From Plantactinospora sp. BC1 (GTDB lineage: Bacteria; Actinomycetota; Actinomycetes; Mycobacteriales; Micromonosporaceae): a DNA stretch of 64,000 nucleotides. Below, piece after piece: positions 1 through 64,000 of the stretch. Both the position numbers and the translations under genes were made by a program. The notes below the pieces were generated by a model. That model had not been told where the DNA came from. It made no database searches and saw only the letters and a list, made by a program, of their open reading frames with translations. Where the stretch lies: NCBI RefSeq assembly GCF_003030345.1, contig NZ_CP028158.1, positions 1 through 64,000 of the forward strand, given 5' to 3'. Within the stretch, counting starts at the first letter, position 1. Each line of letters begins with the position of its first letter.

Positions 1-103
1 CCGGCTGATGGCCGCCCGCCTCGCTGGCGAGGACATCGAGCCGCAGGGCCCGATCGAGACCGAAGCGGCTCGACGCCTCGACAACGAACTCAACCAGAAG
101 TAG
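1..103 (+). CDS. C-terminal end of an unidentified protein (partial)
   Basis: An open frame enters from the left edge in the second reading frame and ends at a TAG at 101-103, giving about 33 residues, among them AGEDIEPQGPIETEAARRLD, finishing in NELNQK. The composition (charged, alanine and leucine rich, G/C at third positions) looks like real actinobacterial coding sequence. Too little is present to name a family. It converges on the MarR-type gene, which ends 24 bases further on. Confidence 0.5.
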   Translation, partial: RLMAARLAGEDIEPQGPIETEAARRLDNELNQK

Positions 104-126
104 TCATCCAGTTACCCAACACTCTC

Positions 127-627
127 TCAGACAGACCGCTGCGCGGTGTCGCCGCTGCGGAGGCGGTCCAACTCGGCGAGGTACATCGCCTGCATTCGGT
201 CGTAGTGCCGGACCAGCAGTGTGATCTCCTCGACGCTGTAGCCCTCGATGAGCTGTTCCGCCCGCTCGGCGAACCGCTCGTAGGGTCGCTCCAACTCGGC
301 GATCCGCTCCGGCCGCAGGGTGACGATCACCCGCCGCCGGTCCGCCGGATCGCGCTCGGTCGTCACGTAGCCGGCCTGCTGGAGCCGGCGGAGCATGCTG
401 GTCACCGCCCCGGTGGTGAGGTTGGTCCGCTCGGCGACCTGGCCTGCGGTGGCGGATCCGACGTCCGCCAGGAAGTCCAGGGACTCCAGGTCGCTCACGG
501 TGAGACCCAGCCGGTCCGCGATGGCGTACCGGAACACCATGGACAGCCGCGAGGTCTCCCGCCCGGCACGCATGAGGTCGGCGATCGCGGACGCCCGGGC
601 CGGCTCGTGGGACATGCCAGCAATCAT
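127..627 (-). CDS. MarR-family transcriptional regulator
   Basis: A 166-residue winged-helix regulator. The middle shows the MarR fold: a helix around LTVSDLESLDFLADVG, the recognition region TNLTTGAVTSMLRRLQQAGY, and the wing TTERDPADRRRVIVTL with the conserved DxRxxxV signature. The ATG at 625-627 overlaps the stop of the upstream monooxygenase as ATGA, so the two are probably translationally coupled; an internal ATG at 615 is an alternative. The frame stays open much further upstream, but that part is only the monooxygenase read in another frame. MarR proteins usually repress their own operon and release DNA on binding a phenolic or toxic ligand, and a perfect palindrome lies at the operon promoter (1876-1896). 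Confidence 0.88.
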   Translation of the reverse strand: MIAGMSHEPARASAIADLMRAGRETSRLSMVFRYAIADRLGLTVSDLESLDFLADVGSATAGQVAERTNLTTGAVTSMLRRLQQAGYVTTERDPADRRRVIVTLRPERIAELERPYERFAERAEQLIEGYSVEEITLLVRHYDRMQAMYLAELDRLRSGDTAQRSV

Positions 628-1871
628 GCCTCCGGTACGGTGACCCGGTGCAGCCGAGGTAGTACGCGGGTCAGCAACCAGTGCGGTGCGGCCGCGTCCC
701 CGGTGAGGCGGCGCATCAGCCCGGCGGCGGTGTCGACGGCGCGGAAGGCGTAGGGCACCATCTCGTCCTGGTAGCCGGCGATCGCCTCCTCCACCGGCGT
801 GCCGCTCGCCCGGGCCTTGACGAGCCTGCGGCCGAGCAGGACGGCGTCGCGGAGCGCGGTGTTGCCGCCGTGCGCGCCGAACGGCGGCATGACGTGCACC
901 GCGTCGCCCATCATCGTCGCCCGGGGCACCGCCCACTGTCGCGGGCGCCGGCCGGTGGCGAAGAGGTTGAGTACCGTGGCGTCCAGCTCGGCCGTGTCGA
1001 CCAGCCGCCGGATGAGTGGGTGGAAGTCCATGCTCAGCCGGGCGGCCAGCTCCCGCAGCGCCAGCAGGTTCCCGCGGACCCCGACGGGCACCTCCTCCTG
1101 CCGGAGCAGCAGCCCCCACATGACGTAGTCGTCGCCGGTGGGCGCATAGCTGCCCGGGGCCAGGCGCGCGAACGCCTCCCGCGGCCTTTCGCCGAACCGC
1201 ATGGAGGTGAAGAAGAAGGCGCGGCCCGGCCGGTCGGCGATGGCCAGGACCCCACTGGTACGCAGTGCGTCCGGGATGACGCTCTCGCCGTTGCGCCGCA
1301 GCGGCGACCGGCCGTAGACGCCTGCCATCGGGGTGTTCGCCGGACCTGCGCCCGGTATGAGCTGCTCGCGCAGTGCCGAGCCGACGCCGTCCGCGCCCAC
1401 GACGACGTTCGCCGCGACGGCCCTGCCGTCGGTGAACCGCAGCCGCAGCCCGGCCGGGCCGCCGCTCTCCACCGCGACGGCGGCCTTGCCGTAGTGGATG
1501 CGTCCGTTCAGCCCGGACATCAGGATCGACCGCAGGGTCAGCCGGTCGACCTGGCGGGTCGCGTGCGGCTCGTCCTTGAAGGTGATGGTGAATGCGTCCC
1601 GCAGCCGGCTGTCGGTGAAGCGCAGGTGCCCGCCGGGCTCGTCGCCGGTGACCAGCGCCAGGCGGTACAGCGGACGGGGCAGGCTCTCGCGCAGCGCCCT
1701 CAGCCCGTACCGGTCGAGAATGATCCGGTAGCCCTGCTGCCGGACGAAGGGTCCGGGGTCCCGCTCGTAGACGTGCACGTCGATGCCGGCGCGCATCAGG
1801 TACTGGGCGAGGCAGAGGCCGGAGAGGCCGGCGCCGGCGATTGCCACCGAGAAGTCAGTCGATATACCCAT
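624..1871 (-). CDS. FAD-dependent monooxygenase (UbiH/TetX type)
   Basis: A 415-residue flavoprotein hydroxylase of the p-hydroxybenzoate hydroxylase fold. The N-terminus has the FAD-binding GxGxxG motif (AIAGAGLSGLCLAQYL) followed by the acidic end of beta-2 (VYERDP). A DG motif (VVVGADGVGSALR) lies near residue 165 and the second FAD motif GDAVHVMPPFGAHGGN near residue 320. Such enzymes use NADPH and oxygen to hydroxylate or detoxify aromatic compounds and some antibiotics; the substrate cannot be read here. It is the first gene of a two-gene operon with the MarR regulator. No Shine-Dalgarno precedes the ATG, and a -10-like TAAGAT ends six bases before it, so the transcript is probably leaderless. 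Confidence 0.87.
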   Translation of the reverse strand: MGISTDFSVAIAGAGLSGLCLAQYLMRAGIDVHVYERDPGPFVRQQGYRIILDRYGLRALRESLPRPLYRLALVTGDEPGGHLRFTDSRLRDAFTITFKDEPHATRQVDRLTLRSILMSGLNGRIHYGKAAVAVESGGPAGLRLRFTDGRAVAANVVVGADGVGSALREQLIPGAGPANTPMAGVYGRSPLRRNGESVIPDALRTSGVLAIADRPGRAFFFTSMRFGERPREAFARLAPGSYAPTGDDYVMWGLLLRQEEVPVGVRGNLLALRELAARLSMDFHPLIRRLVDTAELDATVLNLFATGRRPRQWAVPRATMMGDAVHVMPPFGAHGGNTALRDAVLLGRRLVKARASGTPVEEAIAGYQDEMVPYAFRAVDTAAGLMRRLTGDAAAPHWLLTRVLPRLHRVTVPEA

Positions 1872-1875
1872 GCGG

Positions 1876-1896
1876 TTATCTTAATGACTAAGATAA
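1876..1896. promoter_or_regulatory. Perfect palindrome, likely MarR operator over a leaderless promoter
   Basis: TTATCTTA-ATGAC-TAAGATAA is an exact 8-bp inverted repeat with a 5-bp centre, strikingly AT-rich for this genome. On the minus strand its right half contains TAAGAT, a good actinobacterial -10 (TANNNT), ending six bases before the monooxygenase ATG. Repressor binding here would block the promoter directly. Assignment to the adjacent MarR protein is inferred from position. Confidence 0.72.
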
Positions 1897-2175
1897 TTTG
1901 GGCAAGCCCGCCAGCGTGCCACGGTCCGCCAAGCCGCCCCGCCGGCCACCTCGGACCGATCCGCCGGCCTGGTCAGGTGCGGGCCGGCCCCTGGCCCCAC
2001 CCACGCAGTAACGACATCGCATCCACCGGGTCATCGGTGAACTGAAGGCTCACCGACACCGAGGTCGGTCACGAGGCGCGACTGCCCCGGCGTGGGAGCG
2101 CGCCGTGGGCAGCAGGCGCGGATCAGGTGCGCGACCCGGCACGGCCCTGGTGCGGGGATCTCAGCCCTGCCTCGG
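1897..2175. other. Intergenic, no further feature seen
   Basis: Apart from the operator/promoter next to the monooxygenase start, this gap upstream of that gene and downstream of the sulfotransferase holds no convincing gene, hairpin or repeat. Short open frames here have no start signal or family resemblance. Confidence 0.4.
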
Positions 2176-2889
2176 TCACGGCCCGTCGGCGCGCCCCGCC
2201 GCGTAGCCATAGCCGAGTAGCGCCATCGCTGTGACGTTGGCCGGACGAGACCAGAACAGGTCGTGCAGGTCGCCCGGCAATTCGTCGCGGTAGGTGCCGA
2301 TCTGGCCGCGTCGGAAGAACCTCGGATCGACCTGGTGCAGCGCGGCGAAGGACGGGGCATCGCCACCCGCGCGCGGCGGCAAGGGGACCGCGAGTCTCGC
2401 CAGGGTCCGTCGCAACGACTCCGAGGGTTCGCTCACCAGATCCTCGAACCGCAGGACCACCCGCTGTTGCGCCGACGGCCGTAGCCAGCTCAACACGTTA
2501 GTGCCCCAGCTGCCGGTTCCCCGTGGCGCCTCCCGTCTGATCATCTGCTCAAGCTCCACCCGGAAGCTGCGGCCAGGCTTCTCGGACTCGAGGCGCGCCC
2601 ACGAGACGAGCGCATCACGGCCGTCACGGACGAGGCAAACCGCTCTGTCGGACTCGTCCACGTCGTCGTCGCGCTGACGGTGAGTCTTGACGAAATGAAG
2701 CTCGGCTGACTCCCGCATGGCGTCGAGAGAATCCTGACGCCTGTGGAACCCCACCATGTCAGGCCCGAGCCGCTCCGCGACACCGTCGATGTCGTAGACC
2801 GCCGACGTCCGCACCCCGTACAGCCGATGCAGCAGAATACGCAGGAACGTGTTCCCCGACCGTGGATACGAAGCCAGCCAGACGAGCAT
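2176..2889 (-). CDS. Sulfotransferase-domain protein
   Basis: A 237-residue PAPS-dependent sulfotransferase-like protein. The N-terminal MLVWLASYPRSGNTFLRILL carries the 5'-phosphosulfate-binding loop (YPRSGNT), and CLVRDGRDALVSW near residue 90 matches the 3'-phosphate-binding Arg/Ser region. The family moves a sulfuryl group from PAPS to hydroxyl or amino groups; the acceptor cannot be predicted. It stands alone with no PAPS synthesis or export gene nearby. The start follows the family (MxxWLASYPRSG) although there is no clear ribosome binding site. Confidence 0.85.
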   Translation of the reverse strand: MLVWLASYPRSGNTFLRILLHRLYGVRTSAVYDIDGVAERLGPDMVGFHRRQDSLDAMRESAELHFVKTHRQRDDDVDESDRAVCLVRDGRDALVSWARLESEKPGRSFRVELEQMIRREAPRGTGSWGTNVLSWLRPSAQQRVVLRFEDLVSEPSESLRRTLARLAVPLPPRAGGDAPSFAALHQVDPRFFRRGQIGTYRDELPGDLHDLFWSRPANVTAMALLGYGYAAGRADGP

Positions 2890-3179
2890 TTCGGCAGGCT
2901 AGCCGAGCCCTGGGACCAACAGTGCTCGGGCCGGCTCATGCTGCCGGGTGCTGCCAGAACATCCGCCTCCTCCACCAGTACGCAGCCCGGCGAGCCGCGA
3001 ATCGTGGCAGATCCGGCCAGACCTGACACCCGATTCCCGTCGTCGACTGCTCGAAGCGTTCCCCGGACCCTGGCTTGTGGCGGCGGGTACGTCGTGCCCT
3101 GAGCCGGTCACGTTGAGCGCCCACGGCCAGGGTTGGTTAGGCTCGCCGGAGACCCGTGCCGCCAGTGACGAGGACCGCG

Positions 3180-4661
3180 ATGACCCAGACCGACGACGAC
3201 GTCGCACTCGGCTCGGCGGTGGACCCGCTGGTCCTCGCGCTGGACATCGGGTCCACCGCCACCCGTGGCGGTGTGCAGGACGCGTCGGGCCGGCGGGTTC
3301 ACGGCCTCCAGCACAAGGTGCCGCACGCCTTCACGGTCGCGCCGGATGGTACCTCGGTCATCGACCCCGATCAGGTGACCGCGGAGGTGGAGCAGGTCCT
3401 CGACGCGGTAACGGGGGACCGGCAACTGGGGACCCGGATCGCCGGCGTCGCGATGGACACCTTCGCCGCCTCGCTGATCGCGGTCGACGCGGCCGGACGC
3501 GCGCTCACCCCGTGCCTGACCTACGCCGACTCCCGCAGCGCCGACGCGGTCACGGCGCTGCGGGAGGAGCTCGACGAGCAGGCAGTGCAGCAGCGCACCG
3601 GCACCCGCCTGCACCCGAGCTACCACGCCCCGCGCCTGCGCTGGCTCGCGTTGGCGCAGCCGCGCGTCGTCGCCGAGGCCGCGGGCTGGTGGTCCCTGGG
3701 CGAGTACGTCCTGGCTCGGCTGGTCGGGCACCCGCTTGCCGGAACGTCCACGGTGGCCTGGACCGGCCTGCTCGACCGTCGCACCGGCGAGTTCGACGCC
3801 GAACTGCTCGCTGCCGCGCGCATCGGCCCCGAGCAGCTTTCCCCGCCGCGTGACATGACCGAGCCGGTACCTTCGGCGGCCCCGGCCCGTTGGCCCGCCC
3901 TGGCTCGGGCGGCGTGGTTCCCCGTCGTCACCGACGGCTTCGCCAGCAACATCGGGTCCGGGGCGACCGACGCCACGGTGCTCACCGCGTCGACAGCCAC
4001 CAGCGGTGCGCTGCGGGTGCTGCTCGACGGCCCTGCCGACCCCCTGCCGTTCGGGTTGTGGAACTACCGGGTCGACGTGGGAGGCAGCCTGCTCGGCGGG
4101 GCGATCAACGATGTCGGTCGTGCCGTGAGTTGGGCGCAGAGCACGTTGCGCCTCAGCCCGGCGCTCGCGGCCGCCCTCACCGCACCGCCCAGCGACGCCA
4201 CGCCGCTGGTGCTGCCGTACCTCACCGGTGAACGCGCGCCGGGCTGGGTCGGCGGCGCGCGTGCCGTGCTCGGCGGGGTCTCGGCGGCCACGGACGCGGA
4301 CGCCCTGTTCCGCGGGATCGTCGAGGGCGTGGCCATCACCTACGCGCGGGTCGCCGACGAACTGCACCCGGCCGCTCCGGGGGTGTCGGAAGTCGCGGCG
4401 GCGGGCCGGGTCAGCAACGACCACCCGGAGTGGCTCCAGATCCTCGCGGACGTGCTCGGCCGACCCGTCACGCACGTGACCCGGCGGCGCGCCACGCAGC
4501 GTGGCACGGCGCTGCTCGCGCTCGACGTGCTGGCACCCGACGTTCCGCGCGCGCCCCGGGCCACCGGGGCGACATACGAGCCCCGGCCCGCGCACGTCGC
4601 GCATTACGCGGAACGGCGGGCGCGGTTCGCCGAGGCGTACGACGCGCTCGTGCGCGGTTAG
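3180..4661 (+). CDS. FGGY-family carbohydrate kinase, gluconokinase-like
   Basis: A 493-residue sugar kinase. The first phosphate-binding loop is ALDIGSTATRGG near the N-terminus; MDTFAASLIAVD and PCLTYADSR follow as in FGGY gluconokinases; the C-terminal half has LTGERAPGW and the second nucleotide-binding segment with SNDHPEWLQILADVLGRPV. It phosphorylates a sugar or aldonic acid with ATP in the cytoplasm. I chose the ATG at 3180 because AGGA lies about eight bases upstream; a GTG at 3156 would add eight residues. The resemblance is closest to gluconate/xylulose kinases, so the substrate is tentative. It stands alone between oppositely oriented genes. Confidence 0.83.
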   Translation: MTQTDDDVALGSAVDPLVLALDIGSTATRGGVQDASGRRVHGLQHKVPHAFTVAPDGTSVIDPDQVTAEVEQVLDAVTGDRQLGTRIAGVAMDTFAASLIAVDAAGRALTPCLTYADSRSADAVTALREELDEQAVQQRTGTRLHPSYHAPRLRWLALAQPRVVAEAAGWWSLGEYVLARLVGHPLAGTSTVAWTGLLDRRTGEFDAELLAAARIGPEQLSPPRDMTEPVPSAAPARWPALARAAWFPVVTDGFASNIGSGATDATVLTASTATSGALRVLLDGPADPLPFGLWNYRVDVGGSLLGGAINDVGRAVSWAQSTLRLSPALAAALTAPPSDATPLVLPYLTGERAPGWVGGARAVLGGVSAATDADALFRGIVEGVAITYARVADELHPAAPGVSEVAAAGRVSNDHPEWLQILADVLGRPVTHVTRRRATQRGTALLALDVLAPDVPRAPRATGATYEPRPAHVAHYAERRARFAEAYDALVRG

Positions 4662-4764
4662 GTGACCGGGTGGACGGTTCCTCGCCCCGGATCGGAGCCA
4701 CGTCGTCCTGGGCGCTTCCCGCCCGAGACGTGACAGGCGACATCCACTGATCAGACCAGCGGCG

Positions 4765-5793
4765 TCAGGCTGGCTCCGTCTTCGCCTTCCGGACGGGATC
4801 CAGCTCGGCCCGGCCGGGGCTGGCGGGCCCGAGGTCGTCCCACCACCCGAGCACTCTGGTCGCGAAGAATGTCAGCCACTTCGACGGCTGCCCCGCCGGG
4901 ACGTCGACCTCGAACCACACCCGGCCCGGATGCCGCCGTTCCTGTAGCCACGTGCCGTCGGGCTGGCGGGCGGCACGGATCCGCGCGATCCCGTCCGCCA
5001 TGCGCTCGTCCGGGGCGGTGCCGTCGTGGAGCGCCGCGGCGCGGAAGTAGTCCGCAGCGTTCAGCACGCTGTAGAACCAGCGGAACGGGTACGCCAGGTG
5101 CAGCGCCCAGGGGCCGACCGGCTCGCCCGTCGAGAGCCTGCGGTACAGCCCGCGCGTGAGCAGGTATTCCTCGCCGCTGCGTCGCGCGTCACGCACCCGC
5201 TCACGGTCGCCCGTCACCCGCTCGTAGTCGAGTAGCCCCTTCAGGACGTTCAGGGTGGAGTGGAACGATGACCTCGTCGCGCCGTTCACCCACTCGCAGT
5301 TCCATCCGCCGTCCGCCAGCCGGTGGGCGAGGAACCAGTCGACGAGGCCGTCGACGTCGGCACCGAGCCAGAGCCCGTTGGACAGCGTCCACGAGTTGAT
5401 GCAGCAGTCCACCTCACCGCCCCAGTAGGGCAGGTTGTCGTACTCCCAACGACTGTTCGCCGCGAGCCGCGGCGCCGTGTCGGCGAGCGCACCCGCGTCG
5501 AGCCCCCACTCCCGCAGCGAGTTCAACGTCCACGTGGTCGCTGTCCACGGCTGAGCGCCCTGCTGCGCCTCCGGACCGTCGAAGTCGAAGCCGCCGGGGA
5601 AGAACGCCCCGCCCGCCCACTGCCCGTCGGGGTCCTGGAGGGCGAGCAGCCGCGCGCCGAATCCGTGGGTCGCGACTCTCGCCCTGGTGGCGGCCCACAC
5701 CTCCTCGGGCAGACGGAGGAGGTCCCGCTCGACCTGCCAGCGCAGGGCCGGGTCGGAATCGACCAGCCAGGCGGTGAGGGTGCTGCCAGCCAT
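4765..5793 (-). CDS. Squalene-cyclase-like / terpenoid cyclase alpha-toroid protein
   Basis: A 342-residue soluble protein with the (alpha/alpha)6 repeat pattern of prenyltransferase/squalene-oxidase repeats: repeated G-x-W segments such as DPDGQWAGGAFFPGG, RLADGGWNCEWVNG and AARQPDGTWLQERRHPG. It is about half the length of true squalene-hopene cyclases and I do not see a DXDD acid motif, so cyclase activity is doubtful. Similar stand-alone proteins are common and uncharacterised in actinobacteria. The ATG at 5793 is the only start that begins at the recognisable domain; no Shine-Dalgarno is visible. It follows the esterase gene on the same strand, separated by a strong terminator, so it is probably expressed independently. 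Confidence 0.65.
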   Translation of the reverse strand: MAGSTLTAWLVDSDPALRWQVERDLLRLPEEVWAATRARVATHGFGARLLALQDPDGQWAGGAFFPGGFDFDGPEAQQGAQPWTATTWTLNSLREWGLDAGALADTAPRLAANSRWEYDNLPYWGGEVDCCINSWTLSNGLWLGADVDGLVDWFLAHRLADGGWNCEWVNGATRSSFHSTLNVLKGLLDYERVTGDRERVRDARRSGEEYLLTRGLYRRLSTGEPVGPWALHLAYPFRWFYSVLNAADYFRAAALHDGTAPDERMADGIARIRAARQPDGTWLQERRHPGRVWFEVDVPAGQPSKWLTFFATRVLGWWDDLGPASPGRAELDPVRKAKTEPA

Positions 5794-5844
5794 GCGGGGA
5801 GGATAGCGCTCGCCGCTTCCTCGGCTCTGCGGCGGATGGCATGG

Positions 5845-5881
5845 CCCGGGGGTGGAGCCGGGTCGAGGCTCCACCCCCGGG
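5845..5881 (-). terminator. Strong stem-loop terminator after the CE1-CBM2 esterase
   Basis: CCCGGGGGTGGAGCC (5845-5859) pairs perfectly with GGCTCCACCCCCGGG (5867-5881) around a 7-base loop, a 15-bp GC-rich stem just past the esterase stop at 5895. No T-run follows, which is usual for actinobacterial terminators. It separates the esterase from the next minus-strand gene. Confidence 0.82.
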
Positions 5882-5894
5882 CTTTCGGCGATGG

Positions 5895-7223
5895 TCAGGC
5901 GAGGGCGCAGGCCGCGCCGTTGAGGGTGAACGAGGTCGGCCTGGCCGTGTTGCCGGTGTGGGTGGCCTGGAGGCCGAAGGTGACCGACGCGTCGCGGGCG
6001 ATGGTGGCGTTGTAGGAGGCGTTCCTGGCCGTCACCTGGCCGGAGGCCGGCGAGTAGCTGGCGTTCCAGCTGGAGGTGATGGTCTGGCCGCTCGGCAGGG
6101 TGAAGACCAGGGACCAGCCGTTGACCGGGGTCGTACCGGTGTTGGTGATGGTGATGCTTTCGGTCAGGCCCGTGCTCCACGCGTTCACGGTGCTGCTGAC
6201 CCGGCAGCCGCCGGTGGAGGGCGACGGTGTGGTCGGTCTCGGCGTCGGAGCGGTCGGCCCCGGTGTCGGTGTGCTCGGTCCCGGCGTCGGCGTGCTCTGG
6301 AACTGTGTGAAGAACTCCCACGTCTCCTGCGGGAGCCAGGCCGTGTTGGAGCCGGCGTCCTGCGGTGTGGGGGTGTGGCCGCCGTCGAACGCGTACCAGG
6401 CGACCGGGTGCCCGGCCGAGCAGCCGGAGTAGTGGTACTCGGTGTGCCTCCCGCTGCCCTGCGCCGGTTCGGGCGGACTCGCCGCCGTGCAGCCGTTGTT
6501 CCTGACGAACCTGTCGCGCATCGCTCGTCCGCCGGAGATGCTGAGCACGTTGTCGCTGAGCCCGTGTGCCTGCAGGTACGCGATGGGCTGGTTCCCGCCG
6601 TTGCACCCGCTGATCACGCCACCCGCGTAGATCGCGACCGCCCGGAAGACGTCGGCCCGGGCACAGGCCAGTGCGTAGCTCATCCCGCCGCCGTAGCTGA
6701 ATCCCAGGGAGAACAGCTGTGCGGTGTCGACGCAGAGCGCGTTTCCGATCGTCTGGATCATGTTGTCGGTGAAGGTCACGTCCTCGCCGCCGGAGTTGGC
6801 CCAGCCGTTGTTGAGGCCCTCCGGGGCGACGAAGATGGTGCTGTTGTTCGACAGCGGCAGCAGTCCGTAGTAGCTCTGGCTGACGACGGAGTTGGCGTTG
6901 CCGCCCAACCAGTGGAATCCGAACACCAGCCGGTAGGGGCGGCTGTTGTCGTAGTTGTCGGGGATTCTCAGGACGAAGCTGCGGGTCTTCCCACCGCTCT
7001 GTATCGAATGTGTGCCGCTGGTCAGCGTCGGTGCCCGACCGCAGCCGGCGGTGGCGGCGAGGACGCCGGCGCCGGTGTCCGACCCGGCTACCCCCGCCGC
7101 TCGGGGCGCGGCGGCACCCGACGGCATCGCGGTCGCCACCAGCAGCGCGACGCCTGCGGCGGCCGCGACCCCCGACACCGACAGGATCGTCGCGCGACCT
7201 CGGCGAACTGCTCTCCCAAACAC
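5895..7223 (-). CDS. Secreted CE1-type (feruloyl) esterase with C-terminal CBM2
   Basis: A 442-residue secreted esterase. After a signal peptide (basic start, then a hydrophobic run ending near SGAAA) comes an alpha/beta-hydrolase of the polyhydroxybutyrate-depolymerase/feruloyl-esterase group: CGRAPTLTSGTHSIQSGGK start, oxyanion region FGFHWLGGN, nucleophile elbow LGFSYGGGMS, HGLSDNV acidic region and DGGHTPTP histidine. A TP-rich linker (about residues 320-345) leads to a CBM2 cellulose/xylan-binding domain ending in FTLNGAACALA. Likely role: releasing ferulate or acetate from plant cell-wall polysaccharide outside the cell. I chose the GTG at 7223 because GGAGGAGG precedes it closely. Its catalytic domain is a close paralogue of the one at 20204. 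Confidence 0.85.
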   Translation of the reverse strand: MFGRAVRRGRATILSVSGVAAAAGVALLVATAMPSGAAAPRAAGVAGSDTGAGVLAATAGCGRAPTLTSGTHSIQSGGKTRSFVLRIPDNYDNSRPYRLVFGFHWLGGNANSVVSQSYYGLLPLSNNSTIFVAPEGLNNGWANSGGEDVTFTDNMIQTIGNALCVDTAQLFSLGFSYGGGMSYALACARADVFRAVAIYAGGVISGCNGGNQPIAYLQAHGLSDNVLSISGGRAMRDRFVRNNGCTAASPPEPAQGSGRHTEYHYSGCSAGHPVAWYAFDGGHTPTPQDAGSNTAWLPQETWEFFTQFQSTPTPGPSTPTPGPTAPTPRPTTPSPSTGGCRVSSTVNAWSTGLTESITITNTGTTPVNGWSLVFTLPSGQTITSSWNASYSPASGQVTARNASYNATIARDASVTFGLQATHTGNTARPTSFTLNGAACALA

Positions 7224-7472
7224 ATTTCCTCCTCCGGTTGCACTCTCACCGCGGCCGCGCCCGGGTACGTCGACCGACCGTGGCCAGCGCGGCCGTGCGC
7301 CGGCACCGGTCGCTGCGGCCGGGCGGTCACGAGCGGGCCGGTCGGTCCCGGTGAGCGCCCGTTGCGGCGAGGAAGCCCGGGCCGCCGGCAGGGGACCTCC
7401 AACGGCCGCCTCTCGCGCGACGGGGTCGGCATGCACCGACCCCGTCGCCCCACCTCACTCCGCGTCCACATG

Positions 7473-7514
7473 AGTGACTATCGTCAATATAGGAGTCACT
7501 GTGACGTCCGTCAA
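7473..7514 (-). promoter_or_regulatory. Promoter and candidate operator of the CE1-CBM2 esterase
   Basis: On the minus strand TTGACG (7509-7514) and TATATT (7486-7491) are separated by exactly 17 bp, a near-consensus sigma-70-type promoter. GTCAC/GTGAC half sites surround it: GTCAC-A-GTGAC lies inside the spacer (7495-7505), and AGTGACT/AGTCACT form a 7-bp inverted repeat around the -10 (7473-7479 and 7494-7500). The leader to the GTG at 7223 is about 255 bases. The regulator is unknown. Confidence 0.65.
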
Positions 7515-7814
7515 TGGATGTGTTCAGCGTTGGGGTACGGGACGGTCGAGGCCGGGGCGCGCCCGCTGGCCCGCGTGAGCCCGGCGCGGCGGTTCGACCT
7601 TCCGGATCAGGGGTAAACGTCCGCATTCCCGGAGGGCCTGCCCTCCTCTGGTGACGTGTTTCCGGGTACCCGAGTCCGTCCCGGGCGGCGTCTGTCGGTG
7701 AGCGGGTCGGGTGTCCGGGCGGTCACGGTGCGGCGGGATTTCCGGGTGCCGGGGCCGGTCGCCCTGCTCAGAGCGGTCGTCGGGAACCGTCGCGCACCAC
7801 TCTAAGACATTTTA
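7515..7814. other. Intergenic stretch between divergent esterases, no gene seen
   Basis: Between the two divergent promoters I see no coding signal. A short self-complementary stretch (GGAGGGC/GCCCTCC, around 7631-7646) is the only structure and is too weak to name. Confidence 0.4.
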
Positions 7815-7843
7815 TTGACGACCGTCAGCCAAGTTGCTAGCTT
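7815..7843 (+). promoter_or_regulatory. Leaderless promoter of the second esterase
   Basis: TTGACG (7815-7820), a 17-bp spacer and TAGCTT (7838-7843, TANNNT) end six bases before the ATG at 7850. No Shine-Dalgarno precedes that ATG, so transcription probably begins at or beside the start codon. Confidence 0.65.
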
Positions 7844-7849
7844 GCTGCA

Positions 7850-9223
7850 ATGATGTCTATCAATGAAAGGATCAGGCGTCGAGTCCGGGTGACGCTCGTC
7901 GCGTTGGCTTCCACGGCGCTCGCGGCGACCGCCGGGATCATGCTCGCCCCACCGGCCCAGGCGGCCTCCCTGGTCGAGGTGACCAGCTTCGGTGACAACC
8001 CGGGCGGCATGCGGATGCACGTCTACGTCCCGGACTCCCGTCCCGCCAACCCGGCGATCGTGGTGGCGATGCACGGCTGCGGCGGCTCGGGTCCGGGCTT
8101 CTACTCCGGCAGCGAGTTCGCCTCCCAGGCCGACCGGTACGGGTTCATCGTGATCTACCCGACCGCGACCCAGCAGGCGGGCTTCGGCAACTGCTTCGAC
8201 GTCTGGTCGGCGGCGTCCAAGCGCCGGGGCGGCGGCAGTGACCCGGTGTCGATCATGTCGATGGTGACGTACGTCCAACGGCAGTACGGCGGTGACCCGA
8301 ACCGGGTCTACGCGACGGGCAGTTCCTCCGGCGGCATGATGACCAACGCCATGCTCGCGCTCTATCCGGACGTCTTCAAGGCGGGCGCGGCGTTCATGGG
8401 GGTGCCGTTCAACTGCTTCGCCAACGCCGCCGACTTCCCGCCACAGAACAGCCAGTGCGTCAACGGGCGGATGGACCGGACACCCCAGCAGTGGGGTGAC
8501 GCCGTCCGCCAGGCGTACCCCGGCTACAGCGGCACCCGCCCGCGCATCCAGCTGTGGCACGGCACCAACGACACCCTGGTGCCGTTCCAACTGCTCCAGG
8601 AGGCGGTCGACCAGTGGACCAACGTGCACGGGCTGAGCCTCACCCCGACCTCCACGGACACGCCGCAGCCGAACTGGAACCGGCGGCGCTGGACCAGTGG
8701 CGGCGTCACGCTGATCGAGGCGATCAGCGTCAACGGTGCCGGCCACAGCCTGCCGATGAGCGGGATGGCGCAGGCGGCGGTGCAGTTCTTCGGCCTCGCC
8801 GGTGGAACGCCGACCCCGAACCCGACCACCGGTACGCCCACCACCTCGCCGAGCGTGCCGCCGACGACCACCCCACCGCCGTCCACGACCACCCCGCCGC
8901 CGTCGGCGGGTGCCTGCCGGGTCGGCTACACGGCCAACAGCTGGACCGGCGGCTTCACCGCCAGCGTGACGGTCACCAACACCTCGACCACCGCCGTCAA
9001 CGGCTGGACCGTGCAATGGAGCTGGCCGGGCAACCAGCAGGTGACGAACGCCTGGAACGCCACGGTCAACCAGTCCGGCGCGCAGGTGACCGCCCGCAAC
9101 GTCTCGTACAACGCCGCGATCGGGGTCGCGGCCAGCGTCACGTTCGGCGTCCAGGGCAGCTACAGCGGGGCGAACCAGGCGCCGAGCCAGTTCACCCTCA
9201 ACGGCGCGCTGTGCAGTCGATGA
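7850..9223 (+). CDS. Secreted PHB-depolymerase-family esterase (CE1) with C-terminal CBM2
   Basis: A 457-residue secreted esterase. The signal peptide ends near PPAQAAS. The catalytic domain has MHGCGGSGPGFYSGSEFA (oxyanion hole), GSSSGGMMTNAML (nucleophile Ser), LWHGTNDTLVP (Asp) and NGAGHSLPMSG (His), the pattern of extracellular PHB depolymerase-type acetylxylan or feruloyl esterases. A TP-rich linker near residues 325-360 leads to a CBM2 ending in FTLNGALCSR. Its role would be deacetylating or deferuloylating xylan outside the cell. It diverges from the other CBM2 esterase, but its catalytic domain is only distantly related. Starts at the first of two adjacent ATGs. Confidence 0.86.
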   Translation: MMSINERIRRRVRVTLVALASTALAATAGIMLAPPAQAASLVEVTSFGDNPGGMRMHVYVPDSRPANPAIVVAMHGCGGSGPGFYSGSEFASQADRYGFIVIYPTATQQAGFGNCFDVWSAASKRRGGGSDPVSIMSMVTYVQRQYGGDPNRVYATGSSSGGMMTNAMLALYPDVFKAGAAFMGVPFNCFANAADFPPQNSQCVNGRMDRTPQQWGDAVRQAYPGYSGTRPRIQLWHGTNDTLVPFQLLQEAVDQWTNVHGLSLTPTSTDTPQPNWNRRRWTSGGVTLIEAISVNGAGHSLPMSGMAQAAVQFFGLAGGTPTPNPTTGTPTTSPSVPPTTTPPPSTTTPPPSAGACRVGYTANSWTGGFTASVTVTNTSTTAVNGWTVQWSWPGNQQVTNAWNATVNQSGAQVTARNVSYNAAIGVAASVTFGVQGSYSGANQAPSQFTLNGALCSR

Positions 9224-9256
9224 CGACGTACCCGGCGTCGACGGCAACGCCCGAGG

Positions 9257-10051
9257 TCAGATGACCGGTCGGGTGAGTTCGGCCAGGCCGGCGCCGAGCA
9301 CCACGGCGCCGGCCCGGTCCACGCTCTCGAACCGGTGTCCGGCGCCGTCGGCCCAGACCCGGGTGGTGAGGGTGTCGCCGGGTGCGATCGGTCTGGTGAA
9401 GCGGCAGCTCAGCCGCGCCGGCTCGGCCCCGTCGGCGAGCACGGTGTGGCTGGCCACGGCGAGACTGGCCAGACCGTGCACGATGACGCCGGGCAGCCCG
9501 GCGGCGCGGGCGAACTCCTCGTCGAGGTGGATCGGGTTGCGGTCGCCGGAGGCGTCGGCGTAGCGACGGGGCAGGTCGAGCGGCAGGGGTGCGGTCCCGG
9601 TACGCAGCGGCGGGCCGTCGGGCGCGTCCGCCGGCAGGGCGGGGGAGGGGGTGCCCAGTCGCAGGTCGGTCGGGATGCCCCGGTAGAACTCGGTGACGTA
9701 CTGCTCGTTCAGGAGCGCGCCGTCTCCGTCGTACGTCCGCACTCCGATGGTGGCGACGGTGCCGCTGCGCTTGCCGTGCAGCCCGAGCACGGCGGCGCGG
9801 ACGGTGACCGTCTCGCCGACCGGCAGCCGGCGGTGGAAGAAGATGTCCTGCTGCCCGTGCACGACCCTGGCGCGCAGCTCGGCCGGGGCGGCGGTGCCGG
9901 CGACGGCGAAGACCAGTTCCATGGCGGGGACCACGGCGTAGACCGGGGAGGGCCCGCCGACGGCGTCGGCGTAGCCGGCCACGCCGGCCGGGGTGACGTC
10001 GAACCGGCGCGGCTCGCTCCAGCGGCCGACGACGGACCCGTCGAACGACAT
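9257..10051 (-). CDS. MaoC-like double hot-dog hydratase/dehydratase
   Basis: A 264-residue protein with two hot-dog folds. The N-terminal half resembles the FAS1-type dehydratase domain (FDVTPAGVAGYADAVGGPSPVYAVVPAM). The C-terminal half has the hydratase-2 motif YADASGDRNPIHLDEEFARAAGLPGVIVHG, with the catalytic Asp and His of MaoC enzymes. It would add water to, or remove it from, an enoyl-/3-hydroxyacyl-CoA. Its ATG overlaps the thiolase stop by one base (TGATG), so the two are coupled. It is the last gene of the acyl-CoA cluster. Confidence 0.84.
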   Translation of the reverse strand: MSFDGSVVGRWSEPRRFDVTPAGVAGYADAVGGPSPVYAVVPAMELVFAVAGTAAPAELRARVVHGQQDIFFHRRLPVGETVTVRAAVLGLHGKRSGTVATIGVRTYDGDGALLNEQYVTEFYRGIPTDLRLGTPSPALPADAPDGPPLRTGTAPLPLDLPRRYADASGDRNPIHLDEEFARAAGLPGVIVHGLASLAVASHTVLADGAEPARLSCRFTRPIAPGDTLTTRVWADGAGHRFESVDRAGAVVLGAGLAELTRPVI

Positions 10052-11229
10052 CAGTCGGTCACCTCCAGCACGAGGGCGGCGGCGGTGTCACCGGCCGCGC
10101 ATCCGGTGAAGAGGCCGCGTCCGCCGCCCCGGGCGTGCAGCGCGGCGACGAGTTCGGCGATCGCACGCAGACCGGTCGGCCCCTGCGGGTGCCCGTAGAC
10201 CAGGCTGCAACCGTACGGATTCATCCGGTCCAGCGCGAAGCCGGTCTGCCGGGCGAAGTAGAGGTCGTTGACGGCGAACGGGTTGTGCGTGGTCACCACG
10301 TCGATGCCGGTGATGTCGAGGTTGGCGTCGGCGAGCGCGGCGCGGGCCGCCGGCAGTGGTGCCCGGGGCATCCGGGCCCGGTCGGTGCGGGCGAAGCCGA
10401 TCGCGAGCACCCGGGCGACGCCCGTACCGCCGCCGAGTTCGCGGGCCCGGTCGACCGTGCTGAGCACCGCCGCGGCGGTACCGTCGCCGGGATGGGTCTG
10501 CGACCCGTACGTCACGACGCCGTCCGGCCGGACCGGGGAGAGCGCGCCGAGTCCGTCGGCCGTGGTGTCGTGCACGCCGTGGTCGTCGTCGACCACCACG
10601 TTCCCGTGCCGGCCGGGCACGTGCACCTCCACCAGGTGGCCGGGGCGCAGGGCGGCGGCCGACCGGTACTGCTCGTGGCGCAGCAGCGTGACGGCGTCGA
10701 TCTCGGCACGGGAGTAGCCCTCCTCGGCGGCCACGTGCTCGGCGGTGTCGAGCATGGACTGACCGGTGTTCGGGTCGTGCCGCATCGGGTCGAGTACCCA
10801 GTGCTCGGTCCGTGGCGCGGCGCCCGGGCTGCGCTGTGCCGACCAGACCAGCAGCGGACCGTTGCTGGTGCGGTCGGCCGCCAGCGCGAGTACGGTGCGG
10901 TGGGCGCCGAGCTCGACCTGTACGGCGGCGGCCTGCACCACCGCCACCGAGGTGGCGCAGGCCTGGGCGATGGTCGGACCGGTGACGGTGTCGAGCCCGA
11001 GCCGTGGGGTGATGGTGGTGGCGCCGTAGAAGGAGGCCGGCTGCGGCACGGTGCTGCCGAAGGCGACCTGACCGATCTCGGAGGCCGGCATCCCGCCCCT
11101 GGTCAGCGCCCGGGCGGTCACGTCGACCGCGAGGTCCACACTGGACATCTCGGCGAGCGGCCCCTGCCAGCGGCAGAACGGCGAGGACCAGACCAGGTTG
11201 ACCGGGATCGCCACGTCGGAGAGCCGCAT
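10051..11229 (-). CDS. Thiolase-superfamily acyl-CoA protein
   Basis: A 392-residue thiolase-fold protein of the lipid-transfer/SCP-thiolase type. Around residue 90 QACATSVAVVQAA carries the nucleophilic Cys; near the C-terminus YGHPQGPTGLRA supplies the His motif and GCAAGDTAAA the second Cys. These enzymes cleave 3-ketoacyl-CoA with CoA or condense acyl-CoAs. The ATG at 11229 is preferred because GGGAG lies six bases upstream; a GTG immediately before it (11232) is also possible. It sits between the SDR and the MaoC-like gene, the order expected for a beta-oxidation-like ring- or side-chain degradation module. Confidence 0.82.
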   Translation of the reverse strand: MRLSDVAIPVNLVWSSPFCRWQGPLAEMSSVDLAVDVTARALTRGGMPASEIGQVAFGSTVPQPASFYGATTITPRLGLDTVTGPTIAQACATSVAVVQAAAVQVELGAHRTVLALAADRTSNGPLLVWSAQRSPGAAPRTEHWVLDPMRHDPNTGQSMLDTAEHVAAEEGYSRAEIDAVTLLRHEQYRSAAALRPGHLVEVHVPGRHGNVVVDDDHGVHDTTADGLGALSPVRPDGVVTYGSQTHPGDGTAAAVLSTVDRARELGGGTGVARVLAIGFARTDRARMPRAPLPAARAALADANLDITGIDVVTTHNPFAVNDLYFARQTGFALDRMNPYGCSLVYGHPQGPTGLRAIAELVAALHARGGGRGLFTGCAAGDTAAALVLEVTD

Positions 11230-11274
11230 CACCGGCTCCCGGCGAGGTCGGCGGGGTGCCTGGCGGAGCGCATC

Positions 11275-12102
11275 TCAGCTCATCCCTTCGGCCTGCCCAC
11301 CGGCGACGGTGAGCACCTGGCCGTGGACGAAGTTCGACCACGGCGAGCAGAGCAGGAAGACGCCGCCGGCCGCCTCCGCCGGGGTGGCGGGCCGGCCCAG
11401 TGGGATGCGCGCCGCGGCCCGTTCCCGGACGGCGCCGGGGATGCCCAGCGGGATCCGGTGCTCACCGTGGTCGAAGGTGCCGGCCTCGGTGGCGTCGGCG
11501 GTCAGCCGGGTCTGCACGAAGCCGAACGCCACCGCGTTGACGTTGATCTTCAACGGGCCCCACTCCTTGGCGAGCGTCCTGGTGAGACCGGTCAGGGCGG
11601 ACTTTGCGGCGGCGTAGTTGGCCTGGCCGACGTTGCCCATCGTGCCGGCGATCGAGGTCACGTTGACCACCTTGCGGAAGATCTCGCGGCCCTCGGCGGC
11701 GTCGCGCTTGGCGGCCTCGCGCAGCACCGGGGCGGCGGCGCGGAGCAGCCGGAACGGCGCCGTGAGGTGGATGTCGAGCATGGCGGTCAGCTGCTCGTCG
11801 GTCATCCGGTGGAAGATGCCGTCCCAGGTGTAGCCGGCATTGTTGACCACGATGTCGAGCCGCCCGTACTCGTCGACAGCGCGGGCGACGACCTCGGCCG
11901 GCGCCGCCGGCACGGTCAGATCGGCGGCGACCGCGACGCCGCGACCGCCGAGCGATCCGACGGTACGGGCGAGGGCCTCGCCGTCCAGGTCGGCGCAGAC
12001 CACCCGGGCACCGTGCCCGGCGAGCAGCTCGGCGGTCGCCCTGCCGATCCCGCGCGCCGCTCCGGTGACCACCGCGACCCGCTCCGCCAACAATTCGCTC
12101 AT
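11275..12102 (-). CDS. Short-chain dehydrogenase/reductase (FabG-like)
   Basis: A 275-residue SDR. It has the cofactor motif TGAARGIGRA, NNAG (IVVNNAGYTWDG) and the catalytic Ser/Tyr/Lys (VTSIAGTMG, then YAAAKSAL). In this cluster it would oxidise a 3-hydroxyacyl-CoA to the 3-ketoacyl-CoA used by the thiolase. I chose the ATG at 12102 because family similarity starts there (MSELLAERVAVVTG) and GGAG lies seven bases upstream; the frame is open further up only because it runs through the 80-bp repeats. Its ATG overlaps the stop of a repeat-encoded mini-ORF (ATGA). Confidence 0.86.
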   Translation of the reverse strand: MSELLAERVAVVTGAARGIGRATAELLAGHGARVVCADLDGEALARTVGSLGGRGVAVAADLTVPAAPAEVVARAVDEYGRLDIVVNNAGYTWDGIFHRMTDEQLTAMLDIHLTAPFRLLRAAAPVLREAAKRDAAEGREIFRKVVNVTSIAGTMGNVGQANYAAAKSALTGLTRTLAKEWGPLKINVNAVAFGFVQTRLTADATEAGTFDHGEHRIPLGIPGAVRERAAARIPLGRPATPAEAAGGVFLLCSPWSNFVHGQVLTVAGGQAEGMS

Positions 12103-12182
12103 GCCGGCACTCCGCTTCGCTCCGTGCCGCCATGAGGCACGGTCGCACCGAGCTGGCTGATTCGCTCGCTCCGCTCGCTCAT
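12099..12182 (-). CDS. Repeat-encoded 27-codon mini-ORF (copy 2)
   Basis: ATG at 12182 to TGA at 12099-12101, encoding 27 residues beginning MSERSERISQLGATVPHGG and ending SGVPA. Its start overlaps the stop of the preceding mini-ORF and its stop overlaps the SDR start, both as ATGA. GCGGAG lies seven bases before the ATG. Probably not a functional protein; more likely a translation-coupling segment. Confidence 0.35.
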   Translation of the reverse strand: MSERSERISQLGATVPHGGTERSGVPA

Positions 12183-12250
12183 GCCGGCACTCCGCTTCGC
12201 TCCGTGCCGCCATGAGGCACGGTCGCACCGAGTTGGCCGATTCGCTCGCT
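12101..12250. repeat. 80-bp tandem repeat within the acyl-CoA operon
   Basis: 12101-12170 and 12181-12250 are identical except for two bases, with an 80-bp period. Each copy contains GGCAC...GTGCC...GGCAC arms that can form alternative hairpins; on the minus strand the ribosome-binding GCGGAG lies in the loop of the GGCAC/GTGCC stem. Both copies end in a start codon (GCATGAGC), so each unit supplies SD, start, short ORF and overlapping stop. Confidence 0.85.
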
Positions 12251-12253
12251 CAC
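12179..12253 (-). CDS. Repeat-encoded 24-codon mini-ORF (copy 1)
   Basis: GTG at 12253 overlaps the ligase stop as GTGA, and the 24-codon frame (MSERIGQLGATVPHGG..., ending SGVPA) stops at 12179-12181, overlapping the next ATG. It differs from copy 2 by three missing residues near the start and one substitution. As with copy 2, expression is uncertain. Confidence 0.35.
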   Translation of the reverse strand: MSERIGQLGATVPHGGTERSGVPA

Positions 12254-13875
12254 GGCTGTCCTTCCGTTGTGGAGGCCAGCTCGGCCGCCAACTCGTCCTG
12301 CCAGGTCCGGCGGGCCGCCACCTTGTCGAACTTGCCGGTCGCCGTCGTCGGCAGCGCGTCGACGAACCGGACGATGTCGGGCAGCCACCAGCTCGCCACC
12401 CGGGGCCGCAGGTGCACGGCGAGCGCTTCGGCGGAGACCTCGGCGCAGGCGACGACGAGCGCGGCGGGGCGTTCGCCCCAGATCGGATGCGGTACGGCGA
12501 TCACCATGGCCTGGGCCACCGCCGGGTGGTCCATGAGGTGGTTCTCCAGCTCGATCGAGCTGATCCACTCGCCGCCCGACTTGATCAGATCCTTGGCGCG
12601 GTCGAGCAGGTGGAGGTAGCCGTCGCCGTCGACGGTGCCGAGATCGCCGGTGCGTAGCCAGCCGTCCCGGAACCGGGCGGTGTTGGCGTCGTCCTCCGGC
12701 CGGTGGTACGACTCGGTGACCCACGGTCCGCGTACCTCGATCTCACCGGCGGACCGCCCGTCGTGCGGCAGTACCACGCCGTCCGGGTCGACCACCCGCA
12801 GCTCCACCCCGGCGGTCGGCACCCCCTGGGTGGCGTGCAGTGCCTGCCGACACTGTTCCGGCTGCTCCTCCAGATGCCGGCGGACCATGGTCAGGTTGCC
12901 GGACGGCGACATCTCGGTCATGCCCCAGCCCTGTCGCATGGCGACGCCGCGCCGCTGGTAGCGCTGGATCAGCTCCAGCGGCACCGCCGAGCCGCCACAG
13001 AGGATCCGGTCCAGGCTGGCCAACTCCTCCGGCTCCGGTGCGAGCTGGTCGACGGCGAGCCAGAAGGTCGGCACCCCGGCCGCGACGGTCACCCGCTCGT
13101 CCCGGACGAGGCGTACGACGGTGGCCGGGCTGGTGTCCGAGCCGGCGAGGACCAGACCGGCCCCGGCCAGCGCCGCCGAGTACGGCATGCCCCAGGAGAG
13201 GGCGTGGAAGAGCGGGGTCAGCGGGAGTACGACGTCGCGTTCCCGGATCGCGAACGAGTCGACGAAGAGGCCGCTCATCGCGTGCAGGGTCAGCGAGCGG
13301 TGCGAGTAGACGACACCCTTCGGGCGGCCGGTGGTGCCACCGGTGTAGCAGAGGCACGCCGCGCTCCACTCGTCCACCTCCGCCGGCTCGTCCTCCGGCG
13401 CGCTCGCCAGGAGCTGCTCGTAGTCGGTCGCGTCGGCGAAGTCCGGGTGTGTCGCGCCGCCGTCCGGCAGCACGACGTAGTGCCGTACCCCGGAGAGCCG
13501 GCGCCGGATCGGCGCGAACTGGCCGGTCAGCGAGGCGGTCACGAAGATCGTCCGGTCCTCGGCGTGCGCGGCGATCGCCGCCACCTGATCCGGGTGCAGC
13601 CGGGTGTTCAGCGGTTGCAGTACCGCGCCGGCCAGTGGCACGCCGTAGCACAGCTCCAGGTGCGGCAGCCCGTTGCAGGCGTACGTGCCGACCCGGTCGC
13701 CCGGGCGGACACCGAGCGCGGCCAGCGCGTTGGCCAGCCGGCGTGCCCGACCGGCCAGCTCGGGCCAGCCGTACTCCGTCCGGCCGGCCTCGGTGTATCC
13801 GACCAGCCGGGCGTGCGGGCCCATCGCGGCGGCTCGGCGCAGCATCATCCCGACGGAGAGCGGCATCGAGCCCAT
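12250..13875 (-). CDS. AMP-dependent acyl-CoA ligase
   Basis: A 541-residue member of the ANL adenylating family. The P-loop-like motif CYTGGTTGRPKGVVYSH, the A5-type WGMTEMSPSG, the YHRPEDD/GWLRTGDLG aspartate motif and the C-terminal LIKSGGEWISS hinge with the catalytic lysine in TATGKFDK are all present. It activates a carboxylic acid to acyl-AMP and then acyl-CoA, probably the entry step of the pathway. The ATG at 13875 follows GGAG; a GTG at 13887 is an alternative. The ABC importer and PaaX regulator next door suggest an imported aromatic, cyclic or branched acid, but the substrate is not readable. Confidence 0.86.
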   Translation of the reverse strand: MGSMPLSVGMMLRRAAAMGPHARLVGYTEAGRTEYGWPELAGRARRLANALAALGVRPGDRVGTYACNGLPHLELCYGVPLAGAVLQPLNTRLHPDQVAAIAAHAEDRTIFVTASLTGQFAPIRRRLSGVRHYVVLPDGGATHPDFADATDYEQLLASAPEDEPAEVDEWSAACLCYTGGTTGRPKGVVYSHRSLTLHAMSGLFVDSFAIRERDVVLPLTPLFHALSWGMPYSAALAGAGLVLAGSDTSPATVVRLVRDERVTVAAGVPTFWLAVDQLAPEPEELASLDRILCGGSAVPLELIQRYQRRGVAMRQGWGMTEMSPSGNLTMVRRHLEEQPEQCRQALHATQGVPTAGVELRVVDPDGVVLPHDGRSAGEIEVRGPWVTESYHRPEDDANTARFRDGWLRTGDLGTVDGDGYLHLLDRAKDLIKSGGEWISSIELENHLMDHPAVAQAMVIAVPHPIWGERPAALVVACAEVSAEALAVHLRPRVASWWLPDIVRFVDALPTTATGKFDKVAARRTWQDELAAELASTTEGQP

Positions 13876-13890
13876 GGTGCTCCGCACGCG

Positions 13891-14301
13891 TCAGCCCTCC
13901 GCCGAGCCGGTCCCGGTCAGCAGCGCGCGGAGCCGGTCCGGCCACGGACTGCTCAGGCCCGTCTCGGCGTCGATCCAGACCACGGTCAGCGTTCCCCGGG
14001 CCAGCGTCGTGTCGTCCCGGGCGACCGTGAAGGCGTAGCGCAGCGAGGCACGCCCGACGTGCTCCACCGCGAGGGTGGTCTCGGCGATCTCGCCGAAGTG
14101 CAGGGCCGCCAGGTAGTCGACGGTGAGGTTCACCCGGGGCATCCAGCGGGCGTCCGCCGCCGTGACGCCGAGCTGGTCCTGTAGCTCCTTCTCGGCACTC
14201 TCCACGAACCGCAGGACCACCCCGTAGTGCCACCGGTCCGCCGGGTCGGTGTCCGACCACTCCAGGCGACGGCGCACGACGATCGACGCTGGCTCGGCCA
14301 T
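13891..14301 (-). CDS. Hot-dog acyl-CoA thioesterase (4HBT type)
   Basis: A 136-residue single hot-dog protein like 4-hydroxybenzoyl-CoA thioesterases. The motif SDTDPADRWHYGVVLRFVESAE holds the catalytic Asp region and is followed by LTVDYLAALHFGEIAETTLAVEHVGR. It would hydrolyse an acyl-CoA, rescuing CoA or releasing product. It is the first gene of the minus-strand cluster; GGGGAG sits six bases upstream of the ATG. The ligase follows after 15 bases (counting from its ATG). Confidence 0.84.
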   Translation of the reverse strand: MAEPASIVVRRRLEWSDTDPADRWHYGVVLRFVESAEKELQDQLGVTAADARWMPRVNLTVDYLAALHFGEIAETTLAVEHVGRASLRYAFTVARDDTTLARGTLTVVWIDAETGLSSPWPDRLRALLTGTGSAEG

Positions 14302-14406
14302 CCCGGTCTCCCCGCTGCTCCTGTAGCTGGTGTCGTCCGGTGCATAAACGTGGGCCCGAGCCGGCCGGGCCGTCGGAGCGGCCGAGGCGTCCTCGGGTCT
14401 GGACCG

Positions 14407-14446
14407 AGTCTGACTATCTACGTGCCTAGCGTCAAGACTAGTGTCA
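14407..14446 (-). promoter_or_regulatory. Candidate promoter and regulator site of the acyl-CoA operon
   Basis: TGCCTAGCGTC (14423-14433) matches TGTCTAGCGTC (15553-15563) at the importer promoter in 10 of 11 positions. Within this site CTAGCGTCA is repeated as CTAGTGTCA twelve bases on (14426-14434, 14438-14446). On the minus strand TTGACG (14430-14435) can act as -35, with a weak CAGACT -10 at 14407-14412 after 17 bp. The PaaX-type gene starts between the two sites and is the obvious candidate binder. Confidence 0.5.
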
Positions 14447-15358
14447 CATATCGCCCGCCTGGCTGGTGTGGGTACGCACCAGCGCGGCGAGGTTGGGATC
14501 GTGCCCGGCGACCACCTGGACCACGCGTTGTTCGGCCAGGCCGGTCAGGCCGTCGTACAGCTCGACGAAGAGCGCCCGGGCCGCCGCCCGGGGCCAGCGC
14601 GCCGGCAGCAGTTCGGTCGGCAACTCCGGGTCGAGGCTCGGCATGGTGCGCCAGTCGTCCATCAGCGCGGTCCGCGCGACGAGGGCCTCGGCGGTGCCGA
14701 TCCGGCCGGTGCGCCACCGTCGCCGGACCGGCTCGTACGCGGCGAGGATCCGCTCGTACTCGGCGCGCAGCGCGGAGAGGTCCCAGGCGTGGATCGGATG
14801 GCCGCCGGTCGGCCCGCCGTCGGCCAGTTCCGCCGTGAAGACGGTGGCCCGGTCGATGTCGAGTTCGGCCAGGATCGTCGTCACCTCGGTGACCCGTTCG
14901 TGCGGCGAGACCCAGAGCCCGTCGTAGAGCGGCGCGAAGCCGTGCCAGCCCAGTCGGGTACGCAGGGCGTGCCGCCGGGACCTGTCGTCCTCGGGTACCG
15001 AGAAGGCGGCCACGGTCCACCGGCCGGTCCACGGTGTCCGCCCGGTGCCGAACGACAGGATGTGGCCCCGCCCCTCGGCGAGCACCCCGGCGGCCCGCTC
15101 GCTGAGGGCGTACGAGGTGCGCCGGCCGGACTTCGACTGCTCCAGCAGTCCGCGCCGGGCCAGCCGGCTCAGCGCGGCCCGGGCGCTCACCTCGGTGATG
15201 CCGAACTCGCCGAGCAGTGCGACCAGGGCCGCCGAGGGGAGCGGGGCGCGCTGGCCGTACCAGTAGTCGCCGAGCAACGTCAGCAGCAGGTGTTGCGGGC
15301 TGCCGCCGGCCTGCACCCGGGGCAGGTCGGCCGCGGGCGACGCGGACTGCATCGACAT
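14444..15358 (-). CDS. PaaX-family transcriptional regulator
   Basis: A 304-residue repressor-type protein. The N-terminal winged helix (LLLTLLGDYWYGQRAPLPSAALVALLGEFGITEVSARAALSRLARRG, given here in pieces: LLLTLLGDYWY, then ITEVSARAALSRLARRGLLE) and the long C-terminal PaaX domain (SVPEDDRSRRHALRTRL, GFAPLYDGLWVSP) are clear. PaaX in other bacteria senses phenylacetyl-CoA; family members regulate aromatic-acid catabolism. Here it probably senses an acyl-CoA made by the adjacent ligase. A -10-like TAAAGT ends seven bases before its ATG, so it may be leaderless. Confidence 0.85.
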   Translation of the reverse strand: MSMQSASPAADLPRVQAGGSPQHLLLTLLGDYWYGQRAPLPSAALVALLGEFGITEVSARAALSRLARRGLLEQSKSGRRTSYALSERAAGVLAEGRGHILSFGTGRTPWTGRWTVAAFSVPEDDRSRRHALRTRLGWHGFAPLYDGLWVSPHERVTEVTTILAELDIDRATVFTAELADGGPTGGHPIHAWDLSALRAEYERILAAYEPVRRRWRTGRIGTAEALVARTALMDDWRTMPSLDPELPTELLPARWPRAAARALFVELYDGLTGLAEQRVVQVVAGHDPNLAALVRTHTSQAGDM

Positions 15359-15533
15359 GCCGCCGACTTTACAGATTCCGGGTCGTCCGACAGCCGCTCG
15401 ACCCTCCTCGACTGGCGCCGAGTGCCCGGCGGGCCGGTTCCCGTGCTGCTCGCCGTCGGCTGCCGGGACACCCCGGACCCCCGGTTGCGGTGCGGGAGGC
15501 GCCGTCTCGGCACGAGAACGTTAGGCATGAATG

Positions 15534-15563
15534 TTGACCGGCGTGCGATAGATGTCTAGCGTC
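15534..15563 (+). promoter_or_regulatory. Promoter of the liv-type transporter operon with shared regulator site
   Basis: TTGACC (15534-15539), 17-bp spacer and TAGCGT (15557-15562) form a good promoter. The -10 is embedded in TGTCTAGCGTC (15553-15563), the element also present at the acyl-CoA operon promoter. Binding there would block the promoter. Confidence 0.6.
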
Positions 15564-15600
15564 TCCGTGACAGGGCTTTCCCTCGCGGTGGGAGGCAACC

Positions 15601-16791
15601 GTGCGACGTACCGCCGTATCCGCCGTCGCGCTCGTCGTGGCGGTCGCCACGGCCGGCTGCGGCGGCGAACCGTCCACCGGAGACGGTGCCGGCCCGATCA
15701 GGGTCGGCCAGATCGTCTCCCTGACCGGCAACTACGCACCACTCGGCACCGAGAACGAAAAGTCCGTGGCGCTCGCGGTCGAGCAGATCAACGCGGCCGG
15801 CGGGGTGCTCGGCCGCACGGTGGAGCTGATCGTCCGCGACGACAAGAGCCAGCCCGACCAGTCGGTGCTGGCCTTCAACGACCTGCGCGGCCGCGACGTC
15901 GCCGCCGTGATCGGCTCGCCCTTCTCCAACTCCGCCCTGGCCACCATCCCGCTGGTCGACCGGGAGAAGATCCCGTACATCTCGCTCACCCCGGCCGACG
16001 AGCAGGTCGACCCGGTGCAGCCGTACGTCTTCGTCGTGCCGGCCACCTCGGCGACCTATGCGGACCGGATCCTGCAATACCTCAAGTCGCAGGACATCAC
16101 CAGGATCGCCGTCGCGTACGACGGTCGCAGCTCCTACGCCAAGGCCGGCTTCGACGGTACCCGGGAGAAGGCGCCCGGCCACGGCGTCACCCTCACCGCC
16201 ACCCCGGAGTTCCAGACCACCACCACCGAGTTCTCGGCCGTCTTCAACCAGGTCCGCTCCTCGGGGGCGCAGGCACTCGTCGTCTGGGCCACCGGCGCCC
16301 CCGGGGTGGCCCTGGCCAAGCAGTACGCCACGGCCGGGCTCGACGTGCCGGTGGTCTTCACCGGGGCGCAGGCCAGCAGGCTCTGGCTGGACCCGGTCGG
16401 CCCGGCCGCCGAGGGCGCGCTGGTGGCCAGCTCGATCGGCGTGGTCGGCGACACCCTCCCGGACGGCGCGCAGAAGCAGGCGATCGACGAGCTGGCCGGT
16501 GCGTTCCGGGCCAAGCACGGGTACCCGCCACCGCAGTTCGCCCAGGACGGCTACAGCGGGGTACGGCTGCTCGTCGCCGCGATCGAGAAGGCCGGCGGTA
16601 CCGACCGGGCGAAGATCCGGGACGCCCTGGAGGGGTTGACGGTGACCACCCCGAACGGCACCTACACCTACAGCGCCACCGACCACGCCGGCCTCAGGGC
16701 CGACTACATCTCCGTCAACACCGTGCGGGGCGGCGCGTTCGTCCCCACCGACTGGGCCCGGGAGCAACTCGCCGTGGTGGCGGGCAGGTGA
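15601..16791 (+). CDS. Branched-chain-amino-acid-type ABC transporter, substrate-binding lipoprotein
   Basis: A 396-residue periplasmic-binding-protein type I (LivK-like). The signal peptide carries a lipobox with the lipidated Cys at residue 20 (VATAGCGG). IRVGQIVSLTGNYAPLG, EQINAAGGVLGRTVELIVRDD and the late DGYSGVRLLVAAIEKAGG are typical. The GTG at 15601 has GGGAGG nearby upstream. It captures the imported acid outside the membrane. LivK-type proteins often bind aromatic or aliphatic carboxylic acids rather than amino acids in catabolic clusters, which suits the neighbouring CoA ligase. Its TGA overlaps the next GTG. Confidence 0.87.
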   Translation: MRRTAVSAVALVVAVATAGCGGEPSTGDGAGPIRVGQIVSLTGNYAPLGTENEKSVALAVEQINAAGGVLGRTVELIVRDDKSQPDQSVLAFNDLRGRDVAAVIGSPFSNSALATIPLVDREKIPYISLTPADEQVDPVQPYVFVVPATSATYADRILQYLKSQDITRIAVAYDGRSSYAKAGFDGTREKAPGHGVTLTATPEFQTTTTEFSAVFNQVRSSGAQALVVWATGAPGVALAKQYATAGLDVPVVFTGAQASRLWLDPVGPAAEGALVASSIGVVGDTLPDGAQKQAIDELAGAFRAKHGYPPPQFAQDGYSGVRLLVAAIEKAGGTDRAKIRDALEGLTVTTPNGTYTYSATDHAGLRADYISVNTVRGGAFVPTDWAREQLAVVAGR

Positions 16792-17561
16792 CCGAGCCGC
16801 TGCTGCGGGTCGCCGGTGTCTCGCACGCCTTCGGTGGCGTGTACGCGGTGCGGGAGGTCGACATCGACGTCGCGCACGGGGAACTGCGTGCCGTCATCGG
16901 GCCGAACGGCGCCGGCAAGTCCACCCTGTTCAACCTGGTCGGCGGCCAGTTGGCGGTGCGTACCGGTGCGATCGTGCTCGCCGGTAGCCGGGTGGACCGG
17001 CTGCCGGCCCACCGTCGGGCCCGGCTCGGCATCGGGGTCGTCTTCCAGGGCGCCCGGATCTTCCGCGGCATGACGGCGCTGGAGAACGCGATGGTCGGCG
17101 CGCACGCCGTCACCGGCGGGGGCTTCGCCGGTGCGGTGTTCCGGCTGCCGGGGCACCGCCGGGAGGAGCGGGAGATCCGGCAGAGCGCCCGGGAGGCGTT
17201 GGCCCGGGTCGGCCTCGCCGGCTGGGCCGACCGGCCGGCGGAGTCGCTGCCGCTGGGGCAGCAGCGCGCGCTCCAGGTGGCCCGCGCGCTCTGCGGCCGA
17301 CCCCGGCTGCTCCTGCTCGACGAGCCCGCGGCCGGGCTGCGCGCGGCCGAGCGGGACGCACTGGCCCGACTCTTCGAGGAGCTGAAGGCGAGCGGCCTGA
17401 CGATGGTGGTCATCGAGCACGATGTCGCCTTCGTGAGCCGGCTGGCCGACCGGGTCACCGTACTCGACCTCGGCCGGGTGATCGCCGAGGGCACCCCCGC
17501 CGAGGTCCGGGCCGATCCGGCGGTCGTCGCCGCGTACCTCGGGACAGGGGTACCCGGGTGA
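16788..17561 (+). CDS. livG: ABC transporter ATP-binding protein, LivG-like
   Basis: A 257-residue ATPase. Walker A GPNGAGKSTLFNL, Walker B LLLLDEPAAGL and the switch His in IEHDVAFVSRL are present; the signature is a variant, LPLGQQRALQVARAL, in place of LSGGQ-type sequence. The GTG at 16788 overlaps the upstream TGA (GTGA). It powers import through the two permeases together with the LivF-like partner. Confidence 0.88.
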   Translation: MTEPLLRVAGVSHAFGGVYAVREVDIDVAHGELRAVIGPNGAGKSTLFNLVGGQLAVRTGAIVLAGSRVDRLPAHRRARLGIGVVFQGARIFRGMTALENAMVGAHAVTGGGFAGAVFRLPGHRREEREIRQSAREALARVGLAGWADRPAESLPLGQQRALQVARALCGRPRLLLLDEPAAGLRAAERDALARLFEELKASGLTMVVIEHDVAFVSRLADRVTVLDLGRVIAEGTPAEVRADPAVVAAYLGTGVPG

Positions 17562-18214
17562 TCGACGTCGTCGACCTCACCGTCCGGTACGGCGTCGCGG
17601 TCGCGCTGCACGAGGTCAGTCTCACCGTGGCGGCCGGGGAGATGGTGGCGCTGATCGGTCCCAACGGGGCGGGAAAGTCGACACTGGTCGACACGCTCTC
17701 CGGAATTCGACGGCCGGCCGGCGGCACGGTGACGATCTCCGGCCGGCTGGCCCACGTACCGGAGGGGCGGCAGGTCTTTCCCGACCTGACCGTCGACGAC
17801 AACCTGCGGCTCGGCGGCTGGCGGATCCGCAACCGCGACACCGGCCCGATCTACCGGATCCTGCCCGGCCTGGCCCCGTTGCGTCGCCGCCGCGCCGGTC
17901 AGCTCTCCGGCGGGGAACAGCAGATGGTGGCGGTCGGTCGGGCGCTGATGGCCCGGCCGGACGTGCTGGCGGTCGACGAACTCTCCCTCGGCCTCGCCCC
18001 GCTCGTCGTCGCCGACCTGGTGCGGCACCTGCGGGAGCTGAACGCCGAACAGGGTCTCGCCGTGCTCCTCATCGAACAGAACGCCCGACTCGCCCTCGAC
18101 CTGTGCAGCCGGGGGTACGTGCTGGAGGCGGGGCGGGTCGTCGTCGCCGGGACCGCGGCGGAACTGGCCGCCGACCCACGGGTCGCCGACGCCTATCTGG
18201 GAGTGGCCGGGTGA
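17558..18214 (+). CDS. livF: ABC transporter ATP-binding protein, LivF-like
   Basis: A 218-residue ATPase with Walker A GPNGAGKSTLVDTL, full signature LSGGEQQMVAVGRALM, Walker B DVLAVDELSLGLAP and LLIEQNARLALDL. It is slightly shorter than usual LivF. Start GTG overlaps the previous stop and its stop overlaps the next GTG, so the operon is tightly coupled. Confidence 0.88.
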   Translation: MIDVVDLTVRYGVAVALHEVSLTVAAGEMVALIGPNGAGKSTLVDTLSGIRRPAGGTVTISGRLAHVPEGRQVFPDLTVDDNLRLGGWRIRNRDTGPIYRILPGLAPLRRRRAGQLSGGEQQMVAVGRALMARPDVLAVDELSLGLAPLVVADLVRHLRELNAEQGLAVLLIEQNARLALDLCSRGYVLEAGRVVVAGTAAELAADPRVADAYLGVAG

Positions 18215-19071
18215 CGGAGTTCCTCCAGTACCTGATCACCGGCGTCGGCGGCGGCTGCGCGTTCGCGCTCGTCGGCAGCGGCCTCGTCGTCGTGCACCGG
18301 GTCACCCGGGTGGTCAACTTCGCCCAGGGCTCGTTCGCGGTGATCGCCGCGCTGACCGCGTCGACCCTGCTGGCCAGCGGGCTGCCGCACGGCCTGGCCG
18401 AGCTCTCCGCCGTGGCCGTCGGTGCCGGTGCCGGGCTGCTCGTCGGGCTGGTCGCGATCGGCAGGCCGGGTACCCCACCCGGCGCGTCACTGATCATCAC
18501 GCTCGGGCTGGCCGTCTTCGCGTACGCGGTCGAGGTGTTGATCTGGGGTGACCAGCCCCGGTCGTTCGCCGGGGTGCCCGGGGCGGTCGAGTTCGCCGGC
18601 GTCCGCTTCCAGGCGCATTACCTGCTGATCATCGGCGCGACGGCCGTCGTCTTCGCCGGCACGGCCGCGTTGTTCGCCCGCACCGACATCGGCCGGGCGC
18701 TGTCGGCGTGCGCCTCCAACCCGTACGCCGCGAAGGTCGTCGGGATCGACGTCGTCCGAATGGGGCTGCTCGCCTTCGGCATCGGCGGTGCGCTCGGCGG
18801 GCTCGCCGGAGTGCTCGTCACGCCGATCCAGCTCGTCACCTTCGACTACGACGTCACGCTGATCGTCGGTGGCTTCGCCGCCGCCGTCTTCGGCGGGCTG
18901 ATGCGACCGCTGCACACCCTCGTCGGTGGGGTGCTGCTGGGCGTGGCGCAGTCCTTCGTCGCCGGTTACGGCAACGCCGCGTACCAGATGGAGGTGGCGC
19001 TGGTGCTGCTGCTCGCCGTGATGCTGCGGCAGGCCGTGCGGACGCCGGTGGCCGAGCAGGAGCCGGCCTGA
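18211..19071 (+). CDS. livH: Branched-chain-amino-acid-type ABC permease, LivH-like
   Basis: A 286-residue membrane protein with about eight hydrophobic segments. It contains VVHRVTRVVNFAQGSFAVIAAL, the region conserved in LivH permeases, and an EAA-like loop RALSACASNPYAAKVVGIDV. It forms half of the translocation pore in the inner membrane. The GTG at 18211 overlaps the LivF-like stop. Confidence 0.87.
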   Translation: MTEFLQYLITGVGGGCAFALVGSGLVVVHRVTRVVNFAQGSFAVIAALTASTLLASGLPHGLAELSAVAVGAGAGLLVGLVAIGRPGTPPGASLIITLGLAVFAYAVEVLIWGDQPRSFAGVPGAVEFAGVRFQAHYLLIIGATAVVFAGTAALFARTDIGRALSACASNPYAAKVVGIDVVRMGLLAFGIGGALGGLAGVLVTPIQLVTFDYDVTLIVGGFAAAVFGGLMRPLHTLVGGVLLGVAQSFVAGYGNAAYQMEVALVLLLAVMLRQAVRTPVAEQEPA

Positions 19072-20030
19072 TGGCCCGGCGGGGGCCGGCGGTGGCGGTG
19101 GCGGCGGCGACGCTCGCCCTGCCGCCGCTGCTCTCCGGCAGCCACCTCACCGTCTACGTCCTGCTCGGCCTCGCCGTGATGGTCACCGTCGGGCTGTCGC
19201 TGCTGATGGGGTACGCCGGTCAGATCTCCCTCGGGCAGGCGTCCTTCTACGCGATCGGTGCCTACACGGCGGGCCTGCTCAGCGTGCACAGCCTGCCACC
19301 GGTGCTCGGCCTGCTCGCCGCGCCGCTGGTCTCCGCCGGGTTCGCGGTCGTCGTGGGGGTGCCGCTGTTGCGGCTGCGGGGTCACCATCTCGCCTTCGCC
19401 ACCCTCGCCATGCAACTGATCCTGCTCTCCCTGGTCGCCCGGGCGGACTGGGCGGGCGGTGCCATCGGCCTACAGGGCATCCCGCGACTCTCGGTCGGCG
19501 GCTACGAGTTCGCCGACGACCTCTCCTACGCCTACCTGGTCTGGGCCGCCCTCGCGCTCACCCTGCTGGTGGCCCGCAACATCGTCGCCTCCCGCCCCGG
19601 CCGTGGCCTGCACGCGCTGGCCAGCAGCGAGACCGCCGCGGCGGCCTGCGGGGTGCCGGTGGGGCGCTACCGGCTCACCGTCTTCGCGCTTTCCGCCGCG
19701 TTCGCCGGCCTGGCCGGCGGCATCTACGCCTTCTATCTCGGCTATCTGGCGCCGGGCTCGTTCCCGGTGCTGCTCTCCATCGAGTACGTGGTGATGGCCG
19801 TCGTCGGCGGGCTCGGCACCCTGTGGGGCGCTCTCGTCGGCGCTACCGTGATCATCCTGCTCGTCCAGCTGCTCAACACGCTCGGCACCCAGCCCGGGAT
19901 GCCCGGCTACGCGCCGAGCGTGCTCTCCTACGCCGTCTACGCGATCCTGCTCGTGCTGGTCGTGATGTTCCTGCCGCACGGCATCGTGCCGGCGGTACGC
20001 GACCGGTCGACCCGGAGGACGTCGAGTTGA
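19071..20030 (+). CDS. livM: Branched-chain-amino-acid-type ABC permease, LivM-like
   Basis: A 319-residue membrane protein with the LivM motifs GYAGQISLGQASFYAIGAY and the cytoplasmic loop RGLHALASSETAAAACGVPV, then repeated hydrophobic segments including GGLGTLWGALVGA. It pairs with the LivH-like protein. ATG overlaps the previous TGA by one base (TGATG). Last gene of the transporter operon. Confidence 0.87.
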   Translation: MARRGPAVAVAAATLALPPLLSGSHLTVYVLLGLAVMVTVGLSLLMGYAGQISLGQASFYAIGAYTAGLLSVHSLPPVLGLLAAPLVSAGFAVVVGVPLLRLRGHHLAFATLAMQLILLSLVARADWAGGAIGLQGIPRLSVGGYEFADDLSYAYLVWAALALTLLVARNIVASRPGRGLHALASSETAAAACGVPVGRYRLTVFALSAAFAGLAGGIYAFYLGYLAPGSFPVLLSIEYVVMAVVGGLGTLWGALVGATVIILLVQLLNTLGTQPGMPGYAPSVLSYAVYAILLVLVVMFLPHGIVPAVRDRSTRRTSS

Positions 20031-20111
20031 CCCGCGGGGCGTCGAGCGGAACCGGGTAGCCGGACCGCTCCCGGTTCCCAGATTCCGGTACGGAGGGATA
20101 GACAGCAGTCG

Positions 20112-20141
20112 TTTTACGTATGAGGATGTGAGCGCTAACTT
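20112..20141. promoter_or_regulatory. Adjacent GntR-type and LacI-type operator candidates
   Basis: TTTTACGTATGA (20112-20123) matches the TCATACGTATGA palindrome in 10 of 12 positions. Three bases further on, GTGAGCGCTAAC (20128-20139) is a LacI-family palindrome with a central GCGC; the 15-base TGTGAGCGCTAACTT is matched, inverted, at the xylanase promoter (14 of 15). The 12-mer ACGTATGAGGAT (20116-20127) also recurs at 39690-39701. Both sites lie 65-90 bp before the esterase ATG. Confidence 0.6.
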
Positions 20142-20203
20142 CAACACCCTCGGGCGTACGCGTCCGTTCTGCTCGCCTGCGCCCCGACCGAAGGAGCGGA
20201 ATC

Positions 20204-21586
20204 ATGAAGGCCACCGGTGCGGCTCGTCCCGCCTCTGCTCAGAGACATCGCTGGCGGTCAGGGCTGGCCGTCGCGGCGGCGGCGGTCGTCGCGGCCGGCA
20301 CGCTGGTGGCGGTGACCGTCGCGCCCGCGTCGGCGGCGACGGTGGACACCAACGCCTGGTACGTCCTGGTGAACAGGAACAGCGGCAAGGCGCTGGACCT
20401 GTACGCCTCGGCCACCAACGACGGCGCCCGGATCAGCCAGTGGACCCGGAACAACGGCGCGAACCAGCAGTGGCAGTTCGTGGACTCGGGCGGCGGCTAC
20501 TACCGACTGAAGTCCCGACACTCCGGCAAGGTGCTCGACGTGCACAACCGGTCGACCGCCGACGGCGGCGCTATCGTGCAGTGGTCCGACCTCAACGCGA
20601 CGAACCAGCAGTTCCGGCTCGCCGACTCCGACTCCGGACACCTGCGGTTGATCAGCCGGCACAGCGGCAAGGTCGTCGAGGTGCAGGGTGCGTCCTCGGC
20701 GAACGGCGGGAACGTCGTGCAGTACTCCGACTGGAACGGCACGAACCAGCAGTGGCAACTCGCCCGGGTCGACGGCGGCAACCCGCCGACGGGTGGCACC
20801 GGCTGCGGCAGGGCCCCGACGCTGTCCAGCGGCACGCACACGATCCAGAGCAACGGCAAGAGCCGCTCCTTCATCCTGCGGATCCCGGCCAACTACAACA
20901 ACACCAACCCGTACCGGTTGATCTTCGCCTTCCACTGGCGGGGTGGCACCATGCAGGAGATCTCCTCGGGCGGCACCAGCGGGGCGGCCTGGTCCTACTA
21001 CGGCCAGCAGGAGCAGTCGAACAACAGCGCGATCCTGGTCGCGCCGCAGGGGCTCGGCAACGGCTGGGGCAATTCCGGCGGCGAGGACGTGACCTTCGTC
21101 GACGACATGATCCAGCGAATCGAGGGTGATCTCTGCGTCAACCCGAGGCAGCGCTTCGCCCTCGGTTTCAGTTGGGGCGGCGGGATGAGCTATGCGCTCG
21201 CCTGCGCGCGGGCGACCGTGTTCCGGGCCGTCGCGGTCATCGCCGGGGCCCAGATCAGCGGATGTGGCGGCGGTACGCAGCCGATCGCGTACTTCGGGTT
21301 GCACGGCATCTCGGACAACGTCCTCAACATCTCGCAGGGCCGGTCGCTGCGGGACACGTTCGTCCGCAACAACGGTTGCACCGCCCAGAGTCCGCCGGAG
21401 CCGGGGGCGGGCAGCCGGACGCACGTCACCACGAGCTACTCGGGCTGTCGGTCCGGCTACCCGGTGCAGTGGGCCGCGTTCGACAACGGTCACATGCCCG
21501 GGCCGGTGGACGGGAGCTACGCCGAGAGCGGGATCACCACCTGGACCAAGGGTGAGATCTGGCGGTTCTTCGCGCAGTTCTCCTGA
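20204..21586 (+). CDS. Secreted esterase: N-terminal ricin-type lectin (CBM13) plus CE1 domain
   Basis: A 460-residue secreted enzyme. After the signal peptide (ends near ASAA) three ricin B-type repeats occupy about residues 46-195 ([31 protein letters not shown]-type QxW motifs). The rest is a CE1 feruloyl-esterase-like domain: CGRAPTLSSGTHTIQSNGK, FAFHWRGGTM, nucleophile FSWGGGMS, HGISDNV and FDNGHMPGP. The catalytic domain is very like that at 5895-7223, but that one carries a C-terminal CBM2 instead; the lectin is very like that of the GH10 xylanase at 32796. It probably removes feruloyl or acetyl groups from wall polysaccharides. Two operator types lie upstream. Confidence 0.86.
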   Translation: MKATGAARPASAQRHRWRSGLAVAAAAVVAAGTLVAVTVAPASAATVDTNAWYVLVNRNSGKALDLYASATNDGARISQWTRNNGANQQWQFVDSGGGYYRLKSRHSGKVLDVHNRSTADGGAIVQWSDLNATNQQFRLADSDSGHLRLISRHSGKVVEVQGASSANGGNVVQYSDWNGTNQQWQLARVDGGNPPTGGTGCGRAPTLSSGTHTIQSNGKSRSFILRIPANYNNTNPYRLIFAFHWRGGTMQEISSGGTSGAAWSYYGQQEQSNNSAILVAPQGLGNGWGNSGGEDVTFVDDMIQRIEGDLCVNPRQRFALGFSWGGGMSYALACARATVFRAVAVIAGAQISGCGGGTQPIAYFGLHGISDNVLNISQGRSLRDTFVRNNGCTAQSPPEPGAGSRTHVTTSYSGCRSGYPVQWAAFDNGHMPGPVDGSYAESGITTWTKGEIWRFFAQFS

Positions 21587-21676
21587 GACAGGTCGGACGA
21601 TCGGACGGGCGGGTTCGTGGCGAGCAGGGGTGCCGGCACCCGTTGTGGGCCAGGAGCCCGTCCTTCCGGCGGTATG

Positions 21677-22447
21677 TCACCGCTGGAGACGACTGGGGCT
21701 GGCCGTTCCGCTGCGGCGGACGAGCCAGGCCTCGGTGATGTGGGTGAACATCGCCTCCGCGGCGCCGTCCGGATCGTGGGCGGCGATGCGTTCGTGGATG
21801 CGCCGGTGCCCCCGGTTGGACGCCACGCACAGCGACCGTTCGGTCCGGCCCATGTACCGGGCCGTGTTGACGACCTGACTCTCCAGCGCCCGTACGACAC
21901 CGCGGGCGATGCGGTTGCCGGACGCCTGCATGATCGTGTCGTGGAAGGCGCGGTCGTGCTCGTGATAGGCGACGGTGTCGTCGACGAGTTCGTCCATCCG
22001 CTTGACCAGCGCGCCCAACCGCTCGATCGTCTCCTGGTCGGCCAGCCGGGCGGCGACGTTCGCCATGTCGGACTCCAGCACCCGGCGGGTGACGACGAGG
22101 TCGTCGAGGATGGCGAGGCTGTCGTCCTCGGCGATGGTGGCCGCGAGTACGAGTTCGTCGAGCATGTCCCATGACGACTGCGGGGTGACCATGGTGCCGG
22201 CGCCCTGGCGGACCTGCACCAACCCCTTCTCCTGAAGGATCTTGACCGCCTCCCGGACGACGGTCCGGCTCACGGAGAAGGTCTCGCAGAGCACCGGCTC
22301 GGGCGGAAGCGACGTCCCGGACGGGTGCGTTCCCCGGACGATCCGCTCCACCAGTTCAGCGGTGACGGCCCGGGCGAGGTTGGCCGGTCGGCGTGCCCAG
22401 GCCGGGGGCGCTGAAGCATTCAAGGCGGTTTCCTGCGATGGCGTCAT
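21677..22447 (-). CDS. GntR-family (FadR/FCD) transcriptional regulator
   Basis: A 256-residue regulator. The N-terminal winged helix holds LVERIVRGTHPSGTSLPPEP and VSRTVVREAVKILQEKGLVQ, followed by an all-helical FCD domain with metal-ligand-like histidines (YHEHDRAFHDTIMQASGN and NRGHRRIHERI). FCD members sense sugar acids, aldonates or uronates. GGAGGGGGAC precedes the ATG at 22447. It diverges from the sugar importer operon, and the intervening promoter contains CATCATACGA, a half of the palindrome found before the beta-helix gene, so it is the likely local repressor. Confidence 0.86.
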   Translation of the reverse strand: MTPSQETALNASAPPAWARRPANLARAVTAELVERIVRGTHPSGTSLPPEPVLCETFSVSRTVVREAVKILQEKGLVQVRQGAGTMVTPQSSWDMLDELVLAATIAEDDSLAILDDLVVTRRVLESDMANVAARLADQETIERLGALVKRMDELVDDTVAYHEHDRAFHDTIMQASGNRIARGVVRALESQVVNTARYMGRTERSLCVASNRGHRRIHERIAAHDPDGAAEAMFTHITEAWLVRRSGTASPSRLQR

Positions 22448-22513
22448 GTCCCCCTCCGGGTGGCCCACCGCGCCGGTAGCCCGGTGCCCGAGCGCCAGTG
22501 TACGGGTGGACCG

Positions 22514-22542
22514 TTGACGACAGACATCATACGAGTTACGTT
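22514..22542 (+). promoter_or_regulatory. Importer operon promoter with embedded GntR-type site
   Basis: TTGACG (22514-22519), a 17-bp spacer and TACGTT (22537-22542) make a good promoter 65 bases before the binding-protein ATG. TCATACGAGTTA (22527-22538), a variant of TCATACGTATGA, occupies the spacer and touches the -10, the position expected for repression. Confidence 0.65.
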
Positions 22543-22606
22543 TCCGCGCAAAGATGATGCCTGGACGGTCGGTGCGCCGACCACCCAACTTCAAAGGGTG
22601 ACAACG

Positions 22607-23872
22607 ATGAAACAACGAGCAAAGTGGTCGGCCGTCCTCGTTGTGGGACTGGCGCTGGCCGGCTGTGGAAGTGCCACCGGCTCGGACTCCTCGCCGGGCG
22701 GTTCGGAGGGCAAACTCGTGGTGTGGGACTGGAAGTCCGGTGAGCCCTCCGCCGCACCCTACATCGAGAAGGCGAAGGCGGAATTCGCGAAGAAGCATCC
22801 GGGCGTGACGGTCGAGTTCGTCGCCCAGCCCTTCGACCAGTACTACACGCTGCTCGGTGCGGCGATCCAGTCCGGCAAGGGTCCGGACGTCATCCTGTTC
22901 AACGGGGGCGGTCAGATTCGTGACCGGGTGGACGCGCTGGTGCCGCTGGACGAGTACGTCGCCGAGGACAGGCAGCGGCTGGCCGGCTGGGAGGCGTTCA
23001 CCGCAGAAGGCAGGATCTACGCGGGTCCGGTCACGCTCCAGGGCCACCCCATCTACTACAACAAGGCGCTCTACCGGAAGGCCGGGTTGGATCCGGCGAG
23101 CCCGGCCACCACATGGAGCGAGTTCGTCGCCGACTGCGCCGCCATCGCCAAGGCCGGTGCCAAGTGCTTCGCCCTCGGCAACAAGGAGGGTGTCGGGATC
23201 CAGTTCTGGCTGTCGGGGCTGGCGTCGGGCATCCTCACCGCCCAGGAGTACGACAACTGGATCGCCGGCAAGCGCGACTGGAGCTCGGCGAACGTCAAGC
23301 GGGTCTTCCAACTCTGGAAGGAGGCCGGCGACGCGGGTCTGAACAACGACGGGGCCAACTCGACCGCGATGTTCAACGACTCCTTCGCGCTCTTCCAGTC
23401 CGGCAAGGCCGCCCATGTGATCGGGCTGATGTCGGACGTGGGGCACTGGAAGGACTTCACCGAGTTCCTGACGACCGACGAACTCGGTGTCATGGACGCT
23501 CCGGTCGTCACCGCCGGGACCACCCCGAGCCTGCCCTACGACGGCGGTATCGGTTACGGGGTCGCCCGGTGGACCAAGGACCCGAAGGTGGCCGCCGACC
23601 TGGTACGGGCGCTGACCTCGACCGACGCGCTGAAGGCCTTCTACGCCGACGCCGGCGCGATCGCCGCCGACACCACGATCGACGTGTCGCAGGGCGGTCC
23701 GGCGGTCGCCACGATCGTCTCCGAGCTCAAGGGCGGCAAGCCGGCCCTACACGTGGCGCTCTCCTCGAGGACGCTGGATCTGATGGGTCGGCTCTCCCAG
23801 CAGTTGCTCAGTGGCTCGATCACCGTCGACGAGGTGGTGAAGCAGCTGGCCGCTTCCGACCAGGCGGGTTGA
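22607..23872 (+). CDS. Sugar ABC transporter, substrate-binding lipoprotein
   Basis: A 421-residue family 1 extracellular solute-binding protein. The signal peptide ends at the lipobox LALAGC (Cys20). The mature part starts LVVWDWKSGEPSAAPYIEKA and contains GPDVILFNGGG and GHPIYYNKALYRKAGLDP, typical of oligosaccharide binders. It delivers a sugar or oligosaccharide to the two permeases that follow. Given its divergence from a GntR regulator and linkage to sugar-acid enzymes, a pectin-derived saccharide is a reasonable guess. ATG preceded by AAAGGG. Confidence 0.87.
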   Translation: MKQRAKWSAVLVVGLALAGCGSATGSDSSPGGSEGKLVVWDWKSGEPSAAPYIEKAKAEFAKKHPGVTVEFVAQPFDQYYTLLGAAIQSGKGPDVILFNGGGQIRDRVDALVPLDEYVAEDRQRLAGWEAFTAEGRIYAGPVTLQGHPIYYNKALYRKAGLDPASPATTWSEFVADCAAIAKAGAKCFALGNKEGVGIQFWLSGLASGILTAQEYDNWIAGKRDWSSANVKRVFQLWKEAGDAGLNNDGANSTAMFNDSFALFQSGKAAHVIGLMSDVGHWKDFTEFLTTDELGVMDAPVVTAGTTPSLPYDGGIGYGVARWTKDPKVAADLVRALTSTDALKAFYADAGAIAADTTIDVSQGGPAVATIVSELKGGKPALHVALSSRTLDLMGRLSQQLLSGSITVDEVVKQLAASDQAG

Positions 23873-23877
23873 ACCCC

Positions 23878-24852
23878 GTGCCGATCGGAGATGTGCAGCC
23901 GTCCGTCCGACCGGCCCGCGCCGGTCGGACCGACGGGGCCGCGGGGTCCGCCATCCGCCGTCCCAGCGCCCGATCCCGGCGCACCGGCGTACGGGCCGAG
24001 CGCTTCGCCCCGTACGTCCTGGTGGCCCCGGCAGTCCTGATCATCGTGCTGCTGCGGCTCTACCCGCTGCTGCTCGGGGTCAACTTCTCCTTCACCGGCG
24101 ACGGTGAGCGGAACGGGGTGGCGGTCGGCCTCGACAACTACCTGGAGCTGTTCCGCGATCCGCTGTTCCGGACCGCGCTGGGCAACGTGGGGCTGCTGGT
24201 GCTGCTGCTTCCGGTGGCGGTGGCGATCCCCGGCCTGCTCGCGACGTTCATCTACCTCCGGGTGCCCGGTCACCGGCTCTACCGCGGCGTCTACTTCTTC
24301 CCCGCGGTGCTCTCGCCGGTCATCGTCGGCGCGATCTTCAACCTTCTGCTCGCCTTCGACGGCCCGCTCAACGCCGTTCTCGGGTCGGTCGGCGTCGGTC
24401 CGGTGGACTGGCTCGGGGACCCGGACGTCGCGATGTTCGTGGTGGTCGGCGTGCATGTCTGGGCGACCTTCGGAATGGCCCTGGTGGTGTTCCTCGCCGG
24501 GTTCGCCACCCTGGACGCCGCGCTGCTGGACGCGGCCCGGGTGGACGGGGCGTCGCTACCTCAGGTGATCTGGCACGTGATCGTCCCAGCGCTGTCGCGC
24601 ACCATCCAGTTCGTCTTCGTGACCACGATGATCGGGATGCTGACCTCCATGTTCGGCCTGCTCTACGTCATGACGAACGGTGGTCCCGAGGGGTCGACGT
24701 ACCTGCCGGAGTACTACATCTGGATCCAGCAGGGACAGCTGAGCCGCCCGGCCCTGGCGTCGGCCGCGTCGACGGTGCTCTTCGTGATCATGCTCGTCGT
24801 CGGGTTACTCCAGATCACGCTGCTCAGGCGGGCGGGGAGGGAAGACCGATGA
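23878..24852 (+). CDS. Sugar ABC transporter permease 1 (MalF-like)
   Basis: A 324-residue membrane protein of the binding-protein-dependent transport family, with about six hydrophobic segments and the EAA loop LDAALLDAARVDGASLPQVI. A charged, Arg-rich N-terminal extension of about 50 residues precedes the first membrane segment. Start is uncertain: GTG at 23878, six bases after the upstream stop, or GTG at 23893. It overlaps the second permease as ATGA. Confidence 0.85.
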   Translation: MPIGDVQPSVRPARAGRTDGAAGSAIRRPSARSRRTGVRAERFAPYVLVAPAVLIIVLLRLYPLLLGVNFSFTGDGERNGVAVGLDNYLELFRDPLFRTALGNVGLLVLLLPVAVAIPGLLATFIYLRVPGHRLYRGVYFFPAVLSPVIVGAIFNLLLAFDGPLNAVLGSVGVGPVDWLGDPDVAMFVVVGVHVWATFGMALVVFLAGFATLDAALLDAARVDGASLPQVIWHVIVPALSRTIQFVFVTTMIGMLTSMFGLLYVMTNGGPEGSTYLPEYYIWIQQGQLSRPALASAASTVLFVIMLVVGLLQITLLRRAGREDR

Positions 24853-25676
24853 CTCGGATCCGTCTGGGCCGGTGGCTGGTCGTCATCCCGATGGCGCTGC
24901 TCGCGCTCGCGACGATCTACCCCCTGCTCTTCACCGCCAACGTCGCGATGAAGACCCGGCGTGACTACATCCTCGACCGGTTCTCCCTGACCGACGCCCT
25001 GCGCTGGGAGAACATCGGCACGGCGTGGAGCAGCGTCGGCATGGGCCGGTACTTCGTCAACTCCCTGCTCGTGGTGACGTCGTCGGTGGTCCTGCTGCTG
25101 CTCTTCGGCTCGATGGCCGGTTTCGCCCTGAGCCGGTTGCGGTTCCGGGGTTCGAGGGCGCTCTTCCTCGGCTGCCTCGCGGGACTCTTCGTGCCATTCC
25201 AGGTGATCATGGTGCCGCTCGCCCGGATCATGGCGGACAACGGTCTCATCGACACCTACCCCGGGCTGATCCTCGTCTACGTGGCCCAGTTCCTGCCCTT
25301 CACCGTCTTCCTGATGACGAGCTACTACCGAGCCATCCCGACCGAGATCATCGACGCGGCCCGCATCGACGGCAACAGCGTCTACGGGGTGTACCGCCGG
25401 ATCATGCTGCCGTTGGGCAGTCCGGCGTTGCTGTCGGTCGGCATCCTCGACGCCCTGTTCTGCTGGAACGACGTCCTCATGTCGCTGGTGATGATGCCCT
25501 CGGCCGACCACCGCACCCTCATGGTCGGCGTGACCTCGTTGCGGGGCCAGTACTCCGACGACATCCCCACCTTCGCCTCCGGGGTCCTGATAGCCGCTCT
25601 TCCCGTCCTGGTGGTCTACCTGTTCCTCCAGCGCCAGATCGCCGACGGCGTCGCCGCCGGTTCCACGAAGGGCTGA
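24849..25676 (+). CDS. Sugar ABC transporter permease 2 (MalG-like)
   Basis: A 275-residue permease with about six membrane segments and the EAA loop IPTEIIDAARIDGNSVYGVY. Its ATG overlaps the first permease stop (ATGA). No ATPase gene accompanies the set; actinobacterial sugar importers of this type commonly use a shared MsiK-like ATPase encoded elsewhere. Confidence 0.87.
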   Translation: MTRIRLGRWLVVIPMALLALATIYPLLFTANVAMKTRRDYILDRFSLTDALRWENIGTAWSSVGMGRYFVNSLLVVTSSVVLLLLFGSMAGFALSRLRFRGSRALFLGCLAGLFVPFQVIMVPLARIMADNGLIDTYPGLILVYVAQFLPFTVFLMTSYYRAIPTEIIDAARIDGNSVYGVYRRIMLPLGSPALLSVGILDALFCWNDVLMSLVMMPSADHRTLMVGVTSLRGQYSDDIPTFASGVLIAALPVLVVYLFLQRQIADGVAAGSTKG

Positions 25677-25677
25677 C

Positions 25678-26901
25678 ATGCGGATCACTGGATATCGGAC
25701 ACTCACCACGGTGCAGGAATGGGGACGGCCCGTCGGTGACGCCAACGGTGTCTTCGCCGACGGGGTGGTTCCGGTGTCGGTCGTCATCGTCGAGACCGAC
25801 GAGGGCATCTCGGGGGTCGGCATCGGGCCGCACGTGGAGATCGAGCGGATCTTCGCGGCCATCGACGGCGAAGACCCGCGCGCCGTGACGACCCTCTACG
25901 ACCGCATGCTGCGGCACACCTTCAAGGCGGGGCACGCCGGCCCGGTGTTCGGCACCATCGGCGCACTCGACACCGCGCTGTGGGACATCAAGGCACAGGC
26001 GGCCGGCGAGCCACTGTGGCGGTTGTTGGGCGGACGCGACCGCCGGGTCCCCGCCTACGCATCCGGCCTGGACATCGGGCTGTCCGACGACGAACTCGTC
26101 TCGACCTACGAGGTCTACGCCCGGTACGGTCTGCGGGCCGCCAAGCTCAAGGGCGGCCTCGACATCGAGCGCGACCGGCATCGCCTCTGCCTGGTCAGGG
26201 ACGTACTGACCGAGGCCGGGCACGGGTTGCGGCCGGGCCTGATGCTCGACGTGAACGAGGCATGGACCCGCAAGCAGGCCGTCCGACACGTCTGCGAACT
26301 CGAACGCACCCTCGACCTCATCTGGATCGAGGAGCCGGTCCGGCGCTGGGACGCCGAGGGTCTCGCCACCGTCGGTCGGGGAATCCGCGCGTCGGTCGCG
26401 ACCGGGGAGAATCTCACCGGACTGGAGCAGTACCGGCCACTGATCGCCGCCGGTGCCGTCGACATCCTGCAGATGGCCGCCGTCTGGGGGGTCACCCATT
26501 TCCTGCGGGCATCCGCCCTGGCCCACGGTCATGACCTGCCGGTCAGCCCGATCGGTAACAGCCCGGTCGGGCTGCTGCACGCCGCGACCTCGGTGCCGAA
26601 CCACCTGACCAGCGAGTTGCAGGACCTGACGCCACCGGTCGGCATCTCCGTCGACATGCACGTCGAGGACGGTGCCTTCGTGCTCGGTGACTCGCCCGGT
26701 CTGGGAGTCCGGGTCGACGAGGACCGGATCCGGGCGACCACCCAGCACCCGCAGGCGCAGACCTCCGAGGGCCCCAACGTCCGGCCGGAGCGGGCCGGCC
26801 GGCGACTGCTGGCCGGGGTCGACGGCGTCGCTCCGGTACGGCGGTTCTCCGGCGCACCGCTGCACTCCCACAACGACGTGTCGCCCACCGCACGCCATTG
26901 A
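25678..26901 (+). CDS. Mandelate-racemase/enolase-superfamily sugar-acid dehydratase
   Basis: A 407-residue enolase-superfamily protein. Metal ligands are visible in MLDVNEAW (Asp), WIEEPV (Glu) and TGENL (Glu), and the KxK base motif in RAAKLKGG. The family dehydrates aldonates (galactonate, rhamnonate, fuconate) to 2-keto-3-deoxy acids. Oddly, the His-Asp dyad of mandelate-racemase members is not seen: the regions where Asp and His are expected read ILQMAAVWGVT and PVSPIGNSPVG. The last 45 or so residues after VDEDRIRA look unlike the family and may be an extension past an eroded stop. It begins one base after the permease stop. Confidence 0.8.
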   Translation: MRITGYRTLTTVQEWGRPVGDANGVFADGVVPVSVVIVETDEGISGVGIGPHVEIERIFAAIDGEDPRAVTTLYDRMLRHTFKAGHAGPVFGTIGALDTALWDIKAQAAGEPLWRLLGGRDRRVPAYASGLDIGLSDDELVSTYEVYARYGLRAAKLKGGLDIERDRHRLCLVRDVLTEAGHGLRPGLMLDVNEAWTRKQAVRHVCELERTLDLIWIEEPVRRWDAEGLATVGRGIRASVATGENLTGLEQYRPLIAAGAVDILQMAAVWGVTHFLRASALAHGHDLPVSPIGNSPVGLLHAATSVPNHLTSELQDLTPPVGISVDMHVEDGAFVLGDSPGLGVRVDEDRIRATTQHPQAQTSEGPNVRPERAGRRLLAGVDGVAPVRRFSGAPLHSHNDVSPTARH

Positions 26902-27091
26902 CCCAGACCGCCTCTGCGCACCGAAACGACATCCGGGTGCCCTCCTCGCACAGACGGTCCAGACGTACCACGGCCCTCGCCAGGCTCCTGGCCGCCGGAG
27001 CAGGACGTCGTGGCTGCTCCGCCACGGCGGTGTACCCACGGTCGCGCCCGGCCGGGCGGAACGACGTACCGACCACCGAGACGGAGGATCG

Positions 27092-28117
27092 ATGAAGGCA
27101 GTCGTCTACCGGGGGGCGCGGCACCTCGGGGTCGAGGAACGTGACCCGGAACCACCCGGTCCCGGTCAGCTGCGGATCGCGGTGGCCTACACCGGGATCT
27201 GCGGCACCGACCTGCACATCTACCACGGGGACATGGATGCCCGGGTCGGCGCCTCGGCGATCATCGGGCACGAGATGTCCGGTCGGATCGCGGCCGTCGG
27301 GGCGGAGGTCACCGGCTGGTCCGTCGGCCAGGCCGTCACCGTGATGCCGACCCGGTCGTGCGGCGAGTGCGCCGCCTGCCGGCGCGGCAACTCCCACGTC
27401 TGCCACGCCATGGACTTCCTCGGCATCGACTCACCGGGCGCCATGCAGTCGTCCTGGAACGTCCCGGCGGACCTGGTCCTGCCGCTCCCCGACGACCTGC
27501 CGCTCGACCACGCGGCGCTCGTCGAACCGGTCGCGGTCGCGGTGCACGACGTCCGGCGGGGAAACGTGACCGCCGACGACCAGGTGGTCGTGATCGGGGG
27601 CGGGCCGATCGGGGTTCTCATCGCCACGGTCGCGAAGGGCCGCGGCGCACGGGTGCTCCTCGTCGAGCCGGACCCGTTCCGGCGGGCCGCCGTGGGCGGG
27701 ATGGGGATCGAGGCCCTCGACCCCGGGACGGCCGACGTGGTGACGCTGGTGAACGACCGCACCGACGGCGCGGGTGCCGACGTCGCGTTCGAGGTCTCCG
27801 GCTCAGCGGCCGGCGTCGCCACCGCGGTCGACGTGCTGACCACCCGCGGCCGGCTGGTGATGGTGGCGATCCACCCCCGGCCCCGGGAGGTCAACCTGCA
27901 CCGGTTCTTCTGGCGCGAACTGGAGCTGCTCGGCGCCCGCCTGTACCAGCGGGACGACATGGCGGAGGCGATCCGGTTGGTCGCGTCCGGCGCGATCCCG
28001 GTCGGGCAACTTATCTCCCGGGTCGAGCCCGTCGAAGCAGTGCATGCCGCGTTCTCGGCCTTGGAGGGCGGCGGCGTGCTGAAGGTACTGCTCGACTGGC
28101 GGGAGGACGACCGGTGA
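27092..28117 (+). CDS. Zinc-dependent medium-chain alcohol/polyol dehydrogenase
   Basis: A 341-residue MDR enzyme. Catalytic zinc ligands are C37 (ICGTDLH) and H60-E61 (GHEMSG); the structural zinc site is the four-Cys lobe in SCGECAACRRGNSHVC; the NAD(P) site is VVVIGGGPIGVLIA. It oxidises a sugar alcohol, aldonate or related hydroxyl, most like threonine/sorbitol/galactonate dehydrogenases. GGAGG precedes the ATG. A 190-bp gap with no recognisable gene separates it from the dehydratase; its stop overlaps the next start as GTGA. Confidence 0.86.
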   Translation: MKAVVYRGARHLGVEERDPEPPGPGQLRIAVAYTGICGTDLHIYHGDMDARVGASAIIGHEMSGRIAAVGAEVTGWSVGQAVTVMPTRSCGECAACRRGNSHVCHAMDFLGIDSPGAMQSSWNVPADLVLPLPDDLPLDHAALVEPVAVAVHDVRRGNVTADDQVVVIGGGPIGVLIATVAKGRGARVLLVEPDPFRRAAVGGMGIEALDPGTADVVTLVNDRTDGAGADVAFEVSGSAAGVATAVDVLTTRGRLVMVAIHPRPREVNLHRFFWRELELLGARLYQRDDMAEAIRLVASGAIPVGQLISRVEPVEAVHAAFSALEGGGVLKVLLDWREDDR

Positions 28118-28875
28118 CCGACCTGTTCGACCTCTCCGGCCGGACCGCGGTGGTGACCGGCGCCCGGCGTGGCATCGGCCTGGCCATGGCCGAGGCCCTG
28201 GCCGTGGCCGGTGCCGACGTCGTCGGCGTCTCCGCCGAGTTGGAACCGGTCGGAAGCGAGGTGGAACACCGGGTACACGCCGCCGGCCGCCGGTTCACCG
28301 CGCTGCGGGCCGACCTCGCCGACCGGGCCGCCGTGCACCGGTTGGCCCGGGACCTCACCGCGCTCGGGCCGATCGACATTCTGGTGAACAACGGCGGCAC
28401 GATCGCCCGTACCCCGGCCGCCGAGCACCCCGACGAGATGTGGGACCACGTCATCGAGGTGAACCTGAGCAGCCAGTTCGTGCTGAGCCGGGAGATCGGC
28501 CGGACCATGGTCGAACGCGGCCGAGGGAAGGTCATCTTCACCGCGTCGCTACTGAGTTTCCAGGGCGGCATCACCGTGCCTGGTTACGCCGCGTCGAAGG
28601 CCGGCCTGGCCGGGCTGACCAAGGCGCTGGCGAACGAGTGGGCATCCCGTGGGGTGAACGTCAACGCCATCGCACCCGGTTACATCGCCACCGACAACAC
28701 CCGGGCGTTGCGCGACGACCCCGATCGCGACCGGGCCATCCTCGCCCGCATCCCGGCGGGCCGGTGGGGCCGTGCCGACGACATCGGCGGCGCCACGGTG
28801 TTCCTGGCATCGGCGGCGTCGGACTACGTCAACGGGATCGTGCTGCCCGTCGACGGAGGCTGGCTGGGCCGATGA
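28114..28875 (+). CDS. SDR oxidoreductase, KduD-like
   Basis: A 253-residue SDR, the same length as typical KduD (2-dehydro-3-deoxy-D-gluconate dehydrogenase). The cofactor motif TGARRGIGLAMAEAL, NNGG, and catalytic Ser/Tyr/Lys (FTASLLSFQGG, GYAASKAG) are present, and it ends with the common DGGWLGR. KduD interconverts keto-deoxy sugar acids made from pectin lyase products, which fits the locus, but gluconate-5-dehydrogenase-like activity is equally possible. GTG start overlaps the dehydrogenase stop; its stop overlaps an ATG that opens an eroded amidohydrolase frame. Confidence 0.83.
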   Translation: MTDLFDLSGRTAVVTGARRGIGLAMAEALAVAGADVVGVSAELEPVGSEVEHRVHAAGRRFTALRADLADRAAVHRLARDLTALGPIDILVNNGGTIARTPAAEHPDEMWDHVIEVNLSSQFVLSREIGRTMVERGRGKVIFTASLLSFQGGITVPGYAASKAGLAGLTKALANEWASRGVNVNAIAPGYIATDNTRALRDDPDRDRAILARIPAGRWGRADDIGGATVFLASAASDYVNGIVLPVDGGWLGR

Positions 28876-28965
28876 CGGGCAAGCAGGCGCCCGGACGCCC
28901 CCCAGGGTCGTCGACGCGCACCACCATCTCCGGGTCCGGGCACGGCGTCCGCAGCCCTGGGCGAC
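28872..28965 (+). pseudogene. 5' remnant of an amidohydrolase (sugar lactonase type)
   Basis: The ATG at 28872 overlaps the SDR stop (ATGA) as an intact gene would, but the recognisable start of a COG3618-type amidohydrolase, VVDAHHHLRVR followed by PQPW, is in another frame. A frameshift in or near the run of C around 28902 is the simplest reason. The sequence ceases to resemble the family after PQPW. Such enzymes hydrolyse sugar lactones (fucono- or rhamnonolactone), which would suit the dehydrogenase-dehydratase set. Confidence 0.6.
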
Positions 28966-29104
28966 CCGGCGGCCGTAGCGGCCCGCTCGCGGCGCCGCCC
29001 GGCCAGGGTGGCCGGACCGCCCTGGGCGGCCGACGTCCCCGTCGGGACCGGCGCCGTTGTCCCGGACACCGGTCCCGACCGGACCGTCACCGGCCGCTCG
29101 GGCA

Positions 29105-29392
29105 GCCGCGGTCGGCGCCACGCCAGGGTGAACCGCCACTGCTGGTTGGTGCTGTTCTGGCAGGTCCACTGCAACAGCCGGGCGCCGTCGGCGGTGGCGG
29201 CGCCGTTGACGCCTCGCAGTGCCCGCTGAGCACGCTTTTCACCGTGTACACCCCGGACGTCCCGGTCGGGGTGGCGGTGAACGTCTGCTGGCTGCCGTTG
29301 TTGCAGGTGGCCTGCTGGAGGAAGGCCCTGGCGCGGTGGAGCCGGCGGTCACCTCGACACACTTGCCGCTGTGAACATCGAGGAGGCCGACC
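29105..29392 (-). pseudogene. Fragment of a ricin-type lectin domain, frameshifted
   Basis: Read on the minus strand, three frames in turn give VHSGKCVEVTAGSTAPG, then LQQATCNNGSQQTFTATPTG with SGVYTVKSVLSGHC, then VNGAATADGARLLQWTCQNS and NQQWRFTLAW. Together they form about 90 residues of a ricin B/CBM13 repeat broken by at least two frameshifts (near 29333 and 29218). It has no start and no attached catalytic domain. Confidence 0.6.
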
Positions 29393-29665
29393 CGTACTCC
29401 GCGCTCGCCCTGGCCGGCTCGTACATCAAGCATGTGCAGGTCAGCGGCACCAACCGAGGTGCTCCCGGTGCGGACCATCTCGACTGGCCCCGCTTCTTCG
29501 CCGCGTTGGACGCCACCGGTTACCGGGGCGCCGGTCTGCATCGAGTCGTTCACCGCCGCGAACGAGACCATCACCACCGCCGCGTCGATCTGGCGTCCGC
29601 TCGCCCCGTCACAGGATCGGCTGGCCCAGGACGGATTGACCTGTCTCCGGCGGATCCTCCCCTGA
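29355..29665 (+). pseudogene. 3' remnant of a sugar epimerase/isomerase (TIM-barrel, AP-endonuclease-2 family)
   Basis: NIEEADPYSALALAGSYIKH, then HVQVSGTNRGAPGADHLDWP and FFAALDATGYRGA, match the C-terminal third of xylose-isomerase-like sugar epimerases. After an apparent extra base near 29533 the match resumes in another frame as VCIESFTAANETITTAASIW and ends at a TGA (29663-29665). The N-terminal two thirds are missing, replaced by the lectin fragment on the other strand. Confidence 0.65.
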
Positions 29666-32357
<2,692 letters not shown>

Positions 32358-32632
32358 CCTCGGGCGTGGGAGGGGCCCGGCGCGGTTCGGCACCGGACTG
32401 ATCCGGTGGCCGAGTCGGTGAGCAGTTCGGGACCATCCGTCGCCGGTCTCCATAACAAAAAGCTGCCGTGGTTCTGCGCCTTGGCTATTTCCTGCCGTCT
32501 AGAAAAGTGTTATCGACCGCGTTCGTCGAAAGTCGGCAGGGCGGAGTGCGTCCTGCTCGTCGGATTCCGCCGGGTGTCCGCGCGGATACCCCTTGAAAGG
32601 CGCCGAAGCGATCTGGCAATCTTCGTATGTCG

Positions 32633-32701
32633 ATGTTAGCGTTCTCCTAGGCTACGTGATTACCGTCCTAAGCTGGTGCCGCTCGCATGTTAGCGCTCAC
32701 A
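32633..32701. promoter_or_regulatory. Two LacI-type operator candidates upstream of the xylanase
   Basis: ATGTTAGCGCTCACA (32687-32701) is the inverted form of the site at 20127-20141 (14 of 15 positions). A degenerate copy sharing ATGTTAGCG lies at 32633-32641, 54 bp upstream (about five helical turns), which could allow looping. The xylanase ATG is 95 bases downstream. The remainder of 32358-32795 shows no gene. Confidence 0.6.
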
Positions 32702-32792
32702 GAGCGGTGCCTGAGTTCAGATGAACGCCGACGGGGGCGCCTTCATTCATAGGGCAGAGGGATCTACCCGATCAGTGTCGAGAGGTTATTGA

Positions 32793-34280
<1,488 letters not shown>

Positions 34281-34381
34281 GCGGTGCGGCCAGACGGGCA
34301 CATGGCCGGCAAGCCTCGCAGCCCGTACGGCAACTCCGGTAGCCGACCTGCACCGGGCAGAGCCGGGGCGCGGTCTCCAGG

Positions 34382-34468
34382 CACGGCGGCAGCGGCATCA
34401 ACGCCGACATGTCGCTGCCGCCGTGACCTGGGAGGGCCGGCGCGGAGAGGGCAAGCTCCGCGCCGGCC
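34382..34468. terminator. Two consecutive perfect stem-loops between xylanase and GH43 genes
   Basis: CACGGCGGCAGCG (34382-34394) pairs with CGCTGCCGCCGTG (34413-34425), and GGCCGGCGCGGAG (34435-34447) with CTCCGCGCCGGCC (34456-34468); both are perfect 13-bp stems with 18- and 8-base loops. They begin 100 bases after the xylanase stop and end 66 bases before the GH43 ATG, so tandem termination isolating the two genes is likely. Confidence 0.75.
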
Positions 34469-34534
34469 CGGTCGGCTACCACCTCATGCGAACTGATTGT
34501 TCTCAATGCGATCGTCAGCCCCGAGGAGATGAGA

Positions 34535-35920
34535 ATGAGGTCGGAAACTTCTATCCGTGCGGCGGGTAGCCGCGGCGTGGCCCTGATGTCCGCGCTGCTG
34601 TGTCTCGCGGTGCTGCTGCCGGGACCGGCCCGGGCGGACAACCCCATCGTGCAGACCATCTACACGGCCGATCCGGCCCCGCTGGTGCACGACGGCCGGG
34701 TGTACCTCTACACCGGTCACGACGAGGACGGCTCAACCTACTTCACCATGCGCGAGTGGCGGGTCTGGTCCTCGGCCGACATGGTGAACTGGACCGACCA
34801 CGGCTCTCCGATGAGCCTGGCCACCTTCAGCTGGGCCAGCGCCGACGCGTGGGCCGGGCACACCATCTTCCGCAACGGCAAGTTCTACTGGTACGTGCCG
34901 GTCAAGAACCGGGCGACCGGCCGGATGGCCATCGGGGTCGGTGTGTCGGAGAGTCCCACCGGACCGTTCCGGGACGCGCTCGGTCGTCCACTCGTGGAGA
35001 ACGGGGAGATCGACCCGGCCGCCTTCATCGACGACAACGGGCAGGCGTACCTGTACTGGGGCAACCCCAATCTCTGGTACGTGCGGTTGAACGCCGACAT
35101 GATCTCGTTCTCCGGCGGTGCGACGCAGATCCCGCTGACCGCGGCGGGATTCGGGGCCCGTAGCGGCAACACGAGCCGGCCGACCCTCTACGAAGAGGCG
35201 CCCTGGGTCTACAAGCGGAACGGACTGTACTACAACGTGTTCGCGGCGGAATGCTGCTCGGAGTTCATCGGTTACTCGACGGCCCCCGGGCCGACCGGGC
35301 CGTGGACCTACCGTGGCACGGTCATGCCCCGGCAGGGCGGCAGTTTCACCAACCACGCCGGCGTCATCGACTACAACGGCGGCTCGTACTTCTTCTACCA
35401 CAACGGTGCCCTGCCCGGCGGCGGCGGATTCACCCGATCCGTGGCGGTGGAGAAGTTCAACTACAACGCCGACGGCACGATCCCGACGATCAACATGACC
35501 ACGACGGGCGCTCCGCAGGTCGGCACCCTGAACCCCTATGTCCGGCAGGAGGCCGAGACGATCGCCTGGGCGACCGGTGTGGAGACCGAGCCGGCCAGCG
35601 GAGGGGGCATGAACGTCGGCTGGATCGAGAACGCGGACTGGATCAAGGTCAAGGGCGTGGCCTTCGGTGCCGGCGCCGGCTCCTTCAGTGCCCGAGTGGC
35701 CTCGGGGACCAGCGGTGGCCGCATCGAGGTGCGGCTGGGTGGCGCCAACGGCACCCTCGTGGGCACCTGCACCGTGCCGGGTAGCGGGGGCTGGCAGACC
35801 TGGACGACCGTCACCTGCCCGGTAAGCGGCGCCGCCGGCACCCACGACCTGTACCTGCGGTTCGCCGGCGGCAGCGGTTACCTGCTCAACGTCGACTGGT
35901 GGCAGTTCCAGCCACGGTAG
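34535..35920 (+). CDS. Secreted GH43 glycosidase with C-terminal CBM6
   Basis: A 461-residue secreted enzyme. Signal peptide ends near PARA. The five-bladed propeller of GH43 is shown by YTADPAPLVHDGRVYLYTG (catalytic base Asp), GEIDPAAFIDDNGQAYLYWG (pKa-modulating Asp) and YEEAPWVYKRNGLYY (acid Glu). The C-terminal 130 residues (RQEAETIAWATGVETEP to NVDWWQFQ) are a CBM6 that binds xylan or arabinan. Likely an alpha-L-arabinofuranosidase or beta-xylosidase removing side chains. The second ATG (34535) is preferred because the GGAG lies six bases upstream of it; the first ATG (34529) touches the SD. Confidence 0.88.
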   Translation: MRSETSIRAAGSRGVALMSALLCLAVLLPGPARADNPIVQTIYTADPAPLVHDGRVYLYTGHDEDGSTYFTMREWRVWSSADMVNWTDHGSPMSLATFSWASADAWAGHTIFRNGKFYWYVPVKNRATGRMAIGVGVSESPTGPFRDALGRPLVENGEIDPAAFIDDNGQAYLYWGNPNLWYVRLNADMISFSGGATQIPLTAAGFGARSGNTSRPTLYEEAPWVYKRNGLYYNVFAAECCSEFIGYSTAPGPTGPWTYRGTVMPRQGGSFTNHAGVIDYNGGSYFFYHNGALPGGGGFTRSVAVEKFNYNADGTIPTINMTTTGAPQVGTLNPYVRQEAETIAWATGVETEPASGGGMNVGWIENADWIKVKGVAFGAGAGSFSARVASGTSGGRIEVRLGGANGTLVGTCTVPGSGGWQTWTTVTCPVSGAAGTHDLYLRFAGGSGYLLNVDWWQFQPR

Positions 35921-36325
35921 TGAGTTGGCGCCGACCACGGCAGCGCGGACGACAACAACCTTACCCGTACCGTGGCGGCTGGGGAGGTCGTCGTCGCCGC
36001 AGCCACGGCGGCTGCGGCAGGACGAGATCCCACGGCCGGCCCACGGCGGGCCAGGTTACCGGGTCCGCAGGGCCCCGATCAGTACCGGCACCCCGAGGAG
36101 CAACGGCATCGTGGCCACCCCGAGCGCTGCCAGGGTGGCGAGCGTGGCGAGTATCGCCATCCCGAGCGCCACGTCACCGATGAGGTGCGCCAGCGCCCGC
36201 CACGGCCACGCCGACCGCACGAGCCGCAGCGGCGGCGCATCGCCGTTGACTGGTACCGCGCTGAGGCGGTCGCTGTGCTCGCGGCGCAGGCCGCGAAGTG
36301 ACCGGGGCCCCCGAGACGGCGCGCG
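35921..36325. other. Convergent intergenic region holding a gene fragment
   Basis: Between the GH43 gene and the minus-strand importer the only coding-like signal is the membrane-protein fragment at 36056-36262. No strong terminator hairpin is obvious. Confidence 0.4.
36056..36262 (-). pseudogene. C-terminal fragment of a membrane (sensor-domain-like) protein
   Basis: The minus strand reads SAWPWRALAHLIGDVALGMA, then ILATLATLAALGVATMPLLL and GVPVLIGALRTR before a TAA (36056-36058). The alternation of hydrophobic helices and short basic end resembles the N-terminal sensor membrane domain found with actinobacterial histidine kinases. There is no start codon or complete domain, so it looks like a relic. 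Confidence 0.4.
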
Positions 36326-37204
36326 TCAGCCTTTGAACGCACCTTCCATGATCCCCTGCACCAGGCGTCGCCCGACAAAGACGAAGAGCACCAACAGTGG
36401 CAGCGTGGCCAGGAACGAGCCCGACATGGCCAGGCCCAGGTCGATGTCCCGGCTGTTCTGCAGCGCCTTGATGGCGATCTGCACGGTGTACCGCTCCGGG
36501 GACTTCAACACGATGAACGGCCACAGGAAGTCGTTCCAGGCGTTGACGAACCCGAACAGTCCCAGGACGAATGCCGCCGGGCGGACCAGCGGGAACACGA
36601 TGCGCCAGAAGATCTGCCAGGTCGTCGCGCCGTCCACCCGGGCGGCGTGCAACAGGTCGTCGTCGATGGTGCCGCTCATGTGCTGGCGCATCCAGAAGAT
36701 GCCGAAGGCGCTCACCAGCCCGGGGACGATCAGGGCCTGCAAGGTGTCCACCCAGCCAAGCTCCGACATGATGAGGTACTGCGGAATGACCGCCAGTTGG
36801 GCCGGCACGGTCATCGTCAGCACGACGATGAGGAACAGCGTGTTGCGGCCCGGGAAATGCAGCTTGGCGAAGGCGAAGCCGGCGAGCGCGCAGAGCACCG
36901 CCTGGCCCACGCCGATCGTGGTGGAGACGACAAGGCTGTTGACGAGTGCCTGGACGAACGGCACGGTGTCGAAGACCAGGTTCGCCAGGTACAGGAAGTT
37001 GCCGCCGGGCAGGACGTGCGGTGGGAGGCTCGTCGCGGTGGCGGAGTCTGTCGTGGACACCACGAACATCCAGTAGAGCGGGAACGCGCTGAAGAACACC
37101 ATGGCGCCGAGCACCGCGTACACGATGAACGGGACCTGGTTGACACGGCGTCGGCGGCGCGGTGCCCGCCCGGTGGTCGACGAGGACGCGGGTGCGAGAT
37201 TCAT
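36326..37204 (-). CDS. Sugar ABC transporter permease 2 (MalG-like)
   Basis: A 292-residue permease with about six membrane segments and the EAA loop TIDDDLLHAARVDGATTWQI. The ATG at 37204 overlaps the stop of the first permease (ATGA). Together with the genes at 37201 and 38228 it forms a second carbohydrate importer, again without its own ATPase. Confidence 0.88.
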   Translation of the reverse strand: MNLAPASSSTTGRAPRRRRRVNQVPFIVYAVLGAMVFFSAFPLYWMFVVSTTDSATATSLPPHVLPGGNFLYLANLVFDTVPFVQALVNSLVVSTTIGVGQAVLCALAGFAFAKLHFPGRNTLFLIVVLTMTVPAQLAVIPQYLIMSELGWVDTLQALIVPGLVSAFGIFWMRQHMSGTIDDDLLHAARVDGATTWQIFWRIVFPLVRPAAFVLGLFGFVNAWNDFLWPFIVLKSPERYTVQIAIKALQNSRDIDLGLAMSGSFLATLPLLVLFVFVGRRLVQGIMEGAFKG

Positions 37205-38172
37205 GGACGCTCCGAGCGGATCCGGGTGACCAGCAGGTAGTTGATCGCAGCGACGATCACGACCATGACGAAGAGCGCGACGGCGACGGCGGATCCGTAG
37301 CCGAAGTGGAACCGGCCGAATCCCTGCTCGTAGAGGAAGAGGGTGAGGGTCTGGCACTGCCGTGCCGCTCCGCAGGTAAGTCCACCCACCGGGTTGACCA
37401 GCAGTGGCTCGGTGAAGGTCTGTAGCCCGCCGATCGTCGACGTGACGACGGTGAATACGATGATCGGCCGCAGGGCTGGGATGGTGATGTGCCGGAACTG
37501 CTGCCAGCCGTTGGCGCCGTCCACCGCGGCGGCCTCGAACAGCTCGCGGGGTACGGCCTGGAGCGAGGCGAGATACAGCAAGGTGTTGTAGCCGGTCCAC
37601 CGCCAGGCGACCATCGCGGCGATCATGAGGTGGCTGCCCCACACCGACGCCGTGAAGTCGACGTGCTCGAAGCCCAGCAGTTCGAGGAACCAGTTGAGCA
37701 TGCCGTAGTCGCGGTCGAAGAGTTGGGCGAAGACGATGGTCGTCGCCGCCACCGAGGTGATGTAGGGGACAAGCACCGACATCCGGAACAACGTGGCCGC
37801 CCGCAGCCGTACGTGGTTGAGCAGGTGCGCCACGCCGAGCGCAAGCAGCAACTGCGGAACCGTCGACAGCACCCAGATGCTGAACGTGTTGCGCATCGCG
37901 CCCCAGAACCGGGGGTCGTCACCGAGCTGGGCGAAGTTGGCCAGCCCCACAAAATGCCGCTCGCCGATGGGGTCCCAGTCGAACAGGGCGACGTAGAACG
38001 TGAACAGCAGCGGGAGGAGGCCGAAGACGAAGAAGAGTAGGAAGAACGGCGCCACATAGGCGTAGGGCGCCAGTCGCTCGCGCAAGCCCTGCTGGACATG
38101 CCGATACCGGGTGGGCCCTGGAGTGGCCTCCGTGGCCGTGGCCGGGCTGAGCGTGGTGGTCACTGCGGTCAC
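37201..38172 (-). CDS. Sugar ABC transporter permease 1 (MalF-like)
   Basis: A 323-residue permease with about six membrane segments and the EAA loop PRELFEAAAVDGANGWQQF. The long insert GGLTCGAARQCQ before the last segments is seen in lactose/cellobiose-type permeases. GTG at 38172 is used; a GTG at 38163 has a better spaced AAGG and may be the true start. A 12-bp hairpin separates it from the binding-protein gene. Confidence 0.87.
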   Translation of the reverse strand: MTAVTTTLSPATATEATPGPTRYRHVQQGLRERLAPYAYVAPFFLLFFVFGLLPLLFTFYVALFDWDPIGERHFVGLANFAQLGDDPRFWGAMRNTFSIWVLSTVPQLLLALGVAHLLNHVRLRAATLFRMSVLVPYITSVAATTIVFAQLFDRDYGMLNWFLELLGFEHVDFTASVWGSHLMIAAMVAWRWTGYNTLLYLASLQAVPRELFEAAAVDGANGWQQFRHITIPALRPIIVFTVVTSTIGGLQTFTEPLLVNPVGGLTCGAARQCQTLTLFLYEQGFGRFHFGYGSAVAVALFVMVVIVAAINYLLVTRIRSERP

Positions 38173-38183
38173 CTTCCCGACGA

Positions 38184-38212
38184 GCGGCGGTCGGCTCGGT
38201 GCCGACCGCCGC
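38184..38212 (-). terminator. Intra-operon stem-loop between binding protein and permeases
   Basis: GCGGCGGTCGGC (38184-38195) pairs perfectly with GCCGACCGCCGC (38201-38212) around a 5-base loop, in the 55-bp gap after the binding-protein stop. It ends 12 bases before the permease start, suggesting attenuation or mRNA 3'-end protection that keeps the binding protein more abundant than the permeases. Confidence 0.68.
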
Positions 38213-38227
38213 GCACCAGTCGTCCGT

Positions 38228-39487
38228 TCAGCCGCGGAGGGCGTTCTTGACGTTGGTCAGCGCGGTGTTCCACGCGTTGGCCGGGTCGACCTTGCCCTGC
38301 TCGACGCTGGTGAGCGTGTTGAGCAGTTCGGATCCGATGGTGGCGTCGTCGGGGCCGATATAGAACGGTTTGATGTTCACGACGGACTCGGTGTAGATCT
38401 TGCCGATCGGCGCGTTGGAGAAGAACGGGTCCGTCTTGCCGACGAGCTGCGCGTCCGAGTAGACGGACGGCGTCGTGGGCAGGGACCCCTGCGACACGAA
38501 GTGCGCGAGCTGGCCGGCCGGTGACTGCATCTCGGTGATGTAGGCCCACGCCGCCTTCGGGTTCTTCGCCCGCTTGGGGATGGCGAGATAGCTACCACCC
38601 CAGTTGCCCGAGCCACCGGGGATGGTGGCGATATCCCACTTGCCGGCGGTATCGGGCGCATTGGTGCGGATGGAGGTGAGCATCCACGACGGTGCGGACA
38701 CGACGGCGAAGTCACCCTTGCTCATGCCGGCGGTCCACCCGGTCGAGAACGAACTCTGCTTGGCGGAGATGCCGGTGGCGAAGACCTTCAGTGTCAGATC
38801 GAAGGCGGCCTTGACCTGCGGATTTCGATCGTACGACAGCTCGTGGGTCGCATCGTAGTAGCGCTCTGTTCCCTGGTTGACCGCCTGGAAGAAGATGCTC
38901 GTCGGCGTGTTGTCCAGGAACGGCTTGCCGGTCTTCTGGACGTACTGCCTGCCGACCTCCGCGAACGCGTCCCAGGTCGGCCACAGCTTGGACACCTGGT
39001 CCCGGTCGGTGGGCAGACCGGCGGCCTCGAACAGGTCCTTACGGTACGCGATCGCCATGCCACCCACGTCCGTCGGTATCCCGACCACCTTGCCGTCCTC
39101 GGTCACCGACTGCTTCATCACCCAGTCGAGATAGTCACCCTTCATCTTGTCGGCGCCGAGCGTGGAAAGGTCCACGAAGTTTTCCGGGGACTGCATGAAC
39201 TTCGGCAGGTCGTCACCCTGGATCAGCACGAGGTCGGGCACCTTGCCGCCGGCCAGTGCCGCCGTGAGTGCCTGGGCCGTCTCGCTCGTGCTGCCCACCT
39301 CGGTGAGCTTGATGGGGACGTCGGGGTGTGCCTTCTGGTAGACCTCGACGTCGGCCTTCTGGTTGATCCCGGTGAACGACCAGAATTCGAATCCGGACGA
39401 GGAGTCGCTGTCCGAGCCTGGCGAACAGCCGGACGTCAGCAGCAGGGCTGCGGCGAAGACGGCTGTGGAGGTGATGGCGCGCTTCAC
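38228..39487 (-). CDS. Sugar ABC transporter, substrate-binding lipoprotein
   Basis: A 419-residue family 1 solute-binding protein. The lipobox is LLTSGC (Cys21 counting from the GTG at 39487). It contains FWSFTGINQKADVEVYQKAH, VPDLVLIQGDDLP, GMAIAYRKDLFEAAGLP and the late WAYITEMQSPAGQ. The GTG is preferred over an ATG at 39499 because GGAGGG sits just before it and no ribosome site precedes the ATG. It diverges from the rhamnogalacturonan lyase, so it may take up lyase products. Confidence 0.86.
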   Translation of the reverse strand: MKRAITSTAVFAAALLLTSGCSPGSDSDSSSGFEFWSFTGINQKADVEVYQKAHPDVPIKLTEVGSTSETAQALTAALAGGKVPDLVLIQGDDLPKFMQSPENFVDLSTLGADKMKGDYLDWVMKQSVTEDGKVVGIPTDVGGMAIAYRKDLFEAAGLPTDRDQVSKLWPTWDAFAEVGRQYVQKTGKPFLDNTPTSIFFQAVNQGTERYYDATHELSYDRNPQVKAAFDLTLKVFATGISAKQSSFSTGWTAGMSKGDFAVVSAPSWMLTSIRTNAPDTAGKWDIATIPGGSGNWGGSYLAIPKRAKNPKAAWAYITEMQSPAGQLAHFVSQGSLPTTPSVYSDAQLVGKTDPFFSNAPIGKIYTESVVNIKPFYIGPDDATIGSELLNTLTSVEQGKVDPANAWNTALTNVKNALRG

Positions 39488-39634
39488 AGGGCCCTCCATA
39501 CGGTGGGCGGTCCGGTGGTCCGGGCCGACCGCGATGAATCACGGCGAATCAGATGTCGACCGGTACACCGTGTGGCGGCGGGGATGGGTTTTTCCACCTG
39601 CGGCTCGGGTGCGAGCCACGGCCCAGTCGTCGTG

Positions 39635-39701
39635 GACTTCGCTGCGAAGTCGTATCGAAACGTCGAAAGGTATCTATCTAATACGTATGACGTATGAGGA
39701 T
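39635..39701. promoter_or_regulatory. Operator candidates between sugar importer and rhamnogalacturonan lyase
   Basis: TAATACGTATGA (39679-39690) matches TCATACGTATGA in 10 of 12 and is followed directly by a second CGTATGA (39691-39697). The 12-mer ACGTATGAGGAT (39690-39701) is the same as at 20116-20127. A separate perfect inverted repeat, GACTTCGC-T-GCGAAGTC, lies at 39635-39651. The 470-bp gap 39488-39957 otherwise holds no credible gene; the frame that extends the lyase upstream has no family similarity. Confidence 0.58.
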
Positions 39702-39957
39702 ACTCACCGCAACCCAATTCGTCAACGACCTGTCGTTGCGGAGCCCTGAATCCACCTTGACCCGGCGGTTCGGCGCCGCGTCCGACCTATTCGGACGAGG
39801 TTCTCGGTGGTCCGCCGAGGGGCGCCCTGACCTGCTCGGCGACGGTGGAGAGCGCCCGCCGTGCGGTGAGTTGGATCTTGCGCGACGCGGCGGTAGGGGG
39901 CAGGATGCGGGGAAAGCGCTTGCCCAACGCAGGGCGATGCGAGATGGAGACCAAAAA

Positions 39958-42900
39958 GTGCGAAAGACATTGCGTACCCTCGTACCCTTGCCCCTGACGC
40001 TGGTCCTGAGTCTGTCACTGTCCGGCTTCGGTTCTCCGGCTGCGAGCGCTGCCCCCGCGTCCAGCCTGCGCCCGATGGAGTATCTGACCCGCGGCCTGGT
40101 CGCCGCCCAGACCCCGGACGGCATATTGCTGAGTTGGCGTTTCCTGGGCAACGAACCCGACGGCATCTCCTGGAACGTCTACCGCAAAGACGGCGACGCC
40201 GACTTCGCGAAGATCACCACGATCGCGCCCAGGGACGTTGCGCCGGAGAGCAACTACGAGACCAACCCCGGCATCGTCAAGGAAGACGTCACCCCGTCCA
40301 ACTACACCGACCCGGACGGTGCGCTCAGCTCCGTGTACGAAGTCGCTCCGGTCGTCAACGGCGTCGAGGGCGAACGGCAGGGCATGAGCGTGCCCATGCT
40401 GTCAGCCCTGGCCGGCCAGGCTGGCCAAGCGGGCCGGGGCGCGGCGACCTACATCCCGCTCAAGCCCGCGCCGGCTCCCGTGCCGCTCGCCCACTTCACC
40501 TACCGCAACCAGCGGTTCGGCCCGGGTACCAACCTGAACGCGGCCAACATGGTCATCCCGGGTACCGAGAACCAGAACTGGTACGTCGTCGACATGAACC
40601 TGCTGCGCGCGTTCCGGGTGGCGTACGACGATCAGGCGACCGTGACCCAGGAGCAGCTGGACGGTTGGGTCGCCGCGCTCAACGAGCACAACATGACCCC
40701 CAACGCGCTCGGCGTCGCCACCTACACCGCCCCTCGGCCGCTGACCAACTCTCTGGTGAACGGCAAAATCACCAAGGCGCTCTACGACGAACTGGAAGCC
40801 GAGTTCATCAAGTACGTGCAGAACCTGGATTCCGGCACGTCGCTTCCCTACGCGAAGACCAGCACCGGCGCGATACACACCTCGCAGAGCAGCCCCTACT
40901 CCACCCATGACATGACGGTGGGCGATTTCGACGGCGACGGCGAATACGAGATCGTCGTCAAGTGGCGCAGCACGCAGCAGGATCCGATGTATTCCGAGCC
41001 GATCTTCGGCGGCAGCAACACCACCACCGCACCCGAGTACATCGACGTGTACAAGCTCGACGGCACCATGCTGTTCCGGATCGACATGGGCTACAACGTG
41101 CGGGCGGCCAACGACCACGAGACCACGCTGTTCACCGAGGATTTCGACGGTGACGGCAAGGCCGAGCTGATGCTCAAGACCGGGCTGGGCACCCGCATCG
41201 GCAACTGGGACGAGGCGTCGCAGTCCGTCGTCTACCCGAACACCCTCGGCACCGTCGTGGGCGGGGAGGACGGCCTGAAGACGACCACGGACAAGTTCCA
41301 GGAGTACTTCGCCAGCGGCAATACCGCGGCTCTGGACACCTACTGGTCGCTGCTCAACAGCTTCACCATCAGCTACCGCAGCCCGGTGGCCGGAGGTGGC
41401 AACGACGGGGTCAACGATCCGGCCCTGAAGCGGTGGATCAAGACGTACCACGTCGGCCCGATCGGCCCGGCAAAGGACGACCAGGAGTTCTTCTCGGCCT
41501 TCCGGTGGGACGCCGCCGCCGGCAAGGGCGTACTCATGGACAGCGCCAAGTATCCGCATCCCTACGAGGGGAGCGTGGACGGCGACAACTGGGCCATGAC
41601 GCCGGCCACCCAGCGCGGCAACTTCTCCTACCTGGCCTACCCCGGTCCCGGCGCCGGTAGCGGGCCCGGTGACTACAAGTCGCAGATGATGGCCCCCTCG
41701 GAGGCGTACTGGCTTGAGCACCCCTGGAAGGCGGCGGTCTGGGGCGACGCGCAGGGCAACCGCGCCAACCGCTACGTCGGCGTCGTGGCCGCCCTGGACG
41801 GCAAGCACAACTATGCGGTCTCGCAGCGCGGCTACTACGTGCGGACGACGATGGCCGCCTTCCGGATCGTCGACGGCAAGGTCACCCTCCAGGCCAGCTT
41901 CGACTCGAACGACCCGCAGTACTGGTCGCTGGGCGGCACCGCCTACGACTACCAGAACCGCGGCAACCATCACACCGATTCGGGCGACCTCGACGGCGAC
42001 GGCCGCGACGAGATCGTGATGAAGGCCATGGTTCTCGACCTGAGCGCCGACGGCACCAAGATCCTGCCCGAGGTGATCAACGGCGACACCATGCCCACGA
42101 TCGAGGGGCAGAACGGCGTACCTCCGGTCGCCGGCAGCTTCGAGTTCGCCACCGACGCGGTCCGGAACAACCCGCAGAACACCTGGGCTCCGCTGCGGCA
42201 CGGCGACCGCAACGCACTACTCCCGGTCGACAAGGACGACCGCATCCGGATGTGGTCCGGCAGCGAGGAGAACCTGCTCGACGACATCCGCACCGGGCGG
42301 CAACACGGCTGGATGCCCGGACCGGAGGCCCACGACCCGATGAAGGGCAAGCGGCGCAACGACCAGGGCCAGATCGTCCACGAGAACTCGATGGTCTTCG
42401 GCGTCTACGCCGGCACCGACGCCGAGGGCGCGGTGGCCGGCAACTTCTCCAACCGCTGGCCCGGTGCGCAGGGACACTCGCAGAACGGTGCCCGGAGCAT
42501 GGTCACCGGCGAACTCCTGAACGGCAACCGCAACCTGAGCAGCGGCCAGTACGCCATCTGGTTCGGCGGTGGCCTGACGGCGATGGCCGCCAGCAACGCG
42601 ACCATCAGCACGGTCGACGATCTGACCTTCGCGACCTCCCCGTATCTCGCGACCGGTCTGACGTCGACCGGCAACAAGAGCACGCCCACGCTCAAGGCCG
42701 ACCTGTTGGGCGACTGGCGCGAGGAGCTGGTGCTCCGCGCGTCCGACAACCGCCTGGCCATCGTCACGACCCTGTCGCCGACGGAGTACGGCATCCGTAC
42801 GCTGATGCACGACCCGATGTACCGCCTCGGGGTGGCGAACAAGAACACCGGCTACGACCAGTTCGGGTTCGCCAGCTTCTACCTCGGCGACGAGGCCGAG

Positions 42901-43797
42901 CTGCCCCGGATGCGGACCGACATCGCGATCCCGGCCGCGCCCGACACGACCGCTCCGACGATCACCGTGAAGCCGGAGTCGAAGGGGCGGGACGGGGTCT
43001 ACCGCGAGGTCTCCTTCAAGCTCTTCGACGCCGGCAAGGTCGACCGGCTCACCCTGAACGGGGTGCCGAAGGACCTGACCGACAACACCTACTCCGACCT
43101 CAACGGGGTGCGGCCGGGTGTCTTCGGCGGCAGGGCCGGCAGCAACGAGCTGAAGGTGTACGACGTGGCGGGCAACGTCACGACGCTCACCTTCGAGCTG
43201 GATGTCACGGGCCCGACGGTGACGGTGAAGGACGGCGCCACCGAGACGGTCGGTACGCCCGCCGCCGGGTACGAGCTGGTCTCGTTCAAGCTCTTCGACG
43301 CCGGCAAGGTCGACAAGCTCACCCTGAACGGGGTGCCGAAGGACCTGACCGACAACACCTACTCCGACCTCAACGGGGTCAAGCCCGGTGTGTTCGGGGC
43401 GGTACCCGGGGCCAACGAGCTGCGGGTGTACGACGTGGCGGGCAACGTCACGACCGTCACCTTCACGCTGGTCGAGCCGAATCCGGCGGTTCCGGCGTGG
43501 GACCCGAAGAAGGTGTACAACAACGGCGACCAGGTGTCCTACAACGGGGCGACCTACATCGCCCAGTGGTGGACGCAGAACGAGAAGCCGGGCAGCACCA
43601 CGACGGGCGCGTGGCGGGAGCAGGGCGCTCTCGTCCCGGCGGCCGGGGCCGGTGTCCGGGCCTGGACCGCATCCTGGGTCTACACCGGCGGCGAGACGGT
43701 CGCGCACAACGGCCACACCTGGAAGGCCAGGTGGTGGAGCCGGAACCAGCAGCCGGGCGAGCCCAACGGTCCGTGGCAGGACCTCGGCACGTACTGA
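39958..43797 (+). CDS. PL11 rhamnogalacturonan lyase with C-terminal accessory domains
   Basis: A 1279-residue secreted lyase. After a signal peptide ending near PAASA the N-terminal domain starts RPMEYLTRGLVAAQTPDGIL, then an eight-bladed propeller shows calcium-loop repeats (VGDFDGDGEYEIVVKW, EDFDGDGKAELMLKTG, SGDLDGDGRDEIVMKA) and NKSTPTLKADLLGDWREEL, all typical of PL11. It cleaves the rhamnogalacturonan-I backbone of pectin. From about residue 1005 come two nearly identical Ig-like modules (SFKLFDAGKVD..LTLNGVPK), then two small chitin-binding-type CBM5/12-like modules (WDPKKVYNNGDQVSYNGATY; ASWVYTGGETVAHNGHTWKA). GTG at 39958 has GGAG nine bases upstream; an ATG at 39937 is possible. 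Confidence 0.9.
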   Translation: MRKTLRTLVPLPLTLVLSLSLSGFGSPAASAAPASSLRPMEYLTRGLVAAQTPDGILLSWRFLGNEPDGISWNVYRKDGDADFAKITTIAPRDVAPESNYETNPGIVKEDVTPSNYTDPDGALSSVYEVAPVVNGVEGERQGMSVPMLSALAGQAGQAGRGAATYIPLKPAPAPVPLAHFTYRNQRFGPGTNLNAANMVIPGTENQNWYVVDMNLLRAFRVAYDDQATVTQEQLDGWVAALNEHNMTPNALGVATYTAPRPLTNSLVNGKITKALYDELEAEFIKYVQNLDSGTSLPYAKTSTGAIHTSQSSPYSTHDMTVGDFDGDGEYEIVVKWRSTQQDPMYSEPIFGGSNTTTAPEYIDVYKLDGTMLFRIDMGYNVRAANDHETTLFTEDFDGDGKAELMLKTGLGTRIGNWDEASQSVVYPNTLGTVVGGEDGLKTTTDKFQEYFASGNTAALDTYWSLLNSFTISYRSPVAGGGNDGVNDPALKRWIKTYHVGPIGPAKDDQEFFSAFRWDAAAGKGVLMDSAKYPHPYEGSVDGDNWAMTPATQRGNFSYLAYPGPGAGSGPGDYKSQMMAPSEAYWLEHPWKAAVWGDAQGNRANRYVGVVAALDGKHNYAVSQRGYYVRTTMAAFRIVDGKVTLQASFDSNDPQYWSLGGTAYDYQNRGNHHTDSGDLDGDGRDEIVMKAMVLDLSADGTKILPEVINGDTMPTIEGQNGVPPVAGSFEFATDAVRNNPQNTWAPLRHGDRNALLPVDKDDRIRMWSGSEENLLDDIRTGRQHGWMPGPEAHDPMKGKRRNDQGQIVHENSMVFGVYAGTDAEGAVAGNFSNRWPGAQGHSQNGARSMVTGELLNGNRNLSSGQYAIWFGGGLTAMAASNATISTVDDLTFATSPYLATGLTSTGNKSTPTLKADLLGDWREELVLRASDNRLAIVTTLSPTEYGIRTLMHDPMYRLGVANKNTGYDQFGFASFYLGDEAELPRMRTDIAIPAAPDTTAPTITVKPESKGRDGVYREVSFKLFDAGKVDRLTLNGVPKDLTDNTYSDLNGVRPGVFGGRAGSNELKVYDVAGNVTTLTFELDVTGPTVTVKDGATETVGTPAAGYELVSFKLFDAGKVDKLTLNGVPKDLTDNTYSDLNGVKPGVFGAVPGANELRVYDVAGNVTTVTFTLVEPNPAVPAWDPKKVYNNGDQVSYNGATYIAQWWTQNEKPGSTTTGAWREQGALVPAAGAGVRAWTASWVYTGGETVAHNGHTWKARWWSRNQQPGEPNGPWQDLGTY
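43015..43400 (+). repeat. Tandem Ig-like module repeat inside the lyase gene
   Basis: About 115 bases starting at 43015 are repeated almost exactly 270 bases later (43285-43400). They encode FKLFDAGKVDRLTLNGVPKD and its copy with K for R, followed by LTDNTYSDLNGV. The near-identity at DNA level points to a recent duplication or gene conversion. Confidence 0.82.
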
Positions 43798-43810
43798 CAG
43801 GCGACGCCAG

Positions 43811-43843
43811 GGGAGGGCCGGTCCGCGAGGGGCCGGCCCTCCC
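43811..43843 (+). terminator. Strong terminator after the rhamnogalacturonan lyase
   Basis: GGGAGGGCCGG (43811-43821) pairs with CCGGCCCTCCC (43833-43843) around an 11-base loop, beginning 14 bases after the stop. The following 250 bases to the EamA gene contain no recognisable gene. Confidence 0.82.
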
Positions 43844-44098
43844 TGCCGTGTCGGGATCCACCAGTGGTGGCGTACGGCGACGCCGGGATCACCGGGTGGG
43901 GAGCCTGCGCAACGCCTCGGCCAGCTCACGGGTCGGTTAGAAGATGCGTACGTCGGTTTTGAGACAGCGTGATCGGAGCCGCTCCGCGTCGCCGCGCCGG
44001 CCCGGCTCAGCACCACGCAGAGCGCGGAAGCCCAGCCGACCGACCAGGGGCGACTTCGGGCCCGGCAGCGTGCCGCCGAGCCACCGGTCTCCGACGTG

Positions 44099-45043
44099 TT
44101 ACTCGTGCCGCGCTGGCCGGCGTCCGGGCTGACCGGTCTGCTCGGCTGACATGTCGTCGCGCGTGACGCGGGGCCGGATGCGGTTCTCCGCGTAGGCCAC
44201 ACTGACCAGGACCACCAGGCCGCCGACGACGAGATTCCAGGTGATCGCCTCTCCGAGCAGTACGGCGCCGATCAGCACGGCGAAGACCGGGACCAGGTAG
44301 TTGACCGCGGACGCGGCGGTGGCCCCGGCATCGCCGATGAGCCGGAAGTACAGCACGTAGGCCAGCCCGGTGCTGAACACGCCGAGGAACAGGACGCTGC
44401 CCGCGACCCGGCCGGTGATCTCCGGGGTCTGCCAGGCCAGGAACGGGGTGGCCAGGCCCTGTAGCACGGCGGCGGCGACCAACTGTGACGCGGCCAGTGA
44501 CAGTGGGGCGAGGCCACGTGGGGAGAGGAACCTACGGACGTAGACGAAGCCGATCGCGTAGCTCACCGCAGCACCCAGGCAGGCCAGCCGGCCGCTGAGC
44601 GTGCCGAGTTCGGAGTGCCACGGCCCGACCAGGAGCACCACGCCGACGAATCCGCCGACCAGGCCGACGACCTTGCGTGTGGTGGCGCGCTCGCTGGGCA
44701 GCGCGGCGGCGGCCAGAGCCAGGGTCAGCAGTGGCGTACTGCCGACCAGAACTCCGGCGATGCCCGCTCCGGTGCCCTGTTCGCCGTAGGACAGCAACAG
44801 GAACGGGATGACGTTGCCGAACAGGGCCGCGCCGGCGAGGTGTCCCCAGACGCCCAGGCCGCCACGGGGGAGGGCGACCTTTCGGACGGCGGCGATGGCC
44901 AGGAGCACCAGGGCGCCGAGGACGAGCCGGCTCAGCACGATCTGCGCCGGGGTGAGCCCTTCCAGGGACACCTTGATGAAGGTGAAACTGGCGCCCCACA
45001 GCAGGGCGAGCAGTACGAACCGGGCCAGAGTCCCGTTGGTCAT
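44099..45043 (-). CDS. EamA-family (DMT) transporter
   Basis: A 314-residue membrane protein with about ten hydrophobic segments in two EamA repeats (LLALLWGASFTFIKVSLEGL; YLVPVFAVLIGAVLLGEAIT). Such proteins export metabolites or amino acids. A strong AGGAGGAG lies just before the ATG. A second EamA gene lies immediately upstream on the same strand, with 54 bases between, so they may be co-transcribed. The basic C-terminal tail (RPRVTRDDM onward) is not part of the domain. Confidence 0.86.
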   Translation of the reverse strand: MTNGTLARFVLLALLWGASFTFIKVSLEGLTPAQIVLSRLVLGALVLLAIAAVRKVALPRGGLGVWGHLAGAALFGNVIPFLLLSYGEQGTGAGIAGVLVGSTPLLTLALAAAALPSERATTRKVVGLVGGFVGVVLLVGPWHSELGTLSGRLACLGAAVSYAIGFVYVRRFLSPRGLAPLSLAASQLVAAAVLQGLATPFLAWQTPEITGRVAGSVLFLGVFSTGLAYVLYFRLIGDAGATAASAVNYLVPVFAVLIGAVLLGEAITWNLVVGGLVVLVSVAYAENRIRPRVTRDDMSAEQTGQPGRRPARHE

Positions 45044-45097
45044 TTCTCCTCCTGGTGCGAACCCGGCCGACGACTGCGGGGCGGGGTGCGTGGCTGG

Positions 45098-46180
45098 TCA
45101 GACATGACGGTCTGCCGGTAGGGGTTGGCCCAGAGGCGCATCCGCTGCTCGTCGGCGTACAGGGCGAGGCGGCTCCTGGAGTCCCGGCGTCCCCGGTGCG
45201 GTCCTGGCCCGCCCTGCCGTCGGGACGGTGCCGGGAGTCGGCGGGGTTGGCACGGTGCGGGAACCAGAGCCTGTCACGTCGATCGCCTCCGCCGGTGGAG
45301 TGGGTGCGTCGCCCGGTCCGCCGCTCCGGGCCGCCGACAACTGCCCCGCCGCGAGCGCGGTGAGTGCCAGGCCGAAGCCGAGCGCCTGGACCGGGCCGAA
45401 GGTCTGGTCCAGGACGACGGCGCCGAGTGCAGCGGCGACGAGCGGCGAGATCAGTCCGAGTAGCGCGACGGCGGCGACGGGCAGGGTGCCGATGCCACGG
45501 AACCACACGGCGTACGCGACGAGCCCGCCGACCAGCCCGAGCCAGACGTACCCGCCCAGCCCGGGAAGGTCGACGGCGGGAGGGCGACCTTCGAAGAGCG
45601 CGGTCAGGGGGAGCAGGACCAACCCGCCTGCGGTCAACTGCCAGCCGGCGAACACCACCGGGCGCACCTCGTCGGTACGCCAGTGCTTGGTGAGCGTCAC
45701 ACCGAGGGCCATCGACAACGCGCCCGCGAGCCCGGCGAGGAGACCGACCGGGTCGAGACCCGCCTGCGGGCCGAGGACGACGAATCCGACGCCAGCCGCT
45801 CCGGCCACGCCCCAGCCGATGCGCCACCACGACGGCGACTCCCGCAGGATGCCGACCGCGAGGCCCGCCACGACCAGCGGCTGGGTCGCGCCGAGGGTGG
45901 CCGCGACACCGCCGGGCAGCCGCTCGGCCGAGACGAAGAGCAGCGGGAAGAAGAACCCGATGTTGAGGGCGCCGAGTAACAGCGATCGCCACCACCACAC
46001 GCCGCGGGGTAGCACGCGGAGCACCGCCAGCACGACGAGTCCGGCCGGCAGCGATCGGACCAGGCCGGCGAAGAGCGGATGCCCGGCGGGCAGGAGTTCG
46101 GTCGTCACGACGTACGTCGTGCCCCACACCGCCGGCGCGAAAGCCGTGACGAGTGTCCGCGTGCCGGTGGAGGTTCCCAT
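45098..46180 (-). CDS. EamA-family transporter with proline-rich C-terminal tail
   Basis: A 360-residue exporter of the EamA/RhaT group (AFAPAVWGTTYVVTTELLPAG; GGVAATLGATQPLVVAGLAVG). About ten membrane segments are followed by a 70-residue Pro/Arg-rich cytoplasmic tail. ATG at 46180 is preferred over a GTG six bases upstream. It diverges from a LysR regulator only about 80 bases away, the common arrangement for a regulator and the exporter it controls. Confidence 0.86.
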   Translation of the reverse strand: MGTSTGTRTLVTAFAPAVWGTTYVVTTELLPAGHPLFAGLVRSLPAGLVVLAVLRVLPRGVWWWRSLLLGALNIGFFFPLLFVSAERLPGGVAATLGATQPLVVAGLAVGILRESPSWWRIGWGVAGAAGVGFVVLGPQAGLDPVGLLAGLAGALSMALGVTLTKHWRTDEVRPVVFAGWQLTAGGLVLLPLTALFEGRPPAVDLPGLGGYVWLGLVGGLVAYAVWFRGIGTLPVAAVALLGLISPLVAAALGAVVLDQTFGPVQALGFGLALTALAAGQLSAARSGGPGDAPTPPAEAIDVTGSGSRTVPTPPTPGTVPTAGRARTAPGTPGLQEPPRPVRRRAADAPLGQPLPADRHV

Positions 46181-46238
46181 GGCCACCAGCCTGTGGCGTC
46201 AGCAGTGATGAGTCCAACGCATTGTTGTCATGCGTTCG

Positions 46239-46253
46239 ATCGTGATCGACGAT
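46239..46253. promoter_or_regulatory. Inverted repeat in the EamA/LysR divergent region
   Basis: ATCGT-GATCG-ACGAT is a short palindrome just upstream of the preferred LysR GTG (46260). LysR proteins often bind T-N11-A dyads in such gaps; this one is a modest candidate only. Confidence 0.35.
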
Positions 46254-46259
46254 TGCCGA

Positions 46260-47138
46260 GTGAACCTTCAGCAACTCCGATACGTCGTCGCGGTGGCCGA
46301 ACTCGGCAACTTCACCCGGGCGGCCGAGCGGTGCTTCGTCGTACAGTCGGCGTTGAGTCACCAGATCGCGAAGCTCGAGCAGGAGTTGGGTGCGCGGCTC
46401 TTCCACCGCACCAGCAGGTCGGTGGCGCTGACCCCGGCCGGCGCGGCCCTGCTGCCGGCCGCCCGCGAGTGCCTCGCGGCGGCGGAGCGCGTGCAGGCGG
46501 AGGTCTTCGCGGCGACCGGCGAGATCCGCGGTCGGCTCGCCGTCGGCATGATCCCGACCGTGGCGGCCGTCGACGTGCCGGCCGCGCTGCGGGTCTTCCA
46601 TCAGGAGTACCCGCAGGTGCGGATCAGCCTGCTGACGGCCGGCAGCGACGACCTGGCCGACCGGGTTCGCGCCGGTGCGCTCGACGTCGCGTTCCTGGGC
46701 CTGGCCGAGGAGGTCGAGATCCCGGACCTGAACAGCCAGCAGCTCGCCCGCGACCCGCTGGCCGCGCTGCTGGCTCCGGACCATCGACTCGCCGGCCACG
46801 AACGGATCCGGCTGGAGGCGATCTGCGCCGAGAGGTTCGTCGACTTTCCCGCCGGGACCACCGGCCGGGTCCAGGCCGACCGGGCGTTCGCCGCCGCCGG
46901 CCTGGAGCGTACGGTCGCCTTCGAGATCACCGACCCGCACATCATGGCGCGGCTCGTGGCCGAAGGTCTCGGCGTCGCCCTCCTCGCCTCCACCTTCGCG
47001 GTACGGCTGCCCGGCGTGACCGTGGTACCCGTGGTGAACACGTCGTACCGCCTGGAGCACCTGGTCTGGAGCCGACTGGGACCGACTCCGGCAGCGAACG
47101 CGTTCATCGCTCGGCTGGCGCGGCTGGCGCGACCCTAG
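46260..47138 (+). CDS. LysR-family transcriptional regulator
   Basis: A 292-residue regulator starting NLQQLRYVVAVAELGNFTRA with the winged helix SQ-type VVQSALSHQIAKLEQELGARL and a periplasmic-binding-like effector domain (RLAVGMIPTVAAVDVPAALR; LVAEGLGVALLAS). The GTG at 46260 matches the family start; an ATG at 46230 would add ten residues and overlap the inverted repeat. Probably controls the divergent EamA exporter. Confidence 0.88.
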   Translation: MNLQQLRYVVAVAELGNFTRAAERCFVVQSALSHQIAKLEQELGARLFHRTSRSVALTPAGAALLPAARECLAAAERVQAEVFAATGEIRGRLAVGMIPTVAAVDVPAALRVFHQEYPQVRISLLTAGSDDLADRVRAGALDVAFLGLAEEVEIPDLNSQQLARDPLAALLAPDHRLAGHERIRLEAICAERFVDFPAGTTGRVQADRAFAAAGLERTVAFEITDPHIMARLVAEGLGVALLASTFAVRLPGVTVVPVVNTSYRLEHLVWSRLGPTPAANAFIARLARLARP

Positions 47139-47360
47139 CCTCGCTCCGTCTCGACCGACCTCCGCCTGCTCTCCGAGAAGCTCGCGCGGCACAAACCGCC
47201 CGAGCGGCGGTTGCCGTTCGGGGATTCGGCCGAGCGATATCGAAACCTGTCGGCGGATCGCGGAGGCTCTCGCCTCGGCCGACTCCTCCCGTTACCAGCC
47301 GACCCTGCCACCGACACGCACTGGGACGACCGGCCCAGGCCCGGTGCCCGTGGTGCGGCA

Positions 47361-48107
47361 TCAGTGCGGGTTCGTGCCGGCGTCGCGGCGGGTCGAAGGT
47401 GTCGCGGGTCGCACGGGTACCTCCAGGACCGTCGCGACGGCGTGGTCAGCGTCGACCAGGTGCTCCTCCAGGGTGGGGCCGGCGACGGTCAGGGCACGCC
47501 GGTGCAGCCAGTCGAAGAGGTCGAGGCCGGCGCGGACCACTCCGGTTGCCGGTGGGACGACGGCCCGCACCACCGTACGGGCGGGCAGGTCGAGGCGTTC
47601 GCCGCCCCGGTCGGCCGGGACTGCCGCGACGAAGTTCCCGGTGGGGTGTCCGGTGAGCCAGGTGAGCAGGGTCGTCGGTGGTGGCGGGCACAGGGCGGCC
47701 AGCGCGGACGGGTGGGCGATGCGCAGGTGGCGCACGTACAGGCGGCGCGGGCCCACCGTGGCCGTTTGGGGCAGGACCGACATCGGTGTGGCGAGCCGGT
47801 CCTCGGCGATGGCCACGGCTGCGGCCTTGGCCGCGAGGTCGCGGCGAAGGGCGTTCACGGTCTCGGTCAGGGCCTGCTGTAGCTGCTCGTCGGGGGCGTC
47901 CAGGACGTCGGCGATCTGGCGTAGTGACAGCCCGAGGTGTTGTAGCCCTCGGATGCGTTCCAGGCGGGCCAGTTCGGTTACTCCGTACCACCGGTAGCGG
48001 GTGGTGCGGTCCACTGTGGCAGGAGCGAGTAGGCCGACCCTGTCGTAGTGCCGCAGGGTGCGTTCGGACACCCCGACCATCCTCGCCAGCTCCCCGATCC
48101 GCCACAC
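47361..48107 (-). CDS. MerR-family transcriptional regulator
   Basis: A 248-residue regulator. RIGELARMVGVSERTLRHYD, then RWYGVTELARLERIRGLQHL and LSLRQIADVL form the MerR winged helix and dimer helix; the C-terminal 150 residues are a putative ligand domain of unclear type. GTG at 48107 has GGAGGAGGG upstream. It diverges from a membrane-protein gene whose promoter has the long spacer and dyad expected of a MerR target. Confidence 0.87.
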   Translation of the reverse strand: MWRIGELARMVGVSERTLRHYDRVGLLAPATVDRTTRYRWYGVTELARLERIRGLQHLGLSLRQIADVLDAPDEQLQQALTETVNALRRDLAAKAAAVAIAEDRLATPMSVLPQTATVGPRRLYVRHLRIAHPSALAALCPPPPTTLLTWLTGHPTGNFVAAVPADRGGERLDLPARTVVRAVVPPATGVVRAGLDLFDWLHRRALTVAGPTLEEHLVDADHAVATVLEVPVRPATPSTRRDAGTNPH

Positions 48108-48124
48108 GCCGCCCTCCTCCTGGC

Positions 48125-48156
48125 TTGACCCTCTCCCTGTGTCAGGGTTTTAGCGT
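48125..48156 (+). promoter_or_regulatory. MerR-type promoter with elongated spacer
   Basis: TTGACC (48125-48130) and TAGCGT (48151-48156) are 20 bp apart (19 if the -10 is read as TTAGCG), longer than normal 17 bp. ACCCT and AGGGT form a dyad within the spacer. This is the classic geometry of promoters that MerR proteins untwist. The -10 ends six bases before the ATG at 48163, so the mRNA is probably leaderless. Confidence 0.68.
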
Positions 48157-48162
48157 GCCGCC

Positions 48163-48834
48163 ATGAGTCCCGCTGACCAGCGCTCGGCGGCCCGGCTGAC
48201 GGGCGCGCTGCTGTTGATTTCGTTGTCGGCCATGCTCGCCGGTGTGGCCGTTGTCGTGCCATCGGGATTGACCCTTAATCCGGCCGATCCCGCTGCCGTG
48301 TTGGCCGTGGTGAACGCCCGGGTCGGGTCGCACCTGATCGGGTTGGGCCTCGATGTCGTCGGCTGGCTCGCCCTACTCGCGGCCGGGCTCGTGACGACGG
48401 CCCGCCCCACCGGCGGTAAGCCACACCTGGTGACGCTCGCCGGCGGACTGCTGGCCTGTGCCGGCTTGGCGGGCCTGCTCCACGACGCCGGAAACCTCGC
48501 GTTGACCCGGTTGGCCGCCGATCCCACCGACCCGACGACCACTGTCGTGGCCGGGGCGGTCCTCGTCACCGCCAAGTGGGCTGTCAACCTCGCCGGGCTG
48601 CTCTGGGTCGCCGCGACCGTGACGACCGCGCTCGGCGTACCGCTGCCCACCGCGTTTCGTCGTACCGGCCTGATCGCCGTCGCCTCCGGCCTTGCTGCGG
48701 TTCTGTTGCCATGGACCACCGGGATCGAGGGCCCGTCGGCAACGCTGGAACAGCTCGGCTACGGCCTCCATCTGCCGGTCATGGTCTGGTACGGCGTACT
48801 GGGCTGGTGGCAGATCCGCAACAGCCACCGATAG
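48163..48834 (+). CDS. Membrane protein of unknown function (DUF4386-like)
   Basis: A 223-residue protein with about six hydrophobic segments: LTGALLLISLSAMLAGVAVV near the start, LGLDVVGWLALLAAGLV, LVTAKWAVNLAGLLWVAATV and a final VMVWYGVLGWWQIRN. The layout resembles DUF4386-type membrane proteins, but I cannot give a function. Its promoter is the MerR-type element just upstream, so it is the likely target of the divergent regulator. Confidence 0.7.
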   Translation: MSPADQRSAARLTGALLLISLSAMLAGVAVVVPSGLTLNPADPAAVLAVVNARVGSHLIGLGLDVVGWLALLAAGLVTTARPTGGKPHLVTLAGGLLACAGLAGLLHDAGNLALTRLAADPTDPTTTVVAGAVLVTAKWAVNLAGLLWVAATVTTALGVPLPTAFRRTGLIAVASGLAAVLLPWTTGIEGPSATLEQLGYGLHLPVMVWYGVLGWWQIRNSHR

Positions 48835-48842
48835 CCACGGGC

Positions 48843-49181
48843 GTGCCGGCGGCGGACGCGCTCCACCAGCGTTGGATGAGTGCGTTGCAACCAGAGGGCC
48901 ATACTGATGCGGTGAGATCGCGGTTCGACCAGACATCGGCGGAAGCGGCCGAGGCGCGCGGTGACTGGGCTACGGCGATCGTCCTGGTCGGTGAGTTCGC
49001 CGAGTGTTACAGCCGTGACCCCTACCGGCACAACGCACACCTGTGGCACATGGATCTGCTCGTCAAGGCCGGACTGCTGCGCGAGTTGGCCGATCGAGCC
49101 GAGGCGGACGTGCACGCACGACGCCGACTGGACCGGTTCCGGTACGAGCAAGGCCGCGACGGTGAAACCGGCACGCGGTAG
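48843..49181 (+). CDS. Small conserved hypothetical protein
   Basis: A 112-residue charged helical protein (from GTG 48843; ATG 48876 would give 101). Segments such as AEARGDWATAIVLVGEFAEC, LWHMDLLVKAGLLRELADRA and ADVHARRRLDRFRYEQGRD suggest a TPR-like or helical-repeat fragment. It begins nine bases after the membrane-protein stop, so it may be co-transcribed. Function unknown. Confidence 0.5.
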   Translation: MPAADALHQRWMSALQPEGHTDAVRSRFDQTSAEAAEARGDWATAIVLVGEFAECYSRDPYRHNAHLWHMDLLVKAGLLRELADRAEADVHARRRLDRFRYEQGRDGETGTR

Positions 49182-49266
49182 AGCGTAGACGTCCCGGCGG
49201 TTGGTCAGGAGCGAACGACGGGGATGGCCCTGGTCGCGGCGGCGGTTGCCTGCCGCGACTCGTCGA

Positions 49267-50013
49267 TCAGCCGGTCGGGTAGGAGCCCGGCGTGTGGCCG
49301 AATGCGCGCCGGAAGACGTCGATGAAGGCGCTGGTGGAGGCCCAGCCGCATTGGTGCGCGACGGTGGTGACCGCGGTCTTCTCGGCCAGCAGGACCAGTG
49401 CGTGTTGCAGCCGCAACTGGGTGCGCCACTGTGGAAACGTCATGTTGAGGTCGCTGCGGAAGAGCCGGGACAGGGTGCGATCGCTCGCGCCGACCTGGTG
49501 GCCCAGTTCGGCGAGCGTGCGGCTGTCGGCCGGATCGGCTCGCAGGATGTCGCAGAGCGTGCGCAGCAGGGGCGAGGCCGGCGTGGGCAGGTGCAGCGGT
49601 TGTTGGGGGGAGGCCCGCAACTGATCGAGAAGTACCGCGCGCAACCGGATCCGTTCGGGACTGTCGTCGTCGGGAGTGCGGGTGTAGGCGATGATCAGTT
49701 CACGCAGCAGCGGGCCCACCGCGAGCACGGTCGGGGTATCCAGGCCGAGCGGGTTGTCGGTCGCGGGCAGCCCCACCAGATGCAGTTCCAGTTCCCCATG
49801 GGCCCTGTGGGCGTGAACGGTGCCGGCCGGAACCCAGATGGCGCGGGTGCCGGGGGCAACCCAGGAACCCGCGCTGGTCGTGACGGCCAGCACCCCACGG
49901 CCGGCGTAGACGATCTGGTGGTCGTCGTGCCGATGGGCGTCGATCGTGCCGCCCGACGCCAGCCGCTGGGTGCGGGTCGGCGCCACCGGATTGTGGCGGA
50001 TTTTCGTCATCAT
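49267..50013 (-). CDS. AraC-family regulator with cupin N-terminus
   Basis: A 248-residue regulator. The N-terminal cupin has DAHRHDDHQIVYAGRGVLAV and AIWVPAGTVHAHRAHG; the C-terminal double helix-turn-helix includes VGASDRTLSRLFRSDLNMTF and VAHQCGWASTSAFIDVFRRA with GHTPGSY. It diverges from the MFS exporter with about 50 bases between the starts and most likely controls it. Confidence 0.87.
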   Translation of the reverse strand: MMTKIRHNPVAPTRTQRLASGGTIDAHRHDDHQIVYAGRGVLAVTTSAGSWVAPGTRAIWVPAGTVHAHRAHGELELHLVGLPATDNPLGLDTPTVLAVGPLLRELIIAYTRTPDDDSPERIRLRAVLLDQLRASPQQPLHLPTPASPLLRTLCDILRADPADSRTLAELGHQVGASDRTLSRLFRSDLNMTFPQWRTQLRLQHALVLLAEKTAVTTVAHQCGWASTSAFIDVFRRAFGHTPGSYPTG

Positions 50014-50064
50014 CCGTCAGTTTATCGGAAGCGCGACACGGCTACGGGATCTGATCATGACGTG

Positions 50065-51225
50065 ATGCGAAGGAACGTCTCGATCACTCTCCTTTCGGTC
50101 GGGCACGCCTGCGTCGACGTCTACCAGGGCGCGGTGGCCTCCCTGGTCCCGTTCTTCGTCGCTGAGCGCGAATACAGCTACGCGGTTGTCTCTGGCGTGG
50201 TGCTGGCCGCCTCCTTGCTGTCGTCGGTGGTGCAGCCGGTGTTCGGTGCCCTGACCGACCGCTGGGCGATGCCCTGGCTGTTGCCGGTCGGCACCCTGCT
50301 GGGCGGTGTGGGCATCGCCCTGAGCGGGATGAGCGGCTCCTACGGGCTCACCCTGCTGTTCGTAGCGGTTTCCGGGATCGGTGTGGCTGCCTACCACCCC
50401 GAGTCCGCACGGGTCGCCCGGATTGTCAGCCAAGGCAGCCACGCCGCCATGGGCTGGTTCTCGACGGGCGGCAACCTCGGCTTCGCGCTGGCCCCGCTCA
50501 TGGTCGGCGCGGCTGTGGCCACGGGTGGGCTGCGCCTGACGCCGCTGCTGGTGCTGCCAGCGCTCGCAGCCGCCGTACTGTGCCTACCCGTGCTGCGCGC
50601 GCTGGGGCAGCGGCAGGCCGCCGGTACCGCTGCGGCGGTGCCGGCTGGGCCGGATGACAGAGCGTCGTTCGTGAGGCTGGCGCTGGCCGTGGCGTGCCGG
50701 TCGATCGTGTTCGTGGGATTGAGTACCTTCATCTCGCTCTACGCCGCGCAACGCATGGGCGGCAGCACCGTGGCAGGCAGTCTGGCACTCTTCGTGCTCT
50801 ACCTCGGTGGCGCCGTGGGCTCCGTTCTCGGCGGTACGCTGGCGGGGCGCTGGGACCGGGTCACGGTCTCCCGCTGGTCGTACCTGATCACGATCGGATC
50901 GGTCGCGGGCGTGGTGTTCGTGCCGGGTCCGGCCCTGTACCTGTTCGTGGCACTGGCCTCAGCCGGCCTGTACGTCCCCTTCTCGCTGCAGGTCACGCTC
51001 GGCCAGGACTACCTGCCCTCGCGGGTCGGCACCGCCAGCGGGATCACCCTCGGCCTGACTGTCAGCATCGGCGGCCTGGTCAGCCCACTCATCGGCAGCC
51101 TTGCCGACGCAACGTCACTGCGGACTGCCCTGGCACCTCTCGTCCTGATGCCGGCGCTGAGCTGGCTGCTGTTCCGGACCCTGCCCGAACCCACCGCACC
51201 ACGGCTCGGGCCGAGCCCGACATGA
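50065..51225 (+). CDS. MFS transporter, fosmidomycin-resistance (Fsr) type
   Basis: A 386-residue exporter with about twelve membrane segments. SVGHACVDVYQGAVASLVPF near the start and GVAAYHPESARVARIVSQG in the middle are hallmark segments of Fsr-like transporters. It would pump a small anionic drug or metabolite outward. ATG 50065 immediately follows a GTG codon; either could start. Regulation is probably by the divergent AraC protein. Confidence 0.85.
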   Translation: MRRNVSITLLSVGHACVDVYQGAVASLVPFFVAEREYSYAVVSGVVLAASLLSSVVQPVFGALTDRWAMPWLLPVGTLLGGVGIALSGMSGSYGLTLLFVAVSGIGVAAYHPESARVARIVSQGSHAAMGWFSTGGNLGFALAPLMVGAAVATGGLRLTPLLVLPALAAAVLCLPVLRALGQRQAAGTAAAVPAGPDDRASFVRLALAVACRSIVFVGLSTFISLYAAQRMGGSTVAGSLALFVLYLGGAVGSVLGGTLAGRWDRVTVSRWSYLITIGSVAGVVFVPGPALYLFVALASAGLYVPFSLQVTLGQDYLPSRVGTASGITLGLTVSIGGLVSPLIGSLADATSLRTALAPLVLMPALSWLLFRTLPEPTAPRLGPSPT

Positions 51226-51408
51226 AGGCAGTTGCGGCGCAACCAGCTGAACCATGCTCCGGCCCGGCATCGACACGCTGTGCTCGGCGGACCTGAATCC
51301 GGCGACCGTCCGTGCAGCGGCACGACCTCACGTCCCACCTCACCACCCGCTTGCCCGAACGTGCCGCCGGGCCGGTGGCAGATTCGCGCGCGCCGGATCA
51401 CGACTGGC

Positions 51409-52116
51409 TCAAACCTTGGGCGACCATTCTCGGGTCATCGCCGCGATGCGCTCCGTCACGGCACCCGGATCGACCAACTGATGCAGATGCCGGCCGGGAA
51501 TGTGGTCGACGGCCCACCCTCGCTTGGCCGCATCCTCAGCGACCGGCTCGTACGGCGGGCCGAACAGCAGATAACCGCACGGCCGGTCGTCCCAGCCGAC
51601 CGGGGTGGGCACGAGCTCCTCGTAATAGTTCAACGGGAGCCGAGGCTGCTCGGCCGACACCGCACTCCGCGTTTGGGCGTCCGGAAACATCGGTACGACG
51701 TCCGACTCCTCCCACCACGCCGTCCATTGCGGCAGCCGACCACCGACCGCCTTCGGACGCAGAAAGTCCAGCAACTCAGGCGGCGCGACGGGTGTGGGTC
51801 CGCTACGCGACGGCAAGGCCGCATCCACGAACAGGCAGCCGGCCACCTCCCGCGAGGCCGCCTCGACGATCACCGGCACGAAGAGACCCGCGTTGCTGTG
51901 CGCCACGATCACCACAGGCTGATCCCGGGGCAACTGGTCGATCGCTGCGCTGACCGTCTCGGCGACGGACCGCCAGTATGGTGGGCCGGTTTCCGCCACC
52001 CCGACCAGCGACGGCACGACCACGACCGCCCCCGAGTCCTCCAGTTCCCGCGCTGTCGGCGCCCATGTCGCAGGCCCGACCGACGGACTGTGCACCAGAA
52101 CGAAACCGGCCCTCAT
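51409..52116 (-). CDS. Alpha/beta-hydrolase
   Basis: A 235-residue hydrolase. FVLVHSPSVGPATWAPTA is the oxyanion region; the nucleophile elbow is VAHSNAGLFV (Ser within HSNAG); the C-terminal PGRHLHQLVDPGAV supplies the His. The family includes esterases and MenH-like enzymes; the substrate is unknown. ATG 52116 is preferred; a GTG nine bases upstream is possible. Confidence 0.8.
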   Translation of the reverse strand: MRAGFVLVHSPSVGPATWAPTARELEDSGAVVVVPSLVGVAETGPPYWRSVAETVSAAIDQLPRDQPVVIVAHSNAGLFVPVIVEAASREVAGCLFVDAALPSRSGPTPVAPPELLDFLRPKAVGGRLPQWTAWWEESDVVPMFPDAQTRSAVSAEQPRLPLNYYEELVPTPVGWDDRPCGYLLFGPPYEPVAEDAAKRGWAVDHIPGRHLHQLVDPGAVTERIAAMTREWSPKV

Positions 52117-52362
52117 GGAGCACACCCTGCACGATCCGGGCCGCCGGCCACCACCCCGATCGTCACGCTGACCGCGAACACCCGAGACGGTCGTCGGCGC
52201 GATCGATCGCGAGCAGGCCGGCCGCGGGAACCGAGCTGCCGAAGCGGTCCAGCGTCGCGCCGCCCTCGCCCGCCATGACCCGGAAGCCGTTGCGAAGGAG
52301 TTGAAACGCAGTGCGAGACGCGGTTCCCCGGTCGGGCGGCGTCACGGAGATTCCGCAGCAGC

Positions 52363-53166
52363 TCATCGGTTGGCGTATCGGCGGAACTCCCAGGGATCGT
52401 GCGCCGATACGATGGCCACTTCCGTCAGGTGGTCGCGGGCGAGGGACCGCAGCCGCTCAAGGTTGCCCAGCCGCTGCGCTGGGTCGGTCTCTATGCCGGA
52501 CTGCAGGGAGACCAGGAAGGGTGGTACTCGTCCGGGCTCGGGTGCCAGCTCTCCGTGGTGGTAGTAGGCATCGCCGACGTGCAGCAGCCAACGGTCGTCG
52601 TCCCTGACCGCGACGGCGATGTGCCCCGGAGTGTGCCCGACCAACGGGACCAGCAGGATGTCGGAGGGGAGTCCGATCGGCTGGCGTACCCGGTCGAAAC
52701 CAAACCACCGCTCACCCTCGGTGAAGCTGTATCTGGCCCAGTTCGGCTGGTGTGCCCAATGCGCCTGGTGCGGATACCGCCCACTGGTCATCGCCGCTTC
52801 GTACTCGTTCTCATGGACATGCACGGTGGCCCAGGGGAAATCGGGTAGGCCGCCGGTGTGGTCGCGATGCAGGTGGGTGAGGATGACATGGCGTACGTCC
52901 TCTGGGGCGAAGCCCAGGCTGGCGATCTGCCGGAGGGCCGGCTCGTCCGGGTCGAGCGCAGGCCGGGCCCAGCCAAGGAACTCCTCGCCCAGTGACCGCT
53001 CCGGCGCCTCGATGTCGCCGAGGCCGAAGCCGGTTTCCACCAGGACCAGCCCGTCGCTGTCGGTCTCCACGAGCAGGCAGTGGCACACGCCGGGCAGTGG
53101 CCGCTGCCCTTCGCCGGTCGGTGTGATCTCCCGCAACGAGCCGCAGTTGAGATGATGGATTCGCAT
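52363..53166 (-). CDS. Metallo-beta-lactamase-fold hydrolase (lactonase-like)
   Basis: A 267-residue MBL-fold protein. The zinc signature LTHLHRDHTGG, a second metal His in VGHTPGHIAVAV and Asp in LHVGDAYYHHGE are clear. It resembles N-acyl-homoserine-lactone lactonases and other MBL hydrolases. GGGAG precedes the ATG. It diverges from an HxlR regulator with about 60 bases between the starts, the usual setting of an HxlR-controlled gene. Confidence 0.85.
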   Translation of the reverse strand: MRIHHLNCGSLREITPTGEGQRPLPGVCHCLLVETDSDGLVLVETGFGLGDIEAPERSLGEEFLGWARPALDPDEPALRQIASLGFAPEDVRHVILTHLHRDHTGGLPDFPWATVHVHENEYEAAMTSGRYPHQAHWAHQPNWARYSFTEGERWFGFDRVRQPIGLPSDILLVPLVGHTPGHIAVAVRDDDRWLLHVGDAYYHHGELAPEPGRVPPFLVSLQSGIETDPAQRLGNLERLRSLARDHLTEVAIVSAHDPWEFRRYANR

Positions 53167-53226
53167 GATGCTCCCGACTGACGATGTTGCTGTGCGGCGT
53201 ACGCAGCGAGGCTAGGAGGCGGATTC

Positions 53227-53610
53227 GTGGCTCACCAAACGGTTGGCTATGAGGCAACGAGGCTGATAGACGCCTGCTCGGGTCGTACGGTCGAACCACA
53301 CCCGTCGTGCCCGGTGGATGTCACCTTGGCGGTGTTGCGTGGCCGGTGGACCGCCCTGGTGATCCGCGAATTCCTACAGGGTGATCGCAGCTTCAGCGAG
53401 CTTGCCCAGGCCCTTCCGAAGCTCTCGGACAAAACCCTCGCGGATCGACTCGCGCAGTTGACCGAGGCGGCTGTACTCGATCGACGGCGGACGCCCGGTT
53501 GGCCCCCGCGGGTGCGCTACGCCCTCACCGACCGCGGACGTGCGCTCGCACCGGTGCTGCAAGCAATGTGGGAATGGGGCTCGGGTTCGAAGGACGAGGG
53601 CGAGCGTTGA
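53227..53610 (+). CDS. HxlR-family transcriptional regulator
   Basis: A 127-residue winged-helix protein: CPVDVTLAVLRGRWTALVIR, FSELAQALPKLSDKTLADRL and the wing RYALTDRGRALAPVL. Members sense electrophiles or aldehydes, often through a cysteine; here Cys residues occur near residues 17 and 28. GTG start follows GAGG. Likely controls the divergent MBL hydrolase. Confidence 0.86.
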   Translation: MAHQTVGYEATRLIDACSGRTVEPHPSCPVDVTLAVLRGRWTALVIREFLQGDRSFSELAQALPKLSDKTLADRLAQLTEAAVLDRRRTPGWPPRVRYALTDRGRALAPVLQAMWEWGSGSKDEGER

Positions 53611-53846
53611 GCACAGCAAAAGTTCGGCTACCTGATCCCTGCCGGCGCCGGAGGTGTCGGTCACGAAGCGAGCCTGCCGCGCAACCGTCGCGCTGCCCGG
53701 CATGACCGCGCGTCTCCGACTTCGTGTGGCCGCGACCTGTGACGGGAGCGATGGTTCCTGGTACGGCCCGTCGTCGAGCGGAACCAGGTGACTGCAGGAC
53801 ACCGCCAACACGTATCCGAGCCGGTGTTTGCACAGCAGGACGCGGA

Positions 53847-54242
53847 ATGCCGCTGTTCGATCTGGGTCTCCGCTTCCCGGCTTACGATCGCCGCATGCAA
53901 CCGATCATCGACATGTCACTCGGCGCTGCGGGTCCGCCGCACGAGGTGGTGCTGAAGCTCCAAGGTGGCGACGACTGGGAACTGAATGTCTGGTCGACCT
54001 TCGAGGACCTGGCCCAGCTCAGTGGCATCCGAGCCGCCGTGTGGAACGAACGTAGGGCGATCGCGGCGGGAACAAGCGCCGGCAGCAGGGTCTTCTGGTG
54101 CGCTCCTGCGGAGGACGCAGGTCCTGAGACCGCGACGGTCCTCATCGGACACGACGACGAAACGTGGGACATCGCCTTCCTGGTACCCGTGGCCCTTGTC
54201 GAAAAGATCGGCACTTTGGCAAGCGCACGACAGGTGGACTAG
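53847..54242 (+). CDS. Small hypothetical protein
   Basis: A 131-residue protein of unknown family; ATG 53847 is used, though an ATG at 53895 (MQPIIDMSLG) could be the true start. The sequence PHEVVLKLQGGDDWELNVWS, GIRAAVWNERRAIAAGTSAG and GHDDETWDIAFLVPVALVEK looks like a globular alpha/beta protein. It stands alone in a poorly packed region. Confidence 0.5.
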   Translation: MPLFDLGLRFPAYDRRMQPIIDMSLGAAGPPHEVVLKLQGGDDWELNVWSTFEDLAQLSGIRAAVWNERRAIAAGTSAGSRVFWCAPAEDAGPETATVLIGHDDETWDIAFLVPVALVEKIGTLASARQVD

Positions 54243-54290
54243 CCAGCCGGAACCACAGCAACCTGTCGGTCACGGTGTGCGGCAGCCGTA

Positions 54291-55382
54291 CTAGGTGGCG
54301 AATTCGACCCCGGCGAGGGAAACGGCGCGGTACGCGGCGAGGCGTTCCGCTTGTTCGACGACGTTATTGCGCGTGGTAGCGGTCAGCTTCTGCCACGGCT
54401 GGACGGCGACCTTCAACGTTTTCCCGGACTTGCGGGGACGCCAGGTGCCGACGAGTTCACCGTCGACCAGGACGGCGCCGGGGCGACCCAGCACCGGCCA
54501 CAACTCCTTGGCGTGAGCCGTGCCCGGCACCAGCGTTGCTCGGTCTTTGGCCTGGAGGAAAAGGTCGAACGGGCCGAGTAGCCGGGTTGCCTTGGTCTCG
54601 GCCGATGCCAGGGCCTGTTCGTCGGCGACCAGGAGCCAGCGTGTCTCGCCGCCGACGGTCACCTCGATCACATCTTCGGGCCAGAGTGCCTTCACGTCCT
54701 TGACCGGCGCATCGAGATAGTCGGCCACGTGTTTGGGCGTGGCCGGACCGAGCAGCCGAAGGTACGCGCGGATGAGGTCGAATCGGTCGCCCGAGGCGGT
54801 GGCCTTCCTGAAGCCCGCGATGCGCTGCAGAACCGGCGGCGATGTGTCGAGTCGCAGTTCCAACGCGGCCCGTACGGCGGCCAACCGGAACGGCATCTCG
54901 TAGAGGTGGGTAGCGTCGCACGGTCGGCAGAACCGCAGATACGGCTCGGGCATCACCTCGGCCAAGCGCCCGGAGACGTCACCCTTGACCGTCGGCATCG
55001 TGACGATGGCTCGCATCTGAGCGGCCATCTCATCCAGAGCGGCCAGAATGCCGATGCCAGCCGCCTTCAACGGCCTGGCGGCGTCGTAGATGCGCTTGCC
55101 GGCGTCAGCGTCGGAGAACGGCTCGACCGCGGCCGCCACCCTCCCCACGTCAGCACGGCGGTAGAGGTGTGGCGCACCTCGCACGGTCCACAGCAGGATC
55201 ACATCCTCCCCGGACAACGCCGCCACATCGACCCCGCGCAGAGCCAGCGCCCACCTGCCGCCGTCCGGACCGGTTTCCTGCACCCCGATATCGAGCACAG
55301 CGGTGTCTTCGAGCATGCCCTCGGCCCGGTCAAGCTGCTGCGCCTGAACGCGGAAGTTCAGCACCTGGCGCTGATCAATCAT
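54291..55382 (-). CDS. Winged-helix DNA-binding protein, AlkZ/YcaQ-like
   Basis: A 363-residue protein of the HTH_42 family related to the AlkZ/YcaQ DNA glycosylases that excise alkylated or crosslinked bases. The N-terminal NFRVQAQQLDRAEGML contains a Q-x-Q-like element, and LLWTVRGAPHLYRRADV, then FDLIRAYLRLLGPATPKHVADYL (given as FDLIRAYLRLLG / PATPKHVADYL) and AVLVDGELVGTWRPRKSGKT follow the family pattern. Whether it is a glycosylase cannot be judged from sequence alone. Confidence 0.72.
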   Translation of the reverse strand: MIDQRQVLNFRVQAQQLDRAEGMLEDTAVLDIGVQETGPDGGRWALALRGVDVAALSGEDVILLWTVRGAPHLYRRADVGRVAAAVEPFSDADAGKRIYDAARPLKAAGIGILAALDEMAAQMRAIVTMPTVKGDVSGRLAEVMPEPYLRFCRPCDATHLYEMPFRLAAVRAALELRLDTSPPVLQRIAGFRKATASGDRFDLIRAYLRLLGPATPKHVADYLDAPVKDVKALWPEDVIEVTVGGETRWLLVADEQALASAETKATRLLGPFDLFLQAKDRATLVPGTAHAKELWPVLGRPGAVLVDGELVGTWRPRKSGKTLKVAVQPWQKLTATTRNNVVEQAERLAAYRAVSLAGVEFAT

Positions 55383-55835
55383 TCCTACACCCTAGGCAGC
55401 GACCCCGACAGACGCGCCGTGGCGGCTGGGCGGAACGGCCCGGGGCTGACCTGGCCCTTCGACCGGCGGCATCCACTCATGAGCACGGGCCAGGAACCCG
55501 GCAGATCCAGAAGCTGGGCCCGTTGCCGGCGGACCGACCCGGGGGCCGGAGAGCATCATAAGCAAGCCCTGGCCCACCGTCAGGTCCACGGCCACCCGGG
55601 CCTCGGCCGCTCGCGTCTCCTGCCTCCCCGGGCCAACGCCGATGGTGCCCGGGCGGGCCGTGCGGACCCGAACTCGACGATCGACGCCGGGGCGAGATCC
55701 GCCGGACCGGCCCGTCGCGAATCCGCCCGACCCGCCTCGGCGCGATTGACCGATTCGACCGCGCGGCGGATCGGTTTCCGGGCAGGATGTAACCGGATCG
55801 ACCGAGGGGGACCGCCCCGTCACGGGAGGTGTCAG
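55383..55835. other. Long divergent intergenic region, nothing recognised
   Basis: About 450 bases between the AlkZ-like gene and the channel gene show no convincing coding signal, promoter or hairpin. The open frames here are high-GC artefacts of the neighbours. Confidence 0.4.
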
Positions 55836-56804
55836 GTGGTCGCCGTCCGGATTCCACCGAGCTTCTTCGGCATCCCCTTCGGGCTGGCCGGCTTGGGCAA
55901 CACCTGGATGCTGGCCGGACACGACGGCGACGTACCGACCTGGATCGGCAACGCCCTGTTGGCGCTCGCCACGCTGGCCTGGCTCGCCGTGCTGGCGGCG
56001 TACGCCGGCTACGCGCTGCGCCGGCCGAGAGCCCTCGTCGGCGACCTGGTGGACCCGGTCACCAGCCCGTTCGTCTCGCTCGCCGTCATCACGCCGGTGC
56101 TGCTCGCCGCGCAGGGTGTCGCCCCGCACAACCTGCACGTCGGCCGGATCCTCGTCGACGTGTTCCTGGTCCTCACGCTCCTCTTCGGCGGCTGGATAAC
56201 CGGGCAGTGGATCTACGGACGAGTCGACATCGACCAGATCCACCCCGGCTACTTCCTGCCCACCGTGGCCGGCGGGTTGATCGCCTCGGCCGCCGCCTCC
56301 GCCGTCGGGCAGCGCACCCTGGCCGAGATCATGCTCGGGCTCGGGCTCATCTGCTGGCTGGTCCTCGGCTCGCTGACCCTGAACCGCCTCTTCGTCCGGC
56401 CGCCGCTGCCCACGCCACTCATCCCGACCCTCGCGATCGAGGCGGCCCCCTCCGCGCTGGCCGGGATCGCGCTCTTCGCCCTCAACGGCGGCCGGATCGA
56501 CATCTGGGTGACGCTGGTCTCCGGGTACGGGCTGCTGCTGGTCCTCGCCCAGATCCGCCTGCTCCCGCTCTACCTGCGGCTGCGCTTCGCCCCCAGCTTC
56601 TGGGCGTTCACGTTCTCCTGGTCGGCGGTGGCGACGGCCGCCCTGCACTGGATCACCGACGGCGAACCGCCGGGTCACCGCGTCTACACGTACCTGGTAC
56701 TGGCGGCCATCTCGGCCCTGATCGGCGGAATCACCGTACGGTCGATCGTGGCTGCGGCGCGCGGCCGCTTCCTGCCGCCGCCGGCCCCACCGGCGGCGCC
56801 CTGA
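55836..56804 (+). CDS. TehA/SLAC1-type (TDT family) membrane transporter
   Basis: A 322-residue protein with about ten hydrophobic segments: PPSFFGIPFGLAGLGNTWML at the start (the family's FGIPFGLAGL motif) and HPGYFLPTVAGGLIASAAAS in the middle are typical of the tellurite-resistance/dicarboxylate transporter and SLAC1 anion-channel family. GTG 55836 is chosen because GGGAGG sits six bases upstream. Confidence 0.85.
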   Translation: MVAVRIPPSFFGIPFGLAGLGNTWMLAGHDGDVPTWIGNALLALATLAWLAVLAAYAGYALRRPRALVGDLVDPVTSPFVSLAVITPVLLAAQGVAPHNLHVGRILVDVFLVLTLLFGGWITGQWIYGRVDIDQIHPGYFLPTVAGGLIASAAASAVGQRTLAEIMLGLGLICWLVLGSLTLNRLFVRPPLPTPLIPTLAIEAAPSALAGIALFALNGGRIDIWVTLVSGYGLLLVLAQIRLLPLYLRLRFAPSFWAFTFSWSAVATAALHWITDGEPPGHRVYTYLVLAAISALIGGITVRSIVAAARGRFLPPPAPPAAP

Positions 56805-56983
56805 CCCGGGCCCGGGCGTTGGTCACGATGTGCCACGAGCCGTCGGCCGCCAGGTGGGCCGGCCCCACCTCGGGAACGCCACGATCTCGATCTGGAACGG
56901 TTAGCCGGCGGGGGAGCGGTAGCCCGAGCGGTCTGTCCGTCGGTCCTCGCGCACCGCCTCCGGTGCCGCAGGAGCCGCCCGGG

Positions 56984-57643
56984 CTACCCGGTCCGGCCCG
57001 CCACGGCCCGGTAGAAGACGACGCCGCCGAACCAGGTCCCGCCGCGACCGTTCTCCGCGACGTCGGTCAGGCCGGCATCGGCCAACGCGGTCAGCACCCA
57101 CTCAGGGAGGCTCTCCGCCAGGCGCGGATGGCGGTGCGCCCGGCGGGTCACCCGCCCGGACGGCGTGCCGTCGATGTCAACCAGGTGCAGTTCACCGCCG
57201 GGACGCAACACCCGCCGGACCTCCTGTAACGCGCGCGCCCGCTCGCCTGAGGCCAGGTGGTGCAGCATGAACGCGGACAGTACCCGGTCGAAGCTGTCGT
57301 CGGGCAACGGTAGTTCGTCGGCGAAGGCGCGCTCGTACCGGATCGGGAACCCGGCCCGGGCCGCCTTGCGGCGGGCGCGGCGCAGCGCGGCCGGGTCCGG
57401 GTCGATGCCCAGCGCGTCGACGTCCGGATGGCGCCGCCCAAGCGCCCGCAGGAGGTTACCGGTGCCGCAGCCGATCTCCAGGACCCGCTGGCCGGGTCGG
57501 ATGTCGGCGCGGTCCAGAAGCTGGTCGTGGGTGCGTCCGACACCGGCGAGCCGGGTGAACGGGTCGTAGAGGGGCAGCAGCCAATGTTTGCCCATGGCGG
57601 GCAGGTAGTGCCGCTCGCGACTGGTGTTGGCCTGTCCGATCAT
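56984..57643 (-). CDS. SAM-dependent class I methyltransferase
   Basis: A 219-residue enzyme. Motif I is RVLEIGCGTGNLLRALG, the acidic loop ALGIDPDPAA, then FADELPLPDDSFDRVLSAFM and LRPGGELHLVDIDG, the UbiE/ArsM-like pattern. The ATG at 57643 has GGAG six bases upstream and is preferred over an ATG at 57655. It diverges from an AraC regulator. Confidence 0.84.
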   Translation of the reverse strand: MIGQANTSRERHYLPAMGKHWLLPLYDPFTRLAGVGRTHDQLLDRADIRPGQRVLEIGCGTGNLLRALGRRHPDVDALGIDPDPAALRRARRKAARAGFPIRYERAFADELPLPDDSFDRVLSAFMLHHLASGERARALQEVRRVLRPGGELHLVDIDGTPSGRVTRRAHRHPRLAESLPEWVLTALADAGLTDVAENGRGGTWFGGVVFYRAVAGRTG

Positions 57644-57663
57644 CTCGCGCTCCATATCCGATG

Positions 57664-57746
57664 AAGTTCGGTCGTACTCTCAGCTTCATGCGGGCCGAAG
57701 ACGCGGACAATGGCGGAACCGTGGGCGGGATGCGACAAAGTTCGGT
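57664..57746. promoter_or_regulatory. Direct repeats in the methyltransferase/AraC region
   Basis: AAGTTCGGT occurs at 57664-57672 and again at 57738-57746, 74 bases apart and in the same orientation. Same-orientation half sites separated by whole helical turns suit AraC proteins. They also argue that the AraC gene begins downstream of the first possible ATG (57661). Confidence 0.4.
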
Positions 57747-58665
57747 TCCAACGCCCCGGGCTGTCGGGGTGACCGGACAGGGCGTGCCGGTCATCGGCTT
57801 CGGGCATGTACCCGGCCGCGCTCCGATCGCCGTGGCCCGGGTCGGGGACCGGGCGCCGACCGTCGGCCCGGCCACCGGCGAAGCGCACACCCACGACTTC
57901 CTGGCGCTCTTCTACGCGCACCGAGCCGACGGGACGGTGCGGATCGACGGCCGGACGTGGACGGTGACCGACGGGGACCTCTTCGTCATCGCGCCGGGGC
58001 AGGTCGTCTCGTTCGACCCACACGAAGAGGTCGCCACCGACGGCTGGGTGGTCTGGTTTCCCGCCGACGTGGTGCGACCCGGTATGTCCGGGGCGTACTC
58101 GTCGTGGCGGACGCACCCGCTGCTCTTCCCGTTCGCGCAGGGAATCGACCGGACGCAGCGGCTCCGCATCCCGGCGGCCGACCGGGCGGCCTGGGTCGAG
58201 CGCTTCGCCGCGCTCGACGTCGAGCTACGGGCCCGGCGCGACGGCCACCAGGAAGCCGCCCTCGCCCACCTGACCCTGGTACTCGTGGCCGCCGCCCGGT
58301 TGTCGACCGGCGTTGCCGACCAGTTGCGCTCCTCGAACGAGCCACTGCTCGGGGCGGTCTTCGACGCGATCGAGCAGCGCTACCACGAGCCCATCTCGCT
58401 GGCCGACATCGCCGGCGAACTCGCGCTCACCACCGGTCATCTCACCACCGTCGTACGCCGGAAGACCGGCCGGACCGTTGCGCAGTGGATCGCGCAGCGC
58501 CGGATGCAGCAGGCCCGCCTGTTGCTCACCGAGACCGATCTGACCGTTGCGGCGATCAGCCGTCGGGTCGGCTATCCGGACGTCAGCTATTTCATCAAAC
58601 GCTTCCGCGCCAGCCACGGGATGACCCCGGGACAGTGGCGTGACGCCGCCAATCCCGCTCCGTGA
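57730..58665 (+). CDS. AraC-family transcriptional regulator
   Basis: A regulator of about 311 residues from ATG 57730 (ATG 57661 and 57688, or GTG 57766, are alternatives). A cupin-like sensor (EAHTHDFLALFYAHRADGTV; DGDLFVIAPGQVVSFDPHEE) precedes the double helix-turn-helix ISLADIAGELALTTGHLTTV and AAISRRVGYPDVSYFIKRFR with GMTPGQW. The upstream starts would leave only a few bases for the divergent promoter, so a later start is likely. Probably controls the methyltransferase, itself or both. Confidence 0.82.
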   Translation: MRQSSVPTPRAVGVTGQGVPVIGFGHVPGRAPIAVARVGDRAPTVGPATGEAHTHDFLALFYAHRADGTVRIDGRTWTVTDGDLFVIAPGQVVSFDPHEEVATDGWVVWFPADVVRPGMSGAYSSWRTHPLLFPFAQGIDRTQRLRIPAADRAAWVERFAALDVELRARRDGHQEAALAHLTLVLVAAARLSTGVADQLRSSNEPLLGAVFDAIEQRYHEPISLADIAGELALTTGHLTTVVRRKTGRTVAQWIAQRRMQQARLLLTETDLTVAAISRRVGYPDVSYFIKRFRASHGMTPGQWRDAANPAP

Positions 58666-58717
58666 ACCGACCGCGGCCGGGACGTGCAGCTCGACGACCG
58701 TTGATACGGTCCGTTGC

Positions 58718-60613
58718 GTGCTCACCACGCCAGCCGCCCTCGGCGTCGACTTCGGCACCTCGCACACCGTTGCCGCGGTACGGATGCCGAGCGGCCGGAC
58801 CGAGTCGCTGCTGTTCGACGCGTCGCCGCTGCTGCCCTCCGCGGTGTTCGCGCAGTCAACCGGTCAACTGCTGGTGGGACACGACGCACTCCGCGGTTCC
58901 CGGCTCGATCCCGGCCGGTCCGAGCCCAATCCGAAGCGCCACATCGCCGACGGGACGCTGCTGCTGGGCGATGTCGAGACAACGGTGGAAGAGGCGGTAC
59001 GAGCCGTGCTGTCCCGGGTGGCCCAGACCGCGCGGCGTGCGCTCGGCACCACGCCCACGTCGGTGGTGTTGACCCATCCGGCCAGTTGGGGTGCCCAGCG
59101 GCGCGGAGTACTGGCGCGGGCGGCGGCTGGCGCAGGGCTGGGGGGTGCGGTCCGGCTGCTGGCCGAGCCGGTCGCCGCCGCGTTCTACTTCACCGAGGTG
59201 CTCGGCCACCGGGTGGAGCCGGGCGGCACCCTGGTGGTGTACGACCTCGGGGGCGGCACCTTCGACATCAGCGCGGTGCGGCGGCTGCCTGACGGCGGCT
59301 GGGAGGTACGCGCCACCGCCGGGTTGGACGACGTGGGTGGAGTCGACATCGACGCCGCGATCGTCCAGTGGATGGTGACCCACGCCGGTGCCGACGAGAC
59401 CGGGGCGCGGCTCGGACTCAGCGAAGCGCGTCGCTGGCAGCAGGCGCAGCAGGAGGCGCGGGCCGCCAAGGAACAGCTCAGCCGATTCGTCACGGCGCCG
59501 ATCGTCCTACCCGGGCTGGACCGCGAGTTCCACCTCACCCGTACGGAGTTCGACGAGCTGGCCCGGCCGTTACTGGAGCGGACGGTGGTCCTGACCACGT
59601 CGACGCTGTTCGGCAGCGGGGTCACCGCCGACCGGCTGGCCGGGGTCTTCCTGGTCGGCGGGTCCAGCCGGATCCCGCTGGTCGCCACGATGCTGCACCG
59701 GGCGCTCGGCGTGGCGCCGACGGTCATCGACCAGCCGGAGCTGGTGGTGGCCCATGGCAGTCTGCACGCACCGCCGTCCGGCGGACCGACCCCGGTCGAC
59801 CCGGCGCCACCGGTCCGGACCCACCCAGCGCAGGCCCTCACACCACCACCGCCACCACCCACACCCACACCACCCACACCGCCGACAGCAACAACGCCGA
59901 CGACACCCCCACCGACACCCACAACACCGTCAACACCGCCAACACCGACAGCGGCGCCGACGATGGCCGCCGGCCCGGTCGCGCAACGGTCGATCCCGGG
60001 CGAGCCGGCCCCGGCACCGCGCCCGGCAGCCGTCACCTTCGCCGTCGCGGTGCTGCTCGGCGCGGTAGTCGGTGCGGCGATGACCGCCTACCCGATGCTG
60101 GCCGGATACGACGGCCCGCTGCCGTACTGGACGGACCGGTACGCCTGGCAGCTCATACCGCTTGCGGGTCTGCTGGCCGGGATCTGGGCTCGCCGTCGAG
60201 GCGTCGCGTTCGTGGCGCAGGTGGTCTCCGGTGTCGTCGCCGGGCTGGTCGGGCTCGTGGTGGTACAGACCGGGCGGGACATCTTCCGTCTGCCGTGGGG
60301 GATCCCGGTCGAGTTCTACTTCTGGGAGCACCATCCCGACATCTGGTTCCTGACCCTGGTCGGCGGTTGCCTCGGCACCGGCCTCGTCCTCGAAGCGGCG
60401 CTCGCCGCGACCGCGCGGCTCGGCAACCGTGGCCTGGCCGTCGCCGCCGTTGCCGCCGCCGGGATGCTGCCGAGCTTGCTACTGCTCTGGATCTTCGATT
60501 GGGAGTACCAACCGCAGTCTTCCCGGCTGGTGGTCGACACGCTGTTCGCGTACCCCTTCGTGTTGTTGCTGGCCTGGCCCGCCGCGGCGCTCGCCGGGCG
60601 TCCGTCCCGCTAG
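58718..60613 (+). CDS. Hsp70-like ATPase fused to a Pro/Thr-rich linker and membrane domain
   Basis: A 631-residue chimera. Residues 1-350 are an Hsp70/actin-fold ATPase: LGVDFGTSHTVAAVRM (phosphate 1), VVYDLGGGTFDISAV (phosphate 2), LLAEPVAAAFYF, and FLVGGSSRIPLVATML (adenosine). The usual substrate-binding domain is absent. A Pro/Thr-rich stretch (about residues 365-420) leads to about five hydrophobic segments in the last 190 residues, so the ATPase would face the cytoplasm from the membrane. I start at GTG 58718, where the ATPase begins. Client or partner unknown. Confidence 0.8.
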   Translation: MLTTPAALGVDFGTSHTVAAVRMPSGRTESLLFDASPLLPSAVFAQSTGQLLVGHDALRGSRLDPGRSEPNPKRHIADGTLLLGDVETTVEEAVRAVLSRVAQTARRALGTTPTSVVLTHPASWGAQRRGVLARAAAGAGLGGAVRLLAEPVAAAFYFTEVLGHRVEPGGTLVVYDLGGGTFDISAVRRLPDGGWEVRATAGLDDVGGVDIDAAIVQWMVTHAGADETGARLGLSEARRWQQAQQEARAAKEQLSRFVTAPIVLPGLDREFHLTRTEFDELARPLLERTVVLTTSTLFGSGVTADRLAGVFLVGGSSRIPLVATMLHRALGVAPTVIDQPELVVAHGSLHAPPSGGPTPVDPAPPVRTHPAQALTPPPPPPTPTPPTPPTATTPTTPPPTPTTPSTPPTPTAAPTMAAGPVAQRSIPGEPAPAPRPAAVTFAVAVLLGAVVGAAMTAYPMLAGYDGPLPYWTDRYAWQLIPLAGLLAGIWARRRGVAFVAQVVSGVVAGLVGLVVVQTGRDIFRLPWGIPVEFYFWEHHPDIWFLTLVGGCLGTGLVLEAALAATARLGNRGLAVAAVAAAGMLPSLLLLWIFDWEYQPQSSRLVVDTLFAYPFVLLLAWPAAALAGRPSR

Positions 60614-60671
60614 GACCGCCGGTGGCACGGGATCGGGCCCGGGGCCACAGCGGCACGCCACCGGCCGGGGG

Positions 60672-62462
60672 TCAGCTCGGGTCGGCGGGGTAGCCGAGGC
60701 GGGCAAGGAGATCCAGCGCGGTCCGCCGCCAGCTCACCCTCTCCAGCAGTTGCCCGCGCAGCTCGGCGGCCCGGCCGAAGGCGGTGACCGGGTCGACCAG
60801 GGTCTCGTACAGTGCCTGCGCCCAGGTCTCCACGACCTGGCTGTCGCCGCCCCGGACCCGGAGCACCTCGCGGGGCGCCCGGCGCTCGCCGTCCCGGGTC
60901 TGGCTGGTCAGCAACTGTGCCAGCCCGCTCTCCGCGGTGATCAGCACGGGTACGCCGGCAGCGATCGCCTCGTACGCCGCGAGCCCGAACCCCTCGTGCC
61001 GGGACGGCATGATGACCGCCCGGGAGGCCCACAGGTCGTTGCGCAGCATCGCCTCGTCGGGCGAGTAGGTGCGGAGGAAGACCTCCAGCTCCGGGCTGGC
61101 CAGCGGGTCGAGCCGGGCCTTGACCTCGTCGGCGTCCTCCGGGCGTACCCCGCGGATGACCAGGGCGGGCCGCTCGTCGAGACTGTCGCCGAGTTCCTCG
61201 ATCGCCCGCTTGACCATGTTGACCGCGATGTCCAGGCCCTTGGAGCGGACGTCCTCGGCCCGGGCCATCAGCAGCACCTGACGCCGGTCCGGCAGGTCGT
61301 CCAGGTCGACGACGCCGCCCCAGTCCCGCAGCCCGGGGATCAGGGTGAAGACGGGTGGTCGGGTCGACAGTCGGCCCCGCATCAGGTTGTCGATCGTCCT
61401 GCTCAGGTGCGGTCCGACCCCCGCGACCAGGTCGGCGGTGATGGCGAGCTGCACCTCCAACTCGCGCCGCTCGTCGCTGGTCACCATCAGGGACGGGCCG
61501 CCCGGCTCCTCCTTCGCCTGGCCGAGGCGGTCCGGATCCATGTGTACGACGTGCACCCGCTTGGCGGTCGGGAAGTAGTGGTGGTGTGCCGCGTAGGCGT
61601 ACGGACCGAGGATGCGGCCGTGCCCGACGATCACGTCCGGCCGGTACGGCTCGTCGTCGAAGCCGGGCCGGGTGAGCAGCAGTTCCTTGCCGGTGATGCC
61701 CGGTACGGGATCGGGGGCGACGAGCTGGACGCCGTCCTTCAGCGCGGCGTCCCGATCCTGCTGGGTGGCGGTCGGCACCATCACCCGTACGTCGACGCCG
61801 ACCTCGGCCAGCGCGACCGCGAGTTCCCGGTTGAGGGTCGAGATGCCACCCGCCTCGGAGTGCCACTCGTCGGCGACGAGCAGGAACCGGGTCGCGCTCG
61901 CCCCGTCCGCCCCGTCCGACCCGGCCGGGTGGATGTCCGGGGCGCTCGGCGGTGGCGGCTCCTCGGCGGTGCGGAGGTGGGCCACCGCCGCGTCGAGGTC
62001 GGCGACCGGGGTCGGTACGCCGTTACGGTCGAGTGTGGACCAGCCGCCCTCGGGAGTGGCCACCCCGACCGCGATCCGGTCGAACCCGGTGCCGGCGAGT
62101 TGCGGGCCCAGGCCGGACAGGTCGGTCGCCGGCTCGGCCGGCAGGACGACGAGCAGCAGCCCGAGCCGACCGTCGTCGCCGAGGTTCCGGCGGAGGGCCA
62201 GCCCGGCCGCCGACAGCTCGGTGACCCGGGCGGCCAGGCTCCGGCCGTCCCAGAGCACGACCTTGATGGAGAGGGCGGGCGGACCGCCCGTGCCGTCGGT
62301 CCAGACGTCGGGGGTTCCGGCTCCCGGGCCCGGAGCGTACGAAGCCCGCCCGCGCACGATCCCGGCGACCCGCGACCGAAACCGGACCATGGACTGCTCC
62401 CGAGCGCTGGCGGAGCCGTTCTCCCGCAGCGACCGGGCCAGTTCGGCAAGCGTCGGGTCCAT
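60672..62462 (-). CDS. Glycosyltransferase family 4-like protein with novel N-terminal domain
   Basis: A 596-residue protein. The first 190 residues (LAELARSLRENGSASAREQS; YAPGPGAGTPDVWTDGTGG; PALSIKVVLWDGRSLAARV) form an alpha/beta domain I cannot place. The rest is GT-B: ADEWHSEAGGISTLNRELAV (acceptor side), VLLMARAEDVRSKGLDIAV, and the donor motif SRHEGFGLAAYEAIAAGVPV with the E-x7-E pattern. It would transfer an activated sugar in the cytoplasm. The N-terminal extension hints at a regulatory or recruitment role. Confidence 0.82.
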   Translation of the reverse strand: MDPTLAELARSLRENGSASAREQSMVRFRSRVAGIVRGRASYAPGPGAGTPDVWTDGTGGPPALSIKVVLWDGRSLAARVTELSAAGLALRRNLGDDGRLGLLLVVLPAEPATDLSGLGPQLAGTGFDRIAVGVATPEGGWSTLDRNGVPTPVADLDAAVAHLRTAEEPPPPSAPDIHPAGSDGADGASATRFLLVADEWHSEAGGISTLNRELAVALAEVGVDVRVMVPTATQQDRDAALKDGVQLVAPDPVPGITGKELLLTRPGFDDEPYRPDVIVGHGRILGPYAYAAHHHYFPTAKRVHVVHMDPDRLGQAKEEPGGPSLMVTSDERRELEVQLAITADLVAGVGPHLSRTIDNLMRGRLSTRPPVFTLIPGLRDWGGVVDLDDLPDRRQVLLMARAEDVRSKGLDIAVNMVKRAIEELGDSLDERPALVIRGVRPEDADEVKARLDPLASPELEVFLRTYSPDEAMLRNDLWASRAVIMPSRHEGFGLAAYEAIAAGVPVLITAESGLAQLLTSQTRDGERRAPREVLRVRGGDSQVVETWAQALYETLVDPVTAFGRAAELRGQLLERVSWRRTALDLLARLGYPADPS

Positions 62463-62494
62463 TCCCGAATGCTAGGCAAACGGGTCCACCCCGG

Positions 62495-63157
62495 CTATTC
62501 GGCGTTCAGCCGGTACGTGGCATCTTCACACCACCGCAGCGCCGACAACCAGCGTCCGTAACCGGCCGCCATGTCGAGGTGCCCTGCGCCGTTCACCCGG
62601 TCGACATCGCACAGTCGGCCATAAACGGCATCGGCTGGCGGCTGGCAGTATCGATCATTGTCGGCACAGACCAATCGGGGTACGGCGAGCGACCCCGAAT
62701 GGATCACGTCCAGCGCATCGGTTGGGAGTTGGAATCCGCGTAGTTCCGCCGTTTCCGCGAGGAACCGAGGGCCCGGCGGCGCGACCAGGAGCACCCGGCC
62801 GACCGGCAGGTGCACGCTGCCCTGGCGGGCGAGGTGGAGCCAGGTCACGCAGGAGAGGCTGTGTGCCACCACCGCCTGCTCGGCGCCGGGTGCCCGGGCC
62901 AGGGCCTGCTCCGTCGCCGCGAGCCAATCCTTGAGTACCGGAAATTCGGGGTCGGGGAGTTGCGGATAACAGACGTCGTGGCCGGCGGCGGTGAGTCGTT
63001 CGGCCAGCCACCGCTGCCAGTGGCCGACCGGCCGGTGGTTCTGCCAGCCATGCAGGATGAGAAAGCGTCGGCGGGGCTCCGTTCGGCCATCGGAACGGGC
63101 CGCCACCGGTCGCCGGTCGCCGGTGTCGTCCCGCCACCGATCCGACCCTGCCCGCAT
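62495..63157 (-). CDS. RBBP9/YdeN-type alpha/beta-hydrolase
   Basis: A 220-residue serine hydrolase. LILHGWQNHRPVGHWQRWLA at the start, nucleophile VVAHSLSCVTWLHLA, acid region CADNDRYC and GAGHLDMAAGYG are the RBBP9/YdeN hallmarks. Its ATG overlaps the stop of the small membrane protein (TGATG) and it ends 32 bases before the glycosyltransferase start, so all belong to one transcription unit. Confidence 0.86.
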   Translation of the reverse strand: MRAGSDRWRDDTGDRRPVAARSDGRTEPRRRFLILHGWQNHRPVGHWQRWLAERLTAAGHDVCYPQLPDPEFPVLKDWLAATEQALARAPGAEQAVVAHSLSCVTWLHLARQGSVHLPVGRVLLVAPPGPRFLAETAELRGFQLPTDALDVIHSGSLAVPRLVCADNDRYCQPPADAVYGRLCDVDRVNGAGHLDMAAGYGRWLSALRWCEDATYRLNAE

Positions 63158-63537
63158 CAGAGAAGCTCGCCCCACTGGATGAACCGGGGCAGCAGCAGAA
63201 TCGCACCGACCAACGCGATTCCGGTGAGCACCAGGGGAATGCGCGCCTTCCGGAACGCGCCGCGCAGGTACTGTTCGCGGATGTCCTGCTTCTCCCGATC
63301 GCTGAAGTCGCGGTCGATGTAGAGGTCGGCGTCGCGTTCCCCGTGTTCCAACACCTGGGCGGCCCAGGTGAGGAAGGCGGCGGCGAGTACCCAGAGCAGC
63401 GCGTCCAGCGCGATCTTGGCAGTGGACACCTCGCCCTCGGGACCGGTGGAAACCGACGTGATCAGGTTGATCCCGGCGCCCGCGAAGATCCCGGCGAGGA
63501 AGTTCAGCGACGACGGCGCGGGCGGGATCACGGTCAC
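63157..63537 (-). CDS. Small two-segment membrane protein, unknown function
   Basis: A 126-residue protein with hydrophobic stretches FLAGIFAGAGINLITSV, LDALLWVLAAAFLTWAA and IPLVLTGIALVGAILLLP, and a charged middle (DADLYIDRDFSDREKQDIRE). GTG 63537 overlaps the upstream stop (GTGA) and its stop overlaps the hydrolase start. Possibly a membrane anchor or holin-like partner of the neighbouring proteins; no family recognised. Confidence 0.65.
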   Translation of the reverse strand: MTVIPPAPSSLNFLAGIFAGAGINLITSVSTGPEGEVSTAKIALDALLWVLAAAFLTWAAQVLEHGERDADLYIDRDFSDREKQDIREQYLRGAFRKARIPLVLTGIALVGAILLLPRFIQWGELL

Positions 63538-64000
63538 GCCGGACGCTCCTCGTCCGGCCCCGGTCCGCCGTTGCGCGACTCGTCACAGTAGACGACCGGG
63601 AAGGGCAGCTTCGGCCATGCCACGTCGAGGACCTGCCGGCCGAGCCGGTCCAGCCCTTCCAGCACCCGCCGTGGCGCGGATTCGGCCAGCTCGCCGGAGA
63701 GTTCCTGCCAGGTGTCCCGCTGGGCGAGCAACTGGGCGAGGCTGCGCTGGACCGAGACCGTCTGGACCGGTACCTTGGCCCGTTTGTTGATCTGGTCGTT
63801 GATGGCGCTGATCAGCTGGTTCGAGGCGTTGTGCCAGATGCCCAGCTGGCCCGGCCGGAGGCCGCAGGGCCGCGCCTCCACCAGCCTCGGCGGCTCGAAG
63901 ACGTCCCCACCAGCACCGTTGAGGGGAACCTCGACCGGCGACACCGCGCTGCCGCGCTGGGTGCTCAACACGTCACTGAGCAGCGCGCGGCACTCCGTCC
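63534..64000 (-). CDS. Unknown protein, truncated by the window edge
   Basis: The C-terminal 155 residues of a gene that continues past 64000: a GTG at 63971 exists, but the frame stays open and coding-like upstream (ECRALLSDVLSTQRG), so it is partial. It includes LGIWHNASNQLISAINDQIN and TVSVQRSLAQLLAQRDTWQE, a helical region, and ends FPVVYCDESRNGG. No family recognised. It is the visible start of the minus-strand set ending with the glycosyltransferase. Confidence 0.6.
   Translation of the reverse strand, partial: TECRALLSDVLSTQRGSAVSPVEVPLNGAGGDVFEPPRLVEARPCGLRPGQLGIWHNASNQLISAINDQINKRAKVPVQTVSVQRSLAQLLAQRDTWQELSGELAESAPRRVLEGLDRLGRQVLDVAWPKLPFPVVYCDESRNGGPGPDEERPA

Follow-up and report, generated by a model that had tools for sequence, protein, structure and literature searches.

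The window analysed here, a stretch of 64,000 nucleotides that makes up 0.77% of the complete 8.33 Mb genome of Plantactinospora sp. BC1, contains a GntR/FCD regulator gene flanked by a feruloyl-esterase-like gene and a divergent importer/catabolic operon, followed by a beta-helix (GH141-like) gene, a second sugar importer and a PL11 gene (Table 1). The regulator joins an N-terminal GntR helix-turn-helix (63.6 bits versus a cut-off of 27) to a C-terminal FCD domain (85.5 bits versus 24.3) and reaches 125.2 bits with the NanR-subfamily model NF003011, below its cut-off of 260. In the operon, the dehydratase scores 152.4 bits with the L-talarate/galactarate dehydratase model NF047820, below the cut-off of 500, and the KduD-like enzyme falls just under the cut-off of 338.85 of the KduD equivalog TIGR01832. 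SBP2 of the second importer best matches the cellobiose-type binding protein 8bfy in the PDB (E 4e-74).

Table 1 Genes and candidate operator elements of the locus (positions in the window)
Feature	Position	Strand	Basis
Candidate FCD operator CGTTTTACGTATGAGG before the feruloyl-esterase-like gene	20110–20125	.	Score 16.1
LacI-type palindrome TGTGAGCGCTAACT	20127–20140	.	Starts 17 bp after the start of the FCD site
Ricin-B and feruloyl-esterase-like protein, probably secreted	20204–21586	+	Pfam ricin-B; PDB 8jh8 feruloyl esterase, E 1e-72
GntR/FCD regulator	21677–22447	-	PF00392, PF07729
Candidate operator CATCATACGAGTTACG, gntR/SBP1 divergon	22525–22540	.	Score 23.8; between predicted TTGACG and TACGTT, spacing 17
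SBP1, binding protein of sugar ABC importer	22607–23872	+	Best PDB match 3zkk, xylo-oligosaccharide-binding, E 1e-17
Two ABC permeases (second from 24849; start of first uncertain)	23878–25676	+	PF00528
Acid-sugar dehydratase, mandelate-racemase (MR) group, enolase superfamily	25678–26901	+	PF13378/PF02746; 2pp0, E 1e-32
Zinc-type sugar (acid) dehydrogenase	27092–28117	+	PF08240/PF00107, NCBIfam
KduD-like short-chain dehydrogenase	28114–28875	+	TIGR01832, 333.4 bits
Frame-shifted N-terminal remnant of a fuconolactonase-like amidohydrolase	28866–28960	+	Two tblastn pieces in two frames versus intact relative
Candidate operator CATCATTCGTATGATG before the beta-helix gene	29765–29780	.	Score 25.0; aligned with G092, G104 and G113 sites
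GH141-like (beta-helix) and ricin-B protein	29964–32357	+	PF21231; BT_1002 5mqp, E 7e-39
Second importer: SBP2 (38228–39499) and two permeases	36326–39499	-	Pfam
Candidate tandem operator, 39677–39692 and 39684–39699	39677–39699	.	Scores 16.8, 16.0; alignment with SBP2 orthologues

A sequence-only reading of this DNA had proposed that variants of one short palindrome mark a common regulon, and all four variants are present where it placed them: at 20112, 92 bp before the esterase start; at 22527, within the gntR/SBP1 divergon and, as proposed, inside a predicted promoter starting at 22514; at 29767, about 195 bp before the beta-helix gene; and at 39679, between the SBP2 start and PL11 (about 39958, plus strand). 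The repeats it had pointed out also hold: the window has no copy of ACGTATGAGGAT besides those at 20116 and 39690, and copies of CATCATACGA are confined to 22525 and, in inverted form, 29771. Across the genome, TCATACGTATGA occurs with at most one mismatch in two places, 29767 and 39679. The sites are real, but the conserved element is 16 bp long and some sites are poor palindromes. With three mismatches allowed, the originally proposed 12-mer shows no excess in the window (6 matches versus 5.5 expected, a count attained by 49 of 100 shuffles), and because it did not discriminate we dropped it for the 16-mer CGTMATWCGWATKACG, drawn by eye from the sequences that precede 80 named GntR orthologues.

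At two or fewer mismatches, CGTMATWCGWATKACG occurs in five places in the whole genome, three of which lie in the window and are sites of the sequence-only reading (binomial p = 4.5e-6); at three or fewer, it occurs in 25 places, five of them in the window with the overlapping sites 39677 and 39684 counted as two (p = 1.2e-6), compared with nine for the backwards pattern. Because 22525 is orthologous to the sites from which the motif was made, we recomputed these values without it (2/4, p = 3.5e-4) and without both it and the overlapping site (3/23, p = 7.1e-4). A scoring matrix built from 17 distinct orthologue sites gave its five highest scores in the window at 29765, 22525, 39677, 20110 and 39684, followed by 13.5 at 25304 within a permease gene, while the top score among 370 reversed 930-bp pieces was 9.4. 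Other high scores in the genome, at 302804, 5147132 and 3970138, fall within open frames or at their edges, or next to a PP2C-type phosphatase gene; these places were not counted as regulon members.

The element recurs upstream of orthologous genes. It is found with two or fewer mismatches in the regulator's own divergent promoter at 74 of the 80 named orthologue loci, a figure that measures conservation and not an independent match, because the consensus came from those loci. SBP1 is divergent from gntR at 71 of these loci, the element is framed by TTGACN-17-TANNNT at 57 (and at spacing 16 at one more), and CGTATGACG is nearly invariant in the gntR promoters. A site scoring above 13 precedes the esterase orthologue at 23/25 named loci, and esterase orthologues have a site in 6/8 genomes, the genes in the other two having none; shorter esterase matches carry a site in only 2/19 cases. 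At 21 of the 25 named loci the esterase promoter has CGTATGACG where the window reads CGTATGAGG, so coincidence accounts for part of the 12-bp repeat ACGTATGAGGAT. Among 18 regulator-bearing genomes, the beta-helix orthologue has a site above 13 in nine, a weak site in one and no usable site in eight, and the site is absent from both second beta-helix copies with upstream DNA. The gene itself is matched in 18/19 GntR-positive versus 1/7 GntR-negative genomes, the exception (G009) having a 41%-identical regulator, a similar cluster and strong sites. Second-importer orthologues have the site in 5/7 genomes; in the window, the candidate tandem operator takes in the final bases of the predicted SBP2 -10 and continues downstream (promoter TTGACG-17-TATCCT at 39725–39697).

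PL11, which the sequence-only reading had included in the regulon, fares differently. Only three of 26 genomes gave a PL11 match (E 1e-150), none of the three orthologues has a site although two of these genomes contain the regulator, and 39677 aligns with SBP2-orthologue sites in genomes in which PL11 was not found or lies on another contig. Membership of PL11 is therefore unsupported; it is a neighbour whose membership is not demonstrated, and 39677 corresponds by alignment to the operator of the second importer itself. Comparative genomics thus supports control by the GntR protein of itself and the first importer operon, the esterase, the beta-helix gene and the second importer, without the lyase.

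In the FadR subfamily, a GT-N3-AC spacing with extra boxes at 7–12 nt is described in the available portion of one account (PMC4494728). By analogy, the element may consist of two overlapping FadR-type units, C-GT-N3-AC-G, 7 bp apart, that the regulator would read as a doublet. Perfect CGTNNNACG units are present at 20110 and 39684 and at neither 22525 nor 29765, two of the four sites. A heptad-offset test of the units is partly circular, because the 16-mer used to select the sites contains both; offsets of +/-14 are weak and have forced CG letters in common, and for this reason we note a possible third unit in the gntR divergon, overlapping the -35, only as conserved sequence.

The esterase promoter contains a further element, the LacI-type palindrome: TGTTAGCGCTAACA occurs at two or fewer mismatches in 23 places in the genome, including 20127, compared with 5 for the control, and a match with up to four mismatches is found in 14/25 named esterase promoters. 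Elsewhere, the palindrome lies beside arabinose genes.

Altogether, these results support a model, to which we give a probability of roughly three in four, whereby the sites serve as operators for the product of the GntR/FCD gene at 21677–22447, a repressor of these promoters. Assigning the sites to this regulator is natural, because its own divergent promoter and the orthologues of its proposed targets carry the motif, and a site in a regulator's own promoter is the usual sign of autoregulation. Repression would be released when the FCD domain binds a pathway intermediate, either an acid or a lactone; the four sites are very probably switches of one sugar-acid-sensing repressor for wall side-chain genes.

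Two alternatives concern the sites themselves. That they are AT-rich promoter sequences that look alike by chance, set in a GC-rich genome, would agree with the missing 12-mer excess and with near-equal motif counts in genomes with and without the regulator: at two or fewer mismatches we counted 78 places (control 14) in 19 GntR-positive and 60 (control 16) in 19 GntR-negative genomes, and the count failed as a test of regulator presence. Scores separate the two sets modestly at the high end, with 43 versus 41 places at >=16, 32 versus 20 at >=18 and 18 versus 5 at >=20 (hand-marked gntR-promoter sites and three G020 places left out, overlapping tandem sites counted twice). Chance can nevertheless hardly explain the genome-wide concentration in the window, the null scores and the recurrence upstream of orthologues. 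It is also very doubtful that the sites belong to another GntR/FCD protein and that the 21677 protein is only one of its targets; a first look yields 68 GntR-like candidates in the genome, and G009 retains similar sites with its 41%-identical regulator, but the element lies in the gntR promoter itself across many genera.

The regulon had been labelled as one for pectin and rhamnogalacturonan. This label is doubtful, because most of the wall-related genes next to sites in relatives encode enzymes for arabinoxylan or hemicellulose side chains; arabinofuranosidase and xylanase genes and genes of the fucosidase family have sites too, and the site neighbours scanned include neither a polygalacturonase nor a pectate lyase. 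The scan left out L186, L188 and L195, and the single neighbour scanned at L175, L179, L180, L181, L182 and L190 belonged to no wall-related family. The true starts of the GH54, GH10, GH127 and ThuA genes are unsure, because there the longest reading frame begins at the site or slightly ahead of it.

What the operon degrades is suggested by its relatives. In some relatives' operons, among them G104, G164 and G184, genes for a fuconolactonase-like lactonase and an L-galactose-dehydrogenase-like aldo-keto reductase (AKR) follow the KduD-like gene; at L073 a site separates gntR from a divergently oriented AKR gene, G113 has the AKR with no lactonase match within the fetched stretch, and in G023 neither match was seen. 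The operon in the window is without an intact lactonase and AKR, and homologues of the two, 58% and 51% identical to a relative's, lie at 242–244 kb in the same genome. With the L-fucono-1,5-lactonase model NF052480, two relatives' genes score 236.5 and 165.3 bits and that of the own genome's other locus 211.6, against a cut-off of 400. The lactonase in relatives' operons implies the oxidation of an aldose. In the proposed pathway, the AKR would oxidise L-galactose to L-galactonolactone, the lactonase would open this to L-galactonate, and the MR-type dehydratase would yield 2-keto-3-deoxy-L-galactonate, which the zinc dehydrogenase would oxidise at C5 and the KduD-like enzyme convert to KDG. 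KduD is described as forming KDG from 3-deoxy-D-glycero-hex-2,5-diulosonate (PMC6353982, in part), and FAXG side chains contain alpha-L-galactose in the portion available of PMC4712305. The L-galactose might come from the feruloyl-Ara-Xyl-L-Gal side chains that grass heteroxylan carries, although we rate this whole route at somewhat below even odds; as a target of the regulon, grass-xylan feruloyl side chains are more likely than pectin.

If the same regulator instead governed a pectin/rhamnogalacturonan-I regulon including PL11, with a product of uronate breakdown as its signal, galacturonate-derived acids would be the substrates of the dehydratase and the KduD-like enzyme. PL11 adjoins the 39677 site, and the GH141 relative BT_1002 is one we take to be part of RG-II breakdown. 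KduD is a classic enzyme of the pectin pathway (PMC6353982, in the section available). This reading is quite improbable given the rarity of PL11 and its site-less orthologues, the retention of the site by SBP2 away from PL11, the absence of pectinases from the scanned neighbours and the aldose oxidation implied by the lactonase. A regulon for L-fucose, from fucosylated xyloglucan or similar, would suit the GH29-family and GH141-like targets and a lactonase nearest to the L-fucono-1,5-lactonase family; we consider it unlikely, as the operon shows no FAH-type hydrolase and has the zinc dehydrogenase and KduD-like pair instead, a separate locus in the genome (FAH-type hydrolase, MR-type dehydratase, lactonase and AKR) fits the L-fucose route, and, we argue, a 6-deoxy product could not become KDG.

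Returning to L-galactose, we tentatively speculate that many actinobacterial genera have an undescribed regulon that converts heteroxylan side-chain L-galactose to KDG via a C5-inverting dehydrogenase/KduD pair, with a doublet operator and joint control of the esterase. The latter would involve the FCD repressor and a LacI-type arabinose regulator at their closely spaced operators, and the esterase gate would therefore open fully only with both side-chain sugars. If so, the operator could be used to search Actinobacteria for L-galactosidases and related enzymes, GH141-like and GH29-like proteins would gain a testable substrate, a bacterial L-galactose route would be supplied, and two sugar signals may join at one esterase promoter.

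Among the literature matches listed, we noticed no account of this regulon or of CGTMATWCGWATKACG. As far as the available part of PMC4494728 goes, the FCD sugar-acid regulators DgoR, ExuR, UxuR and GntR share with the present system the GntR and FCD domains, a divergent site-bearing promoter and possibly a GT-N3-AC-like unit with extra boxes 7–12 nt away; unlike them, the proposed targets here add wall-degrading enzymes to the catabolic operon. NanR is the closest NCBIfam model to our regulator, which stays under its cut-off, and the operator of E. coli NanR consists of (GGTATA)3 direct repeats (PMC8012715, in excerpt); both operators have close-packed repeated units, whereas unit and order differ, and no sialic acid genes were found among the genes scanned here. 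The complex-xylan locus of Bacteroides ovatus, with a GH95 alpha-L-galactosidase (PMC4491172, in excerpt), serves the purpose proposed here, use of L-galactose-bearing complex xylan, but no GH95 was found among the genes scanned here, a different type of regulator is assumed, and our model proposes an intracellular oxidative route to KDG. Although our model starts from a presumed L-galactose and proceeds to KDG by the zinc dehydrogenase and KduD-like pair, the fungal L-galactonate and bacterial agar L-KDGal pathways, in the portions available of PMC11219438 and PMC9706016, likewise use a dehydratase or cycloisomerase to form 2-keto-3-deoxy-L-galactonate, and the agar-pathway enzyme belongs to the enolase superfamily.

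All four palindromes on which the sequence-only reading had built a pectin/rhamnogalacturonan regulon of the GntR-FCD regulator are present (12-mers at 20112, 22527, 29767, and 39679, within 16-bp elements starting 2 bp earlier), and the element is conserved in relatives. The source genome is complete (a single contig of 8,333,965 bases, the window covering its first 64 kb). Among 200 family genomes, 73 contain a match to the regulator with E no higher than 1e-60, and Plantactinospora loci are closest among the named loci (93-94% identity). In the best 80 of 180 confirmed regulator loci, which were used for the motif, TCATACGA is present upstream of gntR in 72, one element dominating there, and 74 of these 80 fit the consensus CGTMATWCGWATKACG at 2 or fewer mismatches. 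This motif, written by us from upstream regions and derived from other species' DNA, matches the genome at 5 places when up to 2 mismatches are allowed, three of them being 22527, 29767, and 39679, and at 25 places when up to 3 are allowed, 5 of them within the window; 20112 is a weak site with 3 mismatches, and its counterparts score 15.6-18.6 in the 23 named loci having one. The original 12-mer with 1 mismatch occurs at two places genome-wide, both inside the window, and with 3 mismatches its window count is not above expectation. Outside gntR promoters, motif counts mark regulator-bearing genomes only poorly, with 43 places versus 41 in genomes without the regulator at score 16, 32 versus 20 at score 18, and 18 versus 5 at score 20.

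Genes of the locus and their coordinates
Feature	Position	Strand
Ricin/feruloyl-esterase-like gene	20204-21586	+
GntR-FCD regulator gene	21677-22447	-
SBP1 (binding protein of first importer), two permeases, MR-type (mandelate racemase) dehydratase, zinc dehydrogenase, KduD-like dehydrogenase, in that order	22607-28875	+
GH141-like + ricin gene (beta-helix protein)	29964-32357	+
GH10 gene	from 32796	+
GH43 gene	from 34529	+
Second importer (binding protein SBP2)	36326-39499	-
PL11 gene	about 39958-43797	+

Sites in 19 relatives were placed against these genes and then checked orthologue by orthologue. Of 8 genomes whose full-length esterase orthologue is at least 82% identical, 6 have the site, as do two additional full-length copies (78-79% identity) and 23 of the 25 named loci in which the match is nearly full-length; shorter matches carry it in only 2 of 19 cases, and another, in genome G008, is without upstream DNA. 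SBP2 orthologues have it in 5 of 7 cases. A good site is missing from about half of the beta-helix orthologues (among 18 regulator-bearing genomes, 9 above score 13, one at 11.5, and 8 without). None of three PL11 orthologues has a site. The 39677 site and its flanks align to the SBP2 promoters of three relatives, which read TTGACG-17-TAnnCT with the element directly after; PL11 lies on a different contig from SBP2 in one (G092) and was not found at E 1e-150 in the others (G104 and G113). We therefore retain the proposed regulon without PL11. Other genes with high-scoring sites in relatives are GH54-ricin arabinofuranosidase, GH127, GH10, GH27, GH29-family, and ThuA-ricin genes; at six more site loci, the neighbours scanned included no wall-related family. 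Genome G009 holds a similar gene cluster with strong sites and a regulator only 41% identical (L279), suggesting that the operator may outlast divergence of the regulator. Separately, G031 has three operator-like places at intervals of about 52-54 bp (L175, 3024-3152), where the single neighbour scanned has no clear family.

The pathway genes of relatives bear on the substrate. Downstream of the KduD-like gene, G104, G164, and G184 encode a fuconolactonase-like amidohydrolase together with an aldo-keto reductase (AKR), the latter closest among solved structures to L-galactose dehydrogenases (in G104, importer and dehydratase are on a different contig from the KduD-like gene). Both occur in a different order in G009, G113 has the reductase with the lactonase match absent from the stretch fetched, and G023 shows neither. 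In one named locus (L073), gntR and the reductase gene run divergently, separated by a stretch that holds a site scoring 18.1; in G115, a site lies close to the start of the reductase frame. Together, these genes point to an oxidative route for an L-hexose. In BC1, the lactonase, which some relatives have intact at this position, is a short frame-shifted N-terminal remnant (28866-28960), and the operon no longer has the AKR, so that the first steps would have to come from elsewhere, perhaps from the homologues at genome 242-244 kb (51% and 58% identical), or the pathway is decaying. More apparent gene debris separates the KduD-like gene from the beta-helix operator (28960-29660), looking by eye like a ricin-type fragment in inverted orientation and the tail of a TIM-barrel epimerase; the ORF at 28440-29639 matched no Pfam family.

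The zinc dehydrogenase and KduD pair would invert carbon 5 to give KDG (KduD chemistry as in passages of PMC6353982), which on our stereochemical argument fits L-galactose but not 6-deoxy L-fucose. A second BC1 locus (genome 235-245 kb, within L290, 234000-253900) looks like an L-fucose route, with FAH-type hydrolase, MR-type dehydratase, lactonase, and AKR genes; L290 also holds a binding protein and a GntR-type regulator (best models LldR and NanR). The best solved relatives of SBP1 and SBP2 bind xylo-oligosaccharides and a cellobiose-type ligand, respectively. Passages of PMC4712305 (also PMC4491172 and PMC7176698) describe grass heteroxylan with alpha-L-Gal-(1->2)-beta-D-Xyl-(1->2)-5-O-feruloyl-L-Ara side chains, also extended by alpha-D-galactosyl and alpha-D-xylosyl. 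The tools suited to this side chain are feruloyl esterase, arabinofuranosidases, GH10, and GH27, together with a route for L-galactose, and we tentatively propose L-galactose-bearing side chains of grass heteroxylan as the regulon's substrate (probability about 0.4). We noticed no account describing the regulon in searches of the open-licence literature.

The esterase probably answers both the FCD regulator and a putative arabinose regulator, because its FCD site adjoins a LacI-type palindrome that elsewhere lies beside arabinose-type genes. This palindrome, TGTGAGCGCTAACT (20127-20140), starts 17 bp after the FCD site start, and a second, TGTTAGCGCTCACA (32688-32701), precedes the GH10 xylanase gene. 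When up to 4 mismatches are allowed, 14 of 25 named esterase promoters contain a match, as do 25 of 500 mononucleotide shuffles; in 13 of the 14 promoters, the best match is at the 17-bp spacing (in L058, a second is readable there). Genome-wide, the palindrome has 23 places versus 5 for the control; 15 neighbouring frames were identified at 12 of these places, and the 10 scanned, from 9 loci, comprise five GH43, one GH62, one AbfB, one L-arabinose isomerase, one FGGY kinase, and one binding protein. The esterase leader (20140-20200) is ~160 bp shorter than in G092, G010, and G113, with the operator nearer the start codon.

Operator placement has the geometry of a repressor; binding, repression, and the two-unit reading of the element are our inferences. 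Among the best 80 of 180 confirmed loci, 57 have the element of the gntR/SBP1 divergon flanked by TTGACN and TANNNT at spacing 17 (58 with one additional divergon at spacing 16), and at the SBP2 promoter it lies over the last part of the -10 and over the start region. Because the element sits between -35 and -10, bound regulator would block the SBP1 promoter, and probably gntR's own too. The 16-mer can be read as two C-GT-N3-AC-G copies with a common central CG; in the window, 20110 and 39684 contain a perfect CGTNNNACG unit, and 22525 and 29765 do not. GT-N3-AC is common in the FadR subfamily, with extra boxes 7-12 nt away, according to passages of PMC4494728. Finally, relatives' divergons have another CGTNTGACG after the element, which recalls the repeated operator of NanR as portrayed in part of PMC8012715 but overlaps the -35.
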